From: Brucella cytisi
Lineage (GTDB): Bacteria; Pseudomonadota; Alphaproteobacteria; Rhizobiales; Rhizobiaceae
Length of the DNA stretch: 64,000 bases
Assembly: GCA_012103075.1 (NCBI GenBank)
Contig: JAAVLQ010000001.1
Coordinates: 2,159,001-2,223,000, forward strand
Direction of reading: 5' to 3'
Within the stretch, counting starts at the first letter, position 1. Every line of letters starts with the position of its first letter. The position numbers were made by a program, and so were the translations under genes. The notes under the pieces were generated by a model that saw only the letters and a list, made by a program, of their open reading frames with translations, did not search any database and was not told the DNA's origin. Shown one piece after another: positions 1 through 64,000 of the stretch.

Positions 1-911
1 GTTTTGGCATTCGGCGGGCTGGATGGTTTCGACCAGCCTGCCGATATGACGCCATGTGTCTTCGATGGTGCGCTTTTGTGCATTTCTCATCCAATGCTTG
101 ATCTTGGAAAAGGCTTGTTCGATCGGATTGAGGTCCGGCGAATAGGGTGGCAGGAACCAGAGCCGCGCGCCAGCGGCTTTGATCAATTGACGGATGGTTG
201 CCGACTTATGGCTGCCGAGATTGTCCATGACGACAATGTCGCCCGGCTTGAGCACCGGGACCAACTGCTGCTCGACATAGGCGCGGAAACACTGGCCGTT
301 CATCGGTCCGTCGAAGACACAGGGTGCTGTAAGCTGATCGTTTCTCAAAGCGCCCGGGAATGTCAGCGTGCGCCAGTGGCCATGCGGTGCAAATGCCCGC
401 AGTCGCTTGCCTTTTGGACCCCAGCCTCTGATCGGCGACATGTTGGTCTTGATCCGGGTCTCATCAATGAAGACCAGCCGTTCGGGATCAAGGTGATTTT
501 GCAGGGTCTTCCAGCGCTGTCTTTTGCGAGCGACGTCGGCACGAGCTTGCTCAAGGGCGAATAGTGTTTTTTTTTGAAGCGCAGCCCTTCACTGCGAATG
601 AATTCCCAGATCGTATTGTGCGAGACGGAAATACCCCGCTCGGTCAACGCCGCCTTCAGGCCATGGAGTGTCAGGTGTGGGTTCTCGGCGAGCCGTTGCA
701 CAATGATATCACGATGCGGTTCGAGTATCCGCTTGCGGTGGCCGCCCATCTTGCCGGGATGAACCGATCCGGTCGCACGATGGCGCTGGGACCATTTTAC
801 GACTGAAGATGCGGCAATTTCAAACCGCGTCGCCACTGAACGAACGCTTTCGCCACTCAGCACGGCGGCAATAACGCGCTCTCGAAGATCATTCGATATC
901 GGTGCGGTCAT
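1..911 (-). CDS. IS630-family transposase (partial, frame change at an A-run)
   Basis: DDE transposase that excises and inserts the element. The N-terminal part (from 911) is a winged helix-turn-helix of about 110 residues. A run of nine A (minus strand, 564-572) then ends the first frame, and the catalytic domain continues in another frame. There I read an Asp in VFIDET, an Asp in VMDNLGS and a Glu in LNPIEQ, the DDE triad. The C-terminus is cut by the window edge. IS630 elements often use slippage on an A-run to fuse two frames, so this may be programmed, but a miscounted A is equally possible. The residue after VFIDET is Arg (codon CGG at 454-458) where relatives have Trp, and TLTFPGAL has Pro where Leu is usual (354-358). 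Both fit CCTGG read as CCCGG. Confidence 0.85.
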
Positions 912-1004
912 CCAACGCTGGCCTCCATCCAGCCAGCATCAGTGAATCAGAACAAAACTGATTTGGGAAGCGCATTCGATTCAGAGAAAAACGGAAACGC
1001 TCTA
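1..1004 (-). mobile_element. IS630-family insertion sequence, left part missing
   Basis: The stretch carries one transposase gene on the minus strand and, beyond its start codon, a terminal segment ending near a CTAG at 1002-1005. IS630-family elements target TA, often inside CTAG, so that CTAG is a plausible end of the element. The other end lies outside the window, so the full length and the paired inverted repeat cannot be checked. The outer boundary is inferred and could lie nearer 960. Confidence 0.7.
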
Positions 1005-1005
1005 G
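971..1005. repeat. Rhizobiales-type short repeat at the IS edge
   Basis: Contains GAGCGTTTCCGTTTTTCTCT (minus strand), a sequence style I recognise as dispersed in Brucella-group genomes. It may be a chromosomal repeat into which the IS inserted, or the IS terminus itself. The window cannot decide. Confidence 0.45.
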
Positions 1006-1162
1006 CAGGTCAGACACCGACATCCCCAGACATACAAGGGCAAACAACTCATGAGCGCTGAGCCAACAGATCGAGCAAATCGGTCAGTCGCTCGACGCAA
1101 TGCATTTTGAAGCAATCTGCTTTCCATCACACGGAGAATGACGCAGGCGAACTCTTCTCAAT

Positions 1163-1198
1163 GGAGAAAAAAGCCCGGCTATAGCCGGGCCTTTTGAA
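1163..1198 (-). terminator. Rho-independent terminator of carD
   Basis: GGCCCGGCTATAGCCGGGC stem followed on the minus strand by a run of T. It lies just after the carD stop codon. Confidence 0.8.
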
Positions 1199-1218
1199 AG
1201 AAAGAGAAGTAAAGCTGC

Positions 1219-1797
1219 TTATGCCGCTTCAACTTCATCGTCATCGAGGTCCGCTTCAGCGTCGGCTTTGCCGCGCTTCGGTCCCTTGGCGAGATCGCTT
1301 CGATCAGACGAACAGCTTCGGTTTCCGAAAGCTTGTTCACGGCAGCGATTTCGCGCGCCATACGATCAAGGGCAGCTTCATAAAGCTGGCGTTCCGAATA
1401 AGACTGTTCCGGCTGGTTCTCAGCGCGGAAAAGATCGCGAACGACTTCCGAGATCGAGATCAGATCGCCGGAATTGATCTTTGCATCATATTCGGGCGCG
1501 GCGCGACCACATGGTACGCTTCACACGTGCGCGGCCCTGTACGACCTTGAGTGCACGTTCAACATAGTCGGTCTCCGACAGCTTGCGCATACCGATGGAA
1601 GCGGCTTTGGCAACCGGCACCTTCAGGCGCATCTTGTCTTTTTCGAAATCGATTACGAAAAGCTCGAGCTTGTGGCCTGCCACTTCCTGCTCTTCGATAG
1701 TGACGATCTGACCAACGCCATGAGCCGGATACACGATGGCCTCACCGGCCTTGAAACCGCCACGCGCTACTGGAGACTTTTTCTGCTGGGATGACAT
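1219..1797 (-). CDS. carD: CarD family transcriptional regulator (two sequence frameshifts)
   Basis: CarD/CdnL proteins bind RNA polymerase beta through an N-terminal Tudor-like domain and stabilise open promoter complexes. The frame starts MSSQQKK and shows the CarD signature around FKAGEAIVYPAHGVGQI, then the helical C-terminal domain (MWSRRA, SYSERQLYEAALDR, LSETEAVRLIEA) and an acidic end DLDDDEVEAA. The frame breaks near 1497, where RRAQEYD is expected (two bases missing from a CCAGG-type site), and near 1293 (AA read as A). Rejoined, the protein has about 190 residues, normal for the family. I chose ATG 1797; ATG 1806 lies only two bases after GGGAG. It is transcribed alone and ends in a strong terminator. 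Confidence 0.88.
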
Positions 1798-2368
1798 ACG
1801 CTTCATTACTCCCTGTTGTGCCCGGCGCGACCCGCCGGTTGACACATGATGTTCGACCGCGCTCCGGAGAAATGAAGCACGGAAGTTGTTTGTCGGCTTG
1901 GAACTGAAAACGTATCTGACGGCAAATCTAGCCGACCGGGTGTACGGTGAGGGGACGACGCCAAATCGCAATCATCTTCCCCGGTGCCATCAGCCCGGTA
2001 CTAAAGATCAGCCCTTTCAGAGATTAACGCATAGCGCCACGAATTGACGTCCAGTCACCGAAATTATTGGAGCAACCTAACACAATTTCGCGAAAGAATC
2101 AACAAATTGCCAAATATGTCGTATCTGGCAATGCAACACGCCTAAAATATGGGCGCTTTCCCGTGATTTCATTCGTCTTTTGCCGATGCATTGCAGAAAA
2201 AGCAAGTGATAAATCCTGCATTCCTGTAATGTCGGACAACCCGGCAGTCTTGCCGGGCTGAACCTACATGTTCCTGGAGCGCAAAGTCTTCCGGAACGAA
2301 GACATACTTACACAATACCGTCCAGCTCGCAACAGCCCGCAAGCAGTACCTGCAATGCTGGCCGGGTA
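1798..2368. other. Intergenic region between fdxA and carD
   Basis: No convincing gene. It should hold the carD promoter. A GC-rich inverted repeat, CCGGCAGTCTTGCCGG (2240-2255), lies downstream of fdxA but lacks a T-run. One of the very few intact CCTGG sites of the window is at 2273-2277. Confidence 0.5.
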
Positions 2369-2706
2369 TTAGTCACCGCTACGGGCTCGGCGGAGAAATA
2401 CTTCTCCAACTTGCCAGCCACGCCGTCCATTTCCTTGGCTTCCGGCAAGGCATCCTTCTTCGCGGTAATATTGGGCCATTTTGCCGCATATTCCGTATTC
2501 AATTCCAACCACTTGTCGAGGCCCGGCTCGGTGTCGGGGCTGATCGCCTCGGCAGGGCATTCCGGTTCACATACGCCACAGTCGATGCACTCGTCGGGAT
2601 TGATGACGAGCATGTTTTCGCCTTCGTAGAAGCAATCGACCGGACAGACCTCGACGCAGTCCGTATATTTGCAGCGAATGCAATTATCGGTCACGACATA
2701 CGTCAT
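2369..2706 (-). CDS. fdxA: 7Fe ferredoxin FdxA (one frameshift near the C-terminus)
   Basis: Small electron carrier with one 3Fe-4S and one 4Fe-4S cluster. The N-terminal half holds two cysteine motifs, [17 protein letters not shown] and [12 protein letters not shown], and the helical tail of the bacterial 112-residue FdxA family follows. In the raw frame the protein runs on for 20 extra residues after SAEP. Restoring one base near 2382-2386 gives SAEPGSGD and a TAA at 2369, the usual length. The site is another CC-GG context. It is monocistronic and starts at ATG 2706. Confidence 0.92.
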
Positions 2707-3059
2707 CGTCGAACTCCTGTTGCCGCCCGAATTCCAGAACAGGCGGCTTATCTATCCTACAGCTTTGCGCCGATACTCCGGCAAGCCGACAATCGGCTCG
2801 GGGCTTTGGAATATCTCGCCACGAAGTCACTGTGCACGGAAATGGTTGCGGGTCTCAGCCCATGCCCTTTTATGACAATGCGTGAGGTAACGATTTTATC
2901 CTGCCGTGACAAGGGTACAAACGCCGCAATGTCACGAAGTAACGCACATCTGAAACAGCATTTCGTTTGACGGCTTTTGCTTGGAAAACGCTTTCGCCAG
3001 AACGGTTTGATGCGCAATTTCCATCACCGCCGTAACGAGCCTGCGGCAACGCGTCCGTG
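2707..3059. other. Intergenic region upstream of fdxA
   Basis: 353 bases without a credible gene. It presumably carries the fdxA promoter and the end of the helicase/S4 transcript. I see no clear terminator or repeat. Confidence 0.4.
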
Positions 3060-3449
3060 TCAGCTTCCGCGTAAACGATCCGTCTCGCGACGTTCTTTCT
3101 TGGTCGGGCGCCCGGCTCCGCTTTCGCGCTGCGGCGCTACGGCCTCCGACGATATCGTAGAAGTGGATGCAGGTGGGGGCGTAAGATCTTCATAAAGCAG
3201 TTGGGCTTCGGGCGCCGGACCACGACGCTCTCCCGGAGCGAGTATCTTGTAAACGAGGATACGCCGGTCAAGCGTAATGGTCAGCACATCGCCAACCTTC
3301 ACCTGATGAGCCGCCTGCTCGATCTTGTCACGGTTGACCCGGACCTTACCGCCGACGGCGAGTTTCGCCGCCAGCGATCTTGATTTGACCACGCGCGCGA
3401 AGAACAGCCACTTGTCGATTCGCTGTCTTGCGCCCGTTTCTGCAATCAT
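3060..3449 (-). CDS. S4-domain RNA-binding protein (Hsp15-like)
   Basis: 129 residues. The N-terminal half is an S4 RNA-binding fold: QRIDKWLFFARVVKSRSLA, then VGGKVRVNRDKIEQAAHQVK and VGDVLTITL. Hsp15 (HslR) binds stalled 50S subunits carrying nascent chains in E. coli; the same job here is an inference. The tail is Lys/Arg-rich (GRPTKKERRETDR), typical of the alphaproteobacterial version. The start ATG at 3449 lies right behind the stop codon of the RNA helicase (3451-3453), so the two are almost certainly cotranscribed. Confidence 0.85.
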   Translation of the reverse strand: MIAETGARQRIDKWLFFARVVKSRSLAAKLAVGGKVRVNRDKIEQAAHQVKVGDVLTITLDRRILVYKILAPGERRGPAPEAQLLYEDLTPPPASTSTISSEAVAPQRESGAGRPTKKERRETDRLRGS

Positions 3450-3450
3450 C

Positions 3451-6400
3451 TTACTTCTTCATCTGCTCTTTCAGAGCAAGAAGCTTGGCGAAAGGCGAAT
3501 CGGGATCGATGCGTGCAGGACGTTCCTGCTCCACACGTTTACCGCCCTGATGACCGTGTTCACGCTTCGGCTGACGCTGATTGCCACCACGGAAGTCACC
3601 CTTGGAGCCTTCGCGCTTGCCTTCGCCGTCATGACGCTTTTGCTTGTCGAAGCGCTTGCCACCGCGATCATTACGCGCCTGCTGGTCTGCACCACCTTCA
3701 GATTTGCGTGCTTCACCGCCCTGATCACGGTTCTGATGACCGCGATTCTGGTTGCCGCGATTTTGACGCTGACGGTTCTGGTCCTGATTGCGGTTGCGGC
3801 CTTCGAAACGACCCTGACGCCACAGAAGAACAGGCTTTGGCTCTTCAGCCGCCGCTTCTGCGGTTTCGCCTGCCGGTGCGGCTTCTGCAGCCACAGGAGC
3901 TTCTTCTTCCGCTTTGGCTTTGGCTTCAGTTTCCGTCTCGGCGACAACAACCGGTGCTGGCACAGGTTCAGCCGCTGGCACAGCAGGTTTCTCAGCCTCT
4001 GCGACCGGCGAAGCGCCAATTTCCTTGACTGCAGCTTCAGCCGCGAAAGCATCCAGTTCTGCAAGCTTCGCCGTGACCGCAGCGGCTTCCATAGCCTCGT
4101 GACGATAGCCGAGGCTCTTCAGGATTTCTTCCATGTCGTCGGTCGTCGCACCGAGAATCGACATCATGGCAGGCGTGACGATGAAACGTCCGCCGTCATA
4201 AGCGCCATCCGGACGCACACCGGAACCCGGACGCCGGGCAAGCGCCGGGCGAATGAGATCGGCAAGACGTTCCAGAATATCGATGCGCACAGCGCGACGG
4301 CCCAGCACACGATAGCCTGCCAGACGGTAGAACATCGGATCGAAAGCCGGATCGACCACGACCGACGTGCGACCAGCGGCCAACACATTCACGACATCGC
4401 CATAACCGGCACGTTCGCGGCCATCATTTTTGAGCGCCCAGAGCAGCGTGATGAGGCCAGCCGGAGCGGGCTTCAGCAGCATGGGCATGAAGACGTGATA
4501 GGCACCGAAACGCACGCCGAGACGACGGAGCGCCGCACGCGAATCCTGATCGAGTCCGCGCACTTCCTCTGCCACATCGCGGCGCGGGAGAATGCCGAGA
4601 TTCTCGACAATCTGGAAAGCAAGACCGCGTGTCATGCCGGTCAGGGCATCAGCGGCAGCCAGATCGGTGAGCGGCTTCAGAATGGTTTCGATATGATGAG
4701 CGACGAAACGTTCAATACGCGCGGCAACCTTGTCACGCGCCGCTCCGGTAAGCTGTTCGTCGGCCGGGATCACCGCGCGCGGCTTCAGCAGGTCATCGCC
4801 CGCAACCAGCGTTGCGACCGTTGCACCAACCCAGCGCATAACGCCGTCCGAGCCCAGCGCGAAATCGCCATTCGGCGCGGCAGCAAAGCGCTCCGCGCGA
4901 CGTTCGAACTCGGCGGCCAGCGCCTTTTGTGCAGCCGACTTCACCGCCTTGGCATCCGGCCCCTCGGCCTGAACGTCAGCGGTAAAACGGAATCCTTCCA
5001 GTTGCCCGACATTGTGGCCTTCGACAATCACGTCTCCGGCCGGGCTGATTTCTGCTTCAAGCATGGCATTCTCTCTCAGGCGCCTCATAAGCACGCTTGT
5101 CCTGCGGTCTACAAAGCGTTTCGTCAACCTTTCATGCAGCGCGTCGGACAATCTGTCCTCAATTTCGCGCGTCTTTTCCTGCCAGTGTGTCGGATCGGCA
5201 AGCCATCCCGGCCTGTGCGACACAAAAGTCCAGGTTCGAATTTGCGCCACTCGATGCGACAGGGTGTCAATTTCCCCTCTGTGCTATCGGCGCGGCGCAC
5301 CTGTTCGCTCATATAATCTTCATCGACGCTCCCTCGGCGGACAAGATCCCGGTAGATGGTTGCAATGATATCGGCATGCTGCGCCGGCGCGATCTTGCGA
5401 TAATCGGGCAGCGCGCAGGCGTCCCACAAAAGCTCGATGCGTGCCGGTGTCTTGGCGAGCCGCACAATCTCTTCGTCTTTCGACAAATTTTCAAGCGCTT
5501 GTTGATCAACGGCAGGCAAAGCCTTGGCCAATCCTTCAATCGGTGCGGGCGTTTCCAGAGAATACCGCAGAGAATCGAGCGATGAAAAGTCGAAACGGGC
5601 CGTGCGCCACTGCAGAACTTTCACCGGATCGAAATTATGCGCTTCCACCCGTTCGACCAGTTCTTCGTCGAATGGATGCACCTGCCCGGTCACACCGAAT
5701 GTGCCGTCACGCAGATGACGTCCAGCGCGCCCGGCGATCTGCCCAACTTCGGCAGGCGTCAGATCGCGGAACTGATAACCGTCGAATTTGCGGTTCTGCG
5801 CAAAGGCGACATGGTCAACATCCAGATTGAGCCCCATGCCGATGGCATCGGTCGCCACCAGAAAATCGACGTCACCCGACTGGTAAAGCTCTACCTGCGC
5901 ATTGCGCGTGCGCGGACTGAGCGCGCCCATGACCACCGCAGCGCCACCGCGCTGGCGGCGGATCAGTTCAGCAATCGCATAAACCTCGTCGGCAGAAAAG
6001 GCGACAATGGCGGAACGGTTCGGCAGGCGGGTAATCTTCTTGGCCCCTGCATAGGCCAGATGCGACAGGCGCGGACGCGTTACCACATTGATGCCGCGCA
6101 AGAGCTTTTCCAAAATGCCGCGCATGGTCCCAGCGCCAAGCAGGAGCGTCTCCTGCCGTCCCCGCAAATGCAGGATGCGGTCGGTGAATATATGCCCGCG
6201 TTCCAGATCACCGGCGAGCTGCACTTCATCGATAGCCACAAAAGCCACATCAGTGCGGCGCGGCATGGCCTCGACCGTGCAGACGGAATAGCGCGCGCCG
6301 GGCGGCACGATCTTTTCCTCACCCGTGACCAGCGCGACATTGGCCGCCCCGACCCGTTCCACCACGCGGTTATAGACCTCGCGCGCCAGAAGGCGCAGCG

Positions 6401-6542
6401 GCAGGCCGATCATCCCGCTTCCATGCGACAGCATACGTTCGATAGCGAGATGCGTTTTGCCGGTATTGGTCGGCCCAAGCACCGCAGTCACATCGCGGCC
6501 ACTCAAGGTCAGCGGCAAATCATGGGCAGGGAGTTGGTTCAT
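3451..6542 (-). CDS. SUV3-like DEAD/DEAH RNA helicase with Gln/Asn/Arg-rich tail (one frameshift)
   Basis: Superfamily 2 RNA helicase of about 1030 residues. The N-terminal half shows Walker A GPTNTGKT, DEVQL in the DExx position, and motif VI QIAGRAGRHLRDG. The second half is helical, then low-complexity: Ala/Glu/Val-rich followed by a run dominated by Asn, Gln, Arg and Gly (about codons 840-960), a likely disordered RNA-binding tail. The two halves are split at 5274-5277, where GGGG should be GGGGG; correcting it joins RADSTEG to EIDTLSHRVAQIRTW. Start ATG 6542 (MNQLPAHDLPL) is preferred over 6566. Sharing a transcript with the S4 protein suggests a role in ribosome or RNA quality control, an inference. 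Confidence 0.85.
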
Positions 6543-6723
6543 GCCAATAATCGGATTCCGGTACAAGCGCCCGTTACGGGCTGGATGCTGGTTCTTGCGA
6601 TAGCACTATACGACCTGCACCGAAAGCGCTCCTGTTAAGTTTCAGTATGGACGAGTTGCCAACCTTTCGGCGACCGATCTGCAGCCGGTCAATAACTTGT
6701 CGATTAACGATTGGAACGACTCT

Positions 6724-6782
6724 GGAACGAATCAGCGACGAATCGCTGACTCAGAGAGCTTCGCCTTTTGTTCACGGCAACA
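6724..6782. repeat. Direct repeat copy 1 with internal palindrome
   Basis: Begins GGAACGAATCAGCGACGAAT and contains a perfect hairpin, TCAGCGA-CGAA-TCGCTGA. The same block recurs 282 bases further on. Confidence 0.7.
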
Positions 6783-7005
6783 TATAGTAAGCCTAACACA
6801 AAACCCCACAATATAATGAATCGGATGTTCCGCTTTTCCTCGTTCTCCCGACGCGGAACAACACCGCCGTTAACTTTTGGCAAAACCTGTCAACAGGCTG
6901 TTCCGATTACAATACAATTCTTCAGAAAATCTTAATGATTACTGATAGTTCGTTAATGCCAAAGCAGATGGAAACTCGATTTTCGTTAACCTTCAGGCCA
7001 AAGCC

Positions 7006-7064
7006 GGAACGAATCGGCGACGAATCGCTGATCTGCAAGGTTTCTCCGTTTGTTCTCACCACAT
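7006..7064. repeat. Direct repeat copy 2 with internal palindrome
   Basis: Begins GGAACGAATCGGCGACGAAT; the hairpin arms differ from copy 1 by one base. The similarity continues more weakly through TTTGTTC. Confidence 0.7.
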
Positions 7065-7257
7065 CTGGTAGTCCGTGATCGCAATGCGCCATAGAAAACC
7101 AGTATTAAACAGACTTTGAGCACCGTCTCATCGGTTTCGCGTTAACTTTCTGACAAGGCCACCATACCGACGCCAGCGATTTCAAGCGTCTCATTGCGGA
7201 AACAAAAGGCGGACGGAGTCAAATCTCCGTCCGCCTCTGTTCCCGTGAAGGAGAAGG

Positions 7258-8441
<1,184 letters not shown>

Positions 8442-8625
8442 TCTTTCCTCCTTGAAATGTTGCGCAACACAAAGACCAAAATTCCGGCCTTGGCAAGCTT
8501 TTGCCGTGTGCCCGCACCGTCTTCATGAAAAACGATAAAGTGTTTTTCCCATGACGAGCAGCATTGGAGTGTGCATTGCCGGTCATGATCGCTAAATTGC
8601 ATTTAGCTATAAATAGGAGATATTC

Positions 8626-9057
8626 ATGACTTCACTGACGCTCGAACAAGCCAATGGGATTATTGCTGGTGCCTTTGCCAAGGCAGCCGAGCTGAAACTG
8701 AAGCCGCTGGCTGTCTCCGTCTTTGACGCAGGCGGAAATCTGAAAGCGTTTCAGCGGCAGGACGGAACTTCGATCCTTCGTTTCGAGATCGCCTCGGGCA
8801 AGGCTTTCGGTGCACTTGCCGTCGGAACGGGCTCGCGCTGGCTGCACAATCAGGCCAAGGACCGTCCCCACTTTCTTGAAGGCCTATCGGGCGTGTCGGG
8901 CGGCAAGGTCGTGCCGGTGCCGGGCGGCGTTCTGATCAAGGATGCAGGCGGCGAAATCCTCGGTGCCGTCGGCATTTCCGGTGACACATCAGACAATGAC
9001 GAAATTGCAGCCATTGCCGGTATCGAAGGCGTAGGCTTTGCATCAGACGCAGGCTGA
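8626..9057 (+). CDS. GlcG/HbpS-like (DUF336) protein
   Basis: 143 residues of the GlcG/HbpS fold: LTLEQANGIIAGAFAKA, then AVSVFDAGGNLKAFQRQDG, and the C-terminal KVVPVPGGVLIKDAGGEILG-type Gly-rich loop with AVGISG. Family members include a haem-binding sensor component (HbpS) and the orphan GlcG of glycolate loci. The true substrate is unknown. ATG 8626 follows AGGAG. It is divergent from the thiolase and ends in a hairpin terminator. Confidence 0.8.
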   Translation: MTSLTLEQANGIIAGAFAKAAELKLKPLAVSVFDAGGNLKAFQRQDGTSILRFEIASGKAFGALAVGTGSRWLHNQAKDRPHFLEGLSGVSGGKVVPVPGGVLIKDAGGEILGAVGISGDTSDNDEIAAIAGIEGVGFASDAG

Positions 9058-9077
9058 TTTTCAGCAAAAACTCGCGA

Positions 9078-9106
9078 TCAAGGCCGCTTTATGCGGCCTT
9101 TTTCAT
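9078..9106 (+). terminator. Terminator after the GlcG-like gene
   Basis: AAGGCCGCTTTATGCGGCCT stem followed by TTTTT. Confidence 0.8.
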
Positions 9107-9133
9107 GCAGCTTGCAGAGAAGACCGCACAAAA

Positions 9134-9172
9134 GAAAACGCCGCTTCCGGAAACCGGAAACGGCGTTTTTGA
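9134..9172 (-). terminator. Terminator of rpmF
   Basis: AACGCCGTTTCCGG paired with CCGGAAGCGGCGTT, then T-run on the minus strand, directly after the L32 stop. Confidence 0.75.
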
Positions 9173-9205
9173 AAACCATCATTCGGCTGCAATGCAGCGT
9201 CAGAT

Positions 9206-9385
9206 TTATTCCTTAGCTTCGAGGACCTGACGGCCGCGATACATACCGCTCTTCAGATCGATATGATGCGGACGACGAAGTTCGCCCGAGTTCTTGTCCT
9301 CGACATAGGTCGGGGCCTTGAGAGCGTCAGCCGAACGGCGCATGCCACGCTTCGACGGAGACGTTTTTCGTTTTGGTACTGCCAT
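9206..9385 (-). CDS. rpmF: 50S ribosomal protein L32
   Basis: 59-residue ribosomal protein. It begins [18 protein letters not shown], the invariant L32 start, and continues [20 protein letters not shown] to a VLEAKE end. As in other alphaproteobacteria it lacks the zinc-binding cysteines. mtgA lies upstream on the same strand, the usual neighbour in this group. Confidence 0.95.
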
Positions 9386-9533
9386 GGATCCAGCTCCACT
9401 GATCGGTCAATAAACGTCCGGCACGGCCCCGAAGAGCCTGTCACATCGGACAAAATTCCGGAAAGTCACGTGCCTATACACGCTCTAACGGCATTTGACC
9501 AGCAGGAGTCTTATCTTTTTTCGTATCATGCAT

Positions 9534-10295
9534 TTATTGCACGCAAACCACATAGGGACCTGACCGTGCGGCGCGTCCGGCGACGATGCGGGCAATGCGC
9601 TGCATGTTGCGCGTCGGCTTGGCGGGGTTGCGCAAGGCCGGATTTGGCAGCGTGACGGCAAGCAGTGCGGATTGCTGCGCATTGAGTTTTGCTGCCGGGC
9701 GCTTGAAATGATGCTGGGCTGCGGCCTCGATTCCGTAAATGCCCGGTCCCCACTCGGCGATATTGAGATAGATTTCCATAATGCGCTTTTTGGACAGAAT
9801 ACCGTCGGCAGCCAGCGCCAGCGGAAATTCGAGCCCCTTGCGGACATAGGAGCGCCCATTCCACAGGAAGAGGTTCTTCACGGTCTGCATCGTGATCGTG
9901 GAAGCGCCGCGGCTCGGACCGCCCTCGCCCGTATCGTCCAGAACCAGCCCCAGCTGATGCCAGTCCACCCCGCCATGGCTGCAGAACTGGCCGTCCTCGG
10001 CCATCATTACCGAATTGACGAGAACCGGCGCGATATCGTCGATACTGACCCATCTACGGTCTACGCCCTGAAACAGAACATAGTCCTTGACCATCAGGGT
10101 CGAGATCGGGCGGACAAAGGGTACGGAATAGACGAAAAGCAGGAAAATCGGCAGCACGCCCAGAATCACCAGAATCTTGAGCGCGAGAGCAATCCGGGCA
10201 CCCCAAACGGGATCCGCCAGATAATTGCGTCCATCTTTTGCTCTTGATGATGATTTTTGCCACTGCCACCGCCTGCTACCTTCCCCAAGCGACAT
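9534..10295 (-). CDS. mtgA: Monofunctional biosynthetic peptidoglycan transglycosylase
   Basis: Polymerises lipid II into glycan strands at the inner membrane. About 253 residues: a cytoplasmic N-terminus, one membrane helix ([20 protein letters not shown]), then the GT51 domain with the catalytic Glu in [29 protein letters not shown], and a second conserved Glu in [15 protein letters not shown]. No transpeptidase domain follows, which marks it as monofunctional. ATG 10295 is chosen because the family motif order starts shortly afterwards; the upstream open frame has no family similarity. Confidence 0.92.
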
Positions 10296-10446
10296 AAACC
10301 ATTCCTTAATAAGTTTGAACCGGATTCCATAATCCAACCGGGGAAACAAGTCGAAACACGCCGTTTCATGACGTTCAAATGAAAAAGCCTGTGCTGATCG
10401 TTGTGGCCAGTTGACCAAATCAGCGCTTTCGTCCATCCCCTTTGAC

Positions 10447-11363
10447 ATGGAAAAGCTGTCGACCGATTTCACCGCCATTCTCAACCATCGTGCCATGGAA
10501 GTAGAAATGGCACTGACGGGCCTTCTGGACCAGCGCCTCAAGACGGGAGAAATCGCCCGCCCGGAACGGCTGCTCGCCGCCATGCGGCACGGTGTCCTGA
10601 ACGGTGGCAAGCGCCTCCGGCCTTTTCTCGTTGTCGAAAGTGCCGCTTTGTTCGGCAAAGGTGGCGACGCCGTTCTGCGTGTTGCTGCCGCGCTCGAATG
10701 CATTCACTGCTATTCGCTTGTCCATGACGATCTGCCAGCCATGGATGACGATGACCTGCGGCGCGGCCAGCCGACCGTGCACAAGGCATTTGATGAAGCT
10801 GCCGCCATTCTGGCCGGTGACGGCCTTCTGACCTATGCTTTCGACATCATCTCGTCGGATGAAACCGACCTCGATGCAGCAATTCGCCTGCAACTGGTTT
10901 CAGCGCTCGCCCGTGCATCCGGTCTCGGTGGCATGGTGGGCGGACAGGCTCTCGATCTGATGGCCGAAACCAGCAAGCCTGACGAAGCCGGCATCATCAC
11001 GTTGCAGGCAATGAAGACTGGCGCGCATTGATCCGTTTCGCCTGCGAGGCCGGAGCCATAATCGCCAATGCATCCAGCGAAGACCGCGAGCGCATGGCCG
11101 AATTTGGTTCCGCTATTGGCCTTGCCTTCCAGCTGGCGGACGATCTTCTGGACGTGACCGCTGACGCCGAGGCGATGGGCAAGGCCACTGGCAAAGATGC
11201 CGCCGCCGGAAAGGCCACGCTGGTTTCACTCCACGGCATCGACTGGACCCGCAAGCAACTGTCCGGACTGGTTGCCCGGGCGGAAAGCTTGCTGGCACCC
11301 TTTGGCAAAGACGCGGATATCCTGAGGCAGGCCGCCCGCTTCATCGCCGAACGGCAGAGCTAG
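10447..11363 (+). CDS. ispA: Polyprenyl (farnesyl/geranylgeranyl) diphosphate synthase (one frameshift)
   Basis: Chain-elongating prenyltransferase giving C15 or C20 diphosphates for quinones, bactoprenol and hopanoids. Both Asp-rich motifs are present: [10 protein letters not shown] after YSLVHDD and DDLLD after [14 protein letters not shown] and GGKR bind the allylic diphosphate. The frame breaks near 11024-11031, where [14 protein letters not shown] is expected; the raw sequence reads GCGC once too often. Rejoined length is about 304. ATG 10447 is likelier than TTG 10411. It is divergent from mtgA. Confidence 0.88.
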
Positions 11364-11416
11364 ACCATGTCTCCCGCAAGCGGGAACCGGTTTTGCTCAG
11401 GATAATGCGTAAAAAC
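11363..11416. repeat. Rhizobiales-type short repeat
   Basis: Contains CCCGCAAGCGGGAACCGG and TTTTGCTCAGGATAATGCGT, the same family as the copies at 15.5, 21.5, 44.6 and 59.0 kb. It lies between convergent ispA and the HxlR gene. Confidence 0.65.
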
Positions 11417-11422
11417 AACGAT

Positions 11423-11881
11423 TTAAAGATCGTCTTCACGTACCTTGACGATAACCACATCGTCAGCGGAAAGCATGCGCCCGTCCTGAGAACGCACATC
11501 AAGCGCGGCCACGTCCTCGCCTGAAACGCTGTCGACAAGACGCGAATGAGTTTCACCCGGCGCAAAGAGATGCTTTTCTCCCCATTGCCTGAGCGACACG
11601 ATGACAGGCAGCAGATCGCGCCCTTTTGCCGTCAGGCGATACTCCTGATGCGCGCCGCCATTGGGATCTGGCACGGATTCCATGATTCCCTCTCCCGTCA
11701 GCTTGCGTAGACGTTCCGAGAGAATATTGCGAGCGATTCCGAGATTCTTCTGAAAGGCGCTGAAACGTGTCACGCCGTCGAAGGCTTCACGGACGATCAG
11801 CAGCGACCACCAGTCACCGATCACATCAAGCGCGCGTGCACTCGGGCAATAATCGCCTTTCATGCTTTTCTTTCGAACCAT
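11423..11881 (-). CDS. HxlR-family transcriptional regulator
   Basis: Winged-helix regulator of about 152 residues with the family's N-terminal Cys (GDYCPSARALDVIGDWW), the core LLIVREAFDGVTRFSAFQK, recognition region GIARNILSERLRKL, and wing EYRLTAKGRDLLPV. HxlR proteins respond to electrophiles, redox stress or ligands. It is divergent from the MFS transporter with about 95 bases between the starts, so the likely job is local repression or activation of that transporter. ATG 11881 is chosen over 11938. Confidence 0.85.
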   Translation of the reverse strand: MVRKKSMKGDYCPSARALDVIGDWWSLLIVREAFDGVTRFSAFQKNLGIARNILSERLRKLTGEGIMESVPDPNGGAHQEYRLTAKGRDLLPVIVSLRQWGEKHLFAPGETHSRLVDSVSGEDVAALDVRSQDGRMLSADDVVIVKVREDDL

Positions 11882-11976
11882 GTTAACTCCACAGATTGCA
11901 ATCTGGTTGCAATATAAAACCTTTTTAGCTACAAGCAAAATGGTTTCATTTTAAAACCGTTTTGCAGGAGTCCGTC
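11882..11976. promoter_or_regulatory. Shared operator/promoter region of HxlR and MFS genes
   Basis: Holds the palindrome GATTGCAATC (11894-11903) and the dyad GGTTTCATTTTAAAACC (11942-11958). Either could be the HxlR operator. AGGAG precedes ATG 11977. Confidence 0.5.
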
Positions 11977-13223
11977 ATGCAACCTTCAACCGGCGCGGCA
12001 GAAACGCGGTCCGCGAACCCTGATGCACGCCATTTGCTTTCCTCGACGACCCTTTTTCTGTTTGCGGCTGCAAGCGGACTGGCGGTAGCCAATGTCTACG
12101 TTGCTCACCCGCTGCTCGATGTGATGGCTGACGACCTCGGTCTCAAGCGATCAACAGCAGGACTCATCGTCGCCGCCAGCCAGCTCGGTTATGCAATCGG
12201 CCTGATTTTTCTCGTCCCGCTCGGTGATCTGTTCAACCGGCGCAAACTCATCATCACGCATTTCCTTCTGTCGGTCCTGTCCCTGATCTCAATTGGCTTT
12301 GCGGCCAATGCCACCGTGCTTCTGATCGCCATGGCCACTATGGGCCTGCTCGCCGTAGTCACACAGGCACTTGTCGCCTATGCGGCCAGCCTCGCAGCAC
12401 CGGCGCGACGCGGTCATGTGGTTGGCATCGTAACCAGCGGCATCGTGCTCGGCATATTGCTGGCACGCGCAATAGCAGGCGCCCTCACCGACATTGGTGG
12501 CTGGCGCAGCGTCTACTTCGTTTCCGCTATTCTCACGCTTTTGATCGCGCTCCTGCTGTGGCGCTGCCTCCCCGACCAGAAACGCCAGCCGACCGGCGTC
12601 AGCTACCCGACACTCATTCTGTCGCTTGTGACGCTATTTCGCTCCGAGCCGGTACTGCGCATTCGCGCCATCATAGCCATGCTGATCTTCGCCAATATTA
12701 CTACTTTGCTCGCGCCACTGGTCATGCCGCTCAGCGCACCACCCTTCGAACTGAGCCATGCGGAGATCGGTCTGTTCGGACTGGCAGGTGCTGCCGGAGC
12801 GCTTGCCGCATCGCGTGCTGGCGGTGTTGCCGACCGGGGTTATGCCCAGCGGATGACAGGCATCGCTTTGCTGCTGATGTTCGTGTCATGGGGTCTGATA
12901 GCCTTGCTGGAACATTCACTGCTCTGGCTAATCGCAGGTGTGCTGATTATCGACTTCGGCCTTCAGGCTGTCCACGTCACCAATCAGGCGATGATCTACC
13001 GTGTACGCCCAGACGCGCAGAACAGGCTCACCGCCGCCTATATGGTTTTCTATTCCATCGGCAGCGCAAGCGGTTCGGCGGTTTCAACCTGGGTCTATGC
13101 TTATGCAGGCTGGAATGGCGTTTGCCTGCTTGGCGCAGGCATCAGCCTTGTCACGCTCATCTTCTGGGCAGCAACATTAAAGGCTACTCCAGAGACCGCT
13201 ACGCGCCCGGTCACCTGTACCGC

Positions 13224-13227
<4 letters not shown>
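11977..13227 (+). CDS. MFS transporter (drug exporter type)
   Basis: About 416 residues with 12 hydrophobic helices. The loop between helices 2 and 3 reads [10 protein letters not shown], the MFS signature, and helix 1 region [18 protein letters not shown] resembles the DHA1 efflux group (YnfM/YgaY-like). It likely exports a toxic small molecule or sugar derivative. It is controlled by the divergent HxlR regulator. It converges on ispG and the stop codons overlap by a few bases. CCTGG is intact at 13088-13092 (STWVYAYAG). Confidence 0.82.
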
Positions 13228-14505
<1,278 letters not shown>

Positions 14506-14556
14506 TTAACTGTACCTGTTCTCAGGTGGCGCAGCGCGACGCGAATGTCAACGCCC

Positions 14557-14604
14557 GCGTATATTGAGGCCCGCATATATCTAGGTCTGCGTATATCCGG
14601 CTCT
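14557..14604. repeat. Three 16-bp tandem boxes upstream of the SDR gene
   Basis: GCGTATAT, GCATATAT, GCGTATAT occur at 14557, 14573 and 14589, exactly 16 bases apart, each within a similar unit (CCCGCGTATATTGAGG style). They lie between divergent ispG and the SDR gene and are likely protein-binding boxes. TATAAT at 14613-14618 may be a -10 element. Confidence 0.6.
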
Positions 14605-14679
14605 CGCTTTTATATAATCGCTTGCCGTTGCCTTGTCGCCCTCTCATTATGTTCGCCGGGAACAAGGAGGAAATCACGC

Positions 14680-15471
14680 ATGAATGCTGCATCTGCCTGC
14701 AAGACCGCAATCGTCACCGGATCGAATTCCGGGATCGGCCTCGGTATAGCCCATGCGCTGGCGGCGGCAGGACACAACGTCGTGATCAACTCTTTCACCG
14801 ACCGTGAGGAGGATCATACCCTCGCACGCAAGCTCGGCGAAGAACATGGCGTCAGCGTGGTCTATATTGCGGCCGACATGTCGAAGGCCGACCAATGCCG
14901 CGCACTGATCGCAGAAACGGTAAAGCAGTTCAGCAGTGTGGACATTCTCGTCAACAATGCCGGTATCCAGCATGTATCTCCCGTCGAGGAGTTTCCGGCC
15001 GAACAATGGGACCGCATCATCGCGATAAACCTGACATCGGCCTTTCACACCTCGGCTGCCGCGATCCCGCATATGCGCAAGATGGGCTGGGGCCGCATTA
15101 TCAATATCGCTTCAGCCCACGGCCTCGTGGCATCGCCGTTCAAGTCAGCTTATGTTGCAGCCAAACACGGCATTGTCGGCTTCACCAAAACGCTGGCGCT
15201 GGAACTTGCAACCGCAAAGATCACGGCCAATTCCATCTGTCCCGGCTATGTGCTGACGCCGCTTGTCGAAGCGCAGATACCGGACCAGATGAAGGCCTAC
15301 CACATGGACCGCGAAACCGTGATCCGCGAAGTGATGCTGGGCAAGCAGCCGACGAAGGATTTCGTCACCACCGCACAGATCGGCGCCCTTGCCGCTTTCC
15401 TCGCAAGCGATGCGGCAGCGCAGATCAATGGCGCTGCCATTCCCGTCGACGGCGGGTGGACTGCAGAGTAG
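14680..15471 (+). CDS. bdhA: D-3-hydroxybutyrate dehydrogenase-like SDR
   Basis: NAD-dependent classical short-chain dehydrogenase, 263 residues. Cofactor loop TGSNSGIG, NNAG, active-site Ser/Tyr/Lys in NIASAHGLVASPFKSAYVAAK, then PGYVLTPLV and the C-terminal PVDGGW. The AHGLVASPFKSAY and QIPDQMK regions match 3-hydroxybutyrate dehydrogenases, which oxidise (R)-3-hydroxybutyrate to acetoacetate. ATG 14680 follows AAGGAGG with 9 bases between. Intact. The thiolase at 7.3 kb could act in the same pathway. Confidence 0.85.
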   Translation: MNAASACKTAIVTGSNSGIGLGIAHALAAAGHNVVINSFTDREEDHTLARKLGEEHGVSVVYIAADMSKADQCRALIAETVKQFSSVDILVNNAGIQHVSPVEEFPAEQWDRIIAINLTSAFHTSAAAIPHMRKMGWGRIINIASAHGLVASPFKSAYVAAKHGIVGFTKTLALELATAKITANSICPGYVLTPLVEAQIPDQMKAYHMDRETVIREVMLGKQPTKDFVTTAQIGALAAFLASDAAAQINGAAIPVDGGWTAE

Positions 15472-15472
15472 C

Positions 15473-15512
15473 GCATCCCGAAAAGTGGGAACCAGTTTTC
15501 AGATAAGATGTG
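15473..15512. repeat. Rhizobiales-type palindromic repeat
   Basis: GCATCCCGAAAAGTGGGAAC followed by CAGTTTTCAGATAAGATG, the familiar dispersed hairpin; it lies between convergent genes. Confidence 0.65.
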
Positions 15513-15526
15513 CGGCATAAGAAAGC

Positions 15527-16718
15527 TTAATGCTTATGATCCGCGTATCGGGCCAGACTTGAAAAAGCCAGCACGACCAGCAGCAAGACCGGAAGCGCCA
15601 GAAACACCACGCCGAAGCCACTATGCTTTGCAACAAAACCGATCAGCGACGGCGCCACCAGCATGCCGGAATAACCAAGCGTCGTTGCGATGGACAGGCC
15701 GACACTCGGATTGACGCCCGGCATGTTACCAGCCATCGAGAAGGCGATCGGCACCATGTTGGAAATACCGATCCCGCAGATCGCGAAGCCGATAATCGCC
15801 GTTGCTGAGCTGTTTCCGAAACCGACGATCAGCATGCCGATGATTGCAATGATCGTGCAGGCACGAAGGGTTTTGACTGCACCGAACCGGTCGCGGACCA
15901 GATCGCCTGCAAAACGCATGATCGCCATTGAACCCGAGAAAGCTGCGAAGCCGAAGCCCGCCACCGTGACGGAGGCGCCCAGATCTGGCGCATATGATAA
16001 GCGCCCCAATCGAGAATCGCCCCTTCCGGCACCATGGAAAACAGCGCCATGACACCGACAAGCCATGGCAGAGGATTACGCGGCAAGGTCAGCTTCTGCT
16101 TTTCGCCGCTTGGATGATGATGCTCCGTGTCCGAGATGATCGAAGGCCATGCGATAGCAATCAGGATTGCGGCCACAATCGTCGTCACCAGCGCATGAAC
16201 GGTCGATCCGAATTGCGCGATAAGAAAGCCGCCTGTCGCAGCACCGATGAGGCCGCCGAGGCTCCAGAATGCATGGCAGGACGACATGATTGCCCGGCGC
16301 ATTTTTTTCTCGACCGCGACCGCATTGGCGTTCATCGACACATCCATCGCAGCCATGGTCCCGCCGAAATAGAACATCACGATCACAGCTGTAACCACAT
16401 TCGGCACCAGTGCGATGATGAGCAGCGCCGGGATAAAGGCGAGCGCAAAATGCGTACCACCATGCCCGAACCGCGATGTGCTGAAAGCGCACCTGCGACC
16501 GGCATCATGGCCAGAGAACCAAGGCCGAAGACGAGGATCATCAACCCCATGCCTGCACTATCAAGTCCGAGGCGTTCGGCAAATTCCGGAATTTTCGGGG
16601 CCCAGCCGCCGAAAATATAGCCGTTCATCAGAAAGAGTAGCGCAACGGCAATCCGCTCTCTGGTTACAATCGGCGCACGCGCAGGCGCCGCATCTTCGCG
16701 TCCGGAAACCTGTTCCAT
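15527..16718 (-). CDS. MFS transporter, FucP/YbjJ-like (two frameshifts)
   Basis: About 397 residues with 12 predicted helices. N-terminus MEQVSGRED then LFLMNGYIFGGWAPKIPEFAERLGLDSA, a pattern seen in YbjJ-type MFS proteins. Frames are split near 16447-16450 (TTTT for TTTTT, joining VVRI to FALAFIPALL) and near 15985 (joining YHMRQ to DLGASVTVAGFG; the site fits CCAGG). The start ATG 16718 lies 8 bases after the corrected end of the DeoR gene, so the two form an operon. Substrate unknown, perhaps a sugar or nucleoside. Confidence 0.78.
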
Positions 16719-16725
16719 CTGTCCC

Positions 16726-17507
16726 TCAGTTGCGGTCCGCTGCCGCACGTAAAATCTTCATATCCGATGTAGCATAGGGCGCAAGCGCTGCTTCATCCGC
16801 ATCATATTCGACAGCCATGACACCGACATCGTCCGGGGAACGACATCATGGGCGGCAACCGTACCGAGCTTGTCGCTCGTAATGGCCAGTGCCACCACCC
16901 GGCTGCGTCCGGCTATCACTCGCTTGAATTCCGCATCGTCCAGATGCAGCGCCGTTACGCCGATTTCGGCGGCAATACCGCACGCGCCCAAAACGCAAAG
17001 ATCAGGCCGCAGCAGTTCCGCATCACGCAAGGCGCGCGCCCCGACGGCGGCACTCACCCGCCGGTTGATGGGACCACCAATCATGATCAGTTCAATTTCC
17101 GGCGAGCCCATAAGAATTGCGGCGATAGACGGCGTATTGGTGACGACGGTGATGGCTTCACCGCGTTCGACCAAAAGCCGCGCCAGAGCCGTATTCACCG
17201 AAGATGCATCGAGAAACACCGTCATGCCGGGTTCGACCAGTTCCGCCGGGACCGCAGCCGGGGCGGCCTTCGCTTGTGGTCGCTCGGAATCCCGTTCTGC
17301 GAGCGGAGAGGGCTCGGGCACGGCACGCAACGCGCCGCCATAGACGCGCTTGCAGAGCCCTGCCGCCGCCATCTCGCGCAGATCCCGCCGGATCGTATCC
17401 TCGGACACGCCGAAACTTTCAGCCAGTTCAGCAGCCAGTACACGACCAGACTGCTGTAGCAGTTCCTGAATGCGCGCCTGTCTTTCGTGAAGCAGAAACT
17501 CTGTCAC
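16726..17507 (-). CDS. DeoR-family transcriptional regulator (one frameshift)
   Basis: About 260 residues. N-terminal helix-turn-helix (RQARIQELLQQSGRVLAAEL, FGVSEDTIRRDLREM), then the DeoR sugar-phosphate sensor domain with FLDASSVNTALARLL and ITVVTNTPSIAAILM. In the raw frame the C-terminus diverges after HDVVP. One base restored near 16833-16838 gives DDVGVMAVEYDADEAALAPY and a TGA at 16726. GTG 17507 is chosen because AAGGAGG stands six bases upstream. It is likely the regulator of the downstream MFS gene. Confidence 0.82.
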
Positions 17508-17590
17508 CACCACCCTCCTTATCATGCACAATCATGCACAAATCGGCATAAACATGCATATCAGATTTTGGGAGCCCTGCAAGCGCAAAC

Positions 17591-17620
17591 AAAAACCGTG
17601 CCTTTTGACAGGCACGGCAT
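17591..17620 (-). terminator. Terminator downstream of pyc
   Basis: CCGTGCCTGTCAAAAGGCACGG hairpin on the minus strand followed by TTTTTG. It lies 220 bases after the pyc stop, beyond the repeat at 17.7 kb. Confidence 0.55.
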
Positions 17621-17681
17621 TAACGTTTCTGATGCTTTTAACGACTCGAAAGCGACAGTTACGGTTTGATGGGCCGCTACG

Positions 17682-17783
17682 CTCCCCCTCATCCTGAGCC
17701 TGTCGAAGGACAAGGGCAGGCGTTGTGCATTTCCCTCGCCCTTCGAGACGCCGTTTTAAACGGCTCCTCAGGATGAGGGAAAA
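17682..17783. repeat. Long inverted dispersed repeat (CTCATCCTGAG type)
   Basis: Outer arms CCCTCATCCTGAG and CTCAGGATGAGGG enclose inner GTCGAAGGACAAGGGC and CCCTCGCCCTTCGAGAC, giving a stem-loop of about 100 bases. This element type is common between genes in Rhizobiales. It sits between pyc and the DeoR gene. Confidence 0.7.
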
Positions 17784-17837
17784 GGGAGACGGAACGCGAT
17801 CGGAAGATCGATCCACTTTGGCTGAAGCCCATAACTG

Positions 17838-20800
17838 TTACGAGTAGACGACGAGCAAATCCTTGGCATCGATCTGTTCGCCGGGACGCACCAGCACTTC
17901 CGCGATAGTGCCATCGCGTTCGGCATGGATGGCGGTTTCCATCTTCATCGCCTCTATGGAAAGCAGCACATCACCCTGCGTAACCGTCTGGCCGGTCGTC
18001 ACGGCAACCGTTGATACGACACCCGGCATTGGCGCACCGACTTGGCGGTCGTTGCCGGCTTCCACCTTGCGACGCACACCGCCAGAAGCGCCTTTGGCCC
18101 GGTTCGGCACCTTGATGCGGCGCGGCTGACCGTTCAGCTCGAAAAACACCGTCACCATGCCCTTCTCATCGGTTTCGCTCATCGCCTGATTGACGATCAC
18201 CAGCGTCTTGCCGCGCTCCAGATCGACGAAGACTTCTTCTTCCGGCTTCAGGCCGTAGAAATAGACCGGCGTTGGCAGAACACTTGTCGGGCCATAGGTT
18301 TCCTGCGCGGATGCATAGTCGGTGAAGACCTTCGGATACATCAGCGCCGAAGCGAATTCCTGATCGGAAATCTTGCGATCAACCGTCTCCTCGAACCCTT
18401 CACGCTCGGCATTCAGATCGGCAGGTTCCAGCAGAGCGCCGGGACGCACGGTAAACGGCTCGTCGCCCTTCAGAATCTTCTTCTGCAACGCTTTAGGCCA
18501 TCCTGATGGCGGCTGACCAAGATCACCGCGCATCATCGACACCACGGAATCCGGGAAAGCAATATCCTTTGCCGGGTTTTCGACATCAGCGACGGTCAAG
18601 TCCTGACTGACCATCATCAACGCCATGTCGCCCACAACCTTGGAGGATGGCGTGACCTTGACGATATCGCCGAACATGCGGTTCACATCGGCATAGGCTT
18701 GCGCCACCTCGTGCCAGCGGGTCTCAAGTCCCAGCGAACGGGCTTGCTCTTTCAGGTTGGTGAACTGACCACCCGGCATTTCATGCAGATAAACTTCTGA
18801 AGCTGGTCCCTTGAGGTCGCTTTCGAAAGCCGCATACTGGTTGCGTACGGCTTCCCAATAGAAAGAGATGCGGCGGATCGAATCCGGATCAAGAACCGGA
18901 TCGCGCTCGGAACCGTGCAGTGCCTCGACAATGGAACCGAGGCAAGGCTGCGATGTGTTGCCGGAGAGAGCATCCATCGCCGCATCGACCACATCCACGC
19001 CCGCATCGATCGCGGCAAGTACGGTCGCCGCCGAAATGCCCGACGTATCATGCGTATGGAAATGGATCGGCAGATCGGTTTCCTCGCGTAACGCCTTGAA
19101 CAGGGCGCGGGCCGCGGCAGGCTTCAAAAGCCCCGCCATATCCTTCACCGCAATGATATGCGCGCCAGCCTTTTCAACTTCCTTCGCCAGATTGACGTAA
19201 TATTTGAGGTCATACTTGGCACGTTCCGGATTGAGAATATCACCTGTGTAACAGATCGCCGCTTCGCAGAGCTTGTTCTCCTCCAGCACCGCATCCATCG
19301 ATACGCGCATGTTTTCGACCCAGTTCAGACTGTCGAAAGCGCGGAACAGATCGATGCCGCCGCGTGCTGCCTCGCGCACGAAATATTTTACGACATTATC
19401 GGGATAAGATTTGTAGCCGACGCCGTTTGCACCGCGCAAAAGCATCTGCAGAAGAAGGTTCGGCGCAGCTTCACGCACCAGTGCCAGACGCTCCCACGGG
19501 TCCTCGGTGAGGAAACGCATCGAAACGTCGAATGTCGCACCGCCCCAGCATTCCAGCGAAAACAGATTCGGCAGTGCCTGCGCATAGGAATTGGCAATGC
19601 GGGCAATGTCGTATGTGCGCATGCGCGTCGCCAGAAGCGACTGATGGCCGTCACGCATGGTCGTATCGGTAATCAGCGCACGCTTTTCGTTGCGCACCCA
19701 TTCCGCGAACTTCTTCGGTCCAAGCTGGTCCAGACGTTGCTTGGTGCCATCAACGACCGGCTTATCACCGAACCACGGCACGCGCGGCTTGGCGGCATCC
19801 TTAGCCGGCTTTGCGCGCCCCTTGGTTTCTGGATGGCCATTGACCGTCACGTCGGCGATATAGGTCAGAAGTTTGGTGGCACGATCCTGCCGCTTGACCT
19901 GCTCGAACAGTTCCGGCGTCGTGTCGATGAAGCGCGTCGTGTAGTCGTTTGCCTGAAACTTCGGATGATTGATGATCGCTTCGAGGAAGGTAAGATTCGT
20001 CGCCACGCCACGGATGCGGAATTCGCGCAAGGCGCGGTCCATCCGGCGGATGGCTTCCAGAGGCGTTGCGCCTGAAGCAGTCACCTTGACCAGCAGCGGA
20101 TCGTAGTAGCGGGTGATGAACGCACCCGAATAGGCTGTACCGCCATCCAGACGGATGCCGAAACCCGATGCCGAGCGATAAGCCTGAATGCGTCCATAAT
20201 CAGGAATGAAGTTCTGTTCCGGATCTTCCGTGGTGATACGGCACTGAAGCGCATGGCCATTGAGGCGAATGTCCTCGGCGCGGCACACCCGATTCCGGTG
20301 TGCCGATGGCAAAGCCTTCGAGAATATGAATCTGCGCCTTGACGATATCGATGCCGGTCACCTGTTCGGTCACCGTGTGCTCGACCTGAATGCGCGGGTT
20401 GACCTCGATGAAATAGAACTTGCCGCTATCGGCATCCATCAGGAATTCGACAGTACCCGCGCCGATATAATCGGTGGCATGGGCAATCTTCAGACCATAG
20501 CCTGCCAGTTCCTGTCGCTGCGCGTCATCGAGATAAGGTGCCGGTGCGCGCTCCACGACCTTCTGGTTGCGGCGCTGGATCGAGCAGTCACGCTCGAAAA
20601 GATGAACCGCATTGCCATGGGTATCGCCCAATATCTGCACTTCGACATGGCGCGCGCGTTCAATCAGCTTTTCGAGATAAACCTCATCCTTGCCGAATGC
20701 GGCCTTGGCCTCGCGCTTGGCTTCCGTCACTTCACGAGCAAGATCAGCCTCGGCGCGGATAGCACGCATGCCGCGACCGCCACCGCCCCAGCTTGCCTTC

Positions 20801-21309
20801 AGCATCAGCGGATAGCCGATTTCTGCCGCAAGTTTCTTCACTTCCTCAATATCGTCGGGAAGCGGGTCGGTGGCTGGAACCACCGGCACGCCGATTTCAA
20901 TGGCGAGATTGCGGGCCGCAACCTTGTTGCCGAGGCGGCGCATGGTCTCAGGCTTCGGGCCGATGAAGATGATGCCGTTTTCTGCGCAGGCTTCGGCGAA
21001 TTCCGGGCTTTCGGACAAAAGGCCATAGCCGGGGTGGATCGCATCGGCGCCCGAAACCTTGGCGACGCGGATAATCTCATCGATAGAAAGATAGCTTTCA
21101 ATCGGACCAAGATCTCGATCCAGATGCGGACCGCGACCGACCTGATAACTTTCATCGGCTTTGAAGCGATGCAGGGAAAGTTTGTCTTCCTCAGCCCATA
21201 TGGCCACCGTTTTGAGCCCCAGCTCATTGGCGGCGCGGAATACGCGGATTGCGATTTCAGATCGGTTGGCGACCAGAATTTTCCGGATAGGCTTTTGGGC
21301 GAAAGACAA
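17838..21309 (-). CDS. pyc: Pyruvate carboxylase (one frameshift)
   Basis: Biotin enzyme making oxaloacetate from pyruvate, bicarbonate and ATP, the anaplerotic step. One chain of about 1158 residues: biotin carboxylase (ILVANRSEIAIRVFRAA, Gly-rich SWGGGGRGMR, FIEVNPRIQVEHTVTE), carboxyltransferase (TTMRDGHQSLLATRMRTYD, the metal-binding HFHTHDTSG), allosteric linker, and a C-terminal biotinyl domain with IEAMKMET. The frame breaks near 20276-20281, where GVPRQEDIRLNGHALQCR is expected; two bases of a CCAGG are missing. TTG 21309 (LSFAQKPIRK) follows AGGGAG and is likelier than ATG 21345. Transcribed alone. Confidence 0.93.
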
Positions 21310-21469
21310 GGCAGATCTCCCTAACTGCAATGACAAAGGCGCCATTGCTTAACCTGCAATAGACACAAGCGCAAACAAACTGTGCAACAGGGAGATAAAA
21401 ACAAAATGCCCGACTAAATGCCGGGCAGATTGATGAATTTTGTAGCACTTTATGCTAATATATCAGGCA

Positions 21470-21574
21470 CAAGAGCGGTTCCTATTATGAAGCAATCATC
21501 AGAACCGCTCTAAGCATCTGTGTTCTCGCATTATCCAATGCAAAACCGCTTCGCACTTTTGCTGGAAATGCTCC
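21470..21574. repeat. Two adjacent Rhizobiales-type repeats
   Basis: First a hairpin with arms AGAGCGGTTC and GAACCGCTCT (about 21473-21512). Then GCATTATCCAATGCAAAACC and GCTTCGCACTTTTGCTGGAA, which is nearly identical to copies at 44.6 and 59.0 kb. They separate livJ-1 from pyc. Confidence 0.7.
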
Positions 21575-21575
21575 A

Positions 21576-22693
21576 TTACTTCTGGAAGTAATTATACTTG
21601 CCGTCTTCACCCTTGCGCCATTCGAACATGACGTAAGGCGAAAGGCTCGGATCGCCCTTGGCGTCGAACGAGATTTCGCCGAGCACCGTTTTGAACGGAC
21701 CCTTTTCCTTCATCGCGGTTGCAACTTCCTGCGGATCGTTGCTTGCGGCAGCATTGGCGGCATTGACCAGCGACTGCACACCGGCATAGGCATAGAAGGT
21801 ATAGGCTTCAGGCTCAAAACCCTTGTCACGGAAAGCCTTGATGAGTTCCGCATTCGACTTGTCGTCGCGCGGATCGGGACCGAAAGTGTTCATGACACCA
21901 CCCACAGCATCACCGGCAATCGAAGCAAGTTCGTTGGACACGATGCCATCGCCCGAAATGAACTGTGCCTTGAGGCCCTGATCATCCATCTGACGGATGA
22001 GCAGACCCGCTTCCGGATGCATGCCGCCCCAGTAAACAGAAGTAATGCCAGCAGCCTTCATCTTGGAGATGAGCGCGGAGAAGTCCTTGTCGCCCCGGGT
22101 TTACACCTTCGTAGAGCGTTTCCTTCATGCCGTTGTCGTTGAGCGACTTCTTGGTTTCGTCGGCAAGGCCCTGACCGTAAGGGGTCTTGTCGTGAAGGAT
22201 TGCGACTTTGCCGTCCTTGTAATTGTCGGCGATATATTTGCCGGCAACGATGCCCCTGCTGGTCATCGCGACGGCAGGTGCGGAACGTGTTCCAAAGTTC
22301 GCGCTCGGTGAAGGTCGGGTTGGTGGTGCCGGGCGCGATCATCAGTACGCCGTTTTCAGCATAGATGTCCGACGTCGGAATGCTGACGCCGGAATTGAAG
22401 TGACCGATAACGAACTGAACACCATCACCCACAAACTTGTTTGCAACCGAAATGCCCTGCTTCGGATCGGCAGCGTCGTCGCCATAGACGATGGTGATCT
22501 GCTCGCCGTTCATGCCGCCCTTGGCATTGGCTTCTGCGACAGCCGCTTCGACACCGCGCTTGATCTGCTCGCCGAAAGCTGCCCGGCTGCCGGTCAACGG
22601 TGCGCCGACGCCGAGCTGGATGTCGGCAAAGGACACGCCACCCATCGCAACCAGTGCCGAAAGGCAGACGCCGCAGAATAAGGATTTCTTCAT
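21576..22693 (-). CDS. livJ: Branched-chain amino-acid ABC transporter binding protein, copy 1 (two frameshifts)
   Basis: Periplasmic binding protein of about 371 residues. Signal peptide [23 protein letters not shown], then [41 protein letters not shown] and [19 protein letters not shown], the Leu/Ile/Val-binding family core. The frame is broken by one extra G near 22253-22256 (expected [11 protein letters not shown]) and another near 22093-22096 (expected [13 protein letters not shown]). It is about three-quarters identical by eye to the next upstream gene. It may widen the ligand range of the shared LivHMGF permease. Confidence 0.88.
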
Positions 22694-23071
22694 TTCAGTT
22701 GCTCCCACTAAGCGCATCCCGAAAGGTATGAAACGATTTTCGAGACACACGTCAAAATTGGTATTCAGAGCGGCAGTCTGACAGGATCAGATGACCGCCA
22801 TTTTTGCAGGCATGAACAGCAACACCAGAGGCGTTGCATAAACCTGATATTCGAATGGGAGACTGCATCAGCGCCAGAAACGCAATTCGGGCTTGAAACT
22901 GCCCGCGCTGAAACTGGTCCTCCCACCAGAACGCGAGACTGGATATAGAGATTCGCCCTATATTCAGCCGTCAAGCTAGATACAATCACGTTCAATACCG
23001 AAGTAAAGTAATGATTTAGTCTATATCTTGCTTTTTCCGCATGACTTTATGCGGACCGACGCCATCGAAAC
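22694..23071. other. Intergenic region between the two binding-protein genes
   Basis: About 380 bases. It must carry the livJ-1 promoter. GCATCCCGAAAGGTATGAAA (about 22714-22733) with CGATTTTCGAGAC is a degenerate dispersed repeat. I see no gene. Confidence 0.55.
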
Positions 23072-23102
23072 GGAAATGCCCGGCTTGAAGCCGGGCATTT
23101 CC
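23072..23102 (-). terminator. Terminator of livJ-2
   Basis: Perfect hairpin GGAAATGCCCGGC-TTGAA-GCCGGGCATTTCC right after the livJ-2 stop. It has no long T-run. Confidence 0.65.
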
Positions 23103-23130
23103 ATTCATCGGGAAAGAATGTAAGCGAAAC

Positions 23131-24246
23131 TTACTGCTGAATGTAAGTATATTTCCCGTCAGCTCCCTTTTCCCACTTGTACATGACATAGCCCGGAAGC
23201 TTCGGATCGCCCTTTTCGTCATAGGACAGGTCGCCAAGCACGGTCTTGAACGGACCCTTTTCCTTAAGCGCCTTGGCAACTTCCTGTGGGTCGTTACTTC
23301 CGGCAGCCTTCGCAGCCCCAGCCAGAGACTGAACGGCAGCGTAAGAGTAAAGCGTGTAGGCTTCCGGTTCGAAGCCAGCATCGCGGAACTTCTTCACCAG
23401 ATCGGCATTGTTCGGGTTATTGCGCGGGTCTGGGCCGAACGTATTCAGCGTACCGGCAACCGCATCGCCTGCGATGGAGGCCAGCTCGTTGGAAACGATA
23501 CCGTCGCCAGAGATGAATTGGACCTTCAGCCCCTGATCGGCAAGCTGACGGATAATCAGACCGGCTTCAGCGTGCAGACCACCCCAATAAAGGACCGTAA
23601 CGCCCTGCTGCTTCAACTTGGCGATCAGAGCCGAGAAATCCTTCTCGCCAACATTCACGCCTTCATAGACGGCTTCCTTGACGCCAAGCTCGTTGAGCTT
23701 CTTCTTGGTTTCATCGGCAAGGCCCTGACCATAAGGGGTCTTGTCGTGAATGACGGCAATTTTCCCGTCTTTGAAATTGTCGAAAATATACTGACCGGCC
23801 ACGATGCCCTGCTGATCGTCGCGACCGCAGGTACGGAACGTGTTCCAGAGCTGACGCTCTGTATAGACCGGGTTGGTCGCAGCAGGCGAGATTTCGAGAA
23901 TGCCGTTTTCGGCATAAACGTCCGAAGCCGGGATCGAAACGCCCGAATTGAAGTGACCGATAACGTATTTCACGCCATCAGCTGCGAACTTGTTGGCAAC
24001 CGAGATACCCTGCTTCGGATCCGATACGTCATCGCCGAGAGTGATCGCGATTTTTTCGCCGTTGATGCCGCCCGCATCGTTGATTTCCTTGATGGCCGCT
24101 TCTGCGCCCTTCTGGATCTGCGCACCGTAAACGGCATTTGGGCCCGTCAGCGGCGCACCAATACCGACAAGAACATCAGCCCAAGCCGAGCCCCCGAAAG
24201 CCATAACTGCTGCAAGAGCAACGCCTGAGAAAAGTGACTTCTTCAT
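23131..24246 (-). CDS. livJ: Branched-chain amino-acid ABC transporter binding protein, copy 2
   Basis: 371 residues, intact. Signal peptide [23 protein letters not shown], then [59 protein letters not shown], and [16 protein letters not shown]. It is closely similar to the neighbouring livJ-1 over the full length, so a tandem duplication that has diverged. ATG 24246 follows GGGAG. It lies downstream of livF and the small membrane protein but after a terminator, so it can be expressed on its own, as binding proteins usually are in excess. Confidence 0.92.
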
Positions 24247-24362
24247 TGTTGGAACTCCCATCATTGTATTTACCCCGAAACGATGTTTTGCATCGCCTTA
24301 TTTTCTTGCTGAATACTCAGCAATATCTACGCTGAATCTTATTACTGTCAACGTGATCTTAC

Positions 24363-24395
24363 AAAAAGCTTCGCCGCATGACGGCGAAGCTTTTA
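24363..24395 (-). terminator. Terminator of the liv permease operon
   Basis: AAAGCTTCGCCG-TCATG-CGGCGAAGCTTT hairpin with T-rich flank, after the last gene of the operon. Confidence 0.75.
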
Positions 24396-24398
24396 AAA

Positions 24399-24743
24399 TT
24401 ATTTTGCCTTCCAGCTGAGAGGCGAAGCTTTTTCATAAAGCCAGCTATATTGCCGCACCATCTGCTTGGTGCGGGTGAAACGAAAGCCGACCGTACCTAT
24501 GATCATCAGGACGATCGTATCCACCAGATAATAGTGGAACGAAAGAAGCGTTCCCTCAAACAGTGCGAAATGGATGAAGCGCACCGCAGCTCCCAGCGGG
24601 ATCAGATAAAGCAGAAGCTGCGGATAGGTGCGCCACGTCGAAGCACAGGCACGTCCCGTCATCCGGGCGGCCCAGCCGCCCAGCAGACAGGTGATGAGGA
24701 AAAACAACCAGAATGACGATTCTTCGTAGAGAATACCCTGCAT
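24399..24743 (-). CDS. Small membrane protein of the liv operon (DUF6867-like)
   Basis: 114 residues with three hydrophobic segments (FWLFFLITCLLGGWAA, LLLYLIPLGAAVRFIHFALF, VDTIVLMIIGTVGF) and a Lys/Arg-rich end. I recall this protein type as a constant neighbour of Liv transporters in Rhizobiales, now labelled DUF6867; that name is from memory. ATG 24743 follows AGGAGG and overlaps the end of livF, so it is cotranslated. It may help assemble or regulate the permease, an inference from position only. Confidence 0.7.
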   Translation of the reverse strand: MQGILYEESSFWLFFLITCLLGGWAARMTGRACASTWRTYPQLLLYLIPLGAAVRFIHFALFEGTLLSFHYYLVDTIVLMIIGTVGFRFTRTKQMVRQYSWLYEKASPLSWKAK

Positions 24744-24752
24744 CTTATCCTC

Positions 24753-25502
24753 CTAGTGCCTTCCGCCTTCGAGATAGGCGGCGCGGACTTCCGGATCGGC
24801 CAGCAATTCGCGGCCAGCGCCGCTCATGGTGATCGAGCCGTTGACCATCACATAGCCACGGTCTGCGAGCTTGAGAGCACCGAATGCGTTCTGCTCAACG
24901 AGGAACACCGTCAGCCCCTGCGTGCGGTTCAGTTCCTTGATCGCTTCGAAAATCTGCTTCACGATCAGCGGTGCCAGACCGAGCGACGGTTCATCCAGAA
25001 GCAAGAGCTTCGGACGCGCCATCAGCGCGCGGGCAATGGCCAGCATCTGCTGTTCGCCGCCCGAAAGCGTGCCGCCACGCTGGTTGATGCGCTCCTTCAG
25101 GCGCGGAAACAGGTCGAACATCAGCTTCACGTCTTCTTCGAAGTGCTGCTGATGATCGAGACTTGCGCCCATCTGGAGATTTTCAAGAACCGTCATGCGC
25201 GGGAAGATGCGACGGCCTTCCGGAGACTGCGCAATGCGCAGCTTGGCAATCTCATGCGGCGGCATGGATGTAATATCCTTGCCGTTGAAGAGAATGCGAC
25301 CGGTACGCGCCTTCGGCGAGCCGAAGATCGTCATCATAAGTGTCGACTTGCCGGCACCGTTAGCGCCAATCAGCGCGACGATCTCGCCCTCATCGACGGT
25401 AAGGTCAATGCCCTTGAGGGCACAAATATTGCCGTAATAGGTCTCGACCTTCTCGACGGCCAGAAGCGGTTGCTTTTTCTGCATGGTTTCAGCCTGCATC
25501 AT
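24753..25502 (-). CDS. livF: Branched-chain amino-acid ABC transporter ATPase LivF
   Basis: 249 residues, intact ABC ATPase. Walker A GANGAGKST, signature LSGGEQQMLAIARAL, Walker B LLLLDEPSLGLAP, and the His switch absent as usual for the short LivF subgroup (ends FLVEQN). It works with LivG to power uptake through LivH/LivM. The start overlaps the LivG stop (ATGATG), so translation is coupled. Confidence 0.93.
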   Translation of the reverse strand: MMQAETMQKKQPLLAVEKVETYYGNICALKGIDLTVDEGEIVALIGANGAGKSTLMMTIFGSPKARTGRILFNGKDITSMPPHEIAKLRIAQSPEGRRIFPRMTVLENLQMGASLDHQQHFEEDVKLMFDLFPRLKERINQRGGTLSGGEQQMLAIARALMARPKLLLLDEPSLGLAPLIVKQIFEAIKELNRTQGLTVFLVEQNAFGALKLADRGYVMVNGSITMSGAGRELLADPEVRAAYLEGGRH

Positions 25503-26892
25503 TCGCCTCCCTTCTTGGGCTTGGCCGCGGTTTTAGTCGGTGCTTTTGTCGGCGCTTTAGCGCGTTTCGCACCACCGCTTTTGGCAGCCTTTACGGGAGC
25601 AGTCTTATGGCTCGTCGGAACATCACCCTGTTCAACGCGCTCGGAGAACTCTGTCGCCTGACCGGCGGCAAGTTGTTTGGCCTGCCCGACCCAGTCTTCG
25701 CGCGCGATGCGCCCGTCGAATTCCAGATAGGTTTCAGCTTCCACGATATCCGCTTCGGTCCGGGCGGCAATCTGATCGAAATGATAGATCCCGTGTTCGT
25801 GAAGCTTCTTTTCGTTGACCGCGCCGATGCCCTTGATGAGGGTCAGGTTATCGGCCTTGCCACCACGTGCCTCCGCCAGACCACCGGCGAGAGAAACGCG
25901 TCCGGACGGCACTTCGCCCGTCTCTTCGGCAATTTCTTCCTCGATGGCTTCCTCGGCGAGTTGTGCCGCCACGAAGTCCGCCGCATCACCGGTGCCCGGC
26001 TTGTCCGCCTCTTCGATAAGCTCGGCAATCTCTTCGTCATCGACGCCAAGATAAGCGGCAATAACGCGCGGATCATTCTTGACTGCTTCTGGAGCACCGT
26101 CAGAAATCTTGGTGCCGTATTCCAGCACGATCACATGATCGGAGATTTCCATGACCACCGACATGTCGTGCTCAATCAGCAGGATTGACGTCCCGGTTTT
26201 CCTTGCGGATATCGAGCAGGAGCTTGTTGAGCTCTGCCGATTCACGCGGATTGAGACCGGCGGCCGGTTCATCGAGGCAAAGAATTTCCGGCTCGGTGCA
26301 CATGGCGCGGGCGATTTCCAGACGGCGCTGATCGCCATAAGGCAGATCGCCTGCCGGATCGTCCGCACGATCGATCAGGTTGATTTTCTCCAGCCAGTGA
26401 CGCGCCTTTTCAATCGCACCCTTCGCCGCTGACTTGTAGCCGGGCAAACCGAGAAGACCGAGGATCGTGAAGCCCGACGAACGCATCAGCGTGTTGTGCT
26501 GCGCGACCAACAGGTTCTCCAGAACAGTGAGGCCCGAGAACAGGCGAATGTTCTGGAAGGTACGCGCCACCTTGGCCTGCTTGGTGATCTGGAAGTCGGG
26601 TAGGCGTTCCAGCAGGAACTTGTCGCCCGTCTTCCGGTTCATCGTCAGCATGCCACCCGTCGGCTTTGTAGAAGCCGGTGATGCAGTTGAAGACCGTGGT
26701 CTTACCTGCACCGTTCGGGCCGATGATCGCCGTGATATCCCCACGCTTCACATCGAAGCTCAGATCGTTGATGGCGACGAGACCGCCAAAGCGCATCGAA
26801 AGATGCTCGACCTGAAGGATCGTGTCTTTTTCAGTGTTGCCCAATTCGGTTTTATCAGGCGCAGTACCAGACATAGTGCTTATCTCCGCCAT
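25499..26892 (-). CDS. livG: LivG ABC transporter ATPase fused to a C-terminal HhH domain (two frameshifts)
   Basis: ATPase part: Walker A GPNGAGKTTVFNCITG, Liv-specific insertion ITKQAKVARTFQNIRLF, degenerate signature LPYGDQRRLEIARAM, Walker B EILCLDEPAAGLNP, then LIEHDMSVVMEISDHV. Frameshifts: an extra A near 26665 (expected GFYKPTGGMLT) and an extra C near 26192 (expected KENGTSILLIEHD). After the ATPase come an acidic stretch, a helix-hairpin-helix segment (NLTLIKGIGAVNEKKLHEHG, IYHFDQIA, FDGRIAREDW), and a Lys/Ala-rich tail ending TAAKPKKGGE. Such tails are known on NuoE and ribosomal proteins of this order, but this fusion to LivG is notable. Arg at 25760-25764 (IAARTEAD) replaces a usual Trp. 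Total about 464 residues. Confidence 0.88.
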
Positions 26893-28274
26893 CAGCCGTG
26901 CCCTTCCTTGGTAAAGGCACCCGACACCATCTTCTTCTCATGCAGGAAGGCACTGGGTTCTCGACTTCCGACGAAACCGCGTGGCTTCCAGACCATGACC
27001 ACGACCATGGCAAGGCCGAAGATGAGCATGCGGTAGAGTTCCGGCGTGAAATCTGGGCCGAAAATCGCTTTCAGGAAGCTCATTTCACGCAGGATTTCAG
27101 TGCCACCGATCATGACGATCGCAGCAATGGCGATACCAACCAGAGAGCCCATGCCGCCCAAAACGACGATGGCGAGAATGACGGCGGATTCTGAGAAACA
27201 CGAAGGATTCCGGGCTGACGAAGCCCGGCGTGCTGCAAAGAAGGAACCGGCAAAACCACCGAACATCGCGCCCGTGGCAAAGGCCGTGAGCTTGGTCGTG
27301 GTGGTGTTGATACCGAGCGAGCGGCAGGCGATTTCATCTTCACGCAGTGCTTCCCAAGCACGGCCAACCGGCATGCGGCGCAGACGGATGGTGACCCAGC
27401 CGTCAGCAGCGCCAGCAGAAGGATGACGTAATAGAGGAAGAACTTGTAATGCGCCGCCGAGAAGGTGAGGCCGAAATGAGCGGCGAAACCGTCCTTGCTG
27501 GCATTAAAAGGCAGGCCGAAGAAGGTTGCCTTGGCAATACCGGAAACGCCGAAAGTGCCGCGGGTTACATCTGTCCAGTTGATGAGCACCAGACGGATGA
27601 TTTCACCGAAGGCAAGCGTCACGATGGCAAGATAGTCACCGCGCAGACGCAAGACCGGAAAGCCCAGAATGACACCCCATGTTGCAGCAAGAATACCGGC
27701 AATCGGCAGCAGCATCCAGAAGGAGAGGCCAAAATAGGCCGACAGCAGCGCATAGGAATAGGCGCCGACTGCATAGAAGGCGACGTAACCCAGATCGAGA
27801 AGACCGGCGAGGCCCACCACGATGTTGAGGCCCCGGGCCAGCATCACATAGATGAGGATCTGAACGCCGAAATTATCGACCCATTTGAGCGATCCCTGCC
27901 AGCCCAGAAAGGTGACAATCAGGACGGGGTAGACAAAAAGGAAGGCAACACCGAGGCGCGAGAAGTTGCGGCGCACGAAAGACGGGCTTTCGTCGACCGC
28001 AGCGGTCGGCTGCTTGCTCTTGGCAAGCTTTGCGCGCCTCCAGCGTTGGCTGAAGGAAGGCAACAAACAGGAAACGACCAACCGCAGCGAGCGCGACCAT
28101 GACGGCCAGTGTGCCCCAGCGCTGAACGAGCACCAGTTCGTTGTTGATGTTCTGATCGGTCTTGAAACCGATGATGAGGCAGAAGAGACCCAGAGCCAGA
28201 AGACCTGCGAAGAACCCTTCACGAATGGCCCGGCCAAAAAGGGAATCCGGGCGTGAACTCGACTGTGCAGCCAT
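26892..28274 (-). CDS. livM: Branched-chain amino-acid ABC transporter permease LivM (several frameshifts)
   Basis: Inner-membrane permease of about 460 residues with an extra N-terminal segment of several helices. Core motifs: MLARGLNIVVGLAGLLDLGYVAFYAVGAYSY and LREDEIACRSLGIN. Frame errors: extra A near 28029 (ARKLAKSKQP), a missing base near 27394-27397 (LLTAWVTIRLRRMPVGRAW), and a compensating pair at 27224-27228 and 27190-27194 that garbles about a dozen residues around RQGFVSPESFVFLES. Three of the four fit CCTGG or CCAGG or homopolymer miscalls. It lies between livG and livH with overlapping or 2-base junctions, so it is part of one operon. Confidence 0.9.
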
Positions 28275-28276
28275 GA

Positions 28277-29185
28277 TTAAACCTTTTCGACTTCAGGACG
28301 GCCAAGAATGCCGGACGGCATGAAGATCAGCACGATGGCGAGGATCGAAAACGCGGCAACGTCCTTGTAGTCGATCGAGAAATACGCCGACCACAATGCC
28401 TCGATGAGACCGATGAGCAAGCCACCGACCACAGCACCCGGAAGCGATCCGATACCGCCCAGAACTGCCGCCGTGAACGCCTTCACGCCGGGGATGAACC
28501 CGTCGGCAAAGGAAATCACACCATAGAAGGAGAGGTAGAGCGTACCAGCCACCGCCGCGAGCATCGCACCCATCACGAAGGTGAGCGAAATGACCCGATC
28601 GACATTGATGCCGAGAAGCGCTGCCATTTTGCGATCCTGCTCACAGGCACGCTGCGCGCGACCAAGCGAGGTGCGATTGACGATATACCAGAAGATCGTC
28701 AGCAGCACGGCTGTCACCACAATGACCACAATCTGCTTCAGTGAGATCGTCACGTTGGTTCCCATGATATTGTAGGAACCGTTCAGCAGCTGAGGCACCG
28801 GCTTGTTACGCGGACCCTGCGTTACCTGTACGAAGTTGGACAAGGCAATCGACATGCCGATAGCCGTGATCAACGGTGCGAGGCGAAACGAACCACGCAG
28901 CGGCCGGTAGGCCACGCGTTCGATCGTCCAGCTCCACAAACCCGTCAGCAACATGGCGACGATCATCATCAGAAGAAGCATCAGCGCGATCGGCAATGCT
29001 CCAATGAAGGTTGTGACCATGAGAAAAACAATCAGCGCCATGAAGGCGCCGAGCATGAAGACATCGCCATGAGCAAAGTTGATCATGCCGATAATGCCAT
29101 AGACCATCGTGTAGCCGATGGCGATCAGGCCATAGATCGAGCCGAGCGCGAGCCCGTTGATCACCTGCTGGAAGAAATATTCCAT
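28277..29185 (-). CDS. livH: Branched-chain amino-acid ABC transporter permease LivH
   Basis: 302 residues, intact, about eight membrane helices. Family signatures ALGSIYGLIAIGYTMVYGIIGMINFAHGD and LGINVDRVISLTFVMGAMLAAVAG. It pairs with LivM to form the channel. ATG 29185 (MEYFFQQ) is preferred; ATG 29200 would add five residues. First gene of the permease operon, so the promoter lies at 29.2-29.4 kb. Confidence 0.92.
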   Translation of the reverse strand: MEYFFQQVINGLALGSIYGLIAIGYTMVYGIIGMINFAHGDVFMLGAFMALIVFLMVTTFIGALPIALMLLLMMIVAMLLTGLWSWTIERVAYRPLRGSFRLAPLITAIGMSIALSNFVQVTQGPRNKPVPQLLNGSYNIMGTNVTISLKQIVVIVVTAVLLTIFWYIVNRTSLGRAQRACEQDRKMAALLGINVDRVISLTFVMGAMLAAVAGTLYLSFYGVISFADGFIPGVKAFTAAVLGGIGSLPGAVVGGLLIGLIEALWSAYFSIDYKDVAAFSILAIVLIFMPSGILGRPEVEKV

Positions 29186-29477
29186 CGAGAAGCCACCCAT
29201 TTTACCGCCCGGGATTTTATTGACGCATCTTTATTTCGTGCGCCTTCATTTTATTCCCGGCTCTTTACACCTAACGGCTGTATAGAGGAATGCAACCCCC
29301 TTTTGCCTCAGACAAAAGACTAAGGGCATCATCCCTCCACAAACTAGTTATGTCCCCTACTAAACGTCCTGTATATATTTTTTTCTCCTACCCGGGACGC
29401 CTTATTCCATACTTTCTACATGGCCGAAAAGCCAAAAAATTGGGGGCCAGCATTAAAATTACCGACCGTACCCACTT
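29186..29477. other. Intergenic region upstream of livH
   Basis: About 290 AT-rich bases between hyp and livH. It should hold the operon promoter; I see no clear operator, hairpin or gene. Confidence 0.45.
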
Positions 29478-30490
29478 TTACGCGACCGTAAACCCATGTG
29501 CAAAGGGATCACGGTCGTCGATGAAGATCGTATTATATCCCGTCATGCGTGCCCAGCCCGCAATTGAAGGAATAATCGCCGGCAATGTGCGGTCCCGCCT
29601 ACAACTTCGGTAGCACGTTCCACACGGCCATGGAAAAGCGATCCGATGATGGATTCATGCACGAACTCATCGCCGGGCTTCAGCTTGCCCTTGGCAGCCA
29701 GTTGCGCCATGCGCGCAGACGTACCCGTTCCGCATGGCGAACGGTCGATTGCCTTGTCGCCGTAGAAGACCGCATTGCGGGCATGCGCTTCCGGATGTTT
29801 CGGCTTCCCAGTCCACAGAATATGGCTCAGACGGTTGATATCCGGCAGCAGCGGATGCTGGAACTTGTACTTCTCATTTAACCGCTCACGCAGGATCGGA
29901 CTCGGGCAATCAGCTGCAGCGCGGAATAATCTTCCATATCGGTGTAATTTTTCTTGCGGCTCGACGATAGCGTAGAAATTGCCGCCATAAGCCACATCGA
30001 CCCTGAGGTTGCCAAGGTCCGGGCATTCGACCTCAAGTCCTTCAGCATAAAGGAAAGCCGGAACATTGGTGAGACGAACGCGCTCGACATACTGGCCGTT
30101 CTGCTCATATTCGATCGCCACCAGACCGGCAGGCGTATCGAGATTGAGCTTGCCCGGCGTCTTCGGCGTCACCAGCCCCTGCTCTATCGCCATCGTCACG
30201 GTTCCGATCGTGCCGTGACCGCACATCGGCAGGCAGCCGGACGTTTCGATGAACAGCACCGCAACATCGCAATCGGGGCGTGTCGGCGGATAGAGGATGG
30301 AACCGGACATCATGTCATGACCGCGCGGCTCGAACATCAGGCCAGTGCGAATCCAATCGTACTCGCGCAGAAAATGCGTGCGCTTTTCCATCATGGTCGA
30401 ACCTTCAAGGTTCGGCCCGCCGCCAGCCACCAGACGCACGGGGTTGCCGCATGTATGTCCGTCGACGCAAAAGAAGGAATGTCTTGCCAT
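29478..30490 (-). CDS. 4-hydroxyproline 2-epimerase (three sequence errors)
   Basis: Proline-racemase-fold enzyme converting trans-4-hydroxy-L-proline to the cis-D epimer, the first step of hydroxyproline use. Catalytic Cys pair: MCGHGTIG and SPCGTGTSA. SFFCVDGHTCGNPVRLVAGG is the family start. Frame errors: extra A near 29948 (PQENYTDMEDYSALQ), a damaged CCTGG near 29902-29906 (expected LIAWSPILRERL), and a missing base near 29593-29598 before IIPSIAGWARMTGYNTIFID and the end DRDPFAHGFTVA. Rejoined length is about 337, normal. It is five bases from the oxidoreductase gene, so cotranscribed. Proline racemase activity cannot be excluded. Confidence 0.88.
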
Positions 30491-30495
30491 GATGG

Positions 30496-31758
30496 TCAGT
30501 TCCGAAAACGTTGTGGCTTGAAAGGTTCAATGTCGATTGCAGGCGCGGCCCCTGTGATGAGGTCACGGATAAGCCGCCCGGTCGCAGCCGACTGTGTGAG
30601 GCCAAGATGGCCGTGGCCGAAGCCGTAATAGATATTCTCGCCTGCCGAAGCCCTGCCGATAACCGGCACGGAATCCGGCATCGATGGCCGATAACCCATC
30701 CATTGCCGCCCGCCCTCGGTGCGCAACCCCGGCAGGAACATGGACGCTTTCTTTAGCATGGCTTCGGATCGTGCGAAATTGGGCGGCAGGTCAAGCCCGC
30801 CGAACTCCACCGCGCCGCCGACACGCAGGCCGGTTTCCATCGGCGTGACGACAAAACCGTGACCGGGGAACGTCAGCTGGCGCTTCACATCGAAACTGCC
30901 AGCCGGCAATGTGGTATTATAGCCGCGCTCGGTGTCGAGCGGCACTGCATCGCCAAACCCCTTGGCGAGATCGCGTGACCAAGCACCGGCCATCAGGACA
31001 AGATGTGCTGCCCCGATTTCAGTCCCATCTTCCAGACGAACGCTCGCGCCGCCATTGCCGGGTCTTGCATTCATGACCCTAGCCTGAAGGAAGCGCGCGC
31101 CCTTGCTTTCTGCATAAGCCCAGATCGCCTTGCCGAACAGTTTCGGATCGCTGACATTTTTCCAGCCGGGTACGAAAGTACCTGCAACGAAACGCGGGCT
31201 CAGGCGGGGCTGCAACTCGGCAAGCCGGTCGCCGCGGACATGCTCGTAGGCAATTCCGGCCTGTTCGCGAACATCCCAGCCCGGCTGAGAGGCTGCAAGC
31301 TCGGCTTCGCTTTCATAAAGCTCCAGATTGCCGTTCTCGCGCAGCCTGTCACGCAGCCCTGCCCTGTCGATCAGCGTCATCATCTCGCTGCCGGCAAGAC
31401 GCATGATATCGGCCTGCGCAACCGCAGTTTTCGCCAGCGCATCCGCGCTACTCGCGCGCCAGAACCGGTAAAGCCACGGTACCATCTTGGGGAAATAGGA
31501 AGGACGGATCGTAAAAGGCCCGAGCGGGTCCATCAGCCAACCCGGCACCTTGCGCATGACGCCCTTGGACGCCAGCGGCATAATGTCGGAAAAAGCGAGC
31601 GCCGCCGCATTGCCTGAACTGGTTTCCTCGCAAATGCCGGTTCTGTCGATGACCAGAACCCGACGCCCCGCCTCGGCAAGCAAGGCGGCAGTGGCAACGC
31701 CAACAATACCGCCACCGATTATGAGAATATCCTGCTGACCCTGCGGATCAGATTTCAT
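30496..31758 (-). CDS. FAD-dependent D-amino-acid dehydrogenase (DadA family)
   Basis: 420 residues, intact. N-terminal Rossmann motif IIGGGIVGVATAALLAEAGRRVLVID, SGNAAALAFSDIMPLA, and C-terminal GRASAGENIYYGFGHGHLGLTQSAATG, the FAD-binding end of the DadA/DAO fold. Next to the epimerase it most likely oxidises cis-4-hydroxy-D-proline to the imine. Known hydroxyproline operons also need a deaminase and dehydratase, which are not in this window. It is divergent from the GntR regulator. ATG 31758. Confidence 0.85.
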   Translation of the reverse strand: MKSDPQGQQDILIIGGGIVGVATAALLAEAGRRVLVIDRTGICEETSSGNAAALAFSDIMPLASKGVMRKVPGWLMDPLGPFTIRPSYFPKMVPWLYRFWRASSADALAKTAVAQADIMRLAGSEMMTLIDRAGLRDRLRENGNLELYESEAELAASQPGWDVREQAGIAYEHVRGDRLAELQPRLSPRFVAGTFVPGWKNVSDPKLFGKAIWAYAESKGARFLQARVMNARPGNGGASVRLEDGTEIGAAHLVLMAGAWSRDLAKGFGDAVPLDTERGYNTTLPAGSFDVKRQLTFPGHGFVVTPMETGLRVGGAVEFGGLDLPPNFARSEAMLKKASMFLPGLRTEGGRQWMGYRPSMPDSVPVIGRASAGENIYYGFGHGHLGLTQSAATGRLIRDLITGAAPAIDIEPFKPQRFRN

Positions 31759-32043
31759 CTTGTGCGGCTCCCAACCGATTCATTCTCACCTGTAGCCCTG
31801 CCAAAGAACCGGACAATCTCGACGCTTCGGGCAATTGGCATCCAGTATGTTCAATGCCAGCCATCCGGCTCTGTCCATCGATTTTTTGGAATGACACTGT
31901 GCTGAGAGCTTGTCATCGCTTGAAAATGCCACAAAGGCAGATTTAGGGAACGACCAGCTCAAATCACAATATATTGATATATCAGAGATATATCTGTAAG
32001 ATTGCACTATGTCAATCGTCGTAACCACAGGGCATGGACCGGC
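31759..32043. promoter_or_regulatory. Divergent promoter region with a GATATATC operator
   Basis: GATATATC occurs at 31976-31983 and 31987-31994, 11 bases apart, within a longer TA-rich dyad. Each copy is itself palindromic. It suits a dimeric FCD-type GntR protein acting on both the hydroxyproline genes and its own gene. Confidence 0.6.
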
Positions 32044-32739
32044 ATGGAAGAAACGAATGTTCGAGACAGGCTGACGCGGAGCCCGGCAAACATGCCGCAG
32101 GCGACCATGGACAGCTGGGGTAGCGAAAGCCTCGCCGAGCAGGCTTATCGCATTCTGGAACGTTCCATCGTCACGCTGGAACTGGAACCCGGCACTGTCG
32201 TCAACGAGCGCACGCTGATCGAACTTACCGGCATGGGCCGCACGCCCATGCGCGAGGCCATTCAACGGCTCGCCCGGGAAGGCCTCGTGGAAGTGCGCCC
32301 GCGTTCCGGTATCGCCATCGCAGCCATCGACCCGAAGGATTTCATCAAGGTGCTGGACGCACGTGAAGGTGTTGAGCGCGTTCTGGCGCGTGATGCCGCA
32401 CGCTTCGGCAGCCCTCGCGACTATGAACGGCTTGAAGCTGCTGCTGCCGCCATGCGGCAGGCGATCCCGGACGAGGATGTGGCGCTGTTTCTCGATGCCG
32501 ACAAGGCATTCGACATTGTTCTGGGTGCGGCAGCGAGCAATCCCTATGCCGCGCGCATTGCAGCGCCTCTGCAAACCCACAGCCGTCGTTTCTGGTTCCG
32601 TCTTCGCCCGTCGACCGGCATTGCGGGCTCGGCCAATGCGCATGCGACACTGATCGAGGCGATCATCTCCCGCCAACCGGAGCGGGCCAGCGATACGGCC
32701 ACCGAATTGATGGGCTATCTGCGCACCCTTGCGCCGTGA
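32044..32739 (+). CDS. GntR-family (FCD) regulator of the hydroxyproline genes
   Basis: 231 residues. N-terminal winged helix with SLAEQAYRILERSIVTLELE and GMGRTPMREAIQRLAREGLV, then an all-helical FCD ligand domain (DAREGVERVLARDAARF, HATLIEAIISRQPERASDTA). FCD metal-ligand Asp/His residues are visible in part. Divergent placement suggests it controls the epimerase operon in response to hydroxyproline. ATG 32044 chosen; an upstream in-frame start at 32002 lacks a ribosome site. Confidence 0.82.
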   Translation: MEETNVRDRLTRSPANMPQATMDSWGSESLAEQAYRILERSIVTLELEPGTVVNERTLIELTGMGRTPMREAIQRLAREGLVEVRPRSGIAIAAIDPKDFIKVLDAREGVERVLARDAARFGSPRDYERLEAAAAAMRQAIPDEDVALFLDADKAFDIVLGAAASNPYAARIAAPLQTHSRRFWFRLRPSTGIAGSANAHATLIEAIISRQPERASDTATELMGYLRTLAP

Positions 32740-33260
32740 TTCGCGACGCTGGACATCCAACAGCGGTCAACGTGCCCGCAAGGATCACCGCGACCGCTCA
32801 TTAGCCCGAACACCTGTCGCTGCAATAGGGTTGGTACTGAAGATCGGGCCGTCATCCGTATTCACGCCATTCAAGGCGTTAGCATAGGCGTGGCGTGTTC
32901 CACGCTACATATATTTTACCTGTAACGAAACAATAGAAAGAACGGCGCAGAGGCCTATCGCTGCATGCGATGAATGTTGCATCTCAACCACTCCGTCCGG
33001 GGTTCTAGGATTAATTTCGGGCCAGTGGATTGAATTTGATGTTTGATACCCGTCCAATATGAATCCCGTTTCAAACGTCAAATTCGAAAAATCCACTAGA
33101 TTCATAAAATTACTGGTGGTCCTTTGCTTCCGGCATTTGGTCAGCGCGCATATCCGAAGGATGTAAATGTCGGAAACAGACCCCTAGTGGACTGTTCGCT
33201 GCGACCGAAAAAGGCGCGGTACGTCCAATTTCAAGACGTCCCTTCACGAAGCCGTGATTC
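32740..33260. other. Intergenic region without a gene
   Basis: About 520 bases. I find no coding frame worth calling. It holds a small dyad GCGTGG-CGTGTT-CCACGC near 32890-32907 and the large inverted repeat at 33.03-33.10 kb. Confidence 0.5.
33026..33101. repeat. Imperfect inverted repeat, about 24-base arms
   Basis: GTGGATTGAATTTGATGTTT pairs with AAACGTCAAATTC and then ATCCAC about 25 bases further on, with one mismatch and a short bulge. TCCACTAG just after the second arm recurs inverted as CTAGTGGA near 33183-33190. Confidence 0.6.
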
Positions 33261-33261
33261 C

Positions 33262-33296
33262 AAAAATAAAAGCCGAAGCGTGAACTTCGGCTTTTG
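33262..33296 (-). terminator. Terminator of marR
   Basis: AAAAGCCGAAG-TTCACG-CTTCGGCTTTT hairpin followed by ATTTTT on the minus strand. Confidence 0.8.
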
Positions 33297-33322
33297 GATA
33301 TCGTAAAGAATGACGAACCCGT

Positions 33323-33760
33323 TCAGTGGGTCTTGTTCATCGAATCCGACATTTTGCGAAGTACGTTGAGCGCAATGCTCAGCTCTTCATCGCTCACGCC
33401 CTCTAGAAGGTCTTCGCGAACGTCACCAGCAAGCTTCACGACCTGTTCAGCCAGAATCTTACCTTCTGCCGTCATCACCACCCGCTTCGCGCGACGGTCG
33501 CCCTGAACCGTCTGACGTTCAATGAACGACTGCCGCTCCAGACCATCGAGCAGGCGCACCATGGTCGCGTTCTCGATCTCCAGCGCTTCAGCCAGTTCCT
33601 TCTGGTAAAGGCCTTCCTGTTCCACCAAGGCAAGCAGGGTGCGCGCTCTGGCCAGCGTCAGGCCACGCTCTTTCACACGCGCGTCGAAGACCGTACGAAG
33701 CCTGCGATTAACCTTCGCCATGGCATCAATCATTTCAGCTTTGAGATCTGCCGTATCCAT
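33323..33760 (-). CDS. MarR-family transcriptional regulator
   Basis: 145 residues, intact. Core winged helix: LTLARARTLLALVEQEG, YQKELAEALEIENATMVRLLDGLERQSFIER, and wing QGDRRAKRVVMTAEGK, the DRR motif of the family. MarR proteins bind small phenolics or respond to oxidation. No target operon is adjacent; a perfect dyad just upstream suggests autoregulation. Confidence 0.85.
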   Translation of the reverse strand: MDTADLKAEMIDAMAKVNRRLRTVFDARVKERGLTLARARTLLALVEQEGLYQKELAEALEIENATMVRLLDGLERQSFIERQTVQGDRRAKRVVMTAEGKILAEQVVKLAGDVREDLLEGVSDEELSIALNVLRKMSDSMNKTH

Positions 33761-33776
33761 GCCAATCGCCTTATAT

Positions 33777-33790
33777 ATTAGTAAACTAAT
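33777..33790. promoter_or_regulatory. Candidate MarR operator
   Basis: ATTAGTAAACTAAT, a dyad with six-base arms ATTAGT and ACTAAT, 17 bases upstream of the marR start. Confidence 0.6.
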
Positions 33791-33921
33791 GATTATGGAT
33801 TTGGATAAATCGCTGGCGAACTATTTTCAAGCAAACTTCCTGAACTCACGCAAGCGTGATGGGATTTGGCGTCAATATGACAGTTCTGCAAACAAATTCA
33901 CTGCGGAGCGGGTGATCTGAA

Positions 33922-33952
33922 AAGAAAAAGCGGGCCGAAGCCCGCTTTCCCA
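33922..33952 (-). terminator. Terminator of the atp operon
   Basis: GAAAGCGGGC-TTCG-GCCCGCTTTTTC on the minus strand, 22 bases after the atpC stop. Confidence 0.8.
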
Positions 33953-33973
33953 AAAACGATAAACTGCCGCCAA

Positions 33974-34381
33974 TCAGGCTGGCATGATCGTTCCCTGCAG
34001 CGTCATCAGCTGATGCAGGAAGATTTCCGCCTTGGTGCGGTGTTCGTTCGACGAAGCATCGTCCAGAGCCCGGCGGGCATGATCGATACGGCGCTGAATA
34101 TCCGCTGGATCGATATCGTCCACATGAGTCGCCGATTCGGCCAGAACGGTGCAGCCCTGCGGAGTAATATCGGCGAAACCGCCAAAGACTACGTAGGAGT
34201 CGGACTTGCCGTCGGTAAGCTTCACCGAAACGACACCCGGCATGATCGTCGTCATCAGCGGCGAATGACCGGCGAGAGCCGTCAGATAGCCTTCGCTACC
34301 CGGAATGACGACTTCCGTCACCTGCGCGGAAAGCAGGAGCCGTTCAGGCGACACGAGTTCGAATTGGAAAGCTTGAGCCAT
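33974..34381 (-). CDS. atpC: F1-ATPase epsilon subunit
   Basis: 135 residues, intact. Ten-strand beta domain (FELVSPERLLLSAQVTEVVI, PGSEGYLTALAGHSPLMTTI) and a two-helix C-terminus with SSNEHRTKAEIFLHQLM. It couples rotor to gamma and inhibits ATP hydrolysis. ATG 34381 (MAQAFQFEL) chosen. Separated from atpD by about 115 bases that hold a dispersed repeat. Confidence 0.93.
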   Translation of the reverse strand: MAQAFQFELVSPERLLLSAQVTEVVIPGSEGYLTALAGHSPLMTTIMPGVVSVKLTDGKSDSYVVFGGFADITPQGCTVLAESATHVDDIDPADIQRRIDHARRALDDASSNEHRTKAEIFLHQLMTLQGTIMPA

Positions 34382-34402
34382 GGTTCTCACTTGAATTCAA
34401 AA

Positions 34403-34443
34403 GCATGAGCCGAAAACGGTTTCCGGAAAAGATCATGCTTAAA
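34403..34443. repeat. Rhizobiales-type palindromic repeat inside the atp operon
   Basis: GCATGATCTTTTCCGGAAAC with CGTTTTCGGCTCATGC on the minus strand, between atpD and atpC. A stem here could modulate atpC expression. Confidence 0.65.
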
Positions 34444-34497
34444 CAAAATGATTGGCTTTCACGGCGGGCCTTGCGGCCCACCGGGAAATTCAATTCA

Positions 34498-36949
<2,452 letters not shown>

Positions 36950-36970
36950 CCGTTCATCCCGTCACAAAAT

Positions 36971-39060
<2,090 letters not shown>

Positions 39061-39350
39061 GAACAACCTGCTCTCTACGTTGAAACCATCCTTTTGGGGC
39101 CCAATCTTGTTCAGGACGCCAAACCGATGATTTTATTGAGTGTTTCCGGAAAACCACTGACGCGCGAGCACGTCAACACCGAAATGTGATTGCCGTCTAG
39201 CATAGACGAACAGGACTCGCAACACGCAGATCCGGCACTTTTGTGTAAGATTTGCCGCCTTTCGCGGTCAAAAAGTCGCATCCACCGCAGCGACGCTATC
39301 TTCCCTTGCGCAGCCTGCACGTCAGAAGTGCCGAACAGAGCTCTTTCCGA
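39061..39350. other. Intergenic region, atp operon promoter
   Basis: About 290 bases between atpH and the membrane-protein gene on the same strand. Nothing coding. It must hold the atp promoter. Confidence 0.45.
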
Positions 39351-39763
39351 TCAGGAAATGAAGCCGAAAGCGTAGAGCAGCGGACCTGCTGCAAGCACGA
39401 ACTCCACCAGCGCTGCGAGACCGCCATAGAAGCGTCCGCCGCTCGGTCCCCCCTTGCGCCCACCCGCATCCGACATCATCGAAATGAAGCGTCCGAACAG
39501 CGCAAATCCCCAGACGGAACCCAGCACAACCCAGAGGAATGGCTGCGCGAAAACGAGGCATCCGATCCCCACGCCGAGATAGGGTCCAGCGAGCGTCGCG
39601 CGGATGGAACCGTAACCTTCGGGACGGCCATTGATCGGCTGGAGCCGTAACAGCTTCATCGTTATGCCGGGCGCAAAAGCATGACAAGACCAGCAAGCGC
39701 CGTCACGGTGGCAGAGCCCCGGGCAAGCCATTCTCCGGTGGTGGTGGGAAGATAGAATTCCAT
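39351..39763 (-). CDS. Small inner-membrane protein (one frameshift)
   Basis: About 137 residues with four hydrophobic helices. N-terminus MEFYLPTTTGEWLARGSATV, then GYGSIRATLAGPYLGVGIGC and GFALFGRFISMMSDAGG. The overall pattern resembles DUF4345-type proteins; that assignment is tentative. The frame breaks near 39666-39671, where MLLRPGITMKLLRLQ is expected; the CCGG there is probably a damaged CCTGG or CCGGG. No function can be given. Confidence 0.65.
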
Positions 39764-39914
39764 CGCGATCGCCCTCAATCTGAACATTACACGGCTATAA
39801 ACCAGTTTTGCGTAAACGAAAACTGATCGCGCCATCTGAACACAACCGGCATTCAGGCATATCCGAGCGATTCCAACAAAATTACCAAGCCATTCAGGGG
39901 CATGGAACGAACCA

Positions 39915-40307
39915 TCAGCGCGGCAGAGAACCGCGCATCGCAATGATCCGAGCCAGAACCGACCGGATGAAAAGGATGGCTATCGCACCGATCACCCAAA
40001 TGACCTAAAGCGCCGGAACAAGCAAACTATGCAGCAATCCGATCCCGGAACCTGCTACCTGATCGAGCTTGAACACATCCAGCAGCGCCGTCGCTTCTTT
40101 GCCGATCAAGCTTTTTCCAGTCTCGGCCAAAGCCGGTCCATTGCCACCGATCCAGACAATCACGGCATCCGAGATGTAGTAGGCAAACCACATCAACAAT
40201 GTCCAGACTACCAGTCCGACAAGGGCAACCAGCCAGAAACCGGGGCCATTATTCGCTGAAGGTCGCGTTCGATGAGCAGGGGTAGAACCTTTGAGACCAG
40301 TCTGCAT
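39915..40307 (-). CDS. Hypothetical membrane protein with an in-frame TAG
   Basis: Raw frame of 100 residues with a hydrophobic helix (FWLVALVGLVVWTLLMWFAYYISDAVI) and amphipathic LLDVFKLDQVAGSGIGLLHS. It stops at TAG (40005-40007) after LLVPAL. The same frame then continues for 29 codons with VIWVIGAIAILFIRSVLARI, a clear membrane helix, before TGA at 39915. A Trp codon TGG read or mutated to TAG explains this best. Family unknown. Confidence 0.6.
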
Positions 40308-40366
40308 CCTCTAGCCACTAGAGAAGCAAGCCATCTTTTTACGCCTGCTTCGATAGCAATACGGCC

Positions 40367-42587
40367 CTACAAGAAGCTTTGCGGATCAATATCCACCTGA
40401 ACCCTTATCGAGCCTTTTTCCTTCGGCCCGGCGGCGAGCAAGACGCGGATAAATCCTTGAATGTCGGCGCGTTTGGTCCCGTGCACCAGAATGCGGAAAC
40501 GGTGTCTTCCCCGCACGAGCGCAAGCGGTGCCTCAGCAGGCCCGAGCACGGAGATCTCCGGGGATGAGGGCGCCGCACGGCGAAGCGCACGCGCATGATT
40601 TTCGGCATCGGGCCGGTTGTCCGCGGAGATAATCAACGCGGCGAGCCGCCCGAAAGGCGGCAAAGTACTGCGTTCGCGCTCCTCAATTTCACGGGCGTAG
40701 AATGCGTCTGCGTCGCTGCTGACGATTGCCCGCATCACCGGATGATCCGGCTGGTAGGTCTGGATCAGTCCGAGGCTCTTGCGACCAGTTCGACCGGCAC
40801 GTCCGGTCACCTGATTGAGAAGCTGGAAGGTGCGCTCAGCCGCGCGGGGATCGCCATTGGCAAGCCCCAGATCGGCGTCCACGACACCCACCAATGTCAT
40901 GTTGGGAAAGTTGTGCCCCTTGGCAACAAGCTGCGTGCCGATCACGATATCCGCCTCGCCTTTTGCGATAGCATCGAGTTCTAGCCGCAGCCGCTTAACG
41001 CCGCCTGCCATATCAGACGAAAGAACTATGATTCGCGCTTCGCTGAACGTTGCCGCCACTTCTTCCGCAATGCGCTCCACACCCGGACCGCAGGCGACCA
41101 GATGATCCAGCGTGCCGCATTCGGGACAAGCCTCCGGCACCGGCTCATGATAGCCGCACTGATGACACATCAGCTGCCCGCGAAAACGATGTTCCACGAG
41201 CCAGCTTGAACATTGCGGACATTGGAAGCGGTGGCCGCAGACCCGGCACAGGGTCAAAGGCGCGTAACCGCGCCGGTTGAGGAACAAAAGCGCCTGCTCT
41301 CCGCGTTCCACCGTCTTGCCGACAGCTTCGGTCAGTGCGAGCGACAAAAACCGGCCCGGCGGTGGCGGAGAACGCCGCATGTCGATGGTCTTCAGATCGG
41401 GCAGCGCGGCTTCCGCATAACGACCATAAAGCTTGATTCGCTTGTAGCGCCCCTGCTCCGCATTGACCTGACTCTCGACGGATGGCGTGGCCGATGCCAG
41501 CACCACCGGAAAGCCGCTGATATGGCCGCGCACCACCGCCATGTCGCGCGCATTGTAGAAGACCCGGTCTTCCTGTTTGTAAGCCGGATCATGTTCTTCA
41601 TCGACAACGATCAGCCCCAGTTCCTTGAAGGGCAGAAAGAGCGCCGACCGCGCCCCTGCCACCACCCGCACCGTACCCTCGGCAATCTGCCGCCAGACGC
41701 GCTCCCGGGTGCGGGGGCAAGGTCGGAATGCCATTCGGCAGGCTTTGCCCCAAAACGATCGTGGAACCGGTCGAGAAACTGTTGTGTCAGCGCGATCTCA
41801 GGCAGGAGAATCAGCACCTGCTTGCCTTGCTCGATCGCCTTGGCAACGGCTTCGAAATAAACCTCGGTCTTGCCCGATCCGGTCACGCCATCGAGCAGTG
41901 AAACCGAAAAACAATCGGCTTCGACAGCTTCCGACAGCATTTCAGCCGCCGCCTGCTGGTCTTCCGAAAGCGTGGCCCGTGCATAGTCGATATCGGGTTT
42001 TGCCACCACGGCTGGCGGCGGCAGCATGACTTCCTCGAAAACACCTTGCGTCTTCAACCCTTCCACGACCGTCATGGAGACACCCGCCGCATGGGCAAGG
42101 CCGGATCTGGTCCATGCAAGCCCGTCGCGGGCAAGCTCCATCACCCGCGACCTCGCTTCGGTCATACGCTCCGGTTCACCGCCGGAATAGCGAAGACCCG
42201 GCACCGATGGTTCGGGATCAAATGCAGCTGGCACACGCAGGACCATGCGCGCCACCATGCCCGGCGGCGAAAGCGTGTAGTCAGCTGCCCAGCGCATGAA
42301 GCGCAGCATGTCGGCTCCCACCGGCGGGCAGTCGAAAACTTCGGAAATCGCCCGCAACTTTCTGGCGTCAACGGCGTCGGTTTCCCCTCACAGACGATCC
42401 CCGCCACCTCACGAGGTCCGAGCGGCACGCGCACGATCGATCCGGGCTGGACGTTCATCCCTTCCGGAACCATATATGAATAAGGCCGCTCCGCGGGCAT
42501 GGGCACGAGCACGGGAACGACCCGTGGTGCGAGTTCCGGAAACAGACCAGAAATGGGGTTTGCAATATCGTGCGAATCTTTCGACAT
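40367..42587 (-). CDS. priA: Primosomal protein N' (replication restart helicase; two frameshifts)
   Basis: DNA helicase that reloads the replisome at stalled forks. DNA-binding N-terminus (VVPVLVPMPAERPYSYMVPEG), Walker A LLDGVTGSGKTEVY, DEEHD, zinc-binding Cys pairs in LCRVCGHRFQCPQC, MCHQCGYHEPVPEACPECG, and motif VI QVTGRAGRTGRKSLG. Frames break near 42359-42361 (AAA for AAAA; TPEKLRAISEVF) and 41713-41717 (CCCCC for CCCCCC; SDLAPRTRERVW). Rejoined length is about 740. Transcribed alone. Confidence 0.93.
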
Positions 42588-42696
42588 GATCGCGTGACCT
42601 TGGCGCGGCTTTGCGCTAAAGAAAAGCCACCTTCCGGGAATTAAATGGTTTTAAATTCCTCAAATCCACCCGCGCTCATTATGGAGGAACGCTGTT

Positions 42697-43350
42697 ATGA
42701 AGTTTTTCGTGGACACTGCGGACGTCAAGGAAATCCGCGAGCTCAACGACCTTGGGCTGGTCGATGGCGTGACCACCAACCCGTCCCTCATCCTGAAGTC
42801 GGGTCGTGACATTATCGAAGTGACCAAGGAAATCTGCAACATCGTCAAGGGCCCGGTTTCTGCCGAGGTTGCCGCGACCGAATATGAGCAGATGATGAAG
42901 GAAGCAGCCGTCATTGCCAAGATCGCTGACAATATCTGCATCAAGCTACCTGTAACCCTCGACGGACTGAAAGCCTGTAAGGCTCTGTCTTCTGATGGTC
43001 ACAAGGTCAACATGACGCTCTGCTTCTCGGCCAATCAGGCACTTCTGGCAGCCAAGGCCGGCGCGACCTTCATTTCGCCGTTCATTGGCCGTCTCGACGA
43101 TACCGGCATCAACGGCATGGAGCTGATTGCCGAAATCCGCACGATTTACGACAATTACGATTACCGCACCGAAATTCTTGCCGCTTCGGTTCGCACCGTC
43201 AATCATGTCAAGGAAGCAGCTCTCATCGGCGCCGATGTCGTGACCGCGCCTCCGGCAACGCTCAAGGCACTGGTCAAGCATCCGCTGACCGACAAGGGCC
43301 TCGAAACCTTCCTTGCTGATTGGGCGAAGACCGGTCAGAAGATCGCCTGA
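42697..43350 (+). CDS. tal: Transaldolase (short TalC/FSA type)
   Basis: 217 residues, intact, Schiff-base aldolase of the pentose phosphate pathway. [32 protein letters not shown] is the family signature; the catalytic Lys is in NICIKLPVT, and [13 protein letters not shown] and [10 protein letters not shown] complete the barrel. It could act as fructose-6-phosphate aldolase instead; length alone does not decide. ATG follows GGAGGAAC. Ends in a hairpin terminator. Divergent from priA. Confidence 0.9.
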
Positions 43351-43365
43351 TCGACGATTTTCAGA

Positions 43366-43401
43366 GACATGAAAAGGCGGGCCATCGGCTCGCCTTTTTA
43401 T
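43366..43401 (+). terminator. Terminator of tal
   Basis: AAAAGGCGGGCC-ATC-GGCTCGCCTTTTTA right after the tal stop. The other strand may serve the convergent ATPase gene, whose stop overlaps it. Confidence 0.75.
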
Positions 43402-44489
43402 TCCAGTACCGTTTCCCCGTCCTGCTTGCTCACCCGGATCGGTCTTGCGCCGCAATGTTCGGCAATCGCGCTGGCGAGCGCGGCTGAATGAGTCACCACC
43501 CATATCTGGCTGCGTTCAGATGCCTGCGCGATCATGCGGGCAAGTGACGGGATCATATCGGGATGCAGGCTCGTCTCCGGCTCATTGAGCGCGATCAGTG
43601 GCGGCAGGCGATAGGAGAGCAATGCACCCGCCAGAGCCAGCAGGCGAACCTGTCCATCGGACAGTTCTCCGGGGCGAAACGTTCGCGGCGGGAAAGCCGG
43701 GAAATTCAGGCCAAAAGTCGCCGTTTCTTCCGGATAGGGAATGACCAGCTTGGCCCCCAGCGCGTCGGCAACCAGACGATCAAGGTCGACCGTATCCTGC
43801 CGGATATGGGCAAGCGTGGCAAAGACGGAGGCAAGATTGCCACCGTCCTCGTCCAGCATCGCAGCGGTTGCGGCTATGGACGGCTGACGCACTGGCGCAT
43901 CACGGTCGCTTCGAAAACCGTGGTAAAAGCGCCAGCCACGTATCTGCGCGGAAAGATCGCCTATCTCTGGATAATGACCGGATTGCCCAAGCACTGCCAA
44001 CCCGCTTTCCGAAGTCAGCAGGCGTGCCGGGTGCTCCATGCGCCGCCCTTTCCCGTCCAGCGCGAAAACCGCAGGTCCGCGCCGATCCATCAGATCCACG
44101 GGGCGACGACCGGTATCGAGATTGAGCTGTTCTTCCTTGATCTGCGGCTCGAAGGGAAAGGCGCCGGAAACCGGCGGCGGCAGACCTGCCTCGACACGAT
44201 AGGAAAGACGCGAGGCGAGCCGCTCGTCTTCAAAATCCGCTTCCAGAATGATGCGCGCCGATTCGTGCTTACGGCGATTGCCGCTCCACATGGCCGATTG
44301 CATCCCGCCTTCGCGTACCACTTCAGTAGAGAGATTGCCCTCCGCCGCCGCCTTCACCAGTTGCAACGCCCGATAGAGGTTAGATTTTCCGGCACCGTTC
44401 TCGCCAACGAAAACCGTCACCTGTCCGAGATCAAACCGGACGGAACGCAGCGACCGATAGCCTTTGGCAGAAAACGAAACGAGACGCAT
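43398..44489 (-). CDS. AAA ATPase of the RecF/SMC-like class
   Basis: 363 residues, intact. MRLVSFSAKGYRSLRSVRFD then Walker A FVGENGAGKSNLYRAL, a middle domain, LSDGQVRLLALAGALLSYRL as ABC-like signature and LIALNEPETSLHPDMIPSLARMI as Walker B with catalytic Glu. This is the overcoming-lysogenization-defect/RecF-like stand-alone ATPase type, often linked to DNA repair or phage defence. No nuclease gene is adjacent, so no defence system is claimed. ATG 44489 is chosen from the conserved N-terminus. Confidence 0.8.
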   Translation of the reverse strand: MRLVSFSAKGYRSLRSVRFDLGQVTVFVGENGAGKSNLYRALQLVKAAAEGNLSTEVVREGGMQSAMWSGNRRKHESARIILEADFEDERLASRLSYRVEAGLPPPVSGAFPFEPQIKEEQLNLDTGRRPVDLMDRRGPAVFALDGKGRRMEHPARLLTSESGLAVLGQSGHYPEIGDLSAQIRGWRFYHGFRSDRDAPVRQPSIAATAAMLDEDGGNLASVFATLAHIRQDTVDLDRLVADALGAKLVIPYPEETATFGLNFPAFPPRTFRPGELSDGQVRLLALAGALLSYRLPPLIALNEPETSLHPDMIPSLARMIAQASERSQIWVVTHSAALASAIAEHCGARPIRVSKQDGETVLE

Positions 44490-44513
44490 GGTTTGATCGG
44501 GCCCCTGCAAATG

Positions 44514-44546
44514 AAAAGGCGGTGTGAAACACACACCGCCTTTATA
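44514..44546 (-). terminator. Terminator of the MBL-fold gene
   Basis: AAAGGCGGTGTG-TGTTT-CACACCGCCTTTT on the minus strand, between the MBL-fold gene and the ATPase. Confidence 0.7.
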
Positions 44547-44566
44547 GCCTCCCTGTCAATTTGAGA

Positions 44567-44676
44567 CTAGAGCATTTCCAGTTTAAATTTAATCGTTGGA
44601 AATACTCTATCTTTTTTTTGTTTTACGCATTATCCTACGCAAAACCGCTTCGCACTTTTGCTGGAAATTCTCCAGC
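44567..44676. repeat. Two adjacent Rhizobiales-type repeats
   Basis: AGAGCATTTCCAG and GGAAATACTCT form a hairpin at 44569-44608. Then TTTTACGCATTATCCTACGC and AAAACCGCTTCGCACTTTTG (44621-44675) match the copies at 21.5 and 59.0 kb almost base for base. Confidence 0.75.
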
Positions 44677-45573
44677 TTATTCCCACTTCATCTCGCCCTT
44701 GATGACCTTTGCACCGAGTTCCAGACTGCTTTCACCGCCAAGATCAGGATAACGCTTCTTCATTGCTGCGATCAGTTCGCTGCTATCCTTGGCTTTCGCC
44801 GCTTCCTCGTCGAAGGCCGCGATATAATCACGGGTGAATTTGACCGCCGAAACATCCGTCGCCGAACCGGGCTTCATATGCGCCGGAACAACCACTTCAG
44901 GATTGCGTGCAGCAATCGTATCGAGATTTCTGATCCGGGCCTCACGCTGGGCAAGATCGGGCGTATCGGCAAGCCAGATATGCTCGCCTGCCGTTATCAG
45001 AACACCGCCAAACACCGCCTTCAATGAAGGCACCCAGAGATAACGCCTGTTCGTCATGCCTTCGGCGGGAACGATTTCAATCTCATTGCCCTCAAGCTCC
45101 AGCGCCTTCACATCGGAAGCTTCGGGAATAACGACATCCGACAGTTTCTGCGGGCCATTGTCCTTGAGTTGCGGACCCCAGACCTTCAGTTTCGCCTCGA
45201 TATTGCCCTTGATCGCATCGACAGTTTCAGGGGCTGCGATGATGCGCGCATCAGGAAAGGCGGCCTTGATCGGGCCAAGGCTGAAATAATAATCCGGATC
45301 GCTCTGGCTCACATAGATCATGGTCAGCTTCTTGCCCGTTTCCTTGATCTTCTCGGCAACCGCCTTGCCGTCCGAAAGCGTGAAGCCGCCATCGAGCAGG
45401 ATGGCTTCCTTGTCTCCGGTCAGAAGGACAGGCGTACGATTGAAGCCATTCTCATCCGCTTGGAAGTATTGCCATTGCAACGGCGCTGTCTTTTCCTGTG
45501 CCATCGCAGGACCGGCAACCGCCAGCCCCGCCAAAATCGCGAGACTGCCCATCGTCGTGGAAAACCGCTTCAT
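44677..45573 (-). CDS. Secreted metallo-beta-lactamase-fold protein with altered metal site
   Basis: 298 residues. Signal peptide MKRFSTTMGSLAILAGLAVAGPAMA, then the MBL fold: TPVLLTGDKEAILLDGGFTL, MIYVSQSDPDYYFSLGPIKAAFPDARIIA, VFGGVLITAGEHIWLADTP and PEVVVPAHMKPG. In true MBL enzymes the second motif is HxHxDH; here it reads QSDPDY, so the His ligands are replaced by Gln, Asp and Tyr (residues 90-95). It may be a non-hydrolytic or differently metallated relative. Intact frame. ATG 45573 is set by the signal peptide. Confidence 0.82.
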   Translation of the reverse strand: MKRFSTTMGSLAILAGLAVAGPAMAQEKTAPLQWQYFQADENGFNRTPVLLTGDKEAILLDGGFTLSDGKAVAEKIKETGKKLTMIYVSQSDPDYYFSLGPIKAAFPDARIIAAPETVDAIKGNIEAKLKVWGPQLKDNGPQKLSDVVIPEASDVKALELEGNEIEIVPAEGMTNRRYLWVPSLKAVFGGVLITAGEHIWLADTPDLAQREARIRNLDTIAARNPEVVVPAHMKPGSATDVSAVKFTRDYIAAFDEEAAKAKDSSELIAAMKKRYPDLGGESSLELGAKVIKGEMKWE

Positions 45574-45738
45574 CCAACTACTCCTGTAAAACTGGTTTGA
45601 ACCAGCGGACGCATCATGCGCCCGCAGAAGCATTCAGGTTGCCAATCACTTCATGAAAAACAAGAAGACACATAAATGTTGGCAAGGCACAGCAATGTTA
45701 CCCTTCTGAATTTACTGCAATTTTTCTAGTATCTAAAA

Positions 45739-45772
45739 CAAAAAAGCGGCACCTTGCGGCACCGCTTTTCGA
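45739..45772 (-). terminator. Terminator of the leuS-lptE operon
   Basis: AAAAGCGGTGCCGCAAGGTG with CCGCTTTTTT, followed by TTTTGTTTTAG on the minus strand, shortly after the lptE stop. Confidence 0.8.
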
Positions 45773-45790
45773 TGTCAGGTCGAAGCCCGA

Positions 45791-46375
45791 TCAGAGCTTC
45801 GACAATTTCTGCGCCAGAGCGAGGAACACCTGTTCGGCAAGTTCTTCGGCAGCGCGCTTGCGCGCATCGCGTTCAGCGCGAAGGTTTGCGAACTCCTGAC
45901 GCGGACGGTCGAAGGAAGCGCCAACCGTGCGGGTGCCTGCGGCAAGCGGCTTGCCGTCCTTGTCACGCAACACGAAGTTCGACGTTGCCTTGACGATACC
46001 AGCCGATGGACGGCCTGTACGGTCGGTCTGATCGCCAATATCCACACTCACCGCGGAGATCGTATTGCTGCTCAGGCCAAGACCAAGCCGATAGGTCGGG
46101 TTGGCCGGTTCACCGGCACCACCGCCAAGCAGGAAGATCAGGCGATTGCGGACCTGCTGCTGAAAACACATCGCCGGCCGGATCGATGGCCACCGAAGCA
46201 AGCTTGGTGCGCATGTCCGGCGTCACGCTGCCGCCTATGGTTCCACCGGCCCCAGCGCCGGAAGAGTAAAAGCGGCTGCACGGTGCATCCAGCCATCAGA
46301 ACCGCGGCCCCGAGTGCGAAAAAACGCAACCCGGAAGGCTTTGATTGCGGAGAAAAAGCGGTCAGGCAACGACAT
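45791..46375 (-). CDS. lptE: LPS-assembly lipoprotein LptE (three one-base insertions)
   Basis: Outer-membrane lipoprotein plugging LptD. Start ATG 46375 ([14 protein letters not shown]) overlaps the leuS stop by 14 bases. Each of three T runs carries one extra base, near 46319-46324, 46268-46271 and 46163-46166. Corrected, the chain reads [21 protein letters not shown] (lipobox around MAGC), then [21 protein letters not shown], and [20 protein letters not shown]. The net +3 keeps both ends in frame. Rejoined length about 193. The leuS-lptE order, often followed by holA, is standard. Confidence 0.8.
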
Positions 46376-48997
46376 TGACGATCCTTTGCGGCACCACGAT
46401 AACCTTCTTCGGCGAGCTCCCGTTGAGCGCAGCCTTGACGAAGTCAAGTTCGAGCACCGCCTGCTGGATGCTAGCTTGATCAGCGTCGCGGGCGATTGTC
46501 AAATCCCCACGCTTCTTGCCGTTGATCTGCACCGGCATAACGATCTCGTTTTCCACCACCATTGCCGGATCGAATTCCGGCCGGGCACTGCGGGCAACCA
46601 GCGTTTCACGACCGGCAATCTTGCCGCCAAGTACGGCCGGGCACTGTTCAGCCAGATGCGGCATCATCGGCGCCAGCATCAGGATGAGCTTTTCGGTGAC
46701 GTCACGGACGGCACTCTTCAACTCGTCATCCGCATTGCCAGAAGCCACCTGCTGCAGGGGATGCAGCAGCCGTGTTGACCAGCTCATAAAGACGGGCAAC
46801 GCCACGGTTGAAGGCGAGCTTCTCGATATCGTCACCGACAGCCTTGACCGCCTTGTGCGCAGCCTTGGAGACGACAAGGGCTTCACCCTGCGTCCCGGTC
46901 TTGGGCGCAACGTCCTTCAGATGTTCGGCAGCTTCCGCCACCAGACGCCAGACGCGCTGCACAAAACGATGGGCGCCTTCGGCACCGGCTTCCGTCCAGA
47001 TCACGTCACGCTCGGGTGGCGAATCAGACAGCATGAACCAGCGCGCCGTATCAGCACCGTAGGAAGCAATAATGTCATCCGGATCAACAACATTCTTCTT
47101 CGACTTCGACATCTTCTCGATGGAACCGATTTCCACCGGCTCACCGGACGAGAGCAAGGTCGCGCTGCGCTTGCCGTCGGTTTCCTCGATGCGAATGTCG
47201 GCAGGTGCCACCCACTGGCCGTTGGCCTTGTAGGTTTCGTGCACCACCATGCCCTGCGTAAACAGGCCCTTGAACGGCTCGTCGATGCCGACGTGACCGG
47301 CCACCTTCATCGCGCGGGTGAAGAAACGCGAATAGAGCAAATGCAGGATCGCGTGTTCGATACCGCCGATATACTGATCGACCGGCAGCCAGTGATCGGC
47401 GACCTTGCGGTCGGTCGGTTCGTTTTCCCATGGTGCCGTAAAGCGCGCATAGTACCGGGACGAATCGACGAACGTGTCCATCGTATCGGTTTCACGACGC
47501 GCATCGGCACCGCATTTCGGACATTTTACATGGCGCCATGTTGCATGACGGTCGAGCGGATTGCCCGGACGGTCGAACTCGACATCGTCCGGCAGCTTGA
47601 CCGGCAAATCGGCGCGCAGCACCGGATTGACGCCACAGCTTTCGCAATGGATCATCGGGATCGGGCAACCCCAATAGCGCTGGCGCGAAATGCCCCAGTC
47701 GCGCAGACGGAACTGCACCTTGCGGCTTGCCTGCGGGCTGTTGCCGAGACTGGTCTGTTCCAGACGATTCGCCACCTCATTGAAGGCCGCTTCCGGCGTC
47801 ATGCCGTCGAGGAAGCGTGAGTTGATCATCACGCCATCGTCGGTATAGGCCGTTTCGCCGATGCTGAAGCCTGCCGCATCCTCGCCCTTTGGCAGAACGA
47901 CAGGTGTAACCTTCAATTTGTACTTGTTGGCGAAATCCGGGTCGCGCTGATCATGCGCCGGACAGCCGAATACCGCGCCCGTGCCATATTCCATCAGGAC
48001 GAAATTGGCGACATAGACCGGCAGTTCCCAGTTCTCGTCGAACGGGTGCCGGACTTTCACGCCCGTGTCGAAGCCCTTCTTCTCAGCCGTTTCCAGCGCC
48101 GCCAGCGACGTGCCGTGCTGATGGCATTCCTCGATGAAGCCGGTGAGCGAAGCATTGTCGTCGGCCAGTTTCTTCGCCAGCGGATGATCTGCGGAGATCG
48201 CCACGAAAGCCGCACCGAACAGCGTGTCCGGACGGGTCGTATAGACCTCGATTTCCGAGAAACCGGCAGGCGCGGTATTGCCGTCCAGCGCGAAGCGGAC
48301 CTGCAGGCCTTCCGACTTGCCGATCCAGTTGCGCTGCATCAGGCGAACCTTTTCCGGCCACTGGTCGAGCGTATCGAGACCGGCCAGCAATTCCTCGCTG
48401 AAATCCGTGATCTTGAAAAACCACTGCGTCAACTCGCGCTGTTCGACCAGCGCGCCCGAACGCCAGCCGCGACCATCCACCACCTGCTCGTTGGCAAGCA
48501 CGGTGTTGTCGACCGGATCCCCAGTTGACCTTGGAGGTCTTGCGCGTCACCAGACCCTTTTCAAAAAGGTCGATGAACAGCATCTGCTGGCGATGATAAT
48601 ATTCCACATCGCAGGTCGCGAATTCACGTGCCCAGTCGAGCGAAAGCCCCATCGATTTGAGCTGGCTGCGCATCGTGGCGATGTTCTGATAGGTCCATTC
48701 CTTCGGATGCACCTTGTTCTGCATCGCCGCATTTTCCGCAGGCATGCCAAACGCGTCCCATCCCATCGGATGAAGCACGTTGAAACCCTTGGCGCGCTTG
48801 TAACGGGCGACAACGTCACCCATCGCATAGTTGCGCACATGGCCCATATGGATGCGCCCCGATGGATAGGGGAACATCTCGAGCACATAATATTTCTCGC
48901 GGATGTCGCTATTGTCGGTTTCGAAGGTCCGGTCTTCTTCCCAGACTTTCTGCCAATGAGCTTCCGCCACGCGCGGATTATAACGTTCGGCTGCCAT
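46362..48997 (-). CDS. leuS: Leucyl-tRNA synthetase (two frameshifts, conserved Trp read as Arg)
   Basis: Class I synthetase, about 877 residues. HIGH-type motif [20 protein letters not shown], editing domain with TTRPDTLFG, zinc-site [18 protein letters not shown]. Frames break near 48519-48522 (one extra C, expected [15 protein letters not shown]) and near 46770 (expected before [16 protein letters not shown]). The invariant DSSW reads SSRYYARF (47455-47459) and the C-terminal AWPEFDP reads ARPEFDP (46581-46585). Both Trp to Arg changes are what CCTGG read as CCCGG would give. An essential gene; the sequence is at fault. Confidence 0.95.
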
Positions 48998-49119
48998 GAC
49001 CGTATTTACTCGTACGAAGGTGATGCAATAAGGAGAGTCGATGTTTAATGGCGACCTTCACCACGTATTGGCGAAAGCGTCAACCTTTTGCGGATGAAAA
49101 GCCTGAAAGCGAGAGTTTC

Positions 49120-49800
49120 ATGTCAGATATCGTAGCGAACCTGAACACGGTCAAGGCCGCAATCGCCAATGCCGAAGAGGAAGCACAGCGCGACAAGGCT
49201 TCCGTGACGCTCGTCGCCGTATCGAAAACCTTCGATGCCGAAGAAATTCGCCCGGTCCTCGACGCAGGCCAGCGCGTCTTCGGTGAAAACCGCGTGCAGG
49301 AAGCACAAGCCAAATGGCCGGGACTGCGCGACGATTATTCCGGCATCGAACTGCATCTCATCGGCCCGCTGCAATCCAACAAGGCCGCCGATGCCGTCGC
49401 CCTCTTCGATGTCATCGAAACCGTCGACCGTGAAAAGATCGCAGCCGCCTTGGCCGTCGAGATCAAAAAGCAGAACAAGGCCCCAAAGCTCTACGTGCAG
49501 GTGAATACCGGACTTGAAGAACAGAAAGCCGGCATTGCGCCGAAGGAAGCTGTCGCCTTTGTCGAGCGCTGCCGCAAGGAACATGGCCTCGCCATTGAGG
49601 GGCTGATGTGCATCCCGCCTGCGGATGAAAATCCGGGACCGCATTTCGCGCTTCTGGAAAAGCTCGCCCGCGAGGCACAGGTCGAAAAGCTCTCCATGGG
49701 CATGTCGGGCGATTATGAAACCGCCATCGGTTTCGGCGCGACATCTGTGCGTGTCGGCTCGGCCATCTTCGGCGGCAGGACCAATCCGTCTCCCAACTGA
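49120..49800 (+). CDS. yggS: Pyridoxal-phosphate homeostasis protein (YggS/PLPBP family)
   Basis: 226 residues, intact. PLP-binding Lys in LVAVSKTFDAEEI, then FGENRVQEAQAKW, HLIGPLQSNKAADAV, KLYVQVNTGLEEQKAGI, and the phosphate loop SMGMSGDYETAIGFGATSVRVGSAIFG. It stores or transfers PLP and has no known enzymatic turnover. ATG 49120 chosen over an upstream in-frame ATG at 49048. It is divergent from leuS. Confidence 0.92.
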   Translation: MSDIVANLNTVKAAIANAEEEAQRDKASVTLVAVSKTFDAEEIRPVLDAGQRVFGENRVQEAQAKWPGLRDDYSGIELHLIGPLQSNKAADAVALFDVIETVDREKIAAALAVEIKKQNKAPKLYVQVNTGLEEQKAGIAPKEAVAFVERCRKEHGLAIEGLMCIPPADENPGPHFALLEKLAREAQVEKLSMGMSGDYETAIGFGATSVRVGSAIFGGRTNPSPN

Positions 49801-49806
49801 TCGCTT

Positions 49807-50094
49807 TCAGTGCAGGACGATCTCGCCCTGCACATTCGTCCAGTCCGAGGGGCCAAGCAGCCGGAAATGCGTGTAGCTGACCGAATGCAACGGCCCGTCG
49901 ATCTCCCGATTCCAGAATTCGATGAAATGATTGAGAACGGGAAAATCGGGCGCGAGGTCATAATCCTGCCAGACGAAAAGCTGCAGCAGATGCGGGTGAT
50001 CAGGCAAGTGGTAGAAAACTTTCGCCGTGGTCAGACCATAACCGGCGAGCTGGAGTTCGAAGGCTGACTTTGCGTTCAAAGTGGACGTCGTCAT
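49807..50094 (-). CDS. usg: Usg family protein
   Basis: 95 residues, intact. FELQLAGYGLTTAKVFYHLPDHPHLLQLFVWQDYDLAPDFPVLNHFIEFW is the Usg signature. The function is unknown; in Caulobacter the gene lies beside tryptophan biosynthesis. Here it is convergent with yggS. Confidence 0.88.
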   Translation of the reverse strand: MTTSTLNAKSAFELQLAGYGLTTAKVFYHLPDHPHLLQLFVWQDYDLAPDFPVLNHFIEFWNREIDGPLHSVSYTHFRLLGPSDWTNVQGEIVLH

Positions 50095-50422
50095 GGCGAT
50101 TTCCCCTTTTTGTGAAGAGCCTTATTGTCAGGCTCCTGAATAGGAGATAATCACTTCAAATGGTTTTAAACTGTAAAACAATATATTAGCACCATTCGAC
50201 AGCGAGTGCTGCCAGTTGCTATTTCTAACGATGCGTCATTGTGGATCATGGACGCGCCGATTGTCTAATTTACCTTGCCCGCAATGGAAGGTAGACAGGG
50301 CACCCGATGGTCTCGCCTTTCACGGTGGACCGTCTCATCCGGCGGGAGGTGCCGGTCAGTTTTTGGGTGCATTTATACGAGCGGGATATCGTCCGGCTCG
50401 CGGAATGCTGAAGGAGGAAATC
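50095..50422. other. Intergenic region between usg and acs
   Basis: About 330 bases with the divergent promoters of usg and acs. TTTTAAACTGTAAAACA (50165-50181) is a short dyad. No gene seen. Confidence 0.45.
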
Positions 50423-52378
50423 ATGTCGGAAAAGCTTTACCCGGTCCTTGCCGAGGCAAAGAGAAACACGCTCATCGACAACGCAACCTATCTCGAATGG
50501 TATCAGGAAAGCGTGAGCGACCCGGACAGCTTTTGGGCAAAGCACGGACGGCGCATCGACTGGTTCAAGCCCTTCACCAAGGTCAAGAACACCGATTTCA
50601 ACGGCGACGTATCCATCAAATGGTATGAGGACGGCGTTACCAACGTTTCCTATAACTGTATCGACCGCCACCTGAAGAGCCGTGGTGATCAGGTTGCGAT
50701 CATCTGGGAAGGCGACAATCCCTATATCGACAAGAAGATCACCTATCGCGAATTGCATGAGAATGTCTGCCGCCTCGCCAATGTGCTGAAGAAGCACGGC
50801 GTTAAGAAGGGCGACCGCGTCACGATCTATCTGCCGATGATCCCGGAAGCGGCTTATGCGATGCTGGCCTGCGCGCGCATCGGCGCTGTGCATTCCGTCG
50901 TCTTCGCCGGTTTCTCGCCGGAAGCACTTGCCGGTCGCATCGTCGACTGCGAATCCACTTTCGTCATCACGGCCGATGAAGGCGTGCGCGGCGGCAAACC
51001 TGTTCCGCTGAAGGAAAACACCGATACCGCCATCGACATTGCAGCCAAGCAATATGTCATGGTCAACAAGGTTCTTACCGTGCGCCGCACCGGCGGCAAG
51101 GTGAGCTGGGGACCGGGCCGCGATCTCTGGTACCATCAGGAAGTTGCTAGCGTCGAACCGACCTGCGATCCCGAACCGATGAATGCGGAAGACCCGCTCT
51201 TCATCCTCTACACCTCCGGCTCCACCGGCAAGCCGAAGGGCGTGCTGCACACAACCGGCGGCTATCTCGTCTATGCATCGATGACGCATCAATATGTCTT
51301 CGACTATCATGACGGCGACATCTACTGGTGCACGGCGGATGTGGGCTGGGTGACAGGTCACTCCTATATCGTCTACGGCCCGCTCGCCAATGGCGCGACG
51401 ACGTTGATGTTCGAGGGTGTGCCCAACTTCCCCGATCAAGGACGTTTCTGGGAAGTCGTCGACAAGCATCACGTCAACATCTTCTACACTGCGCCTACGG
51501 CCATCCGCGCCCTGATGGGCGCCGGCGATGAATTCGTCACCCGCTCGTCGCGCTCGACGCTGCGCCTGCTCGGTTCGGTTGGCGAGCCGATCAATCCGGA
51601 AGCCCGGGAATGGTATTACAACGTCGTTGGTGACCAGCGGTCGCCGATTGTCGATACATGGTGGCAGACGGAAACCGGCGGTATTCTCATCACCCCGCTG
51701 CCCGGCGCGACAGACCTGAAGCCGGGCTCTGCAACGCGTCCGTTCTTCGGTATCAAGCCGGAACTGGTCGATAATGAAGGCGTTATCATTGAAGGTGCCG
51801 TGGACGGTAATCTCTGCATCATCGACAGCTGGCCGGGTCAGATGCGCACGCTTTACGGCGATCACAAGCGCTTCATCGAAGCCTACTTCTCGACCTATAA
51901 GGGCAAGTACTTTACCGGCGACGGCTGCCGTCGCGACGAAGACGGTTACTACTGGATCACGGGCCGCGTCGATGACGTGCTCAACATTTCCGGCCATCGC
52001 CTCGGCACGGCGGAAATCGAATCGGCACTCGTCTCGCATCACTCGGTTTCAGAAGCCGCCGTTGTGGGCTATCCGCATCCGATCAAGGGACAGGGCATCT
52101 ATTGCTATGTCACGCTGATGACCGGCGAAGCAGTTCAGGACGAAGATGCCCTGCGCAAGGAGCTGACCCAGCACGTGCGCAAGGAGATCGGCCCTATCGC
52201 CACGCCGGACAAGATCCAGTTCTCGCCGGGCCTGCCGAAAACCCGCTCGGGCAAGATCATGCGCCGCATCCTGCGCAAGATCGCCGAAGACGAGTTCGGC
52301 GCACTGGGCGATACCTCGACCCTAGCCGATCCGGGCGTCGTGGACGACCTGATCGAAAATCGCCAGAACAAGAAATAA
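50423..52378 (+). CDS. acs: Acetyl-CoA synthetase (conserved Trp read as Arg)
   Basis: Activates acetate to acetyl-CoA through acetyl-AMP. 651 residues, frame intact. ATP loop [36 protein letters not shown] and the acetylation-site loop [15 protein letters not shown] 50423 follows AAGGAGG; an upstream in-frame start at 50216 would add unrelated residues. At 51603-51607 the protein reads [10 protein letters not shown], where Acs proteins have INPEAWEWY; CCTGG read as CCCGG explains it. Ends in a strong terminator. Together with the thiolase it routes acetate into C4 units. Confidence 0.95.
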
Positions 52379-52408
52379 TAAAAGCCCCGGTTTCCCGGGG
52401 CTTTTTTT
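52379..52408 (+). terminator. Terminator of acs
   Basis: AAAGCCCCGGTTTCCCGGGGC then TTTTTTT, immediately after the acs stop. Confidence 0.9.
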
Positions 52409-52445
52409 CGACGCTGCCTGAGAAGGCACCCAAGTTTGGTGGGAT

Positions 52446-52560
52446 TTTCGTTCTGCACGCCGAAAATCGTGATCTTCGAGAACCGGAGCGGAGTGTACTT
52501 AAAGTACATGAGCACCGGAAGCGCAGAAGAGCGCGATTTGCAGGCCACCAAGGCGACAAT
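52446..52560. repeat. Palindromic dispersed element
   Basis: Contains GTGTACTTAAAGTACATGAG, a TGTACTT-AAGTACA dyad, inside a larger CCGGAGCGG / CCGGAAGCGC imperfect palindrome. I recall this sequence as repeated in Brucella-group genomes, but only one copy is in the window. Confidence 0.55.
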
Positions 52561-52572
52561 ATCCCAAGCCTA

Positions 52573-52782
52573 TTAGAAATCGATCGACCGCCCCTTGATC
52601 TCCCAATCGCCGAAACGGGCGGGGTCCTTGCCGCCGCGACCACCGATTTCGCGGGGCGCTTCGTTTGCCTTTTCGGCAGCGCGACGCGCTTCGGCTTCCT
52701 TCAATGCGCGCTGAGCAGCAGGCGGTAGGTCTTCGAACGTGCGCTTGTCAACGTTTTGCGGGCTTTCGGTTTTTTCGCTCAT
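52573..52782 (-). CDS. DUF1674 protein (SDHAF4 homologue)
   Basis: 69 residues, intact, very polar. The C-terminal GGRGGKDPARFGDWEIKGRSIDF is the DUF1674 signature shared with mitochondrial SDHAF4, which protects flavinated SdhA during complex II assembly. The same role here is inferred from homology. Divergent from htpX and convergent with acs. Confidence 0.88.
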   Translation of the reverse strand: MSEKTESPQNVDKRTFEDLPPAAQRALKEAEARRAAEKANEAPREIGGRGGKDPARFGDWEIKGRSIDF

Positions 52783-52915
52783 CGGTCACAATCCCGTTCT
52801 CGGTTTTACTTCGAACATTGAAGCAAAGCCTGTTCATACCCATCATATAGGCAGAAAGGCTTACCGTGCAAAACCCTTGCGGGTCATGTAACCTAAGATT
52901 TGGAGACCGCCGCGG

Positions 52916-53881
52916 ATGAATATGACGAAAACTGCCATGCTGATCGCCCTCATGACGGTCATGTTCATGAGCATCGGCTATTTGCTGGGCGGCGGCGGCG
53001 GCATGATGATTGCGCTTGTGATTGCAGTCGCCATGAACCTGTTCGGTTACTGGAACTCCGACAAGATGGTGCTTCGCATGTACAATGCGCAGGAAGTGGA
53101 TGAGCGCAGCGCGCCGGATTATTACCGCATGGTGAGCGGGCTGGCCGCCAATGCGGGCATTCCGATGCCGAAGGTCTACGTTATCCACGAAGACCAGCCG
53201 AACGCTTTTGCCACAGGCCGCAACCCCGAAAATGCTGCCGTTGCAGCCACGACTGGCCTCCTCCACCGCCTGACGCCGGAAGAAGTCGCAGGCGTGATGG
53301 CGCACGAGCTGGCGCACGTCCAGAACCGCGACACACTGACCATGACCATCGTCGCAACACTTGCCGGTGCCATATCCATGCTCGGCAATTTCGCCTTCTT
53401 CCTAGGCGGAAACCGCGAGAACGGCAACGGCATCATGGGCGTGGTCGGCACCATTCTTGCCATGATCGTCGCGCCCTTCGCCGCAATGATCGTGCAGATG
53501 GCTATCAGCCGCACCCGCGAATATGCCGCCGACAAGCGCGGCGCGGAAATCTGCGGCAATCCGCTGTGGCTGTCCTCGGCGCTGGGCAAAATCGCGCGCG
53601 GCGCCAAGGCCATCCCGAACGAGGAAGCCGAACACAATCCGGCAACCGCGCATATGTTCATCATCAATCCTTTGAGCGGACGTGGCGCAGACAATCTTTT
53701 CTCCACACACCCTGATACCGATAACCGCATCGCCGCACTTGAACAGATGGCTGCCGAAATGGGCATCCGCTCGGCTGGAATGGCACCGCGTGCCGCTGCC
53801 CCTTCCCAAAGCAGTGGTCCATGGGGTAATGCAGGCGGTAACAGCAATGGCGGTTCGGGTTTTCGCGGACCGTGGTCATAA
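52916..53881 (+). CDS. htpX: Membrane zinc metalloprotease HtpX
   Basis: 321 residues, intact. Two N-terminal helices ([34 protein letters not shown]), Zn site [10 protein letters not shown] (HExxH) with the third ligand Glu in [14 protein letters not shown], and two further helices. It degrades misfolded inner-membrane proteins under stress. A Gly/Ser/Asn-rich tail ends FRGPWS. The rsmB start follows seven bases later. Confidence 0.93.
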
Positions 53882-53887
53882 ATAAAG

Positions 53888-55307
53888 TTGAACAGTGTGA
53901 ACGATAAAAAGCCCGCGCCAAAGCGTGGAAATAAAAAGCCGCAAACGAATAACAGCGCCGCAGACCTGCGCCCCGGTCTGGCGGCGCGTTTGTGTGCTGC
54001 ACGCCTTCTCGGTGCGGTGATCGAAAAGAACACCTCGCTCGACGGCCTGACCGACAATACGCACGGCCATCCGCAATATCTGGCGCTGGAGCCGCGCGAC
54101 CGCGCGCTGGTTCGCGCCATTCTCGGCTCTGCGCTCCGCAATCGCGGCAGCATCGAACGCGCCATCAACAAGCGGCTCGACCGGCCATTGCCGGAAAAAT
54201 GCCCTAGCGTTGAAACATCTTCTGCATGTCGCCATCGCCCAGATTTTCTATCTGAACCTGCCCGATCATTCGGCGGTCGATCTTGCGGTGGAAGCGGCGA
54301 ACAATGATCCGCGCAATCGCAAATATGCTGGTCTCGTCAATGCGCTGCTGCGTCGACTTTCGCGTAACAAGGAACGTGCTCTCGCCCACACGCTTGAGCC
54401 CGAAACCAACGTGCCGGAGTGGTTTGCCAAAAGCATCACCGACGCCTATGGCGCGGAAAAAGCAGCAGCCATTCTTGCCATGCATGCCTATGAGCCGCCG
54501 ATCGATTTCACCGTCAAGGGTGACGCAAAGGCATGGGCCGAAAAGCTCGGTGGTGTCGCGCTGCCCAACGGTTCGGTGCGCCTGCAAACGGTCGAAGGCA
54601 ATCTTACCGACCTGCCCGGCTTTGCCGAGGGGGACTGGTGGGTGCAGGATGTGGCCGCGAGCCTGCCTGCACGCCTGATGGGTGATATCAAGGGCAAACG
54701 GGTTGCCGACCTGTGCGCTGCCCCCGGCGGCAAGACGGCGCAGCTCATACTTCAGGGCGCCGACGTGACCGCGCTCGACCTTTCCGAAAACCGGCTGAAG
54801 CGCCTGCGCGGCAATCTGGAACGTCTCGGTTTCGAGGCGAAGACCGTTGCCACCAATCTGATGGATTTCCAGCCGGAGGAACTGTTCGACGCCGTGCTTC
54901 TGGATGCGCCCTGCTCTTCCACCGGCACTGTGCGCCGTCATCCAGACGTGCCTTGGACCAAGACGCCGCAGGACATAGCAAAGCTTGCCGAACTTCAGGG
55001 CAAACTTTTGGCGCACACGGCTACTCTGGTCAAACCCGGCGGCGTAATCGTCTTTTCCAATTGTTCGCTGCACCCGCTCGAAGGCGAGGAAATGGCGCGC
55101 AAGGCAGCGGAAAATCTGTTGCTGGAACCTTTCCCGATCACGGAGCAGGATTTCCCCAGTCTGAACGGGCTTCTGGAAGGACTGGTCACAGCAGAAGGCT
55201 TTCTGCGATCCACCCCGGCAGACCTGCCGCCGGATCGTTTTGAAGGCAATCCGCACATGGCTGGCATGGACGGTTTCTTCGCGGCCCGCTTCAAGCGCCG
55301 GGCCTGA
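53888..55307 (+). CDS. rsmB: 16S rRNA m5C methyltransferase RsmB-like (one frameshift)
   Basis: Methylates C967 of 16S rRNA in E. coli. N-terminal NusB-like domain (AARLCAARLLGAVIEKNTSLDGL, LVRAILGSALRNRGSIERAI), then the SAM-binding domain: DLCAAPGGKTAQL, LLDAPCSSTGTVRRHPD, and SNCSLHPLEGEE; both PCS and NCS cysteines are present. One extra T near 54200 breaks the frame; corrected it reads LPEKALALKHLLHVAIAQIF. Rejoined length about 472. TTG 53888 or GTG 53897 starts it. Cotranscribed with htpX. Confidence 0.9.
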
Positions 55308-55438
55308 GACCGGATATAAGCAAACAAATCGTATAATTTGCCATAACGGGTCGCGATACCCGTTATGGTTAACGCTCGATTCACCATTTCTGTACAATTG
55401 TATCAAAGGAACTGGCTGTTCGATCTGGCCAAACAATA

Positions 55439-57179
55439 ATGACAAACGATACGGAGAAAGACCGGGTGGCAGTCGCCCTCAGCGAAACCCCACATCTTTG
55501 GGGATTGGCCGTTGCACAGGCTTGGCGCAAGTTCAGCCGCCGTCTGCGCATGGGGCCGCTTTATCGCTGGCGCTTCACCGGCTTCACCCCGGATCGTATC
55601 CTGATCGCTCCGCCCGACCTGCGCGTTGCCGACGCGCAATTGGCACAGGAATTCTATCACGGCCGTTTTGCGCTGGCCGGTCGTCTGGTCGAAACCGGCG
55701 GATTGTCGCCTTTCGCCGTCGAACCGCCGACGCCGGAATGGGAAGCAGCGCTTCAGAGTTTCGGCTGGCTCCGTCATCTGAAAAGTGCCAATAGCGAACT
55801 GGCAACCGCTAATGCGCGCGCGCTCGTCGATGACTGGATGCGCATGTTCGGCAAGCGGATCGGCGGCATCGCCCGGTCACCGGAAGTCACTGCCCAACGC
55901 ATCATCGCCCGGCTTCAGCATTCAAACCTTATTCTGTCAGGCGCCGAACTTCCCGCCTATCGCCGCTTCATGCGCTCGCTCGCCATGCAGGTGCGTTATC
56001 TGCGCACCGTTGCCGCCGCCATGGATGATGGCGAGGAACGGTTGCGCGCCCGTATCGCGTTGGCATTCGCCGCTCTGGCTCTGCCTGTTTCGCCACCGAC
56101 GGCACGCGCCGCCCGGCGCAATCTGGAGTACGAGCTGAAACGCCAGATTCTGCCCGATGGCGGACATATCTCGCGCAATCCCGTTACAGTTCTGGAACTG
56201 CTGGCCGATCTTCTGCCGCTCCGCCAGACCTATGCCAATGGCACGGAAGCCCCGCCCAAGGCGCTGATCGAAGCCGTCGAGCGCATGTTGCCGGCCCTGC
56301 GCTTCTTCCGCCATCAGGATGGCAGCCTTGCGCTTTTCAACGGCGTCGGCCCGACCATGCCGGAACGCATCATCTCGGTTCTCAGGCATGACGAGACCGC
56401 TGGATCGCCGCTGACCCATGCGCCCTATTCCGGCTATGAACGGCTTTCGATGGGTTCGACCACCATCATCGCCGATACCGGACTGCCGCCGCCGGTCACA
56501 GCTTCGCGGGATGCCCATGCCGGTTGTCTCGCCTTCGAAATGTCCTCCGGGCGCCAGCGCTATATCGTCAATTCCGGTATTGACCGTTTCGGTCCGCCGG
56601 AATTTCGTCCATTAGGTCGTTCCACGGCTGCGCACTCCACGGCCACCATCAACGACACCTCATCGTGCCGCTTCAGCCTCAATGCGGGTCTCTCCAACAT
56701 GATCGGCACGCCGATCATTGCAGGCCCGACCCGCGTGCAGCGTGACCGGATCGAGGAAATGGGGCGGCAGGGGCTTTGTTGCCAGCCATGACGGCTATGC
56801 GCGCCTGTTCGGCATCTATCACGAACGTCGCCTTGTGCTGTCGCACAATGGCAGCGTCATTCAGGGGCAGACCGCTTCTATCGCGGCGATGGCCGCCCGT
56901 TGAAGGCGAACGGACGCGACAATATCGCGGTGCGTTTCCATCTGCATCCGTCGGTCGATATTTCCTTCGATGAGAACGGATTGATCGTTCTGTCGGCGGA
57001 TCGCGACGATACCGGTCTTCTCCTGTTTTGAAGTTGCGCCGCAACTGGAAGATTCGATCTTCTTTGCGGGCTTCCGCGGCCCCGTGACATCGAAGCAGAT
57101 CGTGCTCTCCTTCCCGGCATCAGAATTGCCGGAAGTGAACTGGCAGTTCAGCCGCGTCGCACTCGGCAGTTACGTATAA
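55439..57179 (+). CDS. Heparinase II/III-family protein (three frameshifts)
   Basis: About 579 residues. Alpha-helical N-terminal toroid (RMGPLYRWRFTGFTPDRILI, LVDDWMRMFGKRIGG, LRYLRTVAAAMDDG-like) and a C-terminal beta-sheet domain (GYERLSMGSTTIIADTG, SRDAHAGCLAFEMSSG, NSGIDRFGPPEF). Frame errors: extra G near 56770-56773 (RQGFVASHDGYARLFG), a missing base near 56870 (GQDRFYRGDGRPLKANGRDN), extra T near 57026-57029 (LLLFEVAPQLEDSI). The corrected end is ALGSYV with TAA at 57177-57179. The substrate in Rhizobiales is unknown, though often associated with rsmB and purH, as here. Confidence 0.82.
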
Positions 57180-57384
57180 TCCGCTCTCAACCCCTCACCA
57201 CGGGGAGGCGCGGCAGCGCCGTCTCGAAGGGTCGAGGGTCAACGGGACCGAATGCGGGGCAAGAAATACCTCTTCACCGTTCTTTTCCGGCCTTTTGCGG
57301 TAGGATTCTCGGCGCGCCTGTGTTAGGGCGAGCCGTCCACTTTCCTGAACGCATCCGTTTCAGCAACGAAGAGACCAACTCCCT
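57180..57384. other. Intergenic region with a GC-rich repeat
   Basis: GAGGCGCGGCAGCGCCGTCT and TCGAAGGGTCGAGGG (57207-57239) resemble the dispersed repeat at 17.7 kb. The rest holds the purH promoter. Confidence 0.5.
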
Positions 57385-59000
<1,616 letters not shown>

Positions 59001-59001
<1 letters not shown>

Positions 59002-59058
59002 AGCTTTTACGCATTATCCTGCGCAAAACCGCTCCGCACTTTTGCTGGAAATGCTCTA
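59001..59058. repeat. Rhizobiales-type short repeat
   Basis: TTTTACGCATTATCCTGCGC and AAAACCGCTCCGCACTTTTG, same family as the copies at 21.5 and 44.6 kb. Confidence 0.7.
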
Positions 59059-59078
59059 CCCCCTTATAACAAGTATTT

Positions 59079-59118
59079 ATTGAGGCCCCGGAACCAACCA
59101 TTCCGGGGCCTCGTTTTC
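59079..59118 (+). terminator. Terminator of purH
   Basis: GAGGCCCCGGAA-CCAACCA-TTCCGGGGCCTC followed by GTTTTC. Confidence 0.85.
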
Positions 59119-59186
59119 ATTGAGTTTCACATTGTTTCGTTTAAATTCGCTTTCAACATCGACCGGATCAACGGAGGAGCCCGCCC

Positions 59187-60683
59187 ATGACGCAGTTTAT
59201 CGGTTCCATCGACCGGGGAACCACGAGTTCGCGTTTCATCATTTTCGACAAGCGGGGCGATATCGTCGCGAGTGACCAGCGCGAACATGAGCAGATTTAT
59301 CCGAAGGCGGGCTGGGTCGAACACAATCCGATAGAAATCTGGCGCAACACACAGCACGTCATTGCCGCAGCACTCAAAAAGCAAAACTGAAGGCAAGTGA
59401 TATCGCTTCCGTCGGCATCACCAACCAGCGCGAAACCACACTGCTCTGGGACAGGAAAACCGGTGCGCCGCTCTATAATGCAATCATCTGGATGGATACG
59501 CGCACCGACGAACTTGTTTCCCGGTACACGAAGGACGTCGGCGCAGACCAGCTTCGTGCCAAGACCGGCCTGCCGATCTCGACCTATTTCTCCGGGCTCA
59601 AGCTGCGCTGGATACTCGACAATGTTCCGGGTGCGCGTGAAAAGGCCGAAGCCGGAGACGCACTTTTCGGCACAATCGACACATGGCTGGTCTGGAACCT
59701 GACTGGCGGCACCGATGGCGGCATCCACATCACCGATTTGACCAATGCTTCCCGCACCCAGCTGATGGATCTTTCGACGCTGCAATGGGATGAAGACATA
59801 CTTCGTCTTTTCGATATTCCGTCAGCCTGCTTGCCGGAAATCCGCTCTTCAAGCGAGGTCTATGGCGAGATCACCCTGCCCTCCCTTTCCGGTGTAAAAC
59901 TTGCGGGCATTCTGGGCGACCAGCAGGCAGCGCTCTTCGGTCAGGCATGTCTGGAACCGGGCGAAGCCAAGAACACCTATGGCACGGGCTGCTTCATGCT
60001 GATGAACACCGGCGAGAAATTGGTGCCCCTCAATTACGGCCTGCTGACCACGGTTGCCTACAAGCTCGACGGTGCCAAACCGGTTTATGCACTGGAAGGC
60101 TCCATCGCCATTACCGGCGCCCGGTGCAATGGCTGCGCGACAACCTCGGCATCATCAAGAACAGCAGCGACATCGAAACACTGGCGCGCACCGTGGAGGA
60201 CAATGGCGACGTCTATTTTGTTCCAGCCTTTTCCGGCCTCTTTGCACCGCATTGGCAGGATTCAGCGCGCGGTATCATTGCTGGCCTCACCCGCTTCGCC
60301 AACAAGGGGCACATTGCCCGGGCGGCCCGGAAGCGAGCGCCTATCAGGTGCGCGAAGTGCTTGATGCGATGGTGAAGGATTCAGGCGTCGAAATCACCGA
60401 GTTGCGCGCCGATGGCGGCATGACCATCAATGAACTGCTCATGCAGTTCCAGTCCGACATTCTGGATGTGCCGGTTGTGCGCCCGAAAATCATAGAGACG
60501 ACGGCACTGGGCGCTGCCTACGCGGCGGGGCTCGCCGTCGGCTACTGGAAATCGACGAAGGACATTGTGGAGAACTGGCAGGTGGGCCATCGCTGGCATC
60601 CGCGAATGTCGGCTGAGGAAAGCACGCGCCTGTTCAATGCGTGGGAAAAGGCCGTGCAGCGTTCGCTAGGCTGGATTGAATAG
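59187..60683 (+). CDS. glpK: Glycerol kinase (three frameshifts)
   Basis: Phosphorylates glycerol to sn-glycerol 3-phosphate. About 498 residues. FGGY motifs: [67 protein letters not shown]. Frames break near 59380 ([13 protein letters not shown]), near 60119-60124 ([15 protein letters not shown]) and near 60325-60330 ([15 protein letters not shown]). The last two need CCCTGG where CCCGG is read, so CCTGG lost its T twice in one gene. GGAGGAG precedes the ATG. No glpF or glpD is adjacent. Confidence 0.93.
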
Positions 60684-60701
60684 AAGTCTCGCCCCGGCCC
60701 G

Positions 60702-62098
60702 TCACGACGGGCTGGTTGCAGCCAGCTTGTCAGCCGGATAAGGCGTCACTGCAATCAGCACCAGACCGACCGCAAAAGAATATGACCAGCACCGACATGC
60801 CCAGCGCCGCCGATCCGCTCAGCGCCGTGATGGTGGCAACCAGAAACGGTCCAAGGAAGCTGGTCGCGCGCCCGGCGAGCGCATAGATGCCGAAATAGCG
60901 GCCCGATTCCTCCGGCTTGATGCTGCGGGCAAACCATGAACGCGACGAGGCCTGAACCGGACCGAAGGCCGCACCAATCATCAGACCGCAAATCAGATAG
61001 GCGTGTTCTGCCGCGCTGGAGAACAGTCCTTGTGTTGTGGGAGATGCGAAAGGCATCAGGCCGAACAAAGTGTAATCGCGTCCGGTCGAGACAATGCCTA
61101 TAGAAGCAAGCAGCAACAGCACCAGCGAAAAGATCACGACAGCCTTGGAACCAATCCGTGTATCGACGCGGCTTGCGACCAGACAACTGAAAATCGCCAT
61201 GACATTCATCACCATGCCGAAAAGCCCGATCTCGGTGATCGTCCAGCTGAACAAGGCTGCCGCATAACCCGCACCGAGCGCCAGCGTAGCATTGACGCCA
61301 TCCTGATAAATCATGCGCGCCACAAGGAAGCGGACAAGTCCCGACCGTTTGCGCGCCTCGGTGAGCGTAACCTTCAATTCTGCAAAGCCAGAGCGCAACG
61401 CCTTGCGCAGAGGCTCGCCACGTTCCGCGTCCGGCGTGAACAAAAACATTGGCAGGATGAAAACGAAATACCACAGGGCAGCCAGCGGTCCGGTAATGCG
61501 CGCATCCTCCCCAGTACGGGATCGAGACCGAACAGGGGCTTCATGCCGATGATCGTTGTGCCTGTTTCAGGCGAGGCCGCCAGACATAGCACCACGAAAA
61601 TGAGTACGATCATGCCGCCCAGATAGCCGAGCCCCCGGGCGATGTTGGAGACACGCCCGATATCGTTGCTCGGCACCAGACGCGGCATCATGGAATCATT
61701 GAAGACGATGGAAAATTCGGCAGCCACCATGGCCATAGAAAACGCACACAGTACCCAGAACAGGTTCGCACCCGGAACGGCGAACCACAGCAGGCAGAGG
61801 CCTATAATCTTCAGCACGGCGAAGAAAGCGATCCGGGGCTTACGCGCGCCTGTCCGGTCGGCCACCGCTCCCGGGATCGGTGAAAGCACAGCAATGAGAA
61901 AACCGGCAGCGGCAAAGCCATAACCCCAAGCAACCCGGCCGGCTTCAGGATTTTCTGCCATGCGCGAGATGAAATAAGGCCCGAAGATGAACGTGGTCAC
62001 AACGGTAAAAAGGGCTGCGCCGCCCAGTCAAAAAATATCCAGCCCCAGATGCCACGCCGCGAGGCATAGCTGCGGGCAGCCGCAACCTGATCGCTCAA
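60702..62098 (-). CDS. MFS transporter, UMF1/Atg22-like (three frameshifts)
   Basis: About 465 residues. IWGWIFFDWAAQPFFTVVTTFIFGPYF at the N-terminus, GAVADRTGARKPRI in the first loop, VFNDSMMPRLVPSNDIGRVSNIARGLGYLGG in the middle: the UMF1/Atg22 pattern of amino-acid exporters. Frame errors: TTTTT for TTTTTT near 62007-62011, GGGG for GGGGG near 61509-61512 (VLGEDARITGPLAALWYF), extra T near 60774-60777 (corrected end ADKLAATSPS). TTG 62098 (LSDQVAAARSYASRR) follows GGAAGGAAAGAG. Convergent with glpK. Confidence 0.82.
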
Positions 62099-62213
62099 TT
62101 GCTCTTTCCTTCCCCGGGCAAGAAGTTGGCCCAACCATTGACCGGCCAGTCGGTCGGAAGCCTCTCCTTTATCAGCCGCACCTTATAACCCGAAACTCGG
62201 CTTCAAAAGAAAC

Positions 62214-62242
62214 AAAAAGGGCGACCGAAGCCGCCCTTTTGC
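62214..62242 (-). terminator. Terminator of the NAD-GDH gene
   Basis: AAAAGGGCGG-CTTCGGT-CGCCCTTTTTG on the minus strand, 20 bases past the stop. Confidence 0.85.
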
Positions 62243-62261
62243 AAGTTTATGTCGTTGTTTT

Positions 62262-64000
62262 CTATTGCGCCAGATCGGACATCAGGCCCGCTGCAACCGC
62301 CAGTCGCGAGACCGTCAGGTCACCACCTTCCGTCAGCGCCACCATGCGGTTCTTCACCTGCTCGATGCGCGCGCCATCGGCTGCAAACCGGGCTGCTGCC
62401 GGGTCCTTATCCTTGGCAAAACGCTTGAGCGCCGCAATGGTGATACCGCGTGCGGCCTGCGTGATCGTATCGCTTGCTCGTGACAGAGCAAGCCCGTCAT
62501 AATAGTCCGTGACGGGGATGGAGCGCGCGGCTTCCTCGATGCGTCCGATGCGGAAGGCTTCCGAAACACCGAAATAGGTCTTGGCGGTTACCACCCGGTC
62601 GGCATCGGCCAGATGCGCGATCAGCGCGATGTCCGGCATGATGCCTGCAAGCTGCAGATTGGCAAGACGCTGGGCCAGCTTTTCCGGTGCACCCTTTTCC
62701 ACGAAAGCAGCCTTGTCGGCCTGCAGCGTGCTCTTCAGGTATTCCGGCATCAGACCGTCGAAACGCGGTTCCAGCTCGGCACGTGCCCCGGTGATCGTGT
62801 CCACCAGTTCCGTCAGATTGGCGCGTGTCGTATCGTTGCGCAGCACCCAAGCCGTCGTCGCCTGCAACATTTCGCCGACGAGATGATAGAACTGGTTCTG
62901 CACATCGCCCGGCACCTTGCTGTCGAGTGCATCAATGGCATCATAGATCGTGTCGATATCGAAGCCGTCACGCACCGCCACATAGGCGCGGACGATATCG
63001 GCAGGCGACTTGCCGGTCGTACGGCCAGACGGCTGATGAAGGTGATACCGCCGCGGTTGATGACATCGTTTGCCAGCAAAGTAGCGACGATTTCACGGCG
63101 CAAACGATGGCCGGAGATTTCCTCGGCATAAGTCTTGGTCATGCGCTTCGGGAAATAGCCGAACAGCAGCGACTGAAAGTAAGGCTCATCCGGAAGCTGG
63201 CTTGCCACCAGATCATCCGAAAGCGACAGCTTGGCATAAGCAAGCAGAACCGCCAGTTCCGGACGCGTCAGCGGCTGACCCGCTTTCTGGCGTTCGGCCA
63301 GAAGCGCATCGGATGGCAGATACTCGACCTTGCGATCAAGAAGCTTGCGATTTTCGAGTTCCGCCATGAACCGCGCCTGATAAGGCAGCTCTGCCAGACC
63401 CTGCCTTTCGCTGAGCGAAAGCGCCAGCGGCTGCAGATAGTTGTTGCGCAGAACCAGTTCGGACACACCATCGGTCATGCTGACCAGAAGCTTGTTGCGT
63501 GCCGGGCGCTTGAGATTGCCCGAACGCATGGCGGCGGCCAGAGCGATCTTGATGTTGACCTCGACGTCCGAGCAGTTGACGCCTGCCGAATTGTCGATGG
63601 CGTCCGTATTACCGCGACCGCCTGCCAGCGCATATTCGATACGCCCGCGCTGCGTTACGCCAAGATTTGCACCTTCGCCGATCACCCGCGCACCAACTTC
63701 CGCGCCAATGATGCGGATCGCATCATTGGCGCGGTCACCTACCTGCGCATCCGTTTCGGCAGACGAGCGGATATAGGTGCCGATACCGCCGAACCAGAGG
63801 AGATCGACCTTCGATTTCAAAATCGCAGTCATGATTTCCTGCGGCGTGCCGGAGGTCTTTCCAAGGCCGATGGCTGCAGCAGCCTCCGGCGAGAGCGTGA
63901 TCGTCTTCTGGCTGCGGCTATAGATGCCGCCACCAGCCGAAAGCTTGGAACGGTCATAATCCTGCCAGCTCGAACGCGGCAGTTCAAACAGACGCTTGCG
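62262..64000 (-). CDS. gdhB: Large NAD-specific glutamate dehydrogenase, C-terminal part (one frameshift)
   Basis: Oxidises glutamate to 2-oxoglutarate; the family has about 1600 residues. Only the C-terminal part is in the window. LSAGGGIYSRSQKTI, VDLLWFGGIGTYIRSSAETD, IGAEVGARVIGEGANLGVTQRGRIEYALAGGRGNTDAIDNSAGVNCSDVEVNIK is unmistakable. The frame breaks near 63015-63020, where SRLAVRTGKSPADIVRAY is expected (one A short). Ends LMSDLAQ. The gene runs off the right edge. Confidence 0.93.

What the first reader, a model, noticed from the sequence alone, without database searches (positions are those of the whole stretch)
1..64000. CCWGG sites have been almost erased from the window, with damage left where they should be
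Reading all 64 kb on paper I found only three intact CCWGG sites (2273, 5230, 13088). At this GC content one to two hundred are expected. Conserved proteins show where the missing ones were: at about 14 places the family demands CCAGG or CCTGG and the sequence carries a 1-2 base deletion (e.g. 20276 pyc, 60325 glpK, 27224 livM). At others the centre base is now G or C, giving Trp or Gln to Arg. Natural avoidance would not damage invariant residues. A base-calling artefact at methylated CCWGG (Dcm/EcoRII-type 5mC) explains all of it and implies an active CCWGG methyltransferase in this strain, which is not something I associate with Brucella.
Basis: partly seen in the sequence, partly recalled or inferred. 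Interest (0 to 1): 0.92.

Follow-up and report, generated by a model that had tools for sequence, protein, structure and literature searches.

The report
Methylation-caused sequencing errors at CCWGG
The near-absence of the DNA word CCWGG here is most likely a long-read sequencing error caused by chemical tagging of those sites, and the genome carries two restriction-modification gene sets of the kind that places such tags.

Summary
The window holds 3 CCWGG and 221 CCSGG. Own-genome stretches totalling 556 kb hold 36 CCWGG where relatives' density predicts 648. Among 5-mers with an expectation of at least 20, only CCWGG collapses: ratio to relatives 0.04, next lowest 0.75. A fair expectation for the window is about 57-75 sites, because the genus itself under-uses CCWGG.

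Sites present in relatives are lost mostly by change of the centre base (A>G, T>C), less often by 1-2 base deletions. The changes ignore protein constraint: 20 of 28 coding centre changes are nonsynonymous, against 3 of 36 between relatives. That fits a base-calling artefact at methylated sites, a published nanopore problem (PMC6591954, passages).

The predicted enzyme exists: contig C3 carries two EcoRII-type gene sets (C5 methyltransferase, Vsr, EcoRII-C nuclease) and a nuclease remnant. Sampled relatives with the methyltransferase keep CCWGG, as does a second poor assembly without it.

Corrections: most length differences are not at CCWGG; the glpK example is not a CCWGG site in five relatives. 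Artefact of a known kind; low interest.

The parts
1..64000 (.). whole window: CCWGG nearly absent (3 sites), CCSGG in mild excess (221)
2273..2277 (.). residual intact CCWGG (CCTGG)
5230..5234 (.). residual intact CCWGG (CCAGG)
13088..13092 (.). residual intact CCWGG (CCTGG)

Best explanation
The missing CCWGG sites are a consensus base-calling artefact of native-DNA long-read (most likely nanopore) sequencing. The strain methylates CCWGG with EcoRII/Dcm-type C5 methyltransferases encoded twice on its third contig. 5-methylcytosine shifts the signal over the motif; a base-caller not trained on it systematically reads the centre A as G or T as C, or drops one or two bases; because the reads err alike, the consensus inherits it genome-wide. 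Shown: motif-specific loss, its pattern, its disregard of protein constraint, and the presence of the genes. Inferred: methyltransferase activity and specificity, sequencing platform, signal-level mechanism.
For: Only CCWGG collapses among the 5-mers tested (ratio 0.04 in the window, 0.06 in 556 kb; next lowest 0.75 and 0.70). Seventeen sites with identical CCWGG in all four near relatives: 1 kept, 11 centre-only changes (7 A>G, 3 T>C, 1 T>G), 2 shorter, 3 other; relatives held out in turn keep 22 of 26, 22 of 30 and 22 of 25 (Fisher P 4e-9). Nonsynonymous share of centre changes against G008 20 of 28 (16 of 21 against G009, 11 of 17 against G011), but 3 of 36 in five relative-to-relative comparisons. 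On the island of gene set B, 93.8 and 94.7% identical to two plasmids, CCWGG is kept at 0 of 21 and 0 of 28, but 18 of 22 and 18 of 25 between the plasmids at 94.1%. Two methyltransferase-Vsr-EcoRII-C sets on contig C3. The methyltransferase is found in 5 of 35 genus genomes at E <= 1e-20; sampled stretches of the other four hold 0.75-2.6 CCWGG per kb. G005, a poorer assembly (69% complete), has no such match and keeps 95 CCWGG per 80 kb. Default nanopore models err mainly at CCAGG/CCTGG in a Dcm-methylated Klebsiella genome (PMC6591954, passages); ambiguities linked to methylation are chiefly A/G and T/C and 84% lean to G or C (PMC11610573, passages).
Against: No raw reads, platform record or methylome could be examined. 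Both methyltransferase genes are interrupted in the deposited sequence, which the artefact would predict but which could also be real breakage. Most length differences in the window are not at CCWGG. At 12 of the 43 best supported sites the change is neither centre-only nor a length change. The relative-to-relative controls share genomes and are not independent, and the contrast with G005 is one assembly on each side.
Confidence: 0.95

Rival explanations
1. Real evolutionary avoidance: resident EcoRII-type nucleases have purged CCWGG from the genome.
For: EcoRII-type genes are present and four ordinary relatives pooled use CCWGG at 0.40 of Markov expectation.
Against: Sampled stretches of the four other genus genomes with the methyltransferase keep CCWGG; centre changes here are mostly nonsynonymous, with 11 Trp>Arg against G008, while those between relatives are nearly all synonymous; an island 93.8-94.7% identical to plasmids has kept 0 of 21 and 0 of 28 sites.
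Confidence: 0.02
2. Base-calling artefact at CCWGG that does not depend on methylation.
For: The assembly is poor overall (completeness 85.8%, contamination 6.4%) and has more indels in runs of five or more than two better relatives (18 of 101, against 4 of 54 and 7 of 98).
Against: The other poor genus assembly (G005, 69% complete) has no match to the methyltransferase and keeps CCWGG; the similar words CCWGC, GCWGG and CCSGG are not lost. This is a contrast of two assemblies only, and their platforms are unknown.
Confidence: 0.03
3. A true mutational process aimed at methylated CCWGG.
For: The loss is specific to the motif.
Against: Deamination of 5mC (established knowledge) would alter the second C or the fourth base, not the centre, and would not delete bases; the dominant recognisable change is at the centre and it hits coding positions without regard to the residue.
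Confidence: 0.005

Closest known systems
Dcm-motif consensus errors in nanopore assemblies (PMC6591954, Genome Biol 2019; passages seen)
   Same: Errors concentrated in CCAGG/CCTGG, ascribed to 5mC missing from base-caller training; remaining errors mostly homopolymer length.
   Different: Described there in Klebsiella; here a genome related to rhizobial groups with EcoRII-type gene sets, and about 94% of expected sites gone. That study saw about 70% of errors in Dcm motifs; here CCWGG is a minority of length differences.
Methylation-linked A/G and T/C ambiguities (PMC11610573, Genome Res 2024; passages seen) and modification-mediated errors in Listeria (PMC10687267, Commun Biol 2023; passages seen)
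   Same: Strain-specific, motif-specific errors; in the first paper substitutions leaning to G or C.
   Different: Other motifs (RACG/CGTY; GCAGC and GCTGG).
Nanopore assemblies of highly pathogenic bacteria including three Brucella species (PMC12392509, BMC Genomics 2025; passages seen)
   Same: Methylation motifs linked to assembly errors.
   Different: Reports GANTC in two Brucella species; the word CCWGG does not occur in its text.
EcoRII-type restriction-modification systems with Vsr
   Same: C5 methyltransferase, Vsr and EcoRII-C nuclease side by side; 46 of 56 named methyltransferase loci carry all three, 53 of 56 have Vsr; a Neorhizobium petrolearium plasmid has them annotated as dcm, very short patch repair endonuclease and type II restriction endonuclease.
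   Different: Two diverged sets (pieces 28-66% identical) plus a nuclease remnant in one genome; frames interrupted in the deposit.

Membership tests
Nanopore Dcm-type base-calling artefact | errors at CCWGG, not at similar words | tested here: met
Nanopore Dcm-type base-calling artefact | substitutions ignore coding constraint | tested here: met
   20 of 28 nonsynonymous against 3 of 36 in controls
Nanopore Dcm-type base-calling artefact | a CCWGG methyltransferase in the genome | tested here: met
   genes of the right family present; target specificity inferred, not measured
Nanopore Dcm-type base-calling artefact | sequenced as native DNA on a nanopore without short-read polishing | not testable with these tools
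   no read data or assembly record available
EcoRII-type restriction-modification system | EcoRII-C nuclease domain (PF09019) | tested here: met
   8.6e-67 for set B; 4.9e-22 and 1.1e-42 for two pieces of set A
EcoRII-type restriction-modification system | Dcm-like C5 methyltransferase | tested here: met
   set B: PF00145 3.7e-61; TIGR00675 dcm 234 bits, over its cut-off of 100.65; NF007772 354 bits, under its full-length cut-off of 710; best solved chain 3lx6 306 bits, best HhaI chain 130. Set A: pieces at 3.7e-12 and 1.6e-22
EcoRII-type restriction-modification system | CCWGG specificity and enzyme activity | tested here: inconclusive
   the footprint matches CCWGG and spares CCSGG; no activity measured
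EcoRII-type restriction-modification system | uninterrupted genes | tested here: inconclusive
   interrupted in the deposited sequence, expected if the artefact is real; uninterrupted relatives exist

The most novel reading that the evidence does not exclude
The consensus sequence alone works as a methylome readout: almost every CCWGG on all three contigs is methylated, and the rare surviving sites, 13 of 36 of which lie in the first 40 kb of contig C3 (six in its first 3.3 kb), mark DNA that escapes methylation rather than chance or low coverage.
Probability: 0.05. Interest if true: 0.4.

Novelty: already known. Interest (0 to 1): 0.22.

Why it matters
Assemblies like this one carry false Trp>Arg changes, some false frameshifts and false motif 'avoidance' that can mislead annotation, typing and quality scores (this assembly scores 85.8% complete). 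A collapsed palindrome in a single assembly is a cheap flag both for unpolished native long-read data and for an active methyltransferase. It also shows that EcoRII-type genes occur in this genus (methyltransferase match in 5 of 35 genomes; EcoRII-C match in 10 of 35).

Tried and rejected
Natural avoidance, a methylation-independent artefact and true mutation were considered and rejected as above. A second miscalled motif was sought by ranking 4- to 6-mers against relatives: in the window, among 6-mers with an expectation of at least 15, the lowest that does not contain CCWGG is at 0.44 (7 seen, 16 expected), which I take as chance. At positions conserved in four relatives, CCWGG is the 5-mer most enriched for private differences (8 of 38 positions) but makes up only 8 of 239 private differences. 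A Pfam scan of one window ORF gave nothing. The flanks of the 36 surviving sites showed me no rule by eye. Paper searches: Ochrobactrum/EcoRII/CCWGG, any two terms (15 of 31 papers listed, none of those 15 with Ochrobactrum), Brucella with Dcm and 5-methylcytosine (one listed, titles and abstract starts only) and Ochrobactrum with nanopore, frameshift and methylation (none). I saw nothing on this case in those listings.

Weak controls: the private-indel row for G009 used the window as one of its two supports, so it is not a clean control. Indel counts mix true divergence, errors in either genome and choice of reading frames (85 in 52 kb towards the window; 63 in 67 kb and 96 in 65 kb between better relatives; 167 in 64 kb towards G005); I did not separate these, so I do not say what causes the window's other indels.
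Full report
The count is right. The window has three CCWGG sites, at 2273, 5230 and 13088, against 221 CCSGG; composition predicts 185 CCWGG and a maximal-order Markov model 147. The better yardstick is related genomes. Over the corresponding region, four relatives at 88.5-91.8% identity have 87, 93, 95 and 98 CCWGG per 80 kb and a fifth, at 81.0%, has 71. Relatives themselves under-use CCWGG, at 0.40 of Markov expectation when four are pooled, so about 57-75 sites are expected here. Three is still out of reach of chance (Poisson P 3e-28 at 74.6, 7e-21 at 56.8). The loss is spread over the genome: 36 sites in 556 kb sampled from all three contigs, against 648 at relatives' density. No other 5-mer with an expectation of at least 20 behaves like this: in the window the ratio to relatives is 0.04 for CCWGG and 0.75 for the next lowest.

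CCWGG of relatives is kept in the window at 2 of 64, 1 of 71, 2 of 75, 2 of 75 and 1 of 49 (G008, G005, G009, G011, G007), while in six comparisons relatives keep one another's at 33-45 of 83-98; similar words such as CCSGG or CCWGC survive at ordinary rates. At 17 sites identical in all four near relatives the window keeps one; 11 have only the centre base changed (7 A>G, 3 T>C, 1 T>G), 2 are shorter and 3 differ otherwise. When a relative is held out in turn, 22 of 26, 22 of 30 and 22 of 25 sites are kept (these need three supporting genomes, not four). Over all 191 places with CCWGG in at least one of five relatives, the majority fate is 119 other substitutions, 51 centre-only changes, 19 length changes and 2 kept; over the 43 places seen in three or more relatives it is 12, 22, 7 and 2. 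That the 119 are largely ordinary divergence at weakly supported sites is my inference.

The changes do not look like evolution. Against G008, 28 coding CCWGG sites show a centre-only change and 20 of these are nonsynonymous (11 Trp>Arg, 4 Leu>Pro, 3 Gln>Arg, 1 Gln>Pro, 1 Arg>Gly); against G009 it is 16 of 21 and against G011 11 of 17; in five relative-to-relative comparisons 3 of 36 are (these share genomes and are not independent). On an island 93.8 and 94.7% identical to plasmids of Neorhizobium petrolearium and Agrobacterium pusense, the window's genome keeps 0 of 21 and 0 of 28 CCWGG sites, though the two plasmids, 94.1% identical, keep 18 of 22 and 18 of 25 of each other's.

The predicted methyltransferase is there. 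Contig C3 (1.24 Mb) carries two gene sets with methyltransferase, Vsr and EcoRII-C nuclease in that order on the minus strand, near 134.2-137.2 kb and 800.2-803.1 kb, and a third EcoRII-C stretch near 774.7 kb beside frames that look transposase-like to me by eye (no family search). The two sets are diverged (28-66% identity between pieces). Set A matches G002 and G031 at 86-97%; set B matches Mesorhizobium soli, Neorhizobium and two Rhizobium loci at 78-99%; of 56 named methyltransferase loci, 46 have all three genes and 53 have Vsr (some loci end at contig ends). The best solved chains are 3lx6 and 3me5, listed as cytosine-specific methyltransferases (306 and 305 bits), well ahead of HhaI at 130. 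The genes are interrupted in the deposited sequence; I searched the pieces apart and mended nothing.

Two contrasts tie the loss to methylation plus sequencing method. First, the methyltransferase matches 5 of 35 genus genomes at E <= 1e-20; stretches of the other four (G002, G022, G025, G031), all rated 99% complete, hold 0.75-2.6 CCWGG per kb, so having the system does not empty a genome. Second, G005 is an even less complete assembly (69%) with many private indels (196 that are not multiples of three, in 71 kb) but has no such match, and keeps 95 CCWGG per 80 kb. One genome on each side is a thin contrast, but it points the expected way. Default nanopore base-callers are reported to err mainly in CCAGG/CCTGG of a Dcm-methylated Klebsiella genome (PMC6591954, passages), and ambiguities linked to methylation are mostly A/G and T/C, 84% leaning to G or C (PMC11610573, passages), which matches the A>G and T>C seen here. 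A nanopore study that included three Brucella species names GANTC, and the word CCWGG is absent from its text (PMC12392509, passages).

CCWGG does not account for all damage. Against G008, 85 coding indel events are seen and 7 lie within 5 bases of a CCWGG (9 of 98 for G009, 2 of 78 for G011). That is a real excess, since comparisons among G008, G009 and G011 give 0 of 63, 0 of 50 and 0 of 96, and towards G005 2 of 167 and 3 of 157, but it is a minority. The rest mixes true divergence and other errors, which I did not separate; long runs contribute (18 of 101 private frameshifting indels have a run of five or more nearby, against 4 of 54 in G009, 7 of 98 in G011 and 47 of 196 in G005). Of the three named examples, pyc 20276 and livM 27224 are supported by 1 and 2 of 5 relatives; glpK 60325 is a length difference from all five but not at a CCWGG in any. 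The expected number was about twice too high. EcoRII-type methyltransferase genes are not foreign to this genus.

Verdict: a documented kind of artefact, here with its likely cause identifiable in the same genome. Probability 0.95 for a methylation-caused base-calling artefact; about 0.9 that the EcoRII-type enzymes are the cause (inference from presence, family and match of motif). The platform, enzyme activity and species remain unverified.

Noticed in passing
L044-L051 and L056-L063 (G007, G008, G009, G011): CCWGG is under-used in ordinary assemblies of the genus (0.40 of Markov expectation pooled), perhaps an imprint of past EcoRII-type systems.
   Followed up: partly
L040 and L095 (G000:C3:1-40000): 13 of the 36 surviving CCWGG sites of 556 kb lie here, six in the first 3.3 kb of the contig; low coverage or different read support near a contig end is the simplest guess.
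   Followed up: partly
[not shown]
   Followed up: partly
L081 (G000:C3:766000-784000), about 8671-9144: A third EcoRII-C stretch, 93-98% identical to set A pieces, with no match to the methyltransferase or Vsr pieces in that locus: apparently a remnant.
   Followed up: partly
G005 (L052-L055): Another genus assembly of low quality (69% complete, 196 private frameshifting indels in 71 kb) with CCWGG kept; 47 of those indels have a run of five or more nearby.
   Followed up: partly
G005, G009, G024, G026, G039, G042: EcoRII-C matches that cover only the second part of the profile (from about position 69, 75 or 95 to 165) and no methyltransferase match, possibly a different nuclease family.
   Followed up: no
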